Source: Antedon bifida
Lineage: Eukaryota > Echinodermata > Crinoidea > Comatulida > Antedonidae
NCBI GenBank assembly: GCA_963402885.1
Contig: OY727094.1
Location: forward strand, 29,390,501 to 29,454,500
Direction: 5' to 3'
DNA length: 64,000 nt
This document shows, piece by piece, positions 1-64,000 of the stretch. The notes beneath the pieces were generated by a model. The model worked only from the letters and a program-made list of their open reading frames with translations. It was not told the origin of the DNA and made no database searches. The first letter of the stretch is position 1; every line of letters begins with the position of its first letter. Both the position numbers and the translations under genes were made by a program.

Positions 1-105
1 GAGAAAGAATATCGTATGGGATAACTGTGGTGCTTGCGGTGATTGTTTTTAACCAGTTAATCTTCTTGTCATTACCACCCGTCGGCGATCAAATTCCACA
101 AATTG
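1..105 (+). CDS. Cys-loop receptor X1, 3' end of exon 5 (TM2)
   Basis: The window opens inside this exon. Reading from base 3, it encodes the second membrane segment of a nicotinic-type Cys-loop channel (ERISYGITVVLAVIVFNQLI, then a PPVGDQIPQIG linker). It ends with one base of a split Gly codon at a GT donor (GTAATT at 106). Exon 5 ends in the same phase in the other genes here. The Glu before the 0' Arg fits the -1' acidic ring of cation-selective nicotinic receptors. The same sequence recurs at 48116-48220. The rest of the gene lies to the left of the window. Confidence 0.85.
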
Positions 106-180
106 GTAATTATGCTGTATTCCATACCTAAATGCTCGTGTATAAGATGAGGCTCAAGTCAAATTACACTAAGTACAGTA

Positions 181-1568
181 TTTTATCATCGTCATCGTCA
201 TCGCCATCGCCATTTCCATCACCATCATGAACCGACAAACAAATGTGGTTGGTCCTCATCGCCATTGTCATCGCCATTGTCATCGCCATCACCATCACCA
301 TAATCATCACCACCATCATCATAAACCGACAAACAAATGTGGTTGGTCGTCATCATCATCGTCATCGCCATCACCATCATCATCATGGACCGACAAAGAC
401 ATGTGGTTGGTCGTCATCGTCATCGCCATCACCATCATCATCATGAACCGACAAACAAATGTGGTTGGTCGTCATAGCCATCGGCATCACCATCACCATA
501 AGCATCAACATCATCATCATGAACCGACAAACAAATGTGGTTAGTCGTCATCGCCATCACCATTACCATAAACATCACCATCATCATCATCATCATGAAC
601 CGACAAACAAATGTGGTTGGTCGTCATCGCCATCGCCATCACCATAATCCTTACCAACATCATCATAAACCGACAAACAGATGTGGTTGGTCGTCATCGC
701 CATCGGCATCGCCATCATCATCACCACAATCATCACCATCACAATCATGAACCGACAAACAAATGTGGTTGGCCGTCATCGCCATCGCCATCACCATAAT
801 CATCACCATCATCATCATGAACCGACAAACAAATGTGGTTGGTCGTCATCGCCATCGCCATCACCATCACCATAATCATCACCATCATCAAGGCTCAAGT
901 CAAATTACACTAAGTACAGTATTTTATCATCGTCATCGTCATCGCCATTGCCTTCACCATCATGAACCGACAAACAAATGTGGTTGGTCCTCATCGCCAT
1001 TGTCATCGCCATCACCATCACCATAATCATCACCACCATCATCATAAACCGACAAACAAATGTGGTTGGTCGTCATCATCATCGTCATCGCCATCACCAT
1101 CACCATCATCATCATGAACCGACAAACAAATGTGGTTGGTCGTCATCGCCATCGGCATCACCATAAGCATCACCATCATCATCATGAATCGACAAACAAA
1201 TGTGGTTAGTCGTCATCGCCATCACCATCACCATAATCCTCACCAACATCATCATGAACCGACAAACAAATGTGGTTGGTCGTCATCGCCATCGCCATCA
1301 CCATAATCCTAACCAACATCATCATGAACTGACAAACAGATTTGGTTGGTCGTCATCGCCATCGGCATCGCCATCACCATCACCACAATCATCACCATCA
1401 CAATCATGAACCGACAAACAAATGTGGTTGGTCGTCATCGCCATCGCCATCGCCATCACTATAATCATCACCATCATCATCATGAACTGACAAAAAAATG
1501 TGTTTGGTCGTCATCGCCATCGCCATCACTATCATCATTTTTATGAACCGACAAACAAATGTGGTTGG
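181..1568. repeat. CAT/CAC-rich VNTR inside the last intron of X1
   Basis: Tandem array of variable units of roughly 65-85 bp. Each unit joins a constant core (ATGAACCGACAAACAAATGT then GGTTGGTCGTCATCGCC) to a run of CAT/CAC/AAT trinucleotides. A leader near 151-198 recurs almost unchanged at 891-938, so about 740 bp of the array was itself duplicated. The array lies between the TM2 donor at 106 and the TM3 acceptor at 1809, so it should be spliced out. A shorter version sits in the same intron of X2 (48301-49106). Confidence 0.9.
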
Positions 1569-1809
1569 TTAGGGTATTTGTTCGACAAGGCAATTTAAAT
1601 ACCATATTTATTGCGTTTCACATATGTGGAACACATATTATTAGAAGAATCCTTAATCTGTAATATCGATTGCACAAAAGCCTAATCGTTTATATAATCT
1701 TAATTAATATGCAATTACCCGGTTAATTCTAACAACATTAATTAACTAAATACAAAAAGTGTTACCTTTTATATTATGCTAAATATTTCAATTATTTTTC
1801 TACCAACAG

Positions 1810-2462
1810 GAAGATTCTTTTTGGCAGTTATTTTGATCAGCACTATCTGTCTCATATATGAATTATGTAAATATCGTCTTTTAAAATTAGTTCTACAAGA
1901 TATTCCCGACTTGTACAAGGATCCTAAAGGATGTATCAGAAATAAAAACCAATCTGAAAATGCGAATACATGTGAAGAAATAGTTGTGAATGTATGCTTA
2001 AAAAAAGAAGAAACCAAACTTTCAAAATCACTTCCGACAAACGAGTCAGTTAAAGAAGAAAACGAAGTGCCCACGGATTCATACATTGTTAAGAATATGT
2101 GCGTAGAAGACAAAGGAAAAGGATGTATCACAAATAAAAACCAATCTGAAAATGCGAACACAAGTGAAGAAACAGAAAACTCAACATCTAAAGTAGAAAA
2201 AGAAGTGCCCACGGGCAAATCCTCAGAGGTCGTTGTGAATGTATGCTTAAAAAAAGAAGAAACCAAACTTTCAAAATCACTTACGACAGAGTCAGTTAAA
2301 GAAGAAAACGAAGTGCCCACGGATTCATACATTGTTAAGAATATATGCGTAGAAGATAAAGAAAAAACAAAAATTGAAAAAATAATTGAATATTCGGACA
2401 TTGCAATGTTCGGATTGTCTGCGCTCACTATTCTTATTACACTAGTGTCATTTTATGTATAG
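1810..2462 (+). CDS. Cys-loop receptor X1, last exon (TM3, cytoplasmic loop, TM4)
   Basis: The exon follows a TTTTCTACCAACAG acceptor and begins by completing the split Gly codon left by exon 5. It encodes TM3 (RFFLAVILISTICLIYELC), a hydrophilic Lys/Glu-rich intracellular loop, TM4 (MFGLSALTILITLVSFYV) and a stop at 2460-2462. The loop holds two tandem copies of a roughly 65-80 residue module (NKNQSENANT, VNVCLKKEETKLSKSL, ESVKEENEVPTDSYIVKN), whereas the X2 paralogue has one. The reading frame is open throughout, so this copy may be functional. Because exons 1-4 lie outside the window, that cannot be confirmed. Assignment rests on position, intron phase and TM layout. Confidence 0.8.
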
Positions 2463-2866
2463 GCCTTTTAGTGATTGCCGAAATAATGAATGATATTTGT
2501 TACACAATTGATCATAACATTAAATGCCTTTAATCTAGAAGATTCCATGTAGATAATATTATATTACCATAGTAATTTCATTTAGATGTTTAATTCAGAT
2601 GTTTAATAATAATTTTCAACAAGTTTGATGTAGACTTATGGAGAGAGCCAATTTATATAACAGAGGCATTTTTAAATTGTCAATATAATGTATTGATTCG
2701 ATTACGCAGAACTAATTTTCTCCTATAAATGTACATTATAATACATATAGAAAGTTATTAGGGGTAAATAATACTTATTTTAAGAAATACAATTGTAATT
2801 AAGTAAGTTAATATGATGTGAATTCTTTGTAATGTTTATTCTAGATATTATTATTGCATACAGTAT
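2463..2866. other. 3' flank of X1
   Basis: AT-rich sequence that closely matches 49809-50225 downstream of X2, so it belongs to the duplicated block. I see no other gene. The match stops at ATTGCATACAGTA, where the next repeat begins in this copy. Confidence 0.7.
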
Positions 2867-3783
2867 TATACAGATATTGCCTGCTTAGAGGTGAAATATA
2901 AGATTTGACATCCCCGAGGGAATGATATTATGTTCGAGGGAATATATATATCCCGAAGCGGCAGCTGAGGGATATATAATTCCCCGAGAACATAATATCA
3001 TCCCGAGGGGATGTTAAATCTTATATTTTACCGATATAAAAGGCGATATCTGTTATATTATATAGCCAAGAACAAGTCTGCTGGGTTGGGTGAAGCTAGG
3101 CTAGGCCTCCTATTCTAGTATTTGTATTGTATGTAAACAAGCCTCCTGCCTAGACACCTTACCTTGCGAAGAATAATATACAGATAATTACTAATTAATG
3201 ATTCCTTGGCAATAAAATATTCACTTAGGCCTAGGTCGTTTAAATTAACAGAAGAATTTCCATCAATAAGCCTATTAATAATAATATTATAATCAGGTAG
3301 GCCGAATAAACAATTCATCGTCTTCTCTTCGAGGAGCCGAATCACCGGATGTTCAGCGCGTACTAGTTACTAGGTTACTACCGTGAGTATTGACCAATCA
3401 CAAACGGTGTTTCATCACATTTAGGGAGGACTAATAACAAATGAGGGCGCTATGTATGCATAGTTTAAATAGTTTAGATGAATAATTTCTTCAAGCAAGC
3501 TGCGTGGTGCAGCGGTAGAAGCGTTGTCTTGCGATGGAGTGACAATTCCACCCAGGTTCAAGATGACTTTTGTTTATTTATCGGCAAACGCGAGTGTTGC
3601 CACACGAAAATTACACAGTCAATATCATCGATCGAAATGACAGGGGACACGATAATTACGCGAAAATTAATCGGTCAATATCATCGTTCTCGAGGATATA
3701 TACGATTTACGATCCTCGCAGCGGTAGTCATGTGACGCAGTTTCAACCAATCACGTTCACGTATTTACATAGGCTATGTAATA
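2867..3783. mobile_element. Foldback plus tRNA-like repeat, copy 1
   Basis: One of three copies (also 28612-29324 and 51494-52437). It starts with an imperfect hairpin at about 2899-3027 whose arms run from TAAGATTTGACATCCCCGAG to its near complement. About 500 bp later comes a tRNA-like stretch (GTGGTGCAGCGGTAGAAGCG as an A-box-like block, GGTTCAAGA as a B-box-like block, near 3505-3570). The end is ACATAGGCTATGTAATATAA. I see no protein and cannot assign a superfamily. It is probably a non-autonomous element. Confidence 0.7.
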
Positions 3784-4440
3784 TAACAAAATATTAACCA
3801 ATCCTAATCAATCCTAAAGTATTGACCAATCATATGGTGTCACCGAATAAATATTTACTCAGAGCAATGTCGTCACCCGACTCCTTGCCATCTATATTTT
3901 TTATAGTAATTCTCATATAATACATTTCCTTTTGTTTTTATATCAATTTATTCAGCAATATAAATATATATCAGTGACTAAACTCCTAAGGAACCCTCCT
4001 TGTGGAGGTGTTCAATCGATGTTTTTAAGCCGTGTTAAAATTAGATTTGTAATATAATTTAATTTTGAGTTCCAAATTTGAATGATTGTAATATTTAATT
4101 GTTTTTCGTTGTTTAATGTAATACAGTATTTTCAAACAAACAGTTTACTATGTAAACATCAACTTGGACATATATTATGATCTATTTTTTACGTCGTTTT
4201 ATTTTAAAGATAGCACAACATCTCTAGACATTCATACTTTTGCGGTTTTTTCACGAATCACGGGGGCCACGCGTGAAGTTAGCAAAATAAAGTATACTGC
4301 AAATATATATAGTAACAACGATCAAATGGGAAATTTTAAAATCAGTATATTATCAAGTCGGGTAAAAATTACATTAGGCCTACATCGGGAGAACTGATGT
4401 TGATAGTCATAGATTGAGATTTTGTTTGAAATCTGCGGTA
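3784..4440. other. Intergenic, no gene seen
   Basis: AT-rich sequence with short open frames only, showing no splice-supported coding pattern. Confidence 0.5.
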
Positions 4441-4449
4441 CCTGTAATG

Positions 4450-4622
4450 TCACGGCAATTTAAAACAAAAGCCACGGCAATTCAAATAAAACATCATGGC
4501 AAATTAAAAATGAAACACCACGGCAAAGTACATTTTCTACTTTGCCGTGGTGTTTCATTTCTAATTTGCCGTGATGTTTCATTTTTAAGTTACCGTAGTA
4601 TTTTTGTTAAATTGCCGTGATG
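4450..4622. repeat. Imperfect palindrome of GGCAAATT / AATTTGCC repeats
   Basis: The inner arms, 4492-4530 and 4538-4576, match at 37 of 39 bases around a 7-nt loop (CATTTTC). The outer arms continue with lower identity. Tandem copies of TTGCCGTGATGTTTTATTTT follow to about 4680. The stretch could form a long hairpin. Confidence 0.8.
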
Positions 4623-4790
4623 GTTTATTTTTTATTTGCCGTGATGTTTTATTTTTTATTTGCCGTGATGTTTTATTTTCATTCCATTCATTTCATTTCA
4701 TTTCATGTTTTATTTTCTCACATGTATACCTTTACGGTACGAAAAACTATTCAAATCAAAATCGTGTACAATCATTTTGTTCCAACACAG

Positions 4791-4885
4791 GAATTTATCT
4801 CTTGGAACATCACAGATACTGGCGTTGAATGCATACAAATGAAGCAGGACAAAATATGGATACCTGATATTGTCCTTTTACAGAA
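4791..4885 (+). pseudogene. Orphan exon 4 relic of a Cys-loop receptor
   Basis: Encodes EFISWNITDTGVECIQMKQD followed by KIWIPDIVLLQ, matching exon 4 of LGIC-A, 2 and 3. It includes the loop-A WIPD motif and the family's extra Cys. The homology ends in the usual phase before a GT (AA|GTTCAG) but starts 12 nt late, after ACACAG. No matching exons 1-3 or 5 lie nearby before LGIC-2. It is most likely debris of a deleted gene. Confidence 0.75.
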
Positions 4886-6206
4886 GTTCAGGTTGTTAAC
4901 AATAACATAATAAATGTAGTAACAACAACAACAGTAATAATACATTTTTAATTTAAAAACAAAAATTAATTATTTTTTAACTGTGAAAAAGAAAAAGAAA
5001 ACGACATGAAATAAGAAATGAAATACAGTTTATTTCCGGATCATTAAAATGATATATTTTTAGATGAATGAACAATTATTAACACTATTATTATTATTCT
5101 ATATGTATTGGCGTTTATATCACTTGACTTGACACAAGAGTTATCGGAACTATAATCAGTCAATTTCCTGACAGAGATAAGACTGTGTGAAAGTTAAGCA
5201 AGTCATACAACAGGAGATGAATTTCTTATAATAGGTAATTTTATCAATTTAATTAAAATTGTTTAATCAAAATATTGAATACTATACATTCTTTATTCAA
5301 CAATATCCATTCATTACAATATAAAGTAAACATGGTTATGTGGAGATATGTGAGAAACCTGCCCCAACCGAGATTCTAACCCGGAACCTTCTGCTTGATA
5401 TGCAGACGTCCAACCATTTCGACCAGTAGAGTTTTCATGGTATGGTTTAAAAAACGGTGTGCGGCCGTAGTATATTTATTGTCACATACGGTGTCATATA
5501 TATTTATTATATTTTTATCATACAGTCATCTAAATTATTATGATTATTATATTTTATAACAAATAAACTTTGGATCAAAGGTTAAACAAAAGTCATTGGT
5601 GAATAGTAAATAGATAATCACTAGGATTACTCAAAAGATAAATTGATTATTACATTATTAAAGCTGCAACCTTATAGCAAAGTTTATTTCAACGGGTTAT
5701 TCGGAAATATCACGATTTAAACATTGTGCATGTATTGGTATGTTACAAGTGGTAAGTAAAATAATTAACAATCACCTAATCATTCTAATTAGCATGGAAA
5801 TTCGGTGACTACATGAATGAATACTTTAGAAGTTTGCTCAATCCTTTACATGGCTGCTGTGTAGAATCAAAATCTTAGTGTAAGTATAAGTTTTGTTTAT
5901 AGAATGCTGCCTTCAGAAGTAAATTGTAATGATAATGAGTTTATTATTTAATATCAATCAGAAGGTTTCGGATTCGAATCTCGGATTTTTCTCATTCTAA
6001 GATATAATCTTAACCGTTTAAAATTAATAAAATAATAATTGAGTATTGATTGATTTAGTATATCATCGAGCGTCTTAAAGTGTCTATGCTTTCTATATTA
6101 TTTTAATTATAAACGAGTTTTTTATTTTCAATTTATTGTATGTATTCATGTTTTTCCTAAATCATAATTTTAATAATACTGTCGATCGACTATTTTCATA
6201 TTTCAG
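4886..6206. other. Intergenic, upstream of LGIC-2
   Basis: AT-rich with no gene seen. It holds a decayed minus-strand tRNA-like SINE head at about 5361-5437. The segment before 6206 resembles 53600-53911 upstream of LGIC-3. Confidence 0.5.
5361..5437 (-). repeat. Decayed tRNA-like SINE head
   Basis: Reads GCCCCAACCGAGATTCTAAC on the plus strand, which is the complement of the SINE head at 62843-62913. The A-box side is degraded and no SINE body was recognised around it. Confidence 0.6.
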
Positions 6207-6212
6207 TCAAAC

Positions 6213-9200
6213 ATGTATTTGCTATCTCTACTAATTCTTGTTACTGGTAAGTTTTACCATTATCTATTCACAGTTAAATACACTCAATTATTCTACATCT
6301 TTATTATTAACTATTATTAACTAGTGTGTGTGTGTAAATGGCTAATCGTACTGTAATACATGATACTTAAAGACGTATTGTCGCCAAAAAGATGATAATA
6401 AAAATGAGTAAATCAAACTCTTTGAATGTTAAAATTTTAATAAAGTTAGTCGCTTTCGTCGAATAAAATATTGAACGAAAATAATGATTTCGCATTTAAA
6501 ATAACAATACTTGGCTGCTCGTGTTAAAATATTTTCACTTTAAATACCTTATTATGTGACATTAGATTGTTTTTAGTGAGAGCAATAATCTTTAAAAAAT
6601 TACGAAGGATTACCATTTTACCACGGGTTATACTAATATTTTGTTAAAATAATTCTTCTTCAACTTCAGTAAGTTGCGATGCTCAAGTACATCCAAGTAT
6701 GGAGGCTCTACTTATAAAAAATATTTCTGAAATGTACCCTCAACCGCCTACCGCACGACCGGTACTTGATCCAAATACAGCAATTATAATTTCGACTAGT
6801 TTTGGATTGTTTGAATTTTTGGGTCTGGTAAGTGGCATTCATTATACTTTTTGAAATTATAATTCAACACCTGAAATTAGTTAATTTCAATGATCGGCCG
6901 TTTTGTAAAAACAAACTTATCTTCGAATAATACGAAATTAACAGTTTCCAATTCTAGACGAGTATCGAAACTGTCCGGTTGTGGAATATTTATTTTTTTA
7001 TATAACTTATTTTACATTTTCAGTTTCTCAGGCCGTACACAACCATGATTAACTATGCAAACCAGCACCTGAGCCATAAACAAAGTAGACCTATATTACA
7101 ATGAATAGGTAGAGTACATGTGCTGCAGTATGCTTATGTATTGTTAGTATTGTTTGTTTTATTTTTTTATAGGACGACGTTACACAAACCCTTACATTAT
7201 CGGGCGAGTACTCTTTGGTATGTTTACTTTTTTATCATTAATTTTGTTATTAAATGATAGTGACTGGTATAGTGACCAAGCTAACTTGAGTATGATATCT
7301 CTCATTACCACCCACCATTTTATTAAAGTGAATTTCGAATAGGTAAATTATTACGCCGTTTTAGTTTTTAGCTATTACAATGAAATTATTGAGTACAAAA
7401 TATAAAAAAGGACAAAATATAAAAACGGACAATATAACCATGATTAACCGAATAAACGTATTTAAATATATAAAACCTTCAAACGTAACTGTATATGCTA
7501 TATTTTATTCATTTTTAATCTAAATACAGAATTGGAATGACGAATTTATTTCGTGGGACCCGGTACAGACCTCAATTGATTGCCTTCAAATATCAGGAGA
7601 AACGATTTGGACCCCAGCTATTATCCTTCGTCAACAGTGTGTTCAGCTTTCATTACCAACCAACAATAATACCTAATAGTACCAATAATACCAATCATGA
7701 TATAGGCCTAAATTTTAAAGATCATAGTTGGTTTTGGATAACCATTTTACATTTATCTGTAGCTAGTTGTTATTCTGATTATAATTATACATGATAAAAG
7801 TCACACAATCCCTAAATTCTATCAAGTTATTACGTACATTGTGATACATTTTTTCAAAGCGTTTTAAAGATTAATTATTGATACAGTATTAATTATAACC
7901 ATGTTTTCACTATTTTTATATTTTTAATGAAATAGCAAAAATCAGATGTCTCTCACATTAGGGAATTCAGCTGAAGTGTGCTACAATGGCAGCGTGAAGC
8001 TTACATCTAGAGATGTTTTTCAAACAAATTGTCCTTTGGACTTCACGTTTTATCCCGATGATAAACAGACGTGTAAATTAGATTTTTCTTTGACAGAAGA
8101 AAAAAAGAAGCTTGACTTCAATAATGACTTGGACCAAATAAAAATACCTGATAACAGTGAACTTTGGAAAATGAAAGGCATAGAAGTAAAATATGATATG
8201 TCTTCTACTTATTCAACGTTACAGATGTTTCTCAAAGTGCGACGAAGGAACTCTACACTTGTGATGTTTTTAAAACCGTACTTTGTGGGCTGGTATTCAA
8301 TTTGCTTTATGTTCCAGTTGTCTAAAAAAAAACCAAAGAAAAGACTGAAATATGGGATATCTATTTTTGTAGGAGAGAATGTATTCTTGTCTTTAGCATC
8401 CATGGGTGCTCCTCCAACATCTGAATATACATTTACTGTATTAGGTAATGTTATCAATTTAATGTTAACATGTTATTAGTGAAACATTAAGTATGAGTAG
8501 ACCCAAAGAATATAATATCACAAGAATGAGCAATCTTCGGTTTTCGCCGCAGACGTCGGGATGTATATAACTTTTTGTGACGGTCACACTAATCTAAGCC
8601 TGGACCAGTAGACCATGATAAATAAATGTTCTCAACTACATGCTAACATTATGTCGATATTTAATTGTTCGTTTTATACAATTTATTTAGTAAAATAAGT
8701 GCACGTTGTTGTTGACGTGTAACTTGGTAACGAATGGTTGATTTTTGTTGAACCTTTCTTTGTGTACTAAACCTTAAACCTTTCTTTGTGAACTAAACCT
8801 TAAACCTTTCTTTGTGAACTAAACCTTAAACCTTTCTTTGTGAACTAAACCTTAAACCTTTCTTTGTGAACTAAACCTTAAACCTTTCTTTGTGAACTAA
8901 ACCTTAAACCTTTCTTTGTGAACTAAACCTTAAACCTTTCTTTGTGAACTAAACCTTAAACCTTTCTTTGTGAACTAAACCTTAAACCTTTCTTTGTGAA
9001 CTAAACCTTAAACCTTTCTTTGTGAACTAAACCTTAAACCTTTCTTTGTGAACTAAACCTTAAACCTTTCTTTGTGAACTAAACCTTAAACTTTTCTTTG
9101 TGAACTAATTTAGCATGGTGGTAAATTATTGTGAATGTACAATAGTTTTTTAATAAATATTTCTATGAAATTTCATATAATTGCAAAATATATTATCATA

Positions 9201-10629
9201 ATTCTATTTAATGTGACATGTATAATATCTATTTAAATCAAGACTTCATTATTCTGTATACATCCGCTCATGTGAGGGTGGGCACCCATGCTCTTTTAAA
9301 AGTGATACAAATTTCAAATGCAAAAATCGCAGATTGCTCATTCTTCTGATATTATATTCTTTGGTAGGCCTAAATCAGTATTTTAGAATGAAAATGAATG
9401 CATTGTCCCCAAACCATAACAAATAACAATAAAATCAAACTTAACATTTTTTTGGCCAAAAAATGAACTAAAAACCAATAATTTCGCTTGTTAAGAATAA
9501 AAGTAAACATTTAGATAAACCAACAAAAAACCACACTTCTAGAAAATGGGCTTCCGGCCGATTTCTTTTCTTCCACTTTTTGATTAAATTAAATACCGTA
9601 AAACGTCGAAAAGAAGCCCACCCAAGAGTCCTAAATAAAGAAGAAGCCCATGGCTGATTTTTTAGACAAATTCCCTATCAATTATATTATATATTTACAA
9701 AGGAAACAGTCAAAAAGAAGATACAAAATGCAATCAAAGTACCATTCTGAAAACAATAAAATAATTGTATAAAAAATATATGAGGCTTGATTGTTGAGAT
9801 AAGTAAGAGTTGTAAGGTTATTAATATATTGATATGATAACACGAGCATACATTTGTATTCCTTTGACATTCAAATGCAGTCTCGAAAAGAAGCCCATAC
9901 TATCTTGAGAAAATGCCTTCTTTTCGAGATGGGCTTCTTTTTTCGTTCGAGATTTTTTGTGTAACTATTTTTTTTCCAGTGGTACAATATATCTTTAATT
10001 CGTTATTCTTCCTTGTTCAAATAGGACTTGCCGTTATGTTTGTCAACGTTGTTAACATTTGTTGTATCATTGTTGAGTATGGTTTTGATCGTCATCGACA
10101 TGGGCCCCAGATGAAGAAAAGAAGAACTATGTCAAGAAGCGAAAGAACGACAATGAGGAATCAAAGAAACGAGAGAAGGCAGAGAAGGAAAGACATGATA
10201 ATGGCAAAGTTGGCGGCTAACTACATTCAAGATGATGATGATGAGGCCAACGATGATGAAGATGACAACGATGACCACGGCTACGATGTCTCATGTGGCT
10301 CGGACGAAGAACATTTGCAAGACTTTTTGGTGCGTGTTTGGACGAAAGACGATGAAAACCAAGAAGCTGCAAACAGGCAGACGAACCACAACAGAAGTCA
10401 GAGGCAGTCGGGAGCCCAAGAAAGGCCTTTTGAGGTGGTCAGAGACGATGATGTCAATATGCATTTTCCCGGGAGAATACCTTCACCCTTTCTTTTAACA
10501 GTTCAAAAGGGTCTCCTTGGATTCGGCTCTGAGCCCGATGAAGATGATACTGCTATGATTGTTTGGTCTTTTTTAGCTATTTCATTTATATACGTATTGT
10601 TCTTCATTATATTTTTGTTTCATTTTTAA
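6213..10629 (+). CDS. Cys-loop ligand-gated ion channel subunit LGIC-2
   Basis: Six exons by eye: 6213-6246, 6670-6827, 7173-7217, 7530-7636, 7936-8444, 10025-10629, giving 485 aa with every junction in phase. A splice-acceptor-like TTTCAG before the ATG suggests a 5' UTR exon. Domains: signal peptide (MYLLSLLILVTVSCDA); ligand-binding domain with the nicotinic-type RPV motif; Cys-loop C147-C161 with 13 residues between; TM1 about 223-243; TM2 about 252-270; TM3 in exon 6; a long cytoplasmic loop, basic then acidic (DDDDEANDDEDDNDD); TM4 near the C terminus. It differs from nicotinic receptors in several ways: loop A reads WTPA rather than WxPD, loop B lacks Trp, loop C lacks the Cys pair, the TM1-TM2 linker is very basic, and Lys253 falls at 2'. 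Donor 4 is CA|GTGTGT. Closest paralogue here is LGIC-3. Ligand unknown. Confidence 0.8.
8751..9108. repeat. 26-bp minisatellite in LGIC-2 intron 5
   Basis: About 13.8 nearly perfect head-to-tail copies of CTTTCTTTGTGAACTAAACC plus TTAAAC. Only a few substitutions occur, at the two ends of the array. There are no spacers. It lies between the TM2 and TM3 exons, the same intron that holds the VNTR in X1 and X2. Confidence 0.95.
9540..9960. repeat. Repeated GAAAAGAAGCCCA motif in both orientations
   Basis: The motif CGAAAAGAAGCCCA and its complement TGGGCTTCTTTTCG recur several times just before LGIC-2 exon 6. The last pair (about 9885-9950) could form a small hairpin. No further role is evident. 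Confidence 0.5.
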
Positions 10630-11679
10630 TTAAGTAGTATTTTAGTTCGTTGCTGACGTGACTTAACTAAACTAAGCGCATGGTACCTTATCCTATCTAC
10701 GACGGTCAATACTATATTGTATGATTATTTTAATAATTATTTCGATGAAGAACGAGTCGCAAACGTCACCAATAATGATGTCACATTTTTTATAATCGAA
10801 ATCTTATTACAAACTTTACGCTATTAGCTCCTTTTCATGTTTTTTTCAAGAGAGAAAGTTATGATCTATAACTTATAAGATTTTTTGTTTTGGTCGGATA
10901 AGCCAAAGACTGACAAATTTCAATTAAATTGATCTTAAAATATTGTATACAATTTTAAATAGTCCTAATTTGTTTTCTAACTTTTAACTTAGAAGTTGGT
11001 TTTGTATTTTCTATTTTATCTATTATTGTAGATATTGTTATCTACAATTTTTGTTTTGCGTGTTTGACTTGAATTATAATAATTTCGGAGGAAAAATGAA
11101 ATCACTAATTGTAAAGCAACGATGATTTACTGTGTCTATAATAAATGACCATTGGGGTTATAACTGATCTATTTTAACTACAACTAAAACATTGTCTATT
11201 TTGAGTTGAATTTATAATTATTAATTAATTGAAATATAAATATTGGGTTGGATTATCGTAAAGAATTACACAAAAATCAAAGTGTGATTAATGTTGGTTG
11301 GTTGTAAAATTAAACAAAAAACACTAAATGAATTTATGTTTCGGATTTAATATTCTGTTATCTATTATTTTGTTTAATTTTCTCAACGAACATTCACATT
11401 ATTACTGGCTTTCATAAGTCATTAGCATTATAACCCACCATGACGGCGATTTCCGTTGCCATGGCAATTCGAAGAATCTCACAAAAGTAGTGAATTTTGC
11501 TGCGAGCTTGGGGTATCTTATTAGTAGGATCAATGCAGTCGTCTGAACGCTAACCGTGTAAAGAAATCGACGGCAATAATGGAACTTGGTGACTAAAAAC
11601 AGAAAATAATACTCGATGCAGTTACGGTAAATAATATGATCTATTTTAACACATTTTCTGGATTTTTACAATAGAAGTA
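10630..11679. other. Intergenic after LGIC-2, no gene seen
   Basis: AT-rich. Part of it, around 11390-11470 (CCACCATGACGGCGATTTCC), recurs near 30050-30175 and so belongs to the segmental duplication. Confidence 0.5.
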
Positions 11680-12618
11680 TAATCATTGATCAAAAATCAA
11701 GTAGGAAATATTTCATCTATCCTAAACGGACAGCTTACATGTTCGATGGGTCAAATTTAAACACAATTTTACTGCAAGGTTGACACGGGACTTTTTTTAT
11801 GTAAATGTACCATAGGACTATAGTTAACACAATTTAAAGCATACTATATCGACTCTCATGCTGTATTGTAATCCTAGGTGTCATTACAGTTAATACACCC
11901 TAACAATCTGAATAGATTACTGCTAATCAAATATTAATGTTTGGATGTGGTAAACATTATAGTTGACAAAATAAACATCATACAAGAGACATATCACCAT
12001 TCCATAAATGCTGGTAATTAATAATCCGATTAAATTACATACCCATTGCATGAATATTGTATGAAAGTAAAGCAGAAATGAAGACCTCTTCACTGTAAAT
12101 ATTAAAATTAAATGTATGGAAACGGTCAATTATTTGTATGAGTCTACATAATACAAATATATGCATAATAATAATATTAACTTAATTCATATTCTAGATT
12201 ATACAGAAGTTTAAATAAGAAATGCCTCTTTATACTGTCAAAACCTCGTATCCCCATTTTTCGCTTAAATTTACTTATTGTATCATTTTTGTTTTTACTC
12301 ATTATACATTTATAAGCTCGAAATATAAATGCATGTAAGAAAACAATTAATGATTTTTCTCCCTGTAAAATTATGGTTTGTGGAGATTGGAGGTTTGAAA
12401 GAACAGCGACGGTATAACATGTTTAGAACTGATACCTCTTGATTCACACTTGTTCCAGAAGATGGTTATGTTGTTAAATAATGAAAACGCATAATATACA
12501 GAATTGAACGGCGCCATCTTCCGTTCCGTGATACAGCACAAGTGTGAATATAGCTTTACATCTAACTCTAATTGTCTCGCTGTTCGAGCTACAGCAAACT
12601 GGTATAACTGGAATAAGT

Positions 12619-12670
12619 ATGCATAGATGGACTACTGTCGTTGTAATCATATTCGTTTTATTTAACTCAG
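12619..12670 (+). pseudogene. Lone signal-peptide exon of an X-type receptor
   Basis: Encodes MHRWTTVVVIIFVLFNS plus one base, then a consensus donor GTAAGT, in the same phase as exon 1 of the intact genes. An almost identical exon lies at 45756-45804. I found no exons 2-5 of matching type before LGIC-A begins at 19237, so this looks like the 5' stub of a broken copy. A very long first intron reaching unrecognised exons cannot be excluded. Confidence 0.65.
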
Positions 12671-13568
12671 GTAAGTTATATTTTTGATAATTGCTTCATA
12701 AAATAATACTGTTTGTATACCGTACAATGAGCCGTACTTCCTTAAATACAATTGGTATTATAAGTGAATAAATAATAGTGTATACGGTAAATCAATGAAC
12801 GACATTTTTACCTGAGTTGTTTCTCATCTCTACAATAATATTTAAAGCGGTAAATGTCAACCAAATTTAAAAGTCTTGAACTGTCAATCATTTATGTGTA
12901 TATATGATTTATAACATTGTACTGTAATTAAGTCTTAAGTAAATTCTAAAGTGATGGTAAGCCTATATTCCAATAATTATTATTCTTAATGATATAATAT
13001 ATTGTGACATTCCAAGTTTCAGTCATTAACATAAGTAATTATTACAAGATTCCGTCCGTATAAACAAGACATGCATGTACGGGCCAAAATTTGTATCGTC
13101 ACTAATGTTTTATTTATTTTTTGTAAACTGTGCAGCCATGCCATTAAACCATTATAGCTTTTATATTATGGTTCAAATTCGATTGGATATTCTGCAAAAG
13201 AACAAGGGGCATATCAATGTGTATTTAGTAACATAAAAGTACATGTATGCTATTTGTACAGAAACACTTGACAGTAGAATGATCTTATCTTTCGTTTGAC
13301 TCTTTATCTTCTATTCATCTCTGTTTGAGAGCTAAAATATTAATTGTGTATTGTATTATCTGCCAGATCATGTTGTATTGCATTAATATTACGTTATATA
13401 AATATAATACAGTTAATATCTCATCAGTCGCTTAATTTACTGTCTATTAAAAACAAAATGACAATGTTTACGTTTACGGTATTGATACAATTTTACACTC
13501 GAATTCCTAATGAGCATAGACACGATCATATTTCAGTAACATGCGTAGATTACCACTACAAACACTAA

Positions 13569-13905
13569 TATGGCCGAGCGGTTAAGGCAGGGGCGCCGTT
13601 TACCGTACCTAAAGAGCCAACAACATCGGCAAGGGTTCGAGGCCGACTCGCTCCTAGTTCTGGTGGTGGAACAAGTCTTCTCGGATAAGGACTATAAACC
13701 GTAGGTCCAGTGTACACAGTCATAACCTGTGTGCACTTTAAAGAACCCAGTTCATTATTCGAAAAGAGTAGGGGGTTACCCCGGTGAACTGGTTCACAAA
13801 ATAGCCCCTGTATCAGGGGGATTACCACCTATCTGATAGGACAGTGATTAATTCACTATTGGTAAATCTGTTTCACTATTGGTAAATCTATTTATATTTT
13901 TGTAT
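13569..13905 (+). mobile_element. tRNA-derived SINE with Leu/Ser-like head
   Basis: The head reads ATGGCCGAGCGGTTAAGGCA (A box) and GGGTTCGAGGCC (B box). A conserved body follows, including GTGTGCACTTTAAAGAACCC and AGTAGGGGGTTACCCCGGTG. A near-identical copy is at 46712-47035 within the second duplicated block, so insertion predates that duplication. The older diverged copy near 16320 lacks it. Confidence 0.85.
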
Positions 13906-14893
13906 GGTTACTCCTTTTGTTTTCCTTTTTTTAATAAAAAATAAAATAAAAAAATCCTTGGCCACATTGCCTAAAGACATAAAATAAAAAAAATAAAATA
14001 TTAGGCCTATTTTATTATTAAAACATATCACCACTTTACGGTATATTTTATTGCTCAGCTGTGTAATTTATAACTTTGACATTAAGAAAATCAAACTAAA
14101 TAATTATAGAAAATAAATTATTAAATTAAGTTTATGCAAATGTTGCTATTTTTTTTACTTTGTTCTTTTTTCCTGTAATGTCTACATTTGTTATTAAATG
14201 ATGAGACCAATCGCCAGTTTTAAATTTTGAAAAATACCCCGTACTCCAAAAATGAATATATTGTGAGAAAACAAATGCACTCATATCATAATATAATATT
14301 TATTTAATGACAAGTAGGCTATTTGTAACATTTGACAACTATAGAATGTAGAATGTTCCGATTATCTTTTGACTCGTTAAACTTTATCAATTTGGTTTTA
14401 TCTCTCTAATGTTAAGATTGCGTGTTGTAATTAGTCATTTAAGTGACAATTTCAAGTATTTTGTTTTTTTTAATCTTGAAGGAAATAAATATAAGTTAAT
14501 TATTATCTTACCTGGTCTATACTTCACTTCACATTATTATTTATTTTTGAATGTTGAAATCTTCCCAGGGTAGTGGCTAGACCTACATTTGATAGGACAA
14601 TTGAAATAGGGACCTCTACAGTAAAATAATAAAATTACTTTCTGCATTAAAATTATAAAATGCGTTTTAAATAATCCACTTGTAATAATTCATTTGTAAT
14701 AATTCATTTGTAATGATGTTTCCTTGCAGTTCTATTGTATGTTTTAGTCTTACTGCCTATCAATTTATAACTTTAATACATCAATTTAGTTCAAAATATG
14801 TCGAATAATCTTTGTCAACGATTGTAGGCGAAAAACAATATACAACCAATTATTGTATATAAAAATACTACTAAGAGTTTGTTTATTCTAGAA

Positions 14894-15714
14894 CTCTCTT
14901 TTACGTTTTTTAGCCAGATATCGAAAGACTTGCCTAACAATTCCACAACCACTCACAAATATTATATAAAAAAAAACTAATTCAGATTATATAATTGTCT
15001 TTTGTTTTCTTTTGTTTAGCACTAACATGTGTGTTTTGTGCAGTTTTAGCAAACCATGATGAACATATTGAATCGTCATTGGTTGACATTAACATTCTGT
15101 CAACGTAACGCTGCGATTGATACTATCGCAAGTAATTAAACTCGTACGTAACATCATTATCAGCATAGTAATTAGTTTATGTTCCACACTGAGTTTCGAA
15201 TTAATATTGGTAAAAAAATATTTGGCACATGTGGCGTTTCATACGTATAATCTTGATCTCATAAACTCCGTATTTTCCAGACAAAAATTGTAACGCCGAC
15301 TTGTGGACTAAAAAAATGGCAAAAAATACAGATTTGGTGCTACATCGTAATAAATGTATTCTTCATCATTATCACAATTAATGTCATCATCATCATCATT
15401 GCAAAAACCATCCAATAGCTTCACCATTCATCAAGTTAATGTTCCGCAAATGCAACCTCATTCCTATCATCTTATTATCATCATTTTCATCAATATTATC
15501 TTATTTTTTTATTTAACTTATATTATTACGATATTTATTCTCATTCATCATTTTTAAAAATAATTTTGTTACATCCTCATTCCCATCATTTAATTATCAT
15601 CATTTTTATCAATGTATCTTCTTTTTATTTAACTTTTATTACGATATTTATTCTCATTCATTATTCTTAAGAAGACTTTTGTTACATCCTCATTCCCATC
15701 AATTAATTTTCATT
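14894..15714. other. Intergenic, no gene seen
   Basis: AT-rich with ATC/CATCATC runs and an internal near-repeat (15460-15560 against 15575-15665, TCATTCCCATCATTTAATTA type). The Ser-rich open frame here is low-complexity and I do not treat it as a gene. Confidence 0.5.
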
Positions 15715-16870
15715 TTCATCATTGTATACCGTACAATTAGTTGTACTTCCGTTATATAATTGACTACACTAGTGAATAAATTAATGAATTAAGTAGAAAA
15801 AGCATTTTATCGGAGTTGTTTCTGATATTTACGATGGTAGTAAATGTCAACCAAATTGTGTCGAACTGTCAATTATATATGTGTATTTATATGATTTATA
15901 ATATTGTACTGTAATTAAGTATATTCCAATAATTATTATACTCGACATTATTCATTAACATAAGTGATTATTACACGATTCCGTCCGTATAAACAAGACA
16001 TGCATGTACAGGCCAAAGTACATGTATGCTTTTTGTAAAGTAACACTTGACAACAGCTGAATGTTCTTATCTTTCGTTTGACTATTTATCTTCTACTCAT
16101 CTCTGTTTGAGATTTAAAATAAAATACACTTTTTCTTAATATCTCATCAGTAACTTAATTTGCAGTATACTGTCTATTAAAAACAAAATGACAATGTTGG
16201 TTTACGTTTACTGTTTTGATACAATTTTATTGTTCTTAGTTATTTGAGACTCGAATTCATAATGTGCATAAACATAATCTTATTTCAGTAACAAACACAT
16301 GTATACTGCCTCTACAAACAGTTAGTATCCGTCCATATCCGTATCTTTCAATAATATCACCTCTCCACAGTTATACTGAATCACTGTCATACAGAGAATT
16401 CGTGTGTAAACCACGCTTTACGGTATATTTTATTGCTCAGGTTTGTAATTGATGAATTTGACATTTAAAAAAAAATATATATAATTATAGAAAGGAAATG
16501 CAAATGTTGGTACTTCTTTTGCTTTGTTTCATTTTATCCTATTACGGTATGTCTACTTTATGTTTAGGCAAAATGCCAGTTTTAAATTTTAAAAAATACC
16601 CCGAAGGCCTAAATATATTGTGAGAAAGAGAATAATACCATAGTATAATATTTATTTAATGACATTTATAACACTTGACAACAACAGAATGTTCTGATTA
16701 TATTGTCATTGTACTTAAACCTTTAACAAGTTGGTTTTGTCTTTGAGATAATATTGCGTGTGTAGTGTATTATTTGCCATGTAAGTTTTTATTAAACTGA
16801 CAATTTCAAGTTTGTTTTTTTCAGATACTTGCTCTAAGGTTTAATCTTGAAGGAAATAATGTAATAATAG
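15715..16870. repeat. Older diverged copy of the 12710-14560 block
   Basis: Shares many blocks with 12710-14560 (for example ATTCCGTCCGTATAAACAAG and TCGTTTGACT) but is shorter. It lacks the SINE and has no recognisable receptor exon. Confidence 0.7.
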
Positions 16871-18293
16871 TGTATCTAACCCGATATCTACTCCTTACTA
16901 CATTTGTCAACCAAAGTTGAAATCTTTCAAGGATGGCCTACCATTAGTATAAAAACATGTAACAATGTATTGTATTTTCATCCAGTTTTATCTTATAAAT
17001 TTCCTTCAAAAAAAGGTCAAAATTGCTCAACCATGAAGAAGTTCTGTTAACGTAACGGTTAGATCATTTTTGTCTTTACGTAATCGTTTATCACAACATT
17101 ATAATTGATACCGGTACCTCTTTTATTGTCATCTTTATAATCATACTTATTACTTTCACATTATTATCGGTATAATCATCAATCTCTCAATGTTTGTCAC
17201 AATCATCATTTTTAAAATGGTAATTGTTAAATTAATTATGTTTAACAGATTAACAATTTTAATTTGGTATTATATATTTAAGTAAATCTGTTTTGTAATA
17301 GTTTAGACTTTTAATATAAAAATATATTGTCATGAAAAATGAACATTAATAAAATCAGACATTTAGATATGCCATTTTGTTGTTTTAATAAATTTAATCA
17401 CTTCCGTAGAAAAAAAAACAATTATGAGTTTTAACTTCATACTTGCACAACATAACGGTTAAATTTAATCAAAAATTTAATGTTCGACAGACAATTTGAA
17501 TATTTTGTTCATTGAAATTATGATTTTTTTAGGTAAATATTTGTTTTCGATCAAATTGTTGGTAAATATAAATAACTATTAGGCCTATGTGACATTATAA
17601 TAACATATTAAATACATTGTTTCAGGGGACAATAAGAGATATTCAGAAAAATAATACAAATTAAAAATATATTCACACTATTATTCTTTATGCAAATTAC
17701 TGCTGCCATCACCTGTTACCTAAAAACTGATTGTCGCTGCTCATGTGGACCAAGGTAACTATCTAAAATCTGATGCCTAGACTCATGTTTACTCTCGAGA
17801 TACTGGCTAAAAATATATTTTTCGGAACCAGCAATGTAAATTTGATTTAAAGGACGTTAACTACGTTACTATCCACTCAACTAAGATAAAAGATAAACCA
17901 TTGTGTAATTAAACACAATACAATGATAACAATATCTACTTTCTGCTATATACATATATAGTATGTTGTTTTGTAGAGCACTCTTCAGTTCGAAACGGTG
18001 CATTTTTGTTGTGAATACTATTAGCATTTTGCAAAGCACGCTCGTTGAGCTTGTGCACTCTTTGTGTTCATAATCAGTGTACCATGTCCCGCATACCTGG
18101 CTCAGCCTATATATTGTGCCAGTTCTGGGGTACATTTCATTTCGAAACCTGATCTTATTAGACGAGATCTAATAAGATCGAAACAGTACTGTGTGCAGAT
18201 TGGATATATATATATATCTTTATCGTTTCAAATTAATTAATTAAATTTCAGTATATCACCGGGCGGTTTAGAATTAATGTTCTTTGCCTGATT

Positions 18294-18358
<65 letters not shown>

Positions 18359-18360
18359 CA
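16810..18360. repeat. Segmental duplication matching 61410-62640
   Basis: Extended near-identity with the DNA downstream of LGIC-3, for example CTAACCCGATATCTACTCCT and GCTGCTCATGTGGACCAAG. It ends in the AT dinucleotide tract and the CCGGGCGGTTTAGAATTAAT block that also ends the window. No gene was seen. A small palindrome lies at about 18151-18179 (GATCTTATTAGA and its complement). Confidence 0.85.
18293..18357. repeat. (TA)n microsatellite
   Basis: About 30 uninterrupted TA dinucleotides. Comparable AT tracts lie at 53318-53344, 63024-63043 and 63291-63319, all associated with duplicated or palindromic sequence. Confidence 0.95.
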
Positions 18361-18410
18361 TCATCATCGAAAACAGTTTACTCTCCTAATTGTATAAAGC
18401 CGTGTGTTTG

Positions 18411-19236
18411 ATTGTGTTTGTCCCGGTTTTTCCACAGAAGTGTGCGTTTTCAAACTTTACGTCTTTCAGGTCGGTAAGTATACCGGTAGATAATCGTTTA
18501 AGCACTTTCCGTCTATGTTAACAATCAATAATCGAATGAAATGTTAGCGGCGTACTTTACTTTAACTGCCACACATTAACATTAGCGGTAATGTTGGATT
18601 CAACGAAGAGTAACAGCGCAATTACCAATTGTATTGATGTAACTTAATAGACGGCGATGGATGTCACGGGATCTAACTAAAGTTTTTTTTTTTAATTCAT
18701 AAGTATTGAACAAATGGACTTTTGAGAAACATTTTTACTGGAATGTATTCTTAAATGGTTAGCCCACATCACTGTATGAATTTCAAACAAATTTAAAAAC
18801 TTGACCTTCTAAATGCACGGAATCCCTCGTCATTTGTATTGGCGAAATCACACGTAAAATCGTTATGACACGTATCACTATTCTCAATATTCAATATACT
18901 TTCTCATTAAAAATAATTATACAGTAATATAGACTAGTAGTTTAAAGAACGCTTAAACCTACATGGTGATGGTTAACGCGCGCCTACTACCATGCTTACA
19001 CTGTCTATAGGCCGGTAAGATACTTCGCTTGCTTTCTTGCTGTTTGAAGATCAGAATTGTTTTTCAATCACATGGTATGGTATAATGGTATAATATACAC
19101 CGAAATATATTGTAGTAGACTTACTGGGTGTATTTTATTAGGTTACCTTGTTAAACAATCAATTGTCTCTTTTTTTTGAAAGATAACATTTTATGAGACT
19201 TTAAATTTGAGAAGTATTGAAAAACAACCTATCATC
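18411..19236. other. Upstream region of LGIC-A
   Basis: AT-rich, no gene seen. No convincing TATA box or initiator could be chosen by eye. Confidence 0.45.
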
Positions 19237-22200
19237 ATGATTTCGGCGTACTTGCAAATAATTATATCGTTTCTACTGGTGGTAGCGTCACTTTTACAAA
19301 ATACTGGTAAGTATAATAAATAATGAAACGTTTATAAATATGGTATATACCGTGTATTTCAGCATGAGTAGTCAGTAGGTAAAAATAATTTTCATTAAAT
19401 GTTGTTTTCATAATTACATTTAAGTAATGTATAATTACGAATTTTAAGGAAGGGTAATTTCCTAAAGATGTAAATCTAACGCGAATAAAAATTTTTGTAA
19501 TGTAATAATGTACACTCACTAGGAATTTTTGGTAATAAGATCTTTTTGTAATTAAAACATTGTCTTTAGTAAATGGCGAGACGTATATGGACGTGACTCC
19601 GAGTATAAAGGCCCTTCTTATGGAAGAGCTTGCCGAAGCATACCCTAAACCTCGAACAACTCGCCCAGTGCTAAACACTAATACTACTACCATGATTGCG
19701 TCTACTTTTGTTTTAACTCAAGTTATTCAACTGGTAAGTACCGTACGCCATAGAAAACTACAGCCATTGAAAATGTCTGTTCAAACAATTAATGCAGCAA
19801 AATATAGGAAATCTGTTCGCAATCTCTTTCAATATTACAAAATTATGAGGACTACATAAAAGAACAGTGGTATTAACATAGAATTATATTATTTATATCC
19901 TCAAAACTTAGGAGGAGGCCTAAAACATTGCAGTTGTTGGGGTTTTACAGCTGAAACACATTGTCCATTTCATTTAATCGTATACAGTAGTATAATAGTA
20001 TTGTGTAAAGTATTATGCCTTTTTTGTAGGACGATGCAAAGCAAATCCTTGAATTGTCGAGCTGGTTTACTTTGGTAAGTTTCGTAAACTTTGTCTGCTA
20101 GAGTAGATAATTCAAAACTATTATGAGAAATTTCCATGAATACACACAAATATAAAGATATTAGGTGATAAGAATATGACATGTTGTCATGAATGTTGTA
20201 AATTTAAATGATATTAATAAAAAATGTTATTAAATAGAAAACAAAATTAAATATGAAAAAAGGATTGAACATTTAACTATATTAAATATAACATACTACA
20301 AAAGAAAAAACACTGAATAATAATTTCTTCCCAAATTTTGCTTTGTTCAGGTTATCATACTTACTGTATACTGTATTAATAGATAGATAAAAACAATTAA
20401 AAGCACTATATTTTTCAGTTTTAATATAAATTTTCGTAGTGATTTTCTTTAAAGATCTTTATGGAACCAAGATCACAAAATTGTAGTCGTATAACATTTG
20501 ACCACCTTACACAATTATTAAAATGAGCTACGAATATAATGTATATAATATATATGATATAATATGTAATAATACCTACTATCTAGCTCGCAAAAAATAA
20601 GTTTGCAAACACAATGTTATATCTTATGTAAATATAGATGTGGCAAGACGAATTTATTTCCTGGGACCTAGCTGAAACGGGTGTCGAATGCCTGCAAGTA
20701 CCACAGGATACAATTTGGATACCGGATGTCGTACTTCTACAGAAGTATGTATAATTAACACTTTAAAAAAATAATACGGTGTAAAGGACCAGGGGCGTTA
20801 ACTTTTAACTCCCCGATAAAGCCGGCTGTATCAGAGAGACGGTCTTCCTAAAGCCACTCCTGTTCGATCATATAAATCTGCTACGTAAAGTAACAAATTT
20901 AGAGCGTACTTTACGCGTAGAATACCAAATAATAAGGTAATGTTCATGTTCGTCACGCTTGTTCAAATCGCAATCATAACAGTACGTATATTTCTACGCG
21001 AGAAAATCTATTCTAGGCCTATATAAGAAAACAATCACCGTTATTAATTGATTTAACACATAAAACTCGTTCAATTAGTCAGTCTTTCACGATAAATAAT
21101 ACGTAAAAGCAACCAAAAGAATTAAGGTTTAAGACTGTTTAAGATTCCGTCGAGTAATCTTTAATTTTAAAGACCGTTTATGCCTACAGGTTAAACCGCA
21201 GTATAGCCTCTATAATAAAGACTTGCTACGTCACGAATCCGCCCCAGAAGTAATGTCTTTTGATGGGATTGTCGAATTGCTGTTGATAAAACTACATTTA
21301 TAATGTTCACCCTACAATTTGCAATAAATTGTTCCTTAGTGTTAAAGGTCGTTACGGCAACCAGAACGGAACATAACAAGCTATGTTTAGCCAGTCTAGA
21401 GTAAACGTGGATTATTGTTATGTTCCCAAAAAGTGCCATTCATACATTATCCTTAATTCACGCATTGATTGATTTATTGAAAGTGGGAAGGGTTTTGAAT
21501 TAAATCAAGGCTATCGATAAGGCACCTGATTTCAGTTACATTAGTCTGCTCCAATAAAAAAACAGTTTGTAGGTTATGGCAACATGCAGTAATTTGAATA
21601 TTTGAGTTATGTAATATCAGTTCAATATGTAATCTTATTTTTATGTTTATACTTTATTCTTACCTATTTTGTATTATTTTGATTATTATAAATATATTAG
21701 CACAGACAAAATCCATGCATATTTCATGCCAAGTTCTCCTGTTGAAGTATGCTACAACGGAAGTGTGACGCTTTCTACTACAGCTACATTTAAAACATTT
21801 TGCCATATTGATATCGCGAAATATCCTTACGACAAGCAAAAGTGTACACTGGAGTTTATTTCTTGGACACATGATATAAATAAACTTGATTTCGAGGATC
21901 CGATTCCAACCGATATTGATCAAGGCAATGAATTTGTTGAGAATGGAATTTGGAAGTTGCCAGTAAATGGCGTTGAAGGAAGTAGATCTGTGAATAATTA
22001 TTCATCTAGGTCACATGCATCGTTACAGTTTTCGATCACATTACAACGGAGAAATGAATTTCAAAAAAAGTTTTATCTTGTTCCATATTATTTTTGCTCA
22101 TTTCTCATGAGCGTAATGTTTCTTATACCTTACGAAACTGGAAGAGTGTCGTATGGAATAACTGTTTTACTTGCACAAATTGTCTTCAGTCAGTTAATCG

Positions 22201-22901
22201 TCTTTTCTCTGCCTCCAGTAGGAGACAACGTTCCTGAAATAGGTATAGTTACATCTATTCAATACAAAAACGTTTTAATTGTTTATAGGAATCTAGATAA
22301 TATAAAGTAAATTATCTACTCTGTATCACCATTTGCCAAATTAATTAATTTTATTATAATTATTTGTCATACAGGATCGTATTTTGTAGGAGTCATCGGG
22401 TTTAGCACAGTATGTCTCTTCTTCGATGTATTAATGCGACAACTTTTATTTATGCATCAACTTGAATTGGTACGGAAGCTCTGGAATTCCAGGAAGTTCT
22501 GTGTTAAGGGAAATAATAATACTACTAAAACTAATAATGAAACTGGTAGTGATACTGGTAATGACAATGTTAATGCTAAGTCTAACTCTAACTCTAACCC
22601 TAACCCTGACCCTGACCCTAACCCTAACGCTAAGGATAATGATACTGGTAATGATACTGTTAATGCTAACCCTGACCCTAACCCTGACACTAACCCTAAC
22701 GCTAAGGATAAGGATATTATTATTTATATGAATGATATTATTAATAATATGAAGGATAATAATAAGAATATTATTAATAATATGAAGGATAAATCAGACG
22801 GGTGGGAAGTTGGATTATTTGCTTATAACATAATTTGTTGCGTATTGACGATAGTTATTGTTGGTGTGATACACCACTGTGCCTATAGAAAAAAGATATA
22901 A
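19237..22901 (+). CDS. Cys-loop ligand-gated ion channel subunit LGIC-A
   Basis: Six in-phase exons by eye: 19237-19306, 19570-19733, 20030-20074, 20638-20744, 21701-22242, 22375-22901, giving 484 aa. All introns are GT/AG. Layout: signal peptide (MISAYLQIIISFLLVVASLL); ligand-binding domain with RPV; loop A IWIPDVVLL; Cys-loop C163-C177 with 13 residues between (YPYDKQKC at its end); TM1 about 253-272; TM2 about 278-297 with Leu at 9'; PPVGDNVPEIG linker; TM3 311-330; a long Asn/Asp/Pro-rich cytoplasmic loop; TM4 about 455-476. The 45-nt exon 3 matches known nicotinic receptor gene architecture. Missing features are the loop-B Trp, the loop-C Cys-Cys pair and the -1' Glu (here Gly). Cys111 and Cys146 are extra and shared with the paralogues. 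It is the most canonical of the three. Closest to X. Ligand unknown. Confidence 0.85.
22555..22708 (+). repeat. Telomere-like CCCTAA repeats inside the LGIC-A coding exon
   Basis: Hexamers of the CTAACC/CTGACC type run in frame through the cytoplasmic loop of exon 6, encoding Asn-Pro and Asp-Pro dipeptides in two blocks separated by DNDTGNDTVN. The complement is the TTAGGG telomere hexamer with point variants. The frame stays open to TM4. Confidence 0.85.
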
Positions 22902-23550
22902 TAATTCATATCTGCATTTCTGTTTGTTCAGTTAATATTTGAAGGTTACTTTTTCTAGATAGTTGAATACCGTAAATGCATTAAGCGTTACTGTATAAAG
23001 AAATTAACATAATTATGTTTTCATTTTCATGTAGGCCTACTGTAAATTACTGCTAATCTTATCAATGTAAAATATATTTCGTTTTTGAAGTCCGATTAAT
23101 CATGTTTCTATATAATTATATTATATTGCTTCATTCTGAAATAGATAGACACAATAAAACGCACGTCACCTATACTCCGTGTCGGTTTCTGACCCTGGCT
23201 GTTTTATGTGTACCACGATAGATATAGTCTACAACATTTTAGCAGGTCTATACCATGTTTTATATTTCTATTTAGGAAGATATTTAAGGGTTTTAAAACA
23301 AAAGTTATTTCCGGGTTCGTCATCACTTTGCGATTTCCGGAACGTGGCCGCCGTTAAAGTTAAAATAGTCACAATATGGGTCTCATCATCGATGGAATAA
23401 TAACACAAGTTTTATATGGCATAATAGTTTCAATATAAATAAATAATAATATATATATTATATTATTTCAAATATTTGTGCTAAATCAAGTGGTAAGGAT
23501 AAACCCTTGCAATCTAACATGGTTGACAAGCTGATGGTGTTGAAGGTTTA
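22902..23550. other. 3' flank of LGIC-A
   Basis: AT-rich with no gene seen. A stretch near 23271-23325 (AAGTTATTTCCGGGTT) is echoed near 23720-23820. Confidence 0.45.
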
Positions 23551-24795
23551 TCTATATATAAATTATGGTTAATTCTGACATAGGCGAGCACAATGCAAAA
23601 ACTTCGGTACAAATCTCCGCCTTGGATACCTACCTTATCTATCTCAGATGTACCGCGAAACGTAGATTTGATAACATTTATGTGTAGTTCGACGCTATTT
23701 TTCCATATTTCTATCTTAGCAAGATATTATAAAGAGTTTTTTAACAACATTTATGATTTCAACAGTAAATTTTCTACTCAATTTCAATTCTTGGCGGTCA
23801 AGTTATTTCCGGGTTTATGATAAGTTCACCTTGCAGCAACTTGGTTTCAACTATTTTCTCTCTTTTATACACAAGGGAGCAGTTAAAGGTGACTGGAAAC
23901 AGGCACTTTCCATCAATCAATACAGTGTCTCTTTGGAAGACGGAAGAAAAAAACAGATACTATAGTAGGACTGGAGCTTGTGAAAGGTACAGTAGTTAAA
24001 AAATAAAAATTATACTGCAAATTAATAAAGATCAAATTAAATATACGCCATAAAGAATCGGAATATATTGTGGGGAATAGTATTATAAAATTACATAGGG
24101 AGATTTGATGATAAGACATTAATCGAGTGAAATCCCGATAGCTGAGTTTTATTAAGTAAGCTGGCAGGAATAACTGTAGGCTATCTGTGTCCTGTTAGGA
24201 CCGAGATGTCTGCCCATGTTGCAAGCCGTAATGTCTTCTTACTTATTAGGATGATATTTATTTGAATAAACGCCTCTCCAATAAAACATCACTTTGAATA
24301 ATAATCACAACACCCCCCCCCCCCCCCCCAACTATCTAATAAACGTCCATCCCATCCACATTTATAATAACACAATTATACTATTTGTAGAAGAATTCAT
24401 CGCACTGTTATCTACAATTTACCAAGCATTTGTTATTCTTTTTTACCACTTTTCATATCTATTAGATAGAGGATTTCATTTGATTATAAATGTTACCATA
24501 TTATTAAAACTAAAAAATTTAACATATATCCCTCGAATAAGCCCCTCCCTCGAGTCAAATGAACTCCGCCTCCCCACCTCCGCCCTATAAGGGCCCTACC
24601 AAATAATAAAGACTATACTTTAAAATGTTATTAATCATCTAAGACACTGTGAAACAGAATAGTTTAGTTTTACGAATGTCAAGCATTTTCAATAATGGTA
24701 ACCGACAGAAAACGTAAAAGAAGAACACTATCATTCCGAGAACCATCGTCTACACTTCCTAGAGGGGGAGCGAGCGAAGCGAGCTCACCCTCTAG
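23551..24795 (+). mobile_element. Helitron-like element 1 (candidate)
   Basis: The 3' end is well supported. It has a GC-rich hairpin (GGAGCGAGCGAAGCGAGCTC) followed by CACCCTCTAG, preceded by about 40 bp shared with the second 3' end at 28072. Helitrons end in a hairpin and CTRR. The 5' end is a guess: A|TCTATATATAAATT at 23551, which shares 14 bp with the start of the next element. No Rep/helicase was seen, so it would be non-autonomous. Poly-C (24312-24330) lies inside. Confidence 0.55.
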
Positions 24796-25879
24796 TCTAT
24801 ATATAAATTTACGTAAGGGCAAAATTCGGTAAATCGCGCGTTATTTCTAGAATGTTTACTTGATGGTATATAAAGTTGGTTCGTACTTTCGATACTGATT
24901 TTAACCACCTGATGTAACCCTGTTTACTAATTAAATTGAGTTCGATAATTAGTTATTGACAATTAAAACGAATTTAGGTTCAACGATTTGCCCCAAATAG
25001 GGGTGTTTTCCGATCGTGGTATACACTGTCTAATGGATGTCCTCATGAAAAATACCTGCACACAATAATACGAGGATACTTCGCATTTTCCTATCTCCTC
25101 CTACGATAATTGTTTTTAATAGCTGAAAACCGGTTGAACAGCTCGAGTACAGTATCATAATGTTGAAGACAGGCCGATTTTCTTAAAAAAATACTATTTT
25201 GATCGATTTAATATACGTTTATACAAATGTATTGATTTGCGATGCGATTCCAATCTCTCAGACTCCCAGTTTGTAGGTAAATTTATGAGCCCTTGGTTTA
25301 ACACAAGTAGGTAAATTTATGGGTCCTTGGAGAATAAAACTTATATATAGTATTGCAATACTTTGACAATATTGTAAATACTGTACGTATTAACCATTTT
25401 TGGTCGCCATTTGAATCGAAATTGTCTTACTGTGAATGTGGTTACTGTTAGATATATAAACAAAATATACAAAGAACATTTATTAATTTTTACTGTTAGA
25501 TATATAAACAAAAATGTGTTTAGTGGTATATTATTGATAGGCCTATAAAACTTCGTTACTGAGTGGATAGACAATATATTTAAAAATTGTTCTTCCCATC
25601 CTCTTCCCCATCCCTCAACTCTAATGTTATATGCAAAACTGTTTGGTATTGAATAATATTGCCCCGCGAATATGGATTGTAGTAAATTGCATTAGGCCTG
25701 GTTATTTAAAATATTTACGAGGTAGGGAATGGGGCTACGTTTGTATCGTTCTGTTTTGACACTGGGGATCGTATGGTGTTTCCTATTTCTTAAATTGTAC
25801 TTATATGGGTTTCTTCTCTTAGGGGTGGTAACCATTCTTTAAATTCAGAATTAAGTAAAGAAGTACCAAACGTAATACA

Positions 25880-26580
25880 TAATTCGGTTCTTCATTCCTT
25901 AACGGGTTGTAATTTTAAAATCGAACAAGCTGCTTCATATGAAACATAATTTAGACCTAAGATGATTTGACACGCACGTTTTTGTTCTCTTTCATTCGCA
26001 TTGGTATGTTCATCGGTAAGGTTTGGGTGCCAAACCGGTGGAGCATATTCTACAGGTCTAACGTAACTTAAGTAAATCATTAGATGGTCAGGCTTTGGCA
26101 ATAAAATTTAATGAGAAGTTTGAGCATATGAATTCTACCATTAGCACGTTTGATCATATCTTGAACTTCGAGCTTCCATTTAAGATCAGAACTAATATGT
26201 AGGCATAGCATTTTTACGGAGTCAACCACATTGATAATTTCGTTATTAATACTTAATGGATCAATATTAAGTGCTTCATAAAAGTGACATTCATAGAAGC
26301 ACATTTACTTTGATTAAGTTTCATATAAATTTCATTTGCCCAAACTGTTAACGAGTCCATTTCAACCTTCATATTGCGTCTATTTATATCGTTTCTAAAT
26401 GTGGACTCGATCATCGTCATATCATCAACATATTTAAGAGTGGTAATTGTGTTCGATATGTCTACATCGTTTTTTCATGCAAAGGAATCCCAAAGGTCCC
26501 AATGTAGTTCCTTGTGTGATACCTGCGCGGAGGGTGACAACTTTAGAGCTAACACCTTGGTAGGAGACGTATTGTGATCT
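25880..26580 (-). pseudogene. Decayed non-LTR retrotransposon reverse transcriptase
   Basis: The minus strand shows reverse-transcriptase blocks in several frames. These are GITQGTTLGPLGFL near 26510-26560, TLKYVDDMT near 26400-26440 with the catalytic YVDD, and then segments such as RANGRIHMLKLLIKF and YVRPVEYAPPVWHPNLTDEH near the C-terminal part. Frames are broken by stops and shifts. The element type resembles the jockey/CR1 group, but a family call needs a search. Confidence 0.75.
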
Positions 26581-27286
26581 ACTTACTAAGAAGTCACATA
26601 CCCATGGCATGATTTCTGATTTTTTTTTTTAGCCTAGACCTTAAATTCTGTTTTATATACTGGTCCCAAACTTTGGAATTCTCTCTCGATTGAATTTAAA
26701 AACAAACCATCCATTGCTAATTTTAAATATAACATCAAGACATCTCTGGTCTGTACATAATGGTGAGTAATTGCCTGACATGCACCATCTGATTTGTTTT
26801 GCCTGTTTATTATTTCCTTTTATCTCAAATAATGTATCGATTACATTTCCATTATATTGTTATTATAATCTGTGCCGTGATTTTACATATTTCCATATGC
26901 ATATTTGCTTTTTATCCCATTGGGCTATGCGAATACTACTCTGTCTATTTATTTATTTTTTAACTCGTGTTTTTTCTACTTCTTTATTATCTTTTTTATC
27001 ACATATCTATAATTATAATAATAATAATGTATGTATAATAATGTTTGAAATAGGTTTCAGCCATAAAGCTCTTATGTAACTTATTTTACCTCCATCCACA
27101 CACAAGTTTCTTTTAATCTAATTTAAAAGTAATCTATGTTTTTATTAGAATGTGCTGTATTATTTGATGTGTGTGGAAAGTTTAATAAAACAAACAAACA
27201 AATATTACGGGATATTACTTGGCCCGCTTGCTTTGTTGGCTTTAGTTCTTCTAAGCACATACTTCCCATGGGTAAACGATTAGGCA

Positions 27287-27520
27287 TCTATATATACATT
27301 TACGTAAGGGCAACATTCGGTAAATCGCGCGTTACTTCTATAATGTTTACTCCGTATGGGTCCATGTTTTCTGGCACTTGGGTATTGTAAATCATTGCGT
27401 TTGGATCCGATCTAACATACAGCGCCACGCCCCCTCCTCTTTTTCTTTTGCGGTTTATGCAGAAAATGTTTAAATCTTGTAAATTCACTTGGTATTCCGT
27501 CAAGATAAACTCTTGTTGTT
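27287..27520 (-). pseudogene. Decayed LINE endonuclease fragment
   Basis: The minus-strand frame encodes RKRKRGGGVALYVRSD, the GGGVALYV block typical of the APE-type endonuclease in non-LTR retrotransposons. It lies upstream of the reverse-transcriptase remnant on the same strand, so both probably come from one element of about 1.7 kb remaining. Its downstream end overlaps the Helitron-like motif at 27287. Confidence 0.65.
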
Positions 27521-28269
27521 AATTGTTTAATTGCTAAATAGTGTATAATGTCTTACGGCCTTGTCGAAAAACACCATTGAGGTGAACAAGTGTTACCGTG
27601 ATTAAATAAAGTTTTTATTATTATTATTATTATATTACCTCTTTTTTTCATTAATTTTCTTATATTTTTCTATAATACACTTTACAAAGAAGTGTAAAAA
27701 CTTAATACAAAGAGGTTAGACCTAAATAGGCATAACCTTTTTGTTTCCAACCATCGTTATAACATATATAATTTCCTTACACATCATCATCATGATCATC
27801 TGTCTCATTTAAAATATTTTACACAGAAATAACATTTTCCTTCTTTCCTTCCTTCTTTCCTTTTTGTTTTGGTCATTTTAGAACTCTTATTATACAATTT
27901 ATGTATACACAAGATAAAACAAATAAAATCATAATAATAATAGTAATCAAAAACTACCAAAAACTTTCAAGCTAAAACGTCCTTCTAAAAACTTTTTACC
28001 CGAGTCATCATTTCGAGAACCATCGTCTACACTTCCTAGAGGAGGAGCGAGCGAAGCGACCTCACCCTCTAGTTGCTAACTAAATACCTCTATGGATGGT
28101 TAGAAACAAATTGAAACTTATTTATTAAAAAACAGAGCTCTTCCTGAATTCATCTAATAGGCATATTAACTCTCTATCTCACCTCAATCTGAAAATAGGT
28201 GAGGACACAATCACTCCGCCCGGTTGTAAAACTATGGAACGCCTCCTCTGCCTTCAGTTCACATTTATC

Positions 28270-28499
28270 ATGCAGTACACACCAATAGTAATGCAGTACA
28301 CACCAATGGTCATGCAGTACACACCAATCGTCATGCAGTACACACCAAACATCATGCAGTACACACCAAACATCATGCAGTACACACCAATCGTCATGCA
28401 GTACACACCAATCGTCATGCAGTACACACCAAACGTCATGCAGTACACACCAATCGTCATGCAGTACACACCAATGGTCATGCAGTACACACCAAACGG
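28270..28499. repeat. 21-bp minisatellite
   Basis: About 11 copies of ATGCAGTACACACCAATCGT plus C, varying mainly at two positions. Since 21 is a multiple of 3, it is open on both strands (MQYTPIV on the plus strand, GVYCMTI on the minus). No splice signals or other coding evidence accompany it. Confidence 0.95.
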
Positions 28500-28611
28500 C
28501 TTTTTGTCTCTTGGTGTAGTTATCAATTCCCTCAATTTTTTTTTAATATTACGGGTGTGGTCAGTGCAACTGCTGCCAAATGTTCTATACATTATTACTG
28601 ACATGACATAC

Positions 28612-29324
28612 TATGCAGATATTGACTGATTAGAGGTTAAATACAAGATTTGACATCCCCGAGGGAATGATATTATGTTCGAAGGAATATATATTACCCG
28701 AAGCGCCAGCTGAGGGAAATATATAATTCCCCGAGAACATATATATCATTCCCGAGGGATGTCAAATCTTATATTTTACCGATATAAAAGGTGATATCTG
28801 TTATATTACATAGCCAACAACAAGTAGCAAGCACCAATAAGCCTACATTAATAATAATATTATTATCAGGTAGGCCGAATAATGCGTCTTCTTCCAGCGT
28901 AACTAACTACTACTATCACAAACGGTCTTTCATTACATCTAGGGAGGACTAATAACAAATGAGGGCACTATGTATGCATAGTTTAAATAGTTTAGTTGAT
29001 CAATTTCTTCAAGCAAGTTCCGTGGCGCAGCGCATGAAGCGTTGTCTTGTGATGGAGTGACAATTTCATCGCGAGTTCAAGACCCAGTAGATGACTTTTG
29101 TTTATTTATCGGCAAACACGGAAATTACACAGTCAATATCATAGTACTCGAGAATTTGCTGGATTTTATATGTTTAATGACAGGGACACGATAATTATGC
29201 GAAAATTACTCAGTCAATATCATCGCACTCGAGGATATATACGATTTACGATCCTCGCAGCGGTAGTCATGTGATGCAGTTTCAACCAATCACGTTCACG
29301 TATTTACATAGGCTATGTAATATA
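28612..29324. mobile_element. Foldback plus tRNA-like repeat, copy 2 (internally deleted)
   Basis: Same family as 2867-3783 and 51494-52437. The hairpin is at about 28641-28780 and the tRNA-like stretch near 29025-29095 (TCCGTGGCGCAGCG...GAGTTCAAGACC). It is about 200 bp shorter and more diverged than the other two. Confidence 0.7.
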
Positions 29325-30195
29325 CATAATTAAGTAATATACATTCATTCGCTGTATTTTTTTATGAAGTTTTTACGCTGTAAAAAGTTTCTTATCATTG
29401 ACAGTGGATATAATCTATCATAAATGGCATTTCGCGTCTTATCAAACTCATTCTCTGTACAGACTCAGTTCTGTGGTTCAAATCTCATACACAAAAACAT
29501 TGGCGGAAGTCCAAATATTATAGTTCTATGTTTAGAACTATTCATACTTTCTGTAATATCGCTGATTATACTATGCCAAAGAAAAATCCGTCTAGGCTTA
29601 ATGTTTTCTACCAAAGTTCTGTTAACATCAACATCCTTCTGAACTACATGTCATTTTGACAATCTTAATACAGTACCTCACCGATAATTGGATTTTACAG
29701 TCCTAAACAGCATTTTTGTTACCAACATCAACCCTGTTAATATAATATCGCTGATTATACTATGCCAAAGAAAAATCCGTCTAGGCTTAATGTTTTCTAC
29801 CAAAGAAAACGCGCCGCAAGTTCTGTTAACATCAACATCCTTCTGAACTACAGGTGGGTTCACCACGTAGTTTAAGTTCTATTTATTTTCAGTTAGTCGA
29901 AACCGTTTAAATTCATTTCAATGTAAATGTTTTTTCTATGTTTACAAATGACAATAAATTTACTTGACTTGACCTCTAATGCAACGTCACAAAATAAACA
30001 TGCATGCGTGGTCATGTTTTCGAGAACCATTCATGAACACTCACACATTTTATTTAAATTTTCTCAACATTCACATTATGAATAAGGAAACATGGAACTA
30101 TAATATTTGGCCTTCCGCCAATGTTTTCAGTCATTTACATATAAACCACCATGACGGCGATTTCCGCAAAATTAGTGAATATACCGTAAATATAT
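29325..30195. other. Intergenic with a direct duplication
   Basis: No gene seen. The segment 29553-29646 (ATCGCTGATTATACTATGCC onward) recurs at 29741-29852. The second copy has 15 extra bases (AAAACGCGCCGCAAG) inside. From about 30050 the sequence aligns with 11390-11470. Confidence 0.6.
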
Positions 30196-30508
30196 GAACT
30201 ATTAATCATTGACCAATGGACGTTGGATTAGGCTTTTGATCGTGAGATCGTGGTTCGAATCCAACTCGATCCCCACATTGCTTGCATCCTTAGGCAAGAC
30301 ACTTACTTACATTTGTCTCTCTCAACCCATAAAATATAACAAGTATAAAAGGGTACCGGTTAGATCAAGACACAACTTTGCGCTGATTAGGCCTACACTA
30401 GATGCATTATGGGATTCCAAAAATGACCGGGGTAATAATTTGCAGCGCATTGAGAGCTTGCTTATATTATGCGCTACAAGAATGAACTATTATTATTATT
30501 ATTAAAAA
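30196..30508 (+). mobile_element. tRNA-derived SINE with ATT tail
   Basis: It has a B-box-like GTGGTTCGAATCC, a body with TTGCATCCTTAGGCAAGACA and ATAAAAGGGTACCGG, and a (TTA)n tail. It interrupts sequence that is continuous in the matching block near 11470-11650, as expected for an insertion. Confidence 0.75.
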
Positions 30509-30519
30509 TCAATTACTGC

Positions 30520-31032
30520 GTTCAAGGAAATATTTTATCTATTCTGGGAATCCCAGGAAAGCTTATATGTGAGATGATGGGTCAAATTTGAACACAATTT
30601 TACTGCATGGTTAACACGGGACTTTTTGACGTAAATGTAACATAGGCCTATGGCTGGTTAACAAAAATTAATGCATACTATCGAATATACTATCATTCTG
30701 TATTGTAATCCTAGGTGTCATTACAGTTAAATATTAATATTTGGATGTGGTAAACATTATAGTTGACAAATAAACATCATACACCATTTCATAAATGCCG
30801 GTAATTAATAATCCGATTAAATTACATACCCATTGCATGAATTTTGTATGAAAGTAAAGCAGAAATGAAGACCTCCTCACTGTAAATATTAAAATTAAAT
30901 GTATGAAAACTGCAAATTATTTGTATTCGTCTACATAATGTAGGCATAGGCCCTAATGAGAATATTAATTTAAATAATATATAGATTATACAGAAGTTTA
31001 AATAAAAAGGCCTCTTTATATTGTCAAAACCT
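30520..31032. repeat. Segmental duplication, copy 2, left part
   Basis: Aligns with 11680-12250. It stops at TGTCAAAACCT where the foldback elements begin and resumes at 45241. Confidence 0.8.
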
Positions 31033-32006
31033 ATGGCAAGCCTCAGCTGTCTGAAGTATTCAAAATATTATATTATTATATCATTTTTTTATTATATTAT
31101 ATATTGTATTGTAATGAATTATACGTTTTGCATTATATTACTTGGTTTTAGCATTATATTATATCTATTTCTAATATATTATGTGAAAAATGTAACAAAT
31201 TATTGACTTTTTGTATTATATTATTCGGTTTTGGCATTATATTATGAACATTTACTATTATATTATTAATAAAATACATTATATTATAATATAATTGTAT
31301 TATATTAAACGCATTTACCTTACTTTATAACATACAACATTATTATATTATACGGATTCGTTAGTTATATTATTATTTTGTATGATGTTTATTATACGTC
31401 ACGACTTATTTCAGTTCTTCTAACTCTTTCTCTCCCTCCCCCTGCTCACTAACAATCAGCGGCAGAATCTGAATTGTGTGACTGTTGAAGAATAACTAAT
31501 TATCTTTACTACGTACTAGGCCTAGGCCTACTAGGGGATCTAGCCTAGACGTAGCTAGTTAGACAAGTGACCAAGGACCACCGGACAGCTACAACTAATA
31601 CTACAATACAATAATACTACTACAATAACTAATACTGCTACTACCTAGGCCTAGCTAGTAGAGTACTAGGTAGCTACTACTAGGCTCTAGGGCGTATGTA
31701 TGATGTTAACTACTAGGCCTAGGCCTACTAGTACTAGGCTAGGCCTAGACTTAAGTTGTAGTAGGCTAGGGCCGGGCCTGCTGCCTTAGGCTAGGCTACT
31801 ACTACTACTAGGCAGTCAGTCCATGATGGGTACGAGTAAGCCAAAATTTTGGATAAGTAAACCAAAATTTGGGTACGAGCGAGTTGGCATGGGTACGGGT
31901 TGACCTGTATCCTTCTAGCTAATTGTACTAGGCCTAGGCCTCAAGTAAGTCTACGCTACCCAGTCCGGCTACAATATGGTTTATTTTGTTTTATAGCTTT
32001 ATTGAT

Positions 32007-32068
32007 AGCTGGGTTCAAATCTGGGTTGGGATGGCTTTTTCTCATTCAAAAACAGATTTCCTTATCAT
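32007..32068 (+). repeat. SINE fragment carried in the foldback arms
   Basis: GGGTTCAAATCTGGGTTGGG followed by CTTTTTCTCATTC and ACAGATTTCCTTAT matches the B-box side and body start of the SINE at 62890-62945. Mirror or repeat copies lie in the other arms near 36870-36930, 38970-39030 and 44190-44240. Confidence 0.65.
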
Positions 32069-32237
32069 AATAAAATAATATATGAATTTATTTGTAATAT
32101 TGTAATGTATACATAATATAAGTAATTGCCATTGCATTTATTATTATTTATTATATATTCTACGGTTACCCCTTAATTATACTATAGTATAATTTCCTTG
32201 TTATATTTTACAATATTTTCTTCATAATTCTACAATT

Positions 32238-32519
32238 TTGTCTTTCACAGCACAAATTTATCATACTGAATCATCACACACCAAGTCTCATAAATTTCTA
32301 CTGTATTTGTCCAAGCTACTTCAGCTACATGGTATTGCCTTGAGGCTAAACTACACGGTATACTGGCACTACCATTATTCCTGGCTCGTCAATCTGGACC
32401 ACATAAGCACAGTTTCAGTTTCAGTTTATTTACCATTTCAATTTCTGAACATAAGAGATGAACAACTTATATGGATGGATAACCGTAAGAGCGAAGCTCG
32501 TTTACCGGTCACCCGTTAG
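32238..32519 (+). other. Open segment conserved in foldback arms, coding status unknown
   Basis: A frame without stops ending RKSEARLPVTR is preceded by an acceptor-like TTGTCTTTCACAG. It stays open on the minus strand at 43724-44005 (93 codons), is shortened in the arm at 36459-36665 and is broken near 39200-39480. No ATG opens it and I recognise no domain. It may be noncoding. Confidence 0.3.
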
Positions 32520-35500
32520 TGCAGTAACATTACGGACAACATAAAGACAGGACAAAGGTGCAATACATGTGAACACTTGTGTGTGCAACCCCTTGGATAA
32601 AATAATATATTTATATAAAGGAGAAAGTTAGATATTATAATATTTCTTTTCGATCATACAATGATAATTTTAAAATTAATTAAATCCTAAGAAGTCATAC
32701 TACTGATTCAAAATAGTGACTGACTTACACCCTGTGGTCAAGACTTGCTCTTATGCTTATTTCCTCCAACATACAGAGTACATAGGACTATTTTTATTCA
32801 TAACTGTTGAATTGCATCCCAATACACAGTACCTATTGGTATTACAGTATAACTAAAAATACAAAGGCAACTAACACAGATAGTTCCATATATACAGTAC
32901 TCTCTTATAAATAGATGTATCTCTCCAATCTACTCCCAACTACCTAATCTAATAATAGTACTATTAGCATACTACTATACACTTTGTAGACAAGAAGTAA
33001 GTTGTATACACCTAGAGGACTTATGGTAGTACAGTCGAACGCCCTCTCACTGGCCCGGTCAACATAATCTATACCTAGATTATTGCAGTAATTAAAGTAC
33101 ATTATTACAGAGATTTTTTTTTTTGTTGCAGAAATCATGTGTATAGAAAGCAGTACTCGTATTAAAAACTAAGCAGGTTGTACTCTTGAACGCAAACTGG
33201 CAGGATATTTTGAATATTTTTTATTGTTGAAATGAATGGAATCCTAACTTCATTTTCTACGAACTGGAGACGAAGACATATTATGACCCTTTTATTTAAA
33301 TTTATTTGAATAGACCTCCATGTAAATTCATTAAAGGCTACATGATTGTTTTATATTTTAATATGTGATACTAATAGTAGAAAATTATTGTGTATAATGA
33401 GGACTAAGAATCTGATATTCACTTGCATTCTCATCTTTTTAAAATTTTATTTATAATGCTGGTAATGAGTTTAAAATTTAATTATATTGACTAGTTTTGA
33501 TAATAATTATGTCCTTATAAATTCATTTACATTTCTTTTGTGTAATATAGTTCATATATTATGTATTAAATAAATTGGTAAGGCCCTGTACTGTTATTAT
33601 TTAAGGAAAGTTTATATACACTTATTTTATGCCTACCAATATTAGTATAATTGTTTATATAAATATTTTGTCTAATTGCCTTGATTTTTTGTATAGGCCA
33701 ATGGCATCAATGTTTTTCTCAAAGCAAATTAGCCTAATAATGCCACATTTAGACACATGATTCATTGATTTCTGATATTCTGTACTTGTGTATGCATTAC
33801 TAAAATAACCTAGTAGTTAATATATTTCATTTGTAATGTATGTATAAACATTCATTTTTTTTTCACATTTTTAAATTTAAACATTATTACAATACCTACC
33901 TTTCTGATATTGTTACTATTGTATGATATTTTTTGAGGCAGATTGTTTTCAATAAAAAAAAATTTTAACAAACAATTATTTTGACTTATACTGTACTATG
34001 TTAGTTCAGGAGATGAAGTGTGTGTGGGCAGAATCTGGTGTGAGGTGTATATTTGTCACTTTAAGACCTAAATTAGATGTTTTCTGAAGAAAAGAAGTAA
34101 AAGGATACGCTTTCAAACAACTCCAAGAAGATTCACACAAAAATAATTACTTTCCAATAAAATAGTATAACAGTGTATATTACAGTACATTGAATAAACT
34201 CGAGCGGAAAAATAACGCACATAAAAAAACATTCATTTTCTTGTCGAAAAGTGCCCTCTCTAGTTTTCTATTAATTTATTAATAATTATTATTAATTAAT
34301 GAGTAATATGAACATATTTTTAACATTCAATGCTGGAAACTGGTTCTACTCCTAACAAAGTTTAATACCTCCAAATTTCATCAACGTATTCAAAGCACTT
34401 AAATAAATATCATTTAACATTACAAATCCAGGTTTTGATAGAATTTTGCTTAAAAACATATACAAAAAACATCGATAAAAAATACTTTTCGTATTCAAAA
34501 ACATTTGATACTTGGTATAAATGTTCAATATAGGTTGCTCCATCCATATTGCAAAAAAAAAATAACTATCAAGCCATATCACTGATTTTTTAAATTTACG
34601 TTTTTACAAAATGTACACTTATGAAAGACTATACAATTCCAACTCATTTTTTTCAAGCTAATAACTATTTTGAAAAAACAACCAACAAAAAACGTTCATG
34701 AATGCAATTTTGTTTCTGTGAATAGAGCAACCTATAGTGAACATTTTTTATGTTAAATGTGATATTTAATATTGAAGTGCTTTGAATACGTTGATGAAAT
34801 TTGGAGGTATGAAACTTTGTTAGGAGTAGAACCAGTTTCCAGCATTGAATGTTAAAAATATGTTCATATTACTCATTAATTAATAATAATTATTAATAAA
34901 TTAATAGAAAACTATAGAGGGCACTTTTCGACAAGAATATGAGTGTTTTTTTATGTGCGTTATTTTTCCGCTCGAGTTTATTCAATGTACTGTAATATAC
35001 ACTGTTATACTATTTTATTGGAAAGTAATTATTTTTGTGTGAATCTTCTTGGAATTGTTTGAAAGCGTATCCTCTTACTTCTTTTCTTTAGAAAACATCT
35101 AATTTAGGTCTTAAAGTGACAAATATACACCTCACACCACCAACCTCCAACACACCAGATGCCCACACACATTTCATATCCTGAACTAACATAGTACAGT
35201 ATAAGTCAAATTAATTGTTTTAATTTTTTTTTATTGCTGCCTCAAAATATATTATACAATAGTAACAATATCAGAAAGGTAGGTATTGTAATAATTTTTA
35301 AATTTAAAAATGTGAAAAAAAACTTAACATTACATTACAAATGAAATATATTAACTACTTGGTTATTTTAGTAATGCATACTCAAGTACAGAATATCAGA
35401 AATCAATGAATCATGTGTTTAAATGTGGCATTATTAGGCTAATTTGCGTTGAGAAAAACATTGATGCCATTGGCCTATACAAAAAATCAAGGCAATTAGA

Positions 35501-37940
35501 CAAAATATTTATATAAACAATTAATACTAAGTAGGCATAAAATAAGTGTATATAAACTTTCCTTAAATAATAACAGTATAGGGCCTTACCAATTTATTCA
35601 ATACATAATATATGAACTATATTACACAAAAGAAATAATGATTATCAAAACTAGTCAATATAATTAAATTTTAAACTCATTACCAGCATTATAAATAACA
35701 TTTTTAAAAGATGAGAATGCAAGTGAATATCAGATTCTTAGTCCTCATTATACACAATGATTTTCTACTATCACATATTAAAATATAAAACAAACATATA
35801 GCCTTTAATGAATTTACATGAAGGTCTATTCAAATAAATTTAAATAAAAGGGTCATAATATGTCTTCGTCTCCAGTTGTTGCAAAGAAGTTAGGATTCCA
35901 TTCATTTCAACAATAAAAAATATTCAAAATATCCTGCCAGTTTGCGTTCAAGAGTACAACCTGCTTAGTTTTTAATACGAGTACTGCTTTCTATACACAT
36001 AACTTTGATTTCTGCAAAAAAAAAAAAAAAATCTCTGTAATAATGTACTTTAATTATTGTAATAATCTAGGTATAGATTATGTTGACCGGGCCAGTGAGA
36101 GGGCGTTCGACTGTACTACCATAAGTCCTCTAGGTGTATACAACTTACTTCTTGTCTACAAAGTGTAAGTAGTATGCTAATAGTACTATTATTAGATTAG
36201 GTAGATTGGAGAGATACATCTATTTATAAGAGAGTACTGTATATATGGAACTATCTGTGTTAGCCGCCTTTGTATTTTTAGATATAATACCAATAGGTAC
36301 TATGTATTGTATGATAAAAAAGAAATATTATAATATCTATCTTTCTCCTTTATATAAATATATTATTTTATCCAAGGGGTTGCAAACACAAGTGTTCACA
36401 TGTCTTGTTATGTATTGCACCTTTGTCCTGTCTTTATGTTGTCCGTAATGTCACTGCACTAACGGGTGACCGGTAAACGAGCTTCGCTCTTATGGTTATC
36501 CATCCATATAAGTTGTTCATCTCTTATGTTCAGAAATTGAAATGGTAAATAAACTGAAACTGTGCTTATGTGGTCCAGGTTGATGAGCCAAGAATGATGG
36601 TAGTGCCAGTATACCGTGTAGTTTAGCCTCAAGGCAATACCATGTAGCTGGAGTAGCTTGGACAAATACAGTATGATAAATTTGTGCTGTGAAAGACAAA
36701 ATTGTAGAATTATAAAGAAAATATTGTAAAATATAACAAGGAAATTATACTATAGTATAATTAAGGGGTAACCGTATAATATATAATTAATAATAATAAA
36801 TGCAATGGCAATTAGGGCCTAGGTACTATTACAAATAAATTCATATATTATTTTATTATGATAAGGAACTCTGTTTTAGAATGAGAAAAAGCCGTCCCAA
36901 CCCAGATTTGAACCCAGCTAGCAATAAAGCTATAAAACAAAATAGACCATATTGTAGCCGGACTGGGTAGCGTAGACTTACTTGAGGCCTAGGCCTAGTA
37001 CGATTAGCTAGAAAGAAGGATACAGGTCAACCCGTACCCATGCCAACTCGCTCGTACCCAAATTTTGGTTTACTTATATCCAAAATTTTGGCTTACTCGT
37101 AACCATCATGGGCTGGCTGCCTAGTAGTAGTAGTAGTAGTAGTAGTAGCCTAGCCTAGCCTAAGGCAGCAGGCCCGGCCCTAGCCTACTACAACTTAAGT
37201 ATAGGCCTAGCCTAGCCTAGGCTAGTACTAGTAGGCCTAGGCCTAGTAGTTAACATCATACATACGCCCTAACCCCCCTAGAGCCTAGTAGTAGCTAACC
37301 TACCTAGTACTCTACTAGCTAGGCCTAAGTATTAGCAGTAGTAGTTATTGCATTAGTAGTATTATTGTATTGTAGTATTAGTTGTAGCTGTCCGGTGGTC
37401 CTTGGTCACTTGTCTAACTAGCTACGTCTAGGCTAGATCCCCTAGTAGGCCTAGGCTAGGCCTAGTACGTAGTATAGTTATTCTTCAACAGTCACACAAT
37501 TCAGATTCTGCCGCTGATTGCTAGTGAACAGGGGGAGGGAGAGAAAGAGTTAGAAGAACTGAAATGAGCCGTGACGTATAATAAACATCATACAAAATAA
37601 TAATATAACTAACGAATCCGTATAATATAATAATGTTGTATGTTATAAAGTAAGGTAAATGGGTTTAATATAATACAATTATATTATAATATAATGTATT
37701 TTATTAATAATATAATAGTAAATGTTCATAATATAATGCCCAAACCGAATAATATAATACAAAAAGTCAATAATTTGTTACATTTTTCACATAATATATT
37801 AGAAATAGATATAATATAATGCTAAAACCAAGTAATATAATGCAAAACGTATAATTCATTACAATACAATATATAATATAATAAAAAAATGATATAATAA
37901 TATAATATTTTGAATACTTCAGACAGCTGAGGCTTGCCAT

Positions 37941-37964
37941 ACAAACCTCCTGTCTGCATTTTTT
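37941..37964. other. 24-bp host spacer between the two foldback elements
   Basis: ACAAACCTCCTGTCTGCATT plus TTTT corresponds to AAAACCTCGTATCCCCATTT TTCG near 12246-12270 in the copy without insertions. The two elements are therefore separate insertions into nearby sites. Confidence 0.7.
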
Positions 37965-40900
37965 ATGGCAAGCCTCAGCTGTCTGAAGTATTCAAAATAT
38001 TATATTATTATATCATTTTTTTATTATATTATATATTGTATTGTAATGAAATAAACGTTTTGCATTATATTACTTAGTTTTAGAATTATATTATATCTAT
38101 TTCTAATATATTATGTGAAAAATGTAACAAATTATTGACTATTTGTATTATATTATTCGGTTTTGGCATTATATTATGAACATTTACTATTATGTTATTA
38201 ATAAAATACATTATATTATAATATAATTGTACTATATTAAACGCATTTACCTTACTTTATAACATACAACATTATTATATTATACGGATTCGTTAGTTAT
38301 ATTATTATTTTGTATGATGTTTATTATACGTCACGACTTATTTCAGTTCTTCTAACTCTTTCTCTCCCTCCCCCTGTTCACTAGCAATCAGCGGCAGAAT
38401 CTGAATTGTGTGACTGTTGAAGAATAACTAATTATCTTTACTACGTACTAGGCCTAGACCTAGGCCTACTAGGGGATCTAGCCTAGAGGTAGCTAGTTAG
38501 ACAAGTGACCAAGGACCACCGGACAGCTACAACTAATACTACAATACAATAATACTACTACAATAACTACTACTGCTACTACCTAGGCCTAGCTAGTAGA
38601 GTACTAGCATGGAGTACTCCATGGTACTAGGTAGCTACTACTAGGCTCTAGGGCGTATGTATGATGTTAACTACTACTAGGCCTACTAGTACTAGACTAG
38701 GCCTAGTCTTAAGTTGTAGTAGGCTAGGGCCGGGCCTGCTGCCTTAGGCTAGGCTACTACTACTACTACTAGGCAGTCAGCCCATGATGGGTACGAGTAA
38801 GCCAAGATTTTGGATAAGTAAACCAAAATTTGGGTACGAGCGAGTTGGCATGGGTACGGGTTGACCTGTATCCTTCTAGCTAATCGTACTAGGCCTAGGT
38901 CTCAAGTAAGTCTACGCTACCCAGTCCGGCTACAATATGGTTTATTTTGTTTTATAGCTTTATTGATAGCTGGGTTCAAATCTGGGTTGGGATGGCTTTT
39001 TCTCATTCTAAAACAGATTTCCTTTCATAATAAAATAATATATGAATTTATTTGTAATATTGTAATGTATACATAATATAAGTAATTGCCATTGCATTTA
39101 TTATTATTAATTATATATTATACTGTTACCCCTTAATTATACTATAGTATAATTTCCTTGTTATATTTTACAATATTTTCTTCATAATTCTACAATTTTG
39201 TCTTTCACAGCACAAATTTATCATTATCATATTGAATCATCACACACCAAGTCTCATAAATCTCTACTGTATTTGTCCAAGCTACTCCAGCTACATGGTA
39301 TTGCCTTGAGGCTAAACTACACACTGTATACTGGCACTACCATCATTCCTGGCTCGTCAACCTGGACAACATAAGCACAGTTTCAGTTTATTTACCATTT
39401 CAATTTCTGAACATAAGAGATGAACAACTTATATGGATGGATAACCGTAAGAGCGAAGCTCGTTTACCGGTCACCCGTTAGTGCAGTGACATTACAGACA
39501 ACATAAAGACAGGACAAAGGTGCAATACATAACAAGACATGTGAACACTAGTGTTTGCAACCCCTTGGATAAAATAATGTATTTATATAAAGGAAAAAGT
39601 TAGATATTATAATATTTCTTTTCGATCATACAATGATAATTTTAAAATTACTTCCTAAGAAGTCATACTACTGATTTAAAATAGTGACTTACACCCTGTG
39701 GTCAAGGCTTTACTTTCTCTTATGCTTATTTCCTCCAACAGACAGAGTACATAGGACTTTTTTTATTCATAACTGTTGAATTGCATCCCAATACATAGTA
39801 CCTATTGGTATTATATCTAAAAATACAAAGGCGGCTAACACAGATAGTTCCATATATACAGTACTCTTTTATAAATAGATGTATCTCTCCAAACTACTCC
39901 CAACTACCTAATCTAATAATAGTACTATTAGCATACTACTATACACTTTGTAGACAAGAAATAAGTTGTATACACCTAGAGGACTTACAGTATGGTAGTA
40001 CAGTCGATCGCCCTCTCACTGGCTCGGTCAACATAATCTATGCCTAGATTATTACAGTAATTAAAGTACATTATTACAGAGATTTTTCTTTTTTTTTTTG
40101 GCAGAAATCAAAGTTATGTGTATAGAAAGCAGTACTCGTATTAAAAACTAAGCATTTTGCAGGTCTTGAACGTAAACTGGCAGGATATTTTTTATTGTTG
40201 AAATGAATTGAATCCTAACTTATTTTCTACGAACTGGAGACGAAGACATATTATGACCCTTTTATTTAAATTTATTTGAATAGACCTCCATGTAAAGTCA
40301 TTAAAGGCTACATGATTGTTTTATATTTTAATATGTGATAGTAGAAATCATTGTGTATAATGAGGACTATGAATCTTATATTTACTTGCATTCTCATCTT
40401 TTTAAAATATTATTTATAATGGTAATGAGTTTAAAATTTAATTATATTGACTATTTTTGATAATCATCATGTCTTTTTAAATTCATTTATATTTCTTTTG
40501 TGTAATATATTTCATATATTATGTATTAAATAAATTGGTAAGGCCCTATACTGTTATTATTTAAGAAAAGTTTATATACACTATTATTTAAATGCCTACC
40601 AATATTAGTATTAATTTTTTATGTAAATATTTTGTCTAGTTGTCTTGATTTTTTGTATAGGCCAATGGCATCAATGTTTTTCTCAACGCAAATTAGCCTA
40701 ATAATGCCACATTTAGACACATGATTCATTGATTTCTGATATTCTGTACTTGTGTTTGCATTACTAAAATAGTAAATATATTTTATTTATAATGTATGTA
40801 TAAACATATATTCATATTTTTTTTTACATTTTTAATACCTATCTACCTTTCTGATATTGTTACTATTATATAATATTTTTTGAGGCAGCAATAAAAAAAA

Positions 40901-43900
40901 AATTAAAACATTTAATTTGACCTATACTGTACTATGTTAGTTCAGGAGATAAAGTGTGTGTGGGCAGAAACTAGTGTGTTGGAAGTTGGTGGTGTGAGGT
41001 GTATAGTTGTCACTTTAAGACCTAAATTAGATGTTTTCTGAAGAAAAGAAGTAAGCGGATACGCTTTCAAACAACTCCAAGAAGATTCACACAAAAATAA
41101 TTACTTTCCAATAAAATAGTATAACAGTGTATATTACAGTACATTGAATAAACTCGAGCGGAATAATAATGCACATAAAAAAACATTCATTTTCTTGTCG
41201 AAAAGTGCCCTCTCTAGTTTTCTATTAATTTATTAATAATTATTATTAATTAATGAGTAATATGAACATATTTTTAACATTCAATGCTGGAAGCTGGTTC
41301 TACTCCTAACAAAGTTTCATACCTCCAAATTTCATCAACGTATTCAAAGCACTTTAATATTAAATATCACATTTAACATAAAAAATCGGGTTTTGGATAG
41401 AATTTTGCTTAAAAACATATACAAAAAACATCGATAAAAAATACTTTTCGTATTCAAAAACATTTGATACTTGGTATAAATGTTCACTATATGTTGCTCT
41501 ATTCACAGAAACAAAATTGCATTCATGAAAGTTTTTTGTTAGTTGTTTTTTCAAAATCGTTATTAGGTTGAAAAAAATGAGTTGGAATTGTATGATCTTT
41601 CATAAGTGTACATTTTGTAAAAACGTAAATTAAAAAAATCAGTGATATGGCTTGATAGTTATTTTTTTTTTGCAATATGGATGGAGCAACCTATATTGAA
41701 CATTTATACCAAGTATCAAATGTTTTTGAATACGAAAAGTATTTTTTATCGACGTTTTTTGTATATGTTTTTAAGCAAAATTCTATCAAAACCTGAATTT
41801 GTAATGTTAAATGTGATATTTATTTAAGTGCTTTGAATACGTTGATGAAATTTGGAGGTATGAAACTTTTTTAGGAGTAGATACAGCTTCCAGCCTTAAA
41901 TGTAAAAAATATGTTCATATTACTCATTAATTAATAATAATTATTAATAAATTAATAGAAAACTAGAGAGGGCACTTTTCGAAAAGAAAATGAATATTTT
42001 TTTATGTGCGTTATTATTCCGCTCGAGTTTATTCAATGTACTGTAATATACACTGTTATACTATTTTATTGGAAAGTAATTATTTTTGTGTGAATCTTCT
42101 TGAAGTTGTTTGAAAGCGTATCCTTTTACTTCTTTTCTTCAGAAACATCTAATTTAGGTCTTAAAGTGACAAATATACACCTCACACCAGATTCTGCCCA
42201 CACACACTTCATCTCCTGAACTAACATAGTACAGTATAAGTCAAAATAATTGTTTACAATTTTTTTTTTATTGAAAACAATCTGCCTCAACAAATATTAT
42301 ACAATAGTAACAATATCAGAAAGGTAGGTATTGTAATAATGTTTAAATTTAAAAATGTGAAAAAAAAACTGAATGTTTATACATACATTACAAATGAAAT
42401 ATATTAACTACTAGGTTATTTTAGTGATGCATACACAAGTACAGAATATCAGAAATCAATGAATCATGTTTCTAAATGTGGCATTATTAGGCTAATTTGC
42501 TTTGAGAAAAACATTGATGCCATTGGTCTATACAAAAAATCAAGGCAATTAGACAAAATATTTATATAAACAATTATACTAATATTGGTAGGCATAAAAT
42601 AAGTGTATATAAACTTTTCTTAAATAATAACAGTATAGGGCCTTACCTATTTATTTAATACATAATATATGAACTATATTATTCCACAAAAGAAATATAA
42701 ATGAATTTATATGGACATAATGATTATCAAAACTAGTCAATATAATTAAATTTTAAACTCATTACCACCAGCATTATAAATAAAATTTTAAAAAGATGAG
42801 AATGCAAGTAAATATCAGATTCATAGTCCTCATTATACACAATGATTTTCTACTATTAGTATCACATATTAAAATATAAAACAATCATGTAGCCTTTAAT
42901 GAATTTACATGGAGGTCTATTCAAATAAATTTAAATAAAAGGGTCATAATATGTCTTCGTCTCCAGTTCGTAGAAAATGAAGTTAGGATTCCATTCATTT
43001 CAACAATAAAAAATATTCAAAATATCCTGCCAGTTTGCGTTCAAGAGTACAACCTGCTTAGTTTTTAATACGAGTACTGCTTTCTATACACATAACTTTG
43101 ATTTCTGCAAAAAAAAATCAAAAAAAAAAATCTCTGTAATAATGTACTTTAATTACTGTAATAATCTAGGTATAGATTATGTTGACCGGGCCAGTGAGAG
43201 GGCGTTCGACTGTACTACCATAAGTCCTCTAAGTGTATACAACTTACTTCTTGTCTACAAAGTGTATAGTAGTATGCTAATAGTACTGTTATTAGATTAG
43301 GTAGTTGGGAGTAGTTTGGAGAGATACATCTATTTATAAGAGAGTACTGTATATGGAACTATCTGTGTTAGCCGCCTTTGTATTTTTAGATATAATACCA
43401 ATAGGTACTATGTATTGGGATGCAATTCAACAGTTATGAATAAAAAAGTCCTATGTACTCTGTATGTTGGAGGAAATAAGCATAAGAGAAAATAAAGCCT
43501 TGACCACAGGGTGTAAGTCACTATTTTGAATCAGTAGTATGACTTCTTACAAAATAATTTTAAAATTATCATTGTATGATCGAAAAGAAATATTATAATA
43601 TCTAACTTTCTCCTTTATATAAATATATTATTTTATCCAAGGGGTTGCAAACACAAGTGTTCACATGTCTTGTTATGTATTGCACCTTTGTCCTGTCTTT
43701 ATGTTGTCTGTAATGTCACTGCACTAACGGGTGACAGGCAAACGAGCTTCGCTCTTACGGTTATCCATCCATATAAGTTGTTCATCTCTTATGTTCAGAA
43801 ATTGAAATGGTAAATAAACTGAAACTGAAACTGTGCTTATGTGGTCCAGGTTGACGAGCCAGGAATGATGGTAGTGCCAGTATACCGTGTAGTTTAGCCT

Positions 43901-45240
43901 CAAGGCAATACCATGAAGCTGGAGTAGCTTAGAGAAATACAGTAGAGATTTATGAGACTTGGTGTGTGATGATTCAGTATGATAAATTTGTGCTGTGAAA
44001 GACAAAATTGTAGAATTATGAAGAAAATATTGTAAAATATAACAAGGAATTTATACTATAGTATAATTAAGGGGTAACCGTATAATATATAATTAATAAT
44101 AATAAATGCAATGGCAATTACTTATATTATGTATACATTACAATATTACAAATAAATTCATATATTATTTAATTATAAGGAAATCTGTTTTAGAATGAGA
44201 AAACGCCATCCCAACCCAGATTTGAACCCAGCTATCAATAAAGCTATAAAACAAAATAAACCATATTGTAGCCGGACTGGGTAGCGTAGACTTACTTGAG
44301 GCCTAGGGCTAGGCCTAGTACGATTAGCTAGAAGGATACAGGTCAACCCGTACCCAGGGCCATGCCAACTCGCTCGTACCCAAATTTTGGTTTACTTATC
44401 TAAAATTTTGGCTTACTCGTACCCATCATGGGCTGACTGCCTAGTAGTAGTAGTAGTAGCCTAGCCTAAGGCAGCAGGCCCGGCCCTAGCCTACTACAAC
44501 TTAAGTCTAGGCCTATAGCCTAGTACTAGTAGTAGGCCTAGCTAGGCCTAGTAGTTAACATCCGTTAACATCATACATACGCCCTAGAGCCTAGTAGTAG
44601 CTACCTAGTACTCTACTAGCTAGGCCTAGGTAGTAGCAGTAGTAGTTATTGTAGTAATATTATTGTATTGTAGTATTAGTTGTAGCTGTCCGGTGGTCCT
44701 TGGTCACTTGTCTAACTAGCTACGTCTAGGCTAGATCCCCTAGTAGGCCTAGGCCTAGTACGTAGTAAAGATAATTAGTTATTCTTCAACAGTCACACAA
44801 TTCAGATTCTGCCGCTGATTGCTAGTGAACAGGGGGAGGGAGAGAAACAGTTAGAAGAACTGAAATAAGTCGTGACGTATAAAAAACATCATACAAAATA
44901 ATAATATAACTAACGAATCCGTATAATATAATAATGTTGTATGTTATAAAGTAAGGTAAATGCGTTTAATATAATACAATTATATTATAATATAATGTAT
45001 TTTATTAATAATATAATAGTAAATGTTCATAATATAATGCCAAAACCGAATAATATAATACAAATAGTCAATAATTTGTTACATTTTTCACATAATATAT
45101 TAGAAATAGATATAATATAATGCTAAAACTAAGTAATATAATGCAAAACGTATATTTCATTACAATACAATATATAATATAATAAAACATGATATAATAA
45201 TATAATATTTTGAATACTTCAGACAGCTGAGGCTTGCCAT
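37965..45240. mobile_element. Giant palindromic foldback element FB-2
   Basis: About 7.3 kb, same family and termini as FB-1. Arms are 37965-41499 and 41684-45240 around a 184-bp loop. The loop is the reverse complement of the FB-1 loop. The arms keep the block missing from the FB-1 right arm. Possible 8-bp target duplication: CATTTTTT / AATTTTTC (6 of 8). Confidence 0.85.
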
Positions 45241-45416
45241 AATTTTTCGTTTAAATTGACTTATTGTATCATTTTTGTTTTTACTCCTTATACATTTATA
45301 AGCTCGAAATATAAATTCATGTAAGAAAGCAATTAACGATTTTCTCCCTGTAAAATTACGGTATGCTTTGTGGAGATAGAAGGTTTTGGAAAAACAGCGA
45401 CGGTATAGCATGTTTA

Positions 45417-45573
45417 AGCGTGGTTCCAACTAGGACGCAACACAAGAACGTACGCGCAACGCAAGCGAGTTGGCCAATGACAAGCCACTGTTCGAATAAT
45501 CCATCGCTTATGATTGGTCAAATCACTTACGTTGCGTTACGTCCTTACGTTGCGTCGCTAGTGGGCACCAAGA
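45417..45573. mobile_element. Short inverted-repeat element (MITE)
   Basis: A 157-bp insertion absent from the matching place at 12415-12425. Its ends are imperfect inverted repeats of about 40 bp (TGGTTCCAACTAGGACGCAAC against the complement of GTTGCGTCGCTAGTGGGCACC, one base longer than 20, aligned with gaps). It is flanked by TTTA on both sides (45413-45416 and 45574-45577). It has no coding capacity. Confidence 0.75.
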
Positions 45574-46711
45574 TTTAGAGCTGATACCTCTTAGGCTACA
45601 TTCACACAGAAAATTGTTATGTTGTTAAATAATGAAAACGCATAATATACAGAATTGAACGGCGCCGTCTTCCGTTCGGTGTGAATATAGCTTTACATCT
45701 AACTCTAATTGTCTCGTTATTCAAGCTACAGCAAACTTGTATAACTGGAATAAGTATGCATAGATGGACTACTGTCGTAATCATATTCGTTTTATTTAAC
45801 TCAGGTAAGTTATATTTTGATAATTGCTTCATAAAATAATACTGTTTGTATACCGTACATTGAGCCGTACTTCCTTAAATACAATTGGTATTACAGGTGA
45901 ATAAATAATAGTGTAGGCCTATAAAACAATGAACGGCATTTTTACTTGAGTTGTTTCTCATCTCTACAATAATATTTAAAGCGGTAAATGTCAACCAAAT
46001 TTAAAAGTCTCGAACTGTCAATCATTTATGTGTATATATGATTAATAACATTGTACTGTAATTAAGTCTTAAGTAAATTCTAAAGTGATGGTAGGCCTAT
46101 ATTACAATAATTATTATTCTCAATGTCCGTGATACAGTGTGAAATTTCAAATTTCAGTCATTAACATCTGTGATTATAACAAGATTCCGTCCGTATAAAC
46201 AAGACAAAATTTGTATGTCACTAATTATTTATATATTTTTTTGTAAATATAAACTGTGCAGCCATGCCATTAGTTATATGATGGTCCAATTCGATTAGAT
46301 ATTCTGCAAAAGAACAAGGGGCATATCAATGTTTATATAGCAACGTCAAATTATGTATGCTATTTGTACAGTAACACTTGACAACAGCAGAATGTTCTTA
46401 CCTTTCGTTTGACTATTTATCATCTACTCATCTCTGTTTGAGAGCTGAAATATTTGTGTATTATATTATCTGCCAGATCATATTGCATTGCAGTTCATTA
46501 ATATTACATTATATAAATATAATAATAATCCTCTTAATATCTCATCAGTCGCTTAATTTACTGTCTATTAAAAACACAATGACAATGTTGGTTTACGTTT
46601 ACGGTATTGATACAATTTTATTGTTCTTAAGTCATTTGAGATTCGAATTCATAATGAGCATAAACATAATCATATTTCAGTAACATTCGTAGATTACCAC
46701 TACACACACTA

Positions 46712-47035
46712 ATATGGCCACGCGGGTAAGGCAGGGGCGCCGTTTACCGTACCTAAAGAGCCAACAACATCGGCAAGGGTTCGAGGCCGACTCGCTCCTA
46801 GTTCTGGTGGTGGAACAAGTCTTCTCGGATAATGACTATAAACCGTAGGTCCAGTGTACACAGTCATAACCTGTGTGCACTTTAAAGAACCCAGTTCATT
46901 ATTCAAGAGTAGGGGGTTACCTCGGTGAACTGGTTCACAAAATAGCCCCTGTATCAGGGGGATTACCACCTATCTGATAGGACAGTGATTAATTCACTAT
47001 TGGTAAATCTGTTTCACTATTGGTAAATCTTTTTA
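46712..47035 (+). mobile_element. tRNA-derived SINE with Leu/Ser-like head, second copy
   Basis: Near-identical to 13569-13905 and in the same relative position of the duplicated block. Confidence 0.85.
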
Positions 47036-48300
47036 TATTTTTGTATGGTATATTACGGTACATTTTATTGCTCATCTGTGTAATTTATAACTTTGACATT
47101 AAGAAAATCAAACTAAATAATTATAGAAAATAAATTATTAAATTAAGTTTATGCAAATGTTGTTACTTCCTTTGCCTTGTGTTCTTTTTTCCTGTAATGT
47201 CTACATATATTGTTAAATGATGAGACCAATCGCCAGTTTTAAATTTTGAAAAATACCCCGTACTCCAAAAATGAATATATTGTGAGAAACCAAATACACT
47301 CATATTATCATAATATAATATTTATTTATTGACAAGTAGGCTATTTGTAACACTTGACAACTATAGAATGTAGAATGTTCTGATTATCTTTTGACTCGTT
47401 AAACTTTATCAATTTGGTTTTATCTCTCTAATGTTAAGATTGCGTGTTGTAAGGTTGTAATTAGTCATTTAAGTGACAATTTCAAGTATTTTGTTTTCTT
47501 TAATCTTGAAGGAAATAAATATAAGTTAATTATTATCTTACCTGGTCTATACTTCACCTCTTATTATCTATTTTTGAATGTTGAAATCTTGCCAGGGTAG
47601 TGGCTAGACCTACCTTTGATAGGACAGTTGAAATGGGGACCTCTAAAGTAAAATAATAAAATTACTTTCTGCATTAAAATTATAAAATGCGTTTTAAATA
47701 ATCCACTTGTAATAATCCACTTGTAATAATTCATTTGTAATAATTCATTTGTAATGATGTTTACTTGCAGTTCTATTGTATGTTTTAGTCTTACTGCCTA
47801 TCAATTTATAACAAGACACTTTAATACATCAATTAGTTCAAAATATGTCGAATAATCTTTGTCAACGATTGTAGGCGAAAAACAATATACAACCAATTAT
47901 TGTATATAAAATACTATTAAGGGTTTGTTTATTCTAGAACTCATGGGCGTTAAAGAAGCACGAACAGTGAACAATTATTCGTCCAGTTCTTATTCATCTT
48001 TGCAGTTTTGGATACATTTGCAAGGACGACATGAATTTCAAAGGACATTCTATTTGATTCCTTACTATTTTGTGTTCGTTTCTCATTTGTTTTATGTTCC
48101 TCGTGCCTGTTCCTGGAGAAAGAATATCGTATGGGATAACTGTGGTGCTTGCGGTGATTGTTTTTAACCAGTTAATCTTCTTGTCATTACCACCCGTCGG
48201 CGATCAAATTCCACAAATTGGTAATTATACTGTATTCCATACCTAAATGCTCAGGTGTATAAGATGAGGCTCAAGTCAAATTACACTAAGTACAGTATTT

Positions 48301-49106
48301 TATCATCGTCATCGCCATCGCCATTGTCATCATCATCATGAACCGACAAACAAATGTGGTTGGTCCTCATCGCCATTGTCATCGCCATCACCATCACCAT
48401 AATCATCACCACCATCATCATGAACCGACAAACAAATGTGGTTGGTCGTCATCATCATCGTCATCGCCATCACCATCACCATCATCATCATGAACCGACA
48501 AACAAATGTGGTTGGTCGTCATCGTCATCGCCATCACCATCATCATCATGAACCGACAAACAAATGTGGTTGGTCGTCATCGCCATCGGCATCACCATCA
48601 CCATAAGCATCACCATCATCATCATGAACCGACAAACAAATGTGGTTAGTCGTCATCACCATCACCATTACTATAAACATCACCATCATCATCATCATGA
48701 ACCGACAAACAAATGTGGTTGGTCGTCATCGCCATCGCCATCACCATAATCCTCACCAACATCATCATGAACCGACAAACAGATGTGGTTGGTCGTCATC
48801 GCCATCGGCATCGCCCTCACCATCACCACAATCATCACCATCACAATCATGAACCGACAAACAAATGTGGTTAGTCGTCATCGCCATCGCCATCACCATC
48901 ACCATAATCATCACCATCATCATCATGAACCGACAAACAAATGTGGTTGGTCGTCATGGCCATCGCCATCGCCATCACCATCACCATAATCATCACCATC
49001 ATCATCATGAACCGACAAAAAATGTGTTTGGTCGTCATCTCCATCGATATCGCCATCGCCATCACTATCATCATTTTTATGAACTGACAAACAAATGTGG
49101 TTGGTT
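48301..49106. repeat. CAT/CAC-rich VNTR in the last intron of X2
   Basis: Same unit as 181-1568 but about 0.8 kb long, without the internal duplication. Flanks on both sides match those of the X1 array. Confidence 0.9.
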
Positions 49107-49808
49107 AGGGTATTATATGTTCGACAAGGCAATTTAAATACCATATTTATTGCGTTTCACATGAGTGGAACACATATTATTAGAAGAATCCGTAATCTGT
49201 AATATCGATTGCACAAAAGCCTAATCGTTTATATAATCTTAATTAATATGCAATTACCCGGTTAATTCTAACAACATTAATTAACTAATTACAAAAAGTG
49301 TTAACTTTTATATTATGCTAAATATTTCAATTCTTTTTCTACCAACAGGAAGATTCTTTTTGGCAGTTATTTTGATCAGCACTATCTGTCTCATATATGA
49401 ATTATGTAAATATCGTCTTTTACAATTAGTTCTACAAGATATTCCCGACTTGTACAGGGAGGCTAAAGGATGTATCGGAAATAAAAACCAATCTGAAAAT
49501 GCGAATACGAAGAAATAGAAATCTCAACATCTAAAGTAGAAAAAGGAGTGCCCACGGGCAAATCCTCAGAGGTCGTTGTGAATGTATGCTTAAAAAAAGA
49601 AGAAACCAAACTTTCAAAATCACTTACGACAAACGAGTCAGTTAAAGAAGAAAACGAAGTGCCCACGAATACATACATTGTTAAGAATATATGCGTAGAA
49701 GACAAAGAAAAAATAAAAATTGAAGAAATAATTGAAAACTCGGACATTGTAATGTTCCTATTTTCTGCGGTTGCTATTTTGTCAACACTTTTGTCATTTA
49801 AAATATAG

Positions 49809-50225
49809 GCCTAGACAATTATATTCCTTTTTTGTGCTAGCCGAAATAATGATAAAATGATATTTGTAACAGAATTGATCCTACAATGAAATGCCTTTAA
49901 TCTAGAAGATTCCATGTAGATAATATTATATTACCATAGTAATTTCATTTAGATGTTCAATTCAGATGTTTAATAATAATTTTCAACAAGTTTGATGTAG
50001 ACTTATGGAGAGAGCCAATTTATATAACAGAGGCATTTTTAAATTTTTCAATATAATGTATTGATTCGATTACGCAGAACTAATTTTATCCAAAATGTAA
50101 ATTCTAATACATATAGAAAGTTATTATAATTACTTATTTTAAGAAATACAATTGTAATTAAGTAAGTTAATATAATGTGAATTCTTTTTAATGTTTATTC
50201 TAGATATTATTATTGCATACAGTAT
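49809..50225. other. 3' flank of X2
   Basis: Matches 2463-2866 after X1. No gene seen. Confidence 0.6.
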
Positions 50226-51493
50226 AACTAGTTGTTCTCTCTCTCCGTTGTAGTGCAAAATACCACTTTATTAATATTCATCATCACATATAGGCTAGTA
50301 CTACTACTAATAGATGTTTTTTCCCATATTATTCTTATTTTTCATTATTTTCTTGAAAGTTCTCATAATAATAGTAAATAAAAAGTAAAAATACAATGCA
50401 TATAATAGCTTTATATATGGTCCTACTTTTTAAATATATAGGCCTATTGACATAATACTACTGTATCGTTACATTATACAATAGTATCTACAATAGTATA
50501 TATAATTATGGTTATACAGTAGTACCTGTAGTTCGTATCGTAGTATAGTTACAGTATATCCTCATTGTCGATTGTAAATAATAAAAACAAAATACTATTT
50601 ATTATGTAGGCCGCCCATCATTCACAGACGACCATTTAAAATAACTATTTTAAAACCAGGTAGTCTGCACCATACAAGATCTTACATGAAGATCGAATTA
50701 CACTGTTCCTAAATACTATAAAATGTGTAACTGTCAGTGGGTTAAATCTCTATACTAATCTATATGGTTCACGAACATTAACTTTACTATGATTAAATTC
50801 CGCACGCGTTGCTGGTACATTCCCTTTTTTTTCGAACCTACTAAGTTTGTACCATTATTCGATGTGATGGACTCAATTCCATTTGCTGTAGAGGGCGTAA
50901 ATGCATAATTATTATTGAACTTTGACTGGAAGAAGTAGAGGATGTCAAGGCTAACATGTTGATGCTATAACAACTCAATTAGACAGTTATTAGACCTACC
51001 TATCTGTTTTTAAAAATATTTCTGACTGTCCTTAATTAAATTTGAATAAGGAACTAGGAACTATAGAAACTATTAACCAACTTCACAGTCATCCAACCGA
51101 TATTCGAACCCGGACCTTCTGCTTGATATGAAGATGTCCTAACCATTAGACAACCGTGGGGCTTTCATTGTATAGTTCAAACCTGATTGGATAGCGACTC
51201 TTTAACACTCTCGGCGTGGTACAGCGGAAAAGCATTAGTCCCTTAATTGTACGCACGCGCACCAGAGATCAAATTGATACGCCCTCATCTATCAGTATTT
51301 TTATTCCTTTTCTAAAGCTTAGTGACTATTTATTCACAGTTGAACGACTGTCTGCCAAAAATGAGGGTAAAACTGAGACGATCTATCGAAGACCTACAAA
51401 AAAAAATTCTAAATAATAAAAGTTGTTATTTTAAAAATCGACCGCATTGAATTGGGAAATAAAACAAACATATACTTAGAAAAGGAGACAGGT
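50226..51493. other. Intergenic, absent from the X1 copy
   Basis: About 1.27 kb that lies between the X2 flank and the foldback repeat. In X1 the repeat follows the flank directly, so X1 has lost it or X2 gained it. It holds a decayed minus-strand tRNA-like SINE at about 51093-51310. No gene seen. Confidence 0.55.
51093..51310 (-). mobile_element. Decayed tRNA-like SINE
   Basis: Head on the minus strand at about 51093-51162, then the body shared with 62690-62840 (CTCTCGGCGTGGTACAGCGG, AATTGATACGCCCTCATCTA). It is more diverged than the copies at the window end. Confidence 0.7.
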
Positions 51494-52437
51494 ATTATAC
51501 AGATATTGCCTGCTTAGAGGTGAAATATAAGATTTGACATCCCCGAGGGAATGATATTATGTTCGAGGGAATATATATATCCCGAAGCGGCAGCTGAGGG
51601 ATATATAATTCCCCGAGAACATAATATCATCCCGAGGGGATGTTAAATCTTATATTTCACCGATATAAAAGGCGATATCTGTTATATTATATAGCCAAGA
51701 ACAAGTCTGCTGGGTTGGGTGAAGCTAGGCCTCCTATTCTATAGTATTTGTATTGTATGTAAACAAGCCTCCTGCCTAGACACCTTACCTTGCGAAGAAT
51801 AATATACAGATAATTACTAATTAATGATTCCTTGGCAATAAAATATTCACTTAGGCCTAGGTCGTTTAAATTAACAGAAGAATTTCCATCAATAAGCCTA
51901 TTAATAATAATATTATAATCAGGTAGGCCGAATAAACAATTCATCGTCTTCTCTTCGAGAAGCCGAATCACCGGATGTTCAGCGCGTACTAGTTACTAGG
52001 TTACTACCGTGAGTATTGACCAATCACAAACGGTGTTTCATCACATTTAGGGAGGACTAATAACAAATGAGGGCGCTATGTATGCATAGTTTAAATAGTT
52101 TAGATGAATAATTTCTTGAAGCAACTTCCGTGGCGCAACGGCGGAAGCGTTGTCTTGCGATGGAGTGACAATTCCACCCGAGTTCAAATCCAGTAGATGA
52201 CTTTTGTTTATTTATCGGCGAACGCGAGTGTTGCCACACGAAAATTACACAGTCAATATCATCGAACTCGAGAATGTATATGATTAATGACAGGGGACAC
52301 GATAATTACGCGAAAATTACTCAGTCAATATCATCGTTCTCGAGGATATATACGATTTACGATCCTCGAAGCGACAGTCATGTGACGCAGTTTCAACCAA
52401 TCACGTTCACGTATTTACATAGGCTATGTAATATAAA
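51494..52437. mobile_element. Foldback plus tRNA-like repeat, copy 3
   Basis: Nearly identical to 2867-3783. The hairpin is at about 51522-51660. The tRNA-like stretch near 52125-52195 is better preserved here (TCCGTGGCGCAACGGCGGAA, GAGTTCAAATCC). Confidence 0.75.
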
Positions 52438-53911
52438 TAGATACTTTATTTGTACAGCTTCCAATAAAATGAATGTTCTTTACATACAATTGAATTGTTA
52501 CAAAACAAGTTGATTTGAGTTTTTGGAGCAATAAGACGCGTTTTGCTTTGAGCATTGTGTCTTTTCCATGCATTACACTTGATAAGATAAGATTGTATTG
52601 AGCGGCAGCCCTTTTTACATAGTCATGTCAACAAGACATCGGTATAATTATATGCATTCACTTGACGATAAGATTATATTAAACTGCGACCATTTTATAT
52701 GTAGCCTATGTCAACAAGATAACAGTAAGAGATGTACTGTATAAAATAAACTACTACCCGTCAACGACCACTTCTGCAGAGAGACTACTACCCGTCAACG
52801 ACCACTCCTCCAGTAATCGTTTTCTTCAGTGACTTCATCTGAGTTAGTACCGATCAGGTTTCGAAGAAAGGTACGGCTATATAGTTTAATTATTGTTTAA
52901 TTTAATTATATTAATTTAATTAGTTTCCTACGCGCATTAGTTCTAATTGTTGGTAGAAGTAAAAATTGGTGTCAAATTTTAATAATAGACGTAACAGTAA
53001 GCGACATAATTTACTTTATCATTTAAGACCATGGGCGTTCTAAACAACAAAATAGTGGGCACCACAATATAAAGGCAATAGTGTAGATAGGTAGTGGAAT
53101 ATTGCTGTAAGTAAGAACAAATCAACAGTAACTATGGCGGGCCAAACTGTCATTTAATCATTAACAAGATATCTTAGTTTTCAATAGAGATATCTCTATT
53201 AAAAACTAAGATATCTCTGAATCTATCAAATAAGTATGAAATATGTGTTAGTTGGTAAAACCAGGGGCGACTAAGTAAAAGGGTTTACTAAGGGCAAACC
53301 CTGGGAATATATATATAATATATTTGTATATATATATATATATACTTGCAATGAACTTTGTAGGCCAGTAAAGACATCGAACAATCAATAGATAATAGTG
53401 ACGATAAGCGTTAGCCATTGCTATAGGCTAAAACCTCAACACTGCTGTAAATTTCATTTCGTCATGTTTGATTTATCAAACGATAAACCATAAATATTAT
53501 TACAAAGCTTTTTACGTCAATAGGCGTTTTGCAAACGGTTAGTTGTTTTATGCATCATCATTTAATTAACAGAATAAATTTCATACACCTTTAATAAAAT
53601 TACGTGATACACATAACCATCAAAACGGATAGTGGTGTACGACTATAACGTTTTCACTGATGTGTTTCTCAAACATTTACATGGTTGCTGCAGGTGTAAA
53701 ATCAAAATCTTAATGTAAATGGTCACTTTTAACAAGTCCATATTTTGCCAACCTATCAGATACCATTTTGAGTTTTAAATATTATTATTTGAATGATAAT
53801 ACTATTTTCTAGACGGTTTTTATCTAATATTATAGCATTGAATATAATATAAACTTGGCATTTATATTTTTTCATTTAGATAATATTGTTTATTGTTTAC
53901 TCTTATTTCAG
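52438..53911. other. Intergenic upstream of LGIC-3
   Basis: No gene seen. It contains a short direct repeat ACTACTACCCGTCAACGACC (52751 and 52785), a 50-bp near-perfect palindrome at 53167-53216 (AGATATCTTAGTTTT and its complement) and an AT tract near 53318-53344. The last 300 bp resemble DNA upstream of LGIC-2. Confidence 0.55.
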
Positions 53912-53932
53912 TCAACCACGCAGTCACCAACA

Positions 53933-56900
53933 ATGCCTTTGGTATTCTTACTGACTCTAGCAATTGGTGAGTTATAACATTTAATTCACCGTTATTAAAT
54001 GTATTCAATTAGACAGAATCTGTTGTAGGCTCACAAATGTCTGATCGTGTGTTATGAGGGGGAGGGTGGGGGGCGGAGTTGTGGATTTTCTTTACACAAA
54101 TTGAAAATAATGAAAGAAGTCGCGGTGACTGTATTCACATGTTGATTAATTCGTTTTGACGAAATGACGTGTTCTGTCATGGTTGAGAGTAAAATATCTA
54201 GTCTTCTTTTTGTCTGTTTACCTATACTTTTTTCTTTGTGAGGAAATGCGCTTATTTTGGTAGACTGTATGTCTACTAAAAACCTACAAAACAAATGTTT
54301 TTTTTTCTTCTCCAGTTAGTTCCAATGCCAGGAATATAGTACACCCAAGTAAAGAAGTTCTGCTTATGAAAAATATTTCTGAAACGTATCCTCAACCACC
54401 TATTACACGCCCAGTACTTGATTCAAATACAACTATTTGGATTACGGCTAATTTCAGAGGGTTTGAAGTTCTAGAACTTGTAAGTTTAACTATAACGATA
54501 GAAAACATAATTTTTCTATAAATAATTATATAGACAGAATGTACAGTATGTCGTCTTGTGCGGATGTCAAATGTGTGATTGAAGCGGTGCTATAATACAT
54601 ACTGCATATTCCTTTGTAACTAACTCCACGGGAATGATTTTTAAAAACAAGTTAGTAATTTAGATATTATGATATCTCATCGTAATGTACTTAATATTTG
54701 GAGAATGGTAATATCGCTGAAAATGTTACTTTTTCGTTCATATCCAGTGTAAGTCAAAGACAATAATAATATGCATATCTAGGTATTAAGTGGAAATGCT
54801 TGTTTTAACTATTACTCTTATCTGACAAAGAAAATGTGATATGCCCATATATGGACATGATGATGTCATATCACTACCTTATTTGGGCATATCATTACCA
54901 TATTTGGGCATATCACACTTATTCGTCAATAAGTATTATATTAGCATGGAGAAATAGGATTTATTTCTCTATGGTATTAGTGTTTATTTTAGATATTTCA
55001 AAGCAACAGTGAATCTATATATAAATTTACGTAAGGGCAAAATTCGGTAAATCGCGCGTTACTTCTAGAATGTTTACTCGATGGTATATAAAGTTGGTTA
55101 GAATTTCGGTACTGATTTTAACCACCTGATGTAACCCTGTTTACTAATTAAATTGAGTTAGATAATTAGTTATTGACAATTAAAACGAATTTAAGTTCAA
55201 AGATTTGCCCCAAATAGGATTGTTTTCCGATCGTTGTATACACTGTCTAATGGATGTCCTATTGAAAAATACCTGCACACAATAATACGAGGATGCTTCG
55301 CATTTTCCTATCTCCTCCTACGATAATTGTTTTTAATAGCTGAAAACCGGTTGAACAGCTCGAGTACAGTATCATAATGTTGAAGACAGTAACTGCTATT
55401 GTTATAATACATCTGCTTTTTACTTTCTATAAAATTAAATTCTATTAAATATTAAGGACTATCTGTTAACATACTACTTTAATTCATTTATTACAGAATG
55501 ACGTCACGCACACCCTCCTATTATCTGGCCAGTGTGTTTTAGTGAGTTATTTTTTGTATTATTTTGTTTAATAGAAATATACTTGATCGATTGGACTAAC
55601 TAGATACCGCCGGTAATAATTACTGGATTAAAATCAACTTAGAAATTAGCCTAAATCTTTTGATGGAGAAAAATCATCCAATTCATTTAAACACCAATTT
55701 TTCTTTTACATATTTTGTATATATTTACAGTACGAGTAAATTAAATGTGGAACGATTGTATTATCTCACCATTCCATTGCAATTCAATTACATTTTCAAG
55801 GATTTTATTCGAGGCCCTTATATTTTACAAAAGTAAATACTAATTAATATGTGTTGCATAATGTTTTTTTCTTTTTTCGTGGGAAATAACAACTCATAAA
55901 CAGTATGTATTACCCTAAAGTATTTATTTATTTATGATCAGGCCTATACAAATTGGAGTCTCCTGTATTTGAATTTCGTACGGTTTATCAACTATTAGTT
56001 AATTATTTTATTGTTTGTTGCAGAATTGGACGGACGAATTTATTTCTTGGGACCCGGACGAGACATCAATTGAATGCCTTCAACTATCACAGGAAACAAT
56101 TTGGATCCCGGATATCAAATTACGTCAAAAGTAAATTCAATTTTAATTTCACCTCTAAATAATGAAATACAAACATATGCCTATGTATGATAATATACAA
56201 TACATGTATCTAGTATAATCTATTTTAAAGGACACCTCTAACACTCTTTCACAACAAACTTAACTCCCACTACCACAGTGGTCGCTTTCGGATTCCGACC
56301 TCTCAACCGGTATCTTCTTCTTCCTTCCACAAGCCATTCAACTTTTTAACAACAATTTTATGTAAATTGTGGATCTCATAATTTGTATTGTTTAGATTTT
56401 TGTTAGGTTATATGCATTATCATGCATTTAACCTTATTGATTCTGTCAGAATCTTTATTTATTCTTCCCTTAGCATTATTTTGTCCGTTGTTGAGATCAA
56501 TTTCATCTAGCTACGTCAATTTTTCAGAGTATATTCCTTATGGTCATAGTCTGAGAGATGAGTCCATTTAGTGAACACATTTTACCATTGGTCTTAATAT
56601 GATTTTTGTGTGAGACATATTTTGGTACATCTGAAAACCCAATTCTTAAATGATTCTGGTGATGCGCTTATGGGTCAGAGGTCAATGACCTATTTTTCAT
56701 GTAATTTTTCCAATATCTTTATTTTATGGCACAGTATTTGATGAAGTGCATATATTCAAAGCTGATGAATCATACTACACATTGATTTTCATTAAAAGTC
56801 ATTTGAGTCATTATTTTACAAAATATATGGAATAATCTCATTTTTTCATTTTTTGGGTAAAATTTCATTTTCAATTTCAAATATGCTTTAATTGTATTCA

Positions 56901-59900
56901 AACAACTTTTAAACTATGTGGATGAGTGGATATCAAAAATAAATTTGCGCTACAATTAGAGCTTGTATATAAAAAATACTGATTGTATTCATTTTTGGTA
57001 AAATCGCCAACAAATGCTATCTTGTAAACTACTTGTCGTATAACGCTAAGTCATACATTAAATGAAAGCCAATGATAATAATATTTATATCCATTGTAAT
57101 GGAAGTTTTTGTTATAAACCTATCATAAGTTATCATAACTTTAGAAAATAATGATTGTCATTAATTTTTGGTTGAAATTTACATTAAATTCTATCTCGTG
57201 AACTACTTGTCGTAGAACACTAAATCATACATTAAATAAATGAAAGCCAGTGATAATATTTATATCCATTGTAATGGAGGTTTTTGTTATAAACCTCTCA
57301 TAAGTTATCATAACTTTAGAAAATAATGATTGTCATTAATTTTTGGTTAAATATTACATTAAAAATCATACATATGATAAATTATCTAAACATTTACTGT
57401 AGTAGGCTAGTCAATCTAGCAAAAAAACAGCCCAAAGTGAAACAAAATGCAAACAGAGATTTTTTCTTTTTTAAATGGTCATATATGATGAGGAGATCAA
57501 AATTTGAGCATCACGTCTGTTGGCTTTTTTTTCCCCATTTTGAGTGCTTGATTTCTCTATTAAAGTCAGATTCAGTTAGTTAAATGCACTTACAGTTTTT
57601 TTACGGTATATTTGTCCAATGTTGTATTAGTGTAGCATTTATTATTTATATATTTAGACGGAGCAAACTATCCACGTCTGTTCACTCACTTAGCATTGTT
57701 AATACTTTTTGGCTTCAAATGACTTGGATACAGGTTTTATATAGCCAGTATAGGACCGTTTAGTAATTCCAAAAGTCAAGCACCTCGAAAGTATGCAAAT
57801 TATTAGTACAAGTTATATGAAATATGCAAATTACAGCCTTATGTATCTCGAAAAACGCTAATGACCGATAGAGATATGGCAACTTTTACCTCTTGTACTA
57901 CTAATTTGCATATTTTCGAGGGAAGTAACAAAGGTGTGATTTTGAGAATTACTAACAGTTCTATGCTGGCTATAGAAAACCTGTATCTGAGTCATTTGAG
58001 GCCAAAACAGTCTGTACAGACATTTTAGTTGCATTATATGAAAATATTGAGAAATAGGGTTGAGGGTCAAATGTCATAATTCAATCAAGACAATTTTTGC
58101 GTAAAATGTTTCATTAGAGCGAATATAAATATGTACATTCTGAATCAACTCTGAATTCAAAATGGTTTTCGAGATATGGGAAGACTGTAATTTCACCCCT
58201 AATTTGCCTATTTCATGTAACTTGTACTAATAATTTGCATACTTTCAAGGTGTGTGACAAAGATGTGATTTGGGGAATTACAAAGTATAGTAGTAGAATA
58301 GTACTCTCTCTTTTTTTTCTTATACAATCATATATTTTTTTTAAATATTTTCCATCTTCAATGTGAAGTTTTGTAGTTAGATGCACTTATTTATAGTAAA
58401 CATGCACTTTTATCTAAATTCAGTTATGCATTATTTTTAATTATTAGGCTATATTACAGCTGACAACGGTCGTAACTTCGCTATAATCGTATTCAAAACT
58501 AAATACAAAGTGATTTAGTGACAACTTTCGCAATTGATAATGTTTAAAGCTTCTTTTGTCCAGTATTTATTTAGTGAACTTGCACTGGTATTTAAATTCC
58601 TATTATCCTTACAGCCAACAACTTTGGTATAGGCCCAAGCGTATTCAAAAACTTCAAAACTAAATACAAACAGGATGAATGCTGCGACAATTGTTTTCTT
58701 TTCTGAAAATTGATGTACAAAGGTTGCAACGTCCACAATTGTGAAACTTTTGAACAGATTTTTTATCCTGCGGTTTTCGATGTGATTATCTTTTCACGGT
58801 GCGCAATCAAACATTACACGTAACGCGGTCTATGCGCGATATAACGAAATCACGTTTGTAATCATAACTTCAAAATTGTCAAAATTTATTTTCGATGAAA
58901 TTAGAGTACGTCTCAGGCAATTATTTTAAGCATTTTAAAAATTGCCATGAGTGCGCGCAGATTATTGCACGCGCTCCAGAATAGATTATTCATTTAAAAA
59001 AAAACAAAAATCGATAATTATAAATATTTTGTTCATAATACGTTGTGATTTTATGCAATAGAATATTTTAAAGAAGATTATAGATTAAATGTTACAGACA
59101 CTGCTGACCCAGATGTGACTGAATGTCAGTAGGCCTAGCACACACAGGCCTAGGTTTTAAAGAGACTGCCTAATAACATCCTACAAACAATCAGTCACGT
59201 CGAAGTTGTTTGTAGGCTATTTCTGAATAAGAAGAAAACTAGGCTAGGCCTACAACGGCACTGTATTTATTGTCGTCTTTGACTCGACGGACTCACGCAA
59301 AAACGTTGTTGATAGATGCCATTTCAATCATGTCATTTGGTTGGCCAGAATGCATAATTACCGCGCGGTATTTTCACGAATCTGTTTCTATACTGAGCGG
59401 ATTTCCGCTCACTCCGCGTTCTGTGTAAACGGTCATTAGAAATAACAGATTCTACTTTTTTACGTCCGCTTTCCTTTACCGCTTACCTTTACCGCTCGTC
59501 TGTGTAAATTGGCATTAAAAACCAATTACTGTTATTGATTTTTAATTCCAGGAACGCCAATATGACGAGGACATTTTTTTTCTGAACATTATACAGACAA
59601 AAACTTTGATCATTTTTTATATATATTTTTTAATAATTGTAATTTTGTTTATAGTTATTATAATTCTTATACAATATGCCGTATTAACCATTTTTTGTTT
59701 TATATTTAAACAAAATGAAATAGTATCAGAGGTCTTACATATCGATGGATCTAGTAACAAGGTCCTGCCGAATAATGTTAATAACGTGCTAACTATTGCT
59801 ATTGATTTTTAATTCCAGGAACAGCAATATGACGAGGAACATTATTTTCCTTAACGTATACAGACCAGAACTTTGACCATTTTTTATATATTTTTTTTAA

Positions 59901-61174
59901 TAATTTTAATTTTGTTTATAGTTAATATAATTAAACAATGCGCAGCATTAACCAGTTTTATATTTAAACACAATATGAAATAGTGAGTATCAGAGGTCTT
60001 TTACATCGATGGATCCAGTTGATGTGTGCTACAATGGCAGCGTGAGGTTTACATCTACAAATGTTTTTGAAGCAAATTGTCCTTTGCACTTCAAGTATTA
60101 TCCAAAAGATAAACAGACGTGTAAATTAGATTTTACATTGCCACAACCTGTAGACAAACTTAACTTTCGTTCTTTGGATCAAGAAATAAGAAATATAAAT
60201 GACAACAATGGACTCTGGGCAATAAAAAACATAACAGTAAAAGCAGAGATAGGCCGTGATAGTGATCAATTATTTGCTTATGCATTCTTGGGACTGAATG
60301 TTGATTTGAAACGAAGAAGCAACTTAGCAGGAATATTTTTTGTAAATGCGTATTTTTTTGGTGCATTTTCAATTTGTGGTATGTTCCTGCTTTCGCACAA
60401 AAAAGGGAAGAAAAATAGAAGACTAAAATATGGGATGTCAATTTTCTTAGGAGAGAATATATTCGCAATTTTGCAAACCTTGGGTGTACCTGCAACGGGA
60501 GATGACTTTCCTTTAATGGGTAATTTTATCAATTCAATTAATTTGGTTTTATCAAGATATTTTGATGAGAATACAATAATTTCTCTATTCACCAATGTTC
60601 ATTCTTACGAAAAGGTTATCCAAGAAACCCTAGGAACAGTAACATTTTAAAATAAAATGATAGTAAAACATAAATCAAATTGAAATAAATAATTTTTATT
60701 TATTTTATTTTTATTTATTTTTTTATTTATTTAATATATAATGTATTCAATAGATATTCAATAGTATTTTTTTGTCTTCTGTCTATGAATACTAGATCGT
60801 TCTTTTTTTTTTCTTATCCAATAGGAGCACTCGTTATATGTATCAATATTGTTATAATCTTATCTCTCGTTATTGAATTATTTATTGATCATCATTGGCA
60901 TGAACAAGCTGATAAGGAAACGAAAAAAGATGAAAATGCTGGAGCTAATGAGGACACGAAAAAAGAGGAAAATGCTGAAACTAATGAGGACACGAAGTTA
61001 ATAAATGGTGATGATAAATCGAATTACGCTTCAACATCGAATGCCAGGTTTCAACATACAAAATCGCAATCCTCAAATGAAAAAAAATATATTGATTATT
61101 GTGCAATTGTTGTAATTGCTATTATAATTTTTTTAATATACTTAGCATTTTTTTTAAAAATTAAAAATAACTAG
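53933..61174 (+). CDS. Cys-loop ligand-gated ion channel subunit LGIC-3
   Basis: Six in-phase exons by eye: 53933-53966, 54316-54479, 55497-55541, 56024-56130, 59984-60519, 60825-61174, giving 411 aa. A TTATTTCAG acceptor before the ATG suggests a 5' UTR exon, as in LGIC-2. Layout: signal peptide (MPLVFLLTLAIVSS); ligand-binding domain with RPV and loop A IWIPDIKL; Cys-loop C149-C163; TM1 about 237-256; TM2 about 264-282; TM3 at the start of exon 6; a short loop with two ENAxxNEDTK repeats; TM4 about 384-404. The TM1-TM2 linker is basic (HKKGKKNRR), with Lys265 at 2' and Glu274 at 11', as in LGIC-2. Loop-B Trp and the loop-C Cys pair are absent. Intron 4 is 3.9 kb. The cytoplasmic loop is much shorter than in LGIC-2. 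Ligand unknown. Confidence 0.8.
55014..55389 (+). mobile_element. Helitron-like 5' segment in LGIC-3 intron 2
   Basis: 376 bp matching 24796-25172 and starting at the same TCTATATATAAATTTACG. No CTAG end follows, so it is a 5' fragment. It lies between exons 2 and 3 of LGIC-3. Confidence 0.6.
56131..59529. other. LGIC-3 intron 4, repeats only
   Basis: No exon seen. It contains a direct repeat of about 110 bp (ATCCATTGTAATGGAAGTTT near 57090-57175 and again near 57260-57345). It also has an imperfect inverted repeat (about 57715-57820 against 57890-58010, sharing ATGCAAATTA and TATAGCCAG-type blocks). A second echo pair lies near 58460-58550 and 58610-58700. Confidence 0.55.
59530..60015 (+). 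repeat. Tandem duplication over the LGIC-3 exon 5 acceptor
   Basis: Two copies of roughly 230-280 bp (from GATTTTTAATTCCAGGAAC at about 59538 and 59808). Each ends with GAAATAG, then TATCAGAGGTCTT and the first codons of exon 5. Only the second copy continues into the Cys-loop exon. Confidence 0.8.
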
Positions 61175-61409
61175 ATTCGAACAAATTGCCTATGTTGAAT
61201 ATAACACAGCTTCTTGGGATTTACTTATTAAGGAAGCTGATGGATTGTAGATAAGAATTCAGGTATTAATAATTTGTGCCTGACGACAGTTGTGACATCA
61301 TAATATGGCCACACAAATAGAATTTGTGCTAGTTAATTAAATTTAAACGCATCTCACTAATTTGAACTCCAAATTTTCCCATTTTTAATATTTTCTTGCT
61401 CTTGCTTTT

Positions 61410-62640
61410 TTTTCAGATGTTTGCTGTAAGGTTTAATCTTGAAAGAAATAATGTAATAATAGTGTATCTAACCCGATATCTACTACTTACTACATTTGTC
61501 AACTAAAGTTGAAATCTTTCAAGGATAGCTAACCATTAGTATTAAAACATGTAACAATGTATTGTATTTTCATCCGGTTTTATCTTATACATTTCCTTCA
61601 AAATTGCTCAACCATAAAGAAGTTCTGTAACGGTTAGATTGGAACTATCATTTTGTCTTTACGTCATCGTTTATCACAACATTATAATTGATAACGGTGC
61701 CTCTTTTATTGTCATCTTTATAATCATACTTATTACTTTCACATTATTATCGGTATAATCATCAATCTCTCAATGTTTGTCACAATCATCATTTTTAATA
61801 TGGTTATTGTTAAATTAATTATGTTTATCAGATTAACAAGTTTACTTTGGTATTATATTATATTTAAGTAAATCTGTTTTGTAATAATTTAGACTGAATT
61901 TAATACAAAAATATATTGTCATGAAAAATAAAGATATTAAAATCAGACATTTAGATATCCCAAATTTGTAAATTAAATCACTTCCGTAGCAAAAAAAACA
62001 ATTATGAGTTTTTACTTTATACTTGCACAACATAAACGGTTAAATTTAATCAAAAACTCAATGTTCGACAGACAATTTTAATGTTTTGTTCATTGAAATT
62101 ACAATTTTATTTTAGGTAAATATTTTTTACAAAAAACAACAAATTGTTGGTAAAATAACTATTATGTGACATTATAATAGCATATTAAATACATTGTTTC
62201 AGGGGGACAATAAGAAAAAATAATACAAATTAAAAATATATTCACACTATTATTCTTTATGCAAATTACTGCTGCCATCACCTGTTACCTAAAAACTGAT
62301 TGTCGCTGCTCATGTGGACCAAGATAACTATCTAAAATCTGGTGCCTAGACTCATGTTTACTCTCGATATACTGGCTAAAAATATATTTTTCGGAACCAG
62401 CAATGTAAATTTGATTTAAAAAACGTTAACTACGTTACTATCCACTCAACTAAGATAAAAGATAAACCATTGTGTAATTAAACACAATACAATGATAACA
62501 ATATATCTACTTTCTGCTATATACATATATATATATATACTCTTTGTGTTCATAATCAGTGTACCATGTCCCGCATACCTGGCTCAGCCTATATATTGTG
62601 CCAGTTCTGCGGTACATTTCATTTCGAAACCTGAGCTGCA
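61410..62640. repeat. Segmental duplication matching 16810-18150
   Basis: Extended near-identity with DNA upstream of LGIC-A, with small indels. No gene seen. Confidence 0.85.
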
Positions 62641-62842
62641 CTGACGAGATCTGATTTGTTTATATATATAAAAGTATCTCTTCGGAGATCCCGCCTCGTG
62701 AATAAAAATACTGTAAGATGAGGGCGTATCAATTTGATCTCTGGTGCGCGTGCGTACAACTGAGGACTAGTGCTGTTCCGCCGTACCACGCCGAGAATGT
62801 TAAAGAGTCGCTATCCAATCGAGTTCGAACAATACCATGAAA

Positions 62843-62913
62843 GCCCCAGTGGTCTAGTGGTTAGGACATCTGCATATCAAGCAGGCGGTCCGAGTTCGAG
62901 TCTCGGTTGGGGC
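62843..62913 (+). other. tRNA-like SINE head, intact cloverleaf
   Basis: 71 nt that fold fully. The acceptor is GCCCCAG with TTGGGGC, the D stem GTCT/GGAC, the anticodon stem TCTGC/GCAGG with loop ATATCAA, and the T stem CCGAG/CTCGG with loop TTCGAGT. The formal anticodon is ATC, unusual for a working tRNA. It repeats at 63453-63523 and 63817-63887 inside longer conserved repeats, so it is a SINE promoter head and not a tRNA gene. It most resembles tRNA-Glu/Asp. Confidence 0.75.
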
Positions 62914-63125
62914 GACTTTTTCTCATTCTCACAGATTTCCTCATCTTTATCGTTTCAAATTAATTAATTAAATTTCAGTATATCACCGGGCGGTTTAGAA
63001 TTAATGTTCTTTGCCTGATTTGTTTATATATATATATATATATAAATCCAAAGGCAAATTACTGAAAAAAATGACAATGCTGTGGGTATCAGTGGCTGGA
63101 TCTCAATGGAGATACAAATAAAAAA

Positions 63126-63291
63126 AGCGAAAAGCTAAATCAAAACGATAAAGTAAACAGCCAGAAAAGTTAGCAGAGCTTTCGGGCAACACTAGCCCTT
63201 CATCACTTGCACTGATGAAGGGCTAGTGTTGCCCGAAAGCTCTGCTAACTTTTCTGGCTGTTTACTTTATCGTTTTGATTTAGCTTTTCGC

Positions 63292-63292
<1 letters not shown>
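63126..63292. repeat. Perfect 80-bp inverted repeat with hammerhead-like core
   Basis: The arms 63126-63205 and 63213-63292 are exactly complementary (80 of 80) around a 7-nt loop CTTGCAC. On the plus strand, 63212-63237 contains CTGATGA, a GGGC/GCCC stem-loop and GAAA, the conserved core of the hammerhead ribozyme. Such motifs are known from Penelope-like retroelements. Confidence 0.8.
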
Positions 63293-63322
<30 letters not shown>

Positions 63323-63452
63323 AAACAAACATATATATATAAATTCATCAGGCAATGAACATTAATTCTAAACCGCCCGGTGATATACTGAAATTTAATT
63401 AATTAATTTGAAACGATAAAGATGAGAAAATCTGTGAGAATGAGAAAAAGTC

Positions 63453-63523
63453 GCCCCAACCGAGACTCGAACTCGGACCGCCTGCTTGATATGCAGATGT
63501 CCTAACCATTAGACCACTGGGGC
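63453..63523 (-). other. tRNA-like SINE head, second copy
   Basis: Reverse complement of the head at 62843-62913 with one D-loop change (CTAATGG for CTAGTGG). The same cloverleaf and anticodon loop are kept. Confidence 0.75.
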
Positions 63524-63816
63524 TTTCATGGTATTGTTCGAACTCGATTGGATAACGACTCTTTAACATTCTCGGCGTGGTACGGCAGAACAGCACTAGT
63601 CCTCAGTTGTACGCACGCACAACAGAGATCAAATTGATACGCCCTCATCTTTCAGTATTTTTATTCACGAGGCGGGATCTCCGAAGAGATACTTTTATAT
63701 ATATAAACACAAGAGGCAAAGAACATTAATTCTAAACCGCCCGGTGATATACTGAAATTTAATTAATTAATTTGAAACGATGAAGATGAGGAAATCTGTG
63801 AGAATGAGAAAAAGTC

Positions 63817-63887
63817 GCCCCAACCGAGACTCGAACTCGGACCGCCTGCTTGATATGCAGATGTCCTAACCATTAGACCACTGGGGC
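63817..63887 (-). other. tRNA-like SINE head, third copy
   Basis: Nearly identical to the second copy. The SINE body is cut short at 63948, where the sequence found after the AT tract at 18358 resumes to the window end. Confidence 0.75.
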
Positions 63888-64000
63888 TTTCATGGTATTG
63901 TTCGAACTCGATTGTATAACGACTCTTTAACATTCTCGGCGTGGTACATATATAACATCATCATCGAAAACAGTTTACTCTCCTAATTGTATAAAGCCGT

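Follow-up and report, generated by a model that had tools for sequence, protein, structure and literature searches.

The window, that is, the whole 64-kb stretch of Antedon bifida DNA that was analyzed, probably holds a tandem cluster of genes for divergent receptor subunits of the nicotinic/5-HT3 branch that duplicate, convert one another and decay (Table 1). The genomic part of this explanation, namely the gene models, their tandem arrangement and family membership, the presence of broken copies, the differing ages of the duplicated segments and a conversion-like segment shared by two of the genes, is regarded as practically certain. By impression, the window also appears low in GC and rich in TAGGCCTA words, which would do no more than suggest a marine invertebrate.

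Table 1. Features of the receptor gene cluster (positions in the window).
Feature	Positions	Strand	Remarks
X1 exon 5, 3' end (M2)	1-105	+	cut by window edge; profile match 6-104, 35.9 bits
X1 exon 6	1810-2462	+	M3 and M4, joined by a cytoplasmic loop with an internal repeat; frame open to stop
Orphan exon-4 fragment, A/X type	4785-4887	+	53.6-bit profile match (4785-4883)
Orphan fragment, end of 2/3-type exon 5 into intron 5	5208-5317	+	matches gene 3
Gene 2	6213-10629	+	485 aa; Pfam ligand-binding domain 1.2e-25
Gene 2 exons	6213-6246, 6670-6827, 7173-7217, 7530-7636, 7936-8444, 10025-10629		
Gene-conversion tract in common with gene 3, coding part	7970-8086 (gene 2)	+	silent difference 0.045 vs 0.46 elsewhere
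Flanking block copy alpha (X-5' of the sequence-only reading)	12256-14896	+	repeat; no receptor exon found
Flanking block copy beta, diverged	15722-16892	+	upstream of gene A; pieces 67-92% identical to alpha, gamma
Block upstream of gene A	16815-18403	+	duplicated at 61407-64000; 90% over 1167 columns
Gene A	19237-22901	+	484 aa; Pfam ligand-binding domain 2.4e-42, TM domain 6.7e-13
Gene A exons	19237-19306, 19570-19733, 20030-20074, 20638-20744, 21701-22242, 22375-22901		
Palindromic insertion, 14.2 kb	31032-45241	none	two tandem palindromic units, matching inverted ends
Flanking block copy gamma	45242-47942	+	abuts broken exon 5 of X2
X2 exon 5	47943-48220	+	5'-truncated; loop C, M1, M2; frameshift in M1; profile matches 47919-48219
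X2 exon 6	49349-49808	+	196-bp deletion (frameshift) relative to X1
Gene 3	53933-61174	+	411 aa; Pfam ligand-binding domain 1.2e-22
Gene 3 exons	53933-53966, 54316-54479, 55497-55541, 56024-56130, 59984-60519, 60825-61174		
Copy of gene A upstream block	61407-64000	+	tRNA-derived repeats inside; runs off window end

Gene Models and Family Assignment

The three complete models announced by an earlier, sequence-only reading of this DNA (genes 2, A, and 3) are open throughout, with no internal stops, and each consists of six exons and five introns with the same phases (1,0,0,2,1); the conservation of exon lengths, also claimed there, is borne out for two exons, which measure 45 bp (exon 3) and 107 bp (exon 4) in each of the three models. 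As the 15 junctions were set by eye as GT-AG, this feature is by itself not a test of the models; what supports them is that they agree in phases and in exon lengths, stay open and gain in Pfam score. In gene A the match to the ligand-binding domain improved from 1.3e-19 (exon-5 frame alone) to 2.4e-42 (spliced model), which supports the splicing. All receptor genes, broken copies and fragments lie on the forward strand, as had been stated, and no neighbor gene of another family was recognized in the window.

Membership in the Cys-loop family, likewise proposed in that reading, was confirmed by a profile search of the three translated models, all of which match the Pfam ligand-binding domain above the cut-off. 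The Cys-loop cysteines (C163 and C177 in gene A numbering), 13 residues apart, are invariant in the three proteins. The four-helix transmembrane domain (PF02932) was matched by gene A (6.7e-13), scored 18.3 bits in gene 2 (cut-off 28.1) and was unmatched in gene 3; the joint profile of the models can be aligned with a nicotinic chain across M1-M3, and each protein ends in a hydrophobic segment that resembles M4. A 19-residue hydropathy scan (threshold 1.5) was not passed by M1 and M2 of gene 2 or by M2 of gene 3, nor by the short signal segment of either gene.

The top PDB matches were alpha-6 for the joint alignment, alpha-4 for gene 2 and des-2 followed by alpha-7 for gene 3, and alpha-7 was the top solved relative of the gene A exon-5 frame. 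Nicotinic-type or 5-HT3 chains made up the best 60 of 327 matches of the joint alignment, the best 60 of 238 of gene 2 (apart from one proton-gated channel chain) and the best 60 of 204 of gene 3 (among them the betaine receptor acr-23 and des-2, both of Caenorhabditis elegans). Judged by these best matches, the predicted products of genes 2, A, and 3 are divergent Cys-loop receptor subunits from the nicotinic/5-HT3 branch. PDB chain 8bx5, titled “Acetylcholine receptor” and present among the matches listed for the gene A exon-5 frame, the joint alignment and genes 2 and 3, is presumably Alpo4. A search of viral contigs with the pattern of the receptor alignment matched 43 stretches, none of them a relative.

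Broken Copies and Exon Fragments

Profiles made from the three models covered exon 2, exons 3-4, exon 5 (two halves) and the M3 part of exon 6, with exon 1 and the loop-M4 part left out; the source models were matched by construction. Besides these, matches were found at 4785-4883 (53.6 bits), in X2 at 47919-48219 (46.6 and 54.6 bits) and in X1 at 6-104 (35.9 bits), the best matches in five shuffled windows being 8.9-11.5 bits depending on the profile. No match above the shuffled best was detected in 10.7-19.2 and 23-47.9 kb. The reverse strand gave a single match of the M3 profile (57337-57378, 10.5 bits, slightly above the shuffled best of 10.1) and no other above the shuffled best in the window. 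The M3 parts of X1 and X2, which in the profile search reached 9.9 bits (at noise) and 12.3 bits (just above noise), respectively, were found by tblastn with the gene A exon-6 frame (1e-6 and 8e-6).

X1 corresponds to the copy described earlier as cut by the window edge; it is open over all of its visible part and the 102 bp of its exon-5 piece that were compared (from base 3) are identical to X2. The latter is the copy described as broken and carries three lesions, a 5' truncation and two frameshifts; the start of its exon 5 was placed where the copied flanking block ends, and in X2 the profile search gave no match for that half of exon 5 which holds the Cys-loop. The isolated exons of the same reading are represented by two fragments, one (4785-4887) with 70-72% amino acid identity to exon 4 of gene A and the other (5208-5317) with 78% DNA identity to positions 60493-60608 of gene 3. 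The presence of intact genes beside truncated, frameshifted and fragment copies agrees with the birth and death of receptor genes proposed at the outset.

Flanking Blocks and Duplication History

The X-5' block had been taken for a receptor coding piece, a view that is abandoned here: a receptor exon within it was rejected because the profile search finds none, and the block is a flanking repeat. A Pfam search of the three forward frames of 45.2-48.1 kb gave a chance match only (E 0.035) and also missed the X2 remnant inside this region, so that it counts as weak evidence. Pfam found nothing in two of three frames of 10.6-24.6 kb, a coverage without the frame of gene A exon 5, and its silence there thus means little. 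In the duplicated block upstream of gene A, position 18403 matches position 64000, the final 56 bp of the window being 98% identical. A further A-type gene would accordingly be expected on the forward strand, with its start some 0.8 kb past the right edge; exons 1-5 of X1, if this copy is whole, should be situated directly to the left of base 1.

The 14.2-kb palindromic element sits upstream of X2 and its flanks match an uninterrupted site at about 12246/12256. For the first of its palindromic units, three frames gave no protein match (best E 0.078). A 26-base piece of a dispersed repeat had no match in prokaryote genome contigs, and in viral contigs neither the tRNA-like repeat (a 22-base piece) nor the end of the insertion (26 bases) was matched.

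Along the cluster, gene 2 comes after X1 and gene 3 after X2, and the repeated duplication of a block had been suggested from the order of types (X, 2, X-5', A, X2, 3). That several segments were truly copied is upheld, but the ages of the copies are very unequal: X and the flanking-block copies differ by about 1-7% (gaps left out), with about 1-5% for the X1 vs X2 stretches, vs a silent distance (dS) of about 0.6-0.7 between genes 2 and 3, which are old. A single simple block duplication was rejected on these grounds, and the unequal ages imply layered copying, to which gene conversion (see below) is added, instead of one repeated block. The cluster most probably grows by segmental duplication, is partly homogenized by ectopic gene conversion, and loses copies through deletion, frameshift and truncation.

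Selection and Probable Gene Conversion

In the Cys-loop segment, genes 2 and 3 show 1.0 silent difference in 22.3 sites vs 81.75 in 177.5 sites elsewhere (Fisher 1.2e-4, for a segment chosen post hoc; scan-wide shuffle of codon order, 0/1000). The silent distance of the same segment is high in other pairs (dS 1.45 for A vs 2 and 1.21 for A vs 3), which indicates that there is no silent constraint in it. Gene conversion, implied by the near silent identity of the two genes, is the best explanation of the near-zero silent difference. Even though the 13.0 non-silent (94.7 sites) vs 1.0 silent (22.3 sites) differences of the tract look striking, they are not significant (about 0.2 by hand) and positive selection is not claimed.

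Between genes 2 and 3, dN/dS over exons 1-4 is 0.28 (0.16-0.46) and, considering matches of at least 150 bp, the pair can be aligned nowhere but in exon 2 and exon 5; both observations point to purifying selection in the two lineages. In exon 5, dN/dS is 0.95 (0.6-1.4), with a silent distance that the conversion segment reduces, and relaxed constraint is possible. Identity between the two proteins amounts to 32% from loop B to before M1 vs 67% in exons 2-4, with a dN/dS of 0.98 (0.44-2.18) in the ligand loops, not above 1.

It might be argued, from the value near 1 in exon 5 of genes 2 and 3 and the clearly broken state of their neighbors (X2 and the two fragments), that even the complete genes are dying or dead and yield no functional product, their frames having stayed open through chance and recent origin. 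This is considered unlikely: the 15 modeled junctions are all usable, the three frames are open over 411-485 codons, and dN/dS is 0.28 in exons 1-4 despite the distance between genes 2 and 3 (dS about 0.7-0.8). The likeness of X1 and X2 and of the flanks could also reflect an assembly artefact in which two haplotypes were placed end to end, as the heterozygosity usual in marine invertebrates covers a difference of about 1-5%. However, N bases are absent from the window, and X1 and X2 have different old paralogs next to them (gene 2 and gene 3, respectively) while haplotypes should share their neighbors, which makes this artefact most improbable.

Ligand Pocket, Pore and Putative Function

The paired cysteines of loop C are absent in A, 2, 3, and X, and the YxCC loop C of acetylcholine receptors is not found. 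The tryptophans of loops B and D are both present only in gene A (which also keeps one loop C tyrosine) and are absent in genes 2 and 3; X, without its loop B and D parts in the window, is not scorable for them. The loop A tyrosine position is occupied by L in A and by R in 2 and 3. Overall, the receptors of the cluster are without most or all of the pocket for acetylcholine. The term “orphan” used in the sequence-only reading is thus justified by the missing cysteines of all four and by the loss of both cage tryptophans in genes 2 and 3. With respect to the pore, X keeps the -1' glutamate, gene A has no aligned residue there (G precedes R0'), and genes 2 and 3 have a basic M1-M2 link where the pore mouth should be acidic, together with K at the pore-facing 2' position. 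Pro-Ala is absent from the M1-M2 link of A, 2, 3, and X. We infer that two subunit types coexist, the A/X type keeping part of the ligand cage and the 2/3 type being without both cage tryptophans and basic at the inner mouth of the pore.

These features agree poorly with the complete genes being ordinary acetylcholine-gated nicotinic subunits. The top solved relatives are nicotinic chains (alpha-7, alpha-6, alpha-4, des-2) and gene A retains both tryptophans (loops B and D) and a loop C tyrosine; nevertheless, the loop C cysteine pair is missing throughout, the loop A tyrosine is replaced in the three genes and genes 2 and 3 lack both tryptophans, so that this identity is very unlikely. That the 2/3-type genes encode subunits of acetylcholine-gated chloride channels, of the kind present in Lymnaea and Schistosoma, would fit the missing M1-M2 glutamate, the basic residues in its place and K at 2'; the Pro-Ala that defines these channels at the M1-M2 link (PMC4055736, in the part considered here) is missing, though, and the two cage tryptophans are gone, which renders this reading unlikely. 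That the cluster is a set of contact chemoreceptors derived from the nicotinic family, in the manner of the octopus chemotactile receptors, is possible although rather doubtful: tandem copies, the loss of acetylcholine residues, the fast ligand-loop region (the 32% vs 67% identity of genes 2 and 3) and the diversifying selection described for the octopus pocket (PMC11526382, in part) are in its favor, but dN/dS in the ligand loops of the cluster does not exceed 1.

Most likely, the genes encode putative subunits of heteromeric, non-cholinergic channels, in which those of the 2/3 type would be non-binding partners that alter permeation; the role of the receptors may be sensory or modulatory. 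Taken as one claim, this functional part is tentative. It can be speculated further, with still less confidence, that the 2/3 type represents a third permeation class (no -1' glutamate, no Pro-Ala, a polybasic link, K at 2' and no cage tryptophans) kept beside its A/X partners as a co-evolving set, which would exchange Cys-loop sequence by gene conversion and would set or block permeation in heteromers gated via A/X.

Comparison With Known Systems

According to the parts of Jiao et al. (2019; PMC6896357) used here, nicotinic genes have expanded in molluscs and annelids by stepwise, lineage-specific duplication into tandem arrays that hold degenerate fragments; many members are without a full acetylcholine site, and some have a ligand-binding domain but no recognized NTM domain. 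The cluster is alike in its tandem array, stepwise duplication, fragments and incomplete acetylcholine site, and in that the transmembrane domain stays below the cut-off in gene 2 and unmatched in gene 3. As clusters of this sort have been described in other invertebrates, the present one serves well as a local illustration of gene birth and death but does not represent a new kind of system. A tendency to be without introns is described for the expanded mollusc genes (in oyster, 44 of 132, while 34 others have one or two introns), whereas the three complete genes of A. bifida have five introns with fixed phases, and gene conversion is not among the features taken from that source. New here are the conversion segment of genes 2 and 3, the loss of both cage tryptophans in these genes, their basic pore mouth and the 14.2-kb palindromic element. 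Because the multi-exon structure is kept, complete genes can be read within 64 kb beside fossil exons, a truncated copy, duplicated flanks and a conversion tract. Two questions become testable in this cluster: does gene conversion carry Cys-loop sequence from one receptor subunit to another, and what is conducted by a pore of the nicotinic type whose inner mouth is basic?

Alpo4 of Alvinella, a nicotinic-like orphan, resembles the cluster in having no vicinal cysteines in loop C; unlike genes 2 and 3, without the tryptophans and the acidic -1', it is reported to keep the aromatic ligand residues and a pore compatible with cation selectivity (PMC10338036, in part). By description, the octopus chemotactile receptors are alike in being nicotinic-derived and lineage-expanded; no longer acetylcholine-gated, they are nonselective cation channels (PMC11526382, in part), in contrast to which the pore mouth of genes 2 and 3 is basic. 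The Lymnaea and Schistosoma chloride channels share with genes 2 and 3 the nicotinic branch and the lack of the M1-M2 glutamate, but where they carry Pro-Ala (PMC4055736, in part) genes 2 and 3 are basic and gene A has a glycine beside R0'.

Receptor Gene Models and Family Placement

The 64,000 bases contain zero N, have a G+C content of 28-37% (4-kb steps) and carry spliced genes of animal type. Gene models were seeded by three open frames matching the Cys-loop ligand-binding domain together with self-comparison of the window, and the splice sites of genes 2, A and 3 were set by eye; as junctions were picked to be GT-AG, the presence of GT-AG at 15 junctions is no independent evidence. Each assembled model has six exons, zero internal stops and the exon entry phases 1, 0, 0, 2, 1, bearing out the three complete models of the sequence-only reading, and in 3/3 exon 3 measures 45 bp and exon 4 107 bp. 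The ancestral nicotinic receptor pattern is a 45-bp exon 3 with an exon 4 of roughly 110 bp; a literature search found no printed source for it.

The profile matches expected by the same reading were obtained in part: all three spliced models match the Pfam ligand-binding domain (A 2.4e-42, gene 2 1.2e-25, gene 3 1.2e-22), and the transmembrane family is clear in gene A only (6.7e-13), falls below the curated cut-off in gene 2 and gave no match with the spliced gene 3. Among solved structures, 327 sequences were matched by the receptor alignment (E up to 0.001), 238 by gene 2 and 204 by gene 3 (E up to 0.01); with one exception for gene 2, the best 60 of each set are nicotinic-type or 5-HT3 chains. 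Within the best 60 of 204 for gene 3, C. elegans des-2 comes first and the betaine receptor acr-23 is among the matches listed; one proton-gated channel is among those listed in the best 60 of 238 for gene 2. The exon-5 frame, the only part of gene A used as a single query, matched 158, with alpha-7 best (6.9e-20). These rankings, rather than a tree, suggest a placement on the nicotinic/5-HT3 branch. A scan of the viral collection turned up no relative.

According to Jiao et al. (2019; PMC6896357), five bivalves have 99-217 nicotinic genes, which form tandem arrays with degenerate members; in the oyster 33 of 132 are of alpha type and 13 of these 33 have complete principal binding sites. On this description, a cluster of orphan members is already known as a kind. 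This was the one paper on nicotinic genes found for tandem arrays with pseudogenes, and none devoted to gene conversion in tandem invertebrate nicotinic receptors was found by title or abstract start; most subscription literature lies outside both searches, leaving absence unproven.

Duplication History and Decay

With gaps excluded, divergence is about 1-5% between segments of X1 and X2, 3-6% between the flanking blocks (X-5' copies) and 6% between the copies of the gene-A upstream block. At silent sites genes 2 and 3 are about 0.58 apart overall (0.73 in exons 2-4), and gene A is >1 from either overall. Hence the receptor types go back far, the copied segments seen here are recent, and the cluster is not the product of one repeated block. 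Of the repeated block duplication proposed earlier, the copying of segments (1-6% apart) stands and the single block falls, given the silent distance between genes 2 and 3. Nor did the profile scan detect any receptor exon in X-5', which had been read as a receptor piece. This block is also present, diverged (67-92% pieces), upstream of gene A, a recurrence that would fit X-5' as an ancient 5' flank of genes of the A/X type. The block between that copy and gene A has a second copy, which continues past the window end.

Features of the cluster (window positions)
Feature	Position	Remark
Gene 2	6213-10629	complete model, + strand
Gene A	19237-22901	complete model, + strand
Gene 3	53933-61174	complete model, + strand
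X1	1-105, 1810-2462	edge-cut copy
X2	47943-48220, 49349-49808	broken copy
X-5' block	12256-14896, 45242-47942	diverged copy 15722-16892
Gene-A upstream block	16815-18403, 61407-64000	
Exon fragments	4785; 5208-5317	
M3-profile match	57337-57378	- strand
Duplication, gene 3 intron 4 end	59524-59755, 59791-60019	~0.24 kb, 82%
M4 + stop patch	X1 2346-2545; X2 about 49690-49910	
Repeats in gene A cytoplasmic loop	22590-22700	
Insertion	31032-45241	14.2 kb
tRNA-Asp-like, anticodon ATC (unusual)	5360-5432, 62843-62914, 63452-63523, 63816-63887	four called by ARAGORN
Repeat related to tRNA-Asp-like sequences	51093-51306	
Dispersed repeat, up to 0.95 kb	2863-3786, 28609-29328, 51492-52436	three copies, 90-97% identical
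26-bp minisatellite	8751-9108	13.8 copies, 99% matches; gene 2 intron 5
Roughly 70-82-bp minisatellite (CATCACCATCATCATCATGAACCGACAAACAAATGTGGTTGG...)	271-1538, 48302-49105	much of intron 5 in X1 and X2

All six frames of the window were scanned with profiles of exon 2, exons 3-4, each half of exon 5 and the M3 portion of exon 6; five windows shuffled in two-base blocks served as control. The profiles recovered genes 2, A and 3 (by construction), both X copies and the 4785 fragment; a - strand M3 match of 10.5 bits (shuffled best 10.1) is taken as chance. The second fragment resembles the end of gene 3 exon 5 plus onward intron (78% DNA identity) and, running on into intron, is a genomic remnant and not retro-transcribed. 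The window edge truncates X1, whose exon 6 is open. X2 starts mid-exon 5, at the end of the copied flanking block (14896 matches 47942), with a frameshift in M1, a 196-bp deletion in exon 6 and a Cys-loop half of exon 5 not found by profile scan in six frames of the window. The edge-cut copy, broken copy and isolated exon remnants of the sequence-only reading were thus recovered by profile scan and self-comparison. The duplication in gene 3 intron 4 leaves an orphan second exon 5 start just upstream of the real one.

Probable Gene Conversion, and Selection

Silent difference between genes 2 and 3 per 30-codon window is generally 0.28-0.61 and drops to 0.06-0.15 in three Cys-loop windows. A 39-codon Cys-loop segment, picked after inspection, has 1.0 silent difference in 22.3 sites vs 81.75 in 177.5 elsewhere (Fisher 1.2e-4), and 0 of 1000 codon-order shuffles gave any window so low. 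Silent constraint is not the cause, since dS there is 1.45 for A vs 2 and 1.21 for A vs 3; the simplest explanation is that some 120-160 bp were recently copied from one of genes 2 and 3 to the other. The M4 region of X1 and X2 shows 81-88% identity inside 95-99% flanks, possibly a further patchwork, in which the converting sequence may have come from a third copy of X.

Selection counts were made after removal of codons holding a stop or a gap. In genes 2 and 3, exons 1-4 evolve under purifying selection (dN/dS 0.28, 0.16-0.46). Exon 5 gives 0.95 (0.6-1.4), near 1 partly because the conversion segment depresses the silent distance, and the ligand-loop part 0.98 (0.44-2.18). Comparison of 151 exon-6 codons of X1 and X2 gave 22 non-silent codon changes against 3 silent ones, as expected from absence of constraint on at least one copy.

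Ligand Site and Pore

Comparison with fragments of solved alpha-4, alpha-6 and alpha-7 chains evidenced the absence of the paired loop C cysteines in A, 2, 3 and X. Gene A retains the loop B and loop D tryptophans and one loop C tyrosine, and its loop A carries leucine; neither tryptophan is left in genes 2 and 3. At the inner mouth of the pore (numbering by our own alignment), X has the cation-type glutamate, gene A is without it, and genes 2 and 3 carry basic residues that follow lysines, and their 2' position is lysine. All four differ from chloride-type subunits, whose mark is Pro-Ala (PMC4055736), by its absence in the alignment. From the lost ligand residues and the pore residues, the tentatively preferred reading, itself rather doubtful, is of non-cholinergic heteromers whose 2/3-type subunits would not bind ligand. 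Part of the gene A cytoplasmic loop consists of telomere-like AACCCT/GACCCT repeats encoding an N-P-D-P-rich tract.

Insertion and Repeats

Two units in tandem, about 6.9 and 7.3 kb long and 95% identical when gaps are ignored, make up the insertion, whose ends share one inverted sequence. The first unit is palindromic (3.4-kb arms, 95%) and gave no significant Pfam domain in three frames; by eye, the short inter-unit spacer resembles the target site, found uninterrupted at about 12246/12256. The insertion looks like a giant transposable element of fold-back type. The tRNA-Asp-like sequences (Rfam: three at 57.9 bits, one at 32.1) lie within repeats that are partly inverted, and they have the look of a SINE family derived from tRNA. 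The dispersed repeat includes a stretch resembling, by eye, tRNA A- and B-boxes, and the CATCACCATCATCATCATGAACCGACAAACAAATGTGGTTGG... minisatellite differs in copy number between intron 5 of X1 and X2.
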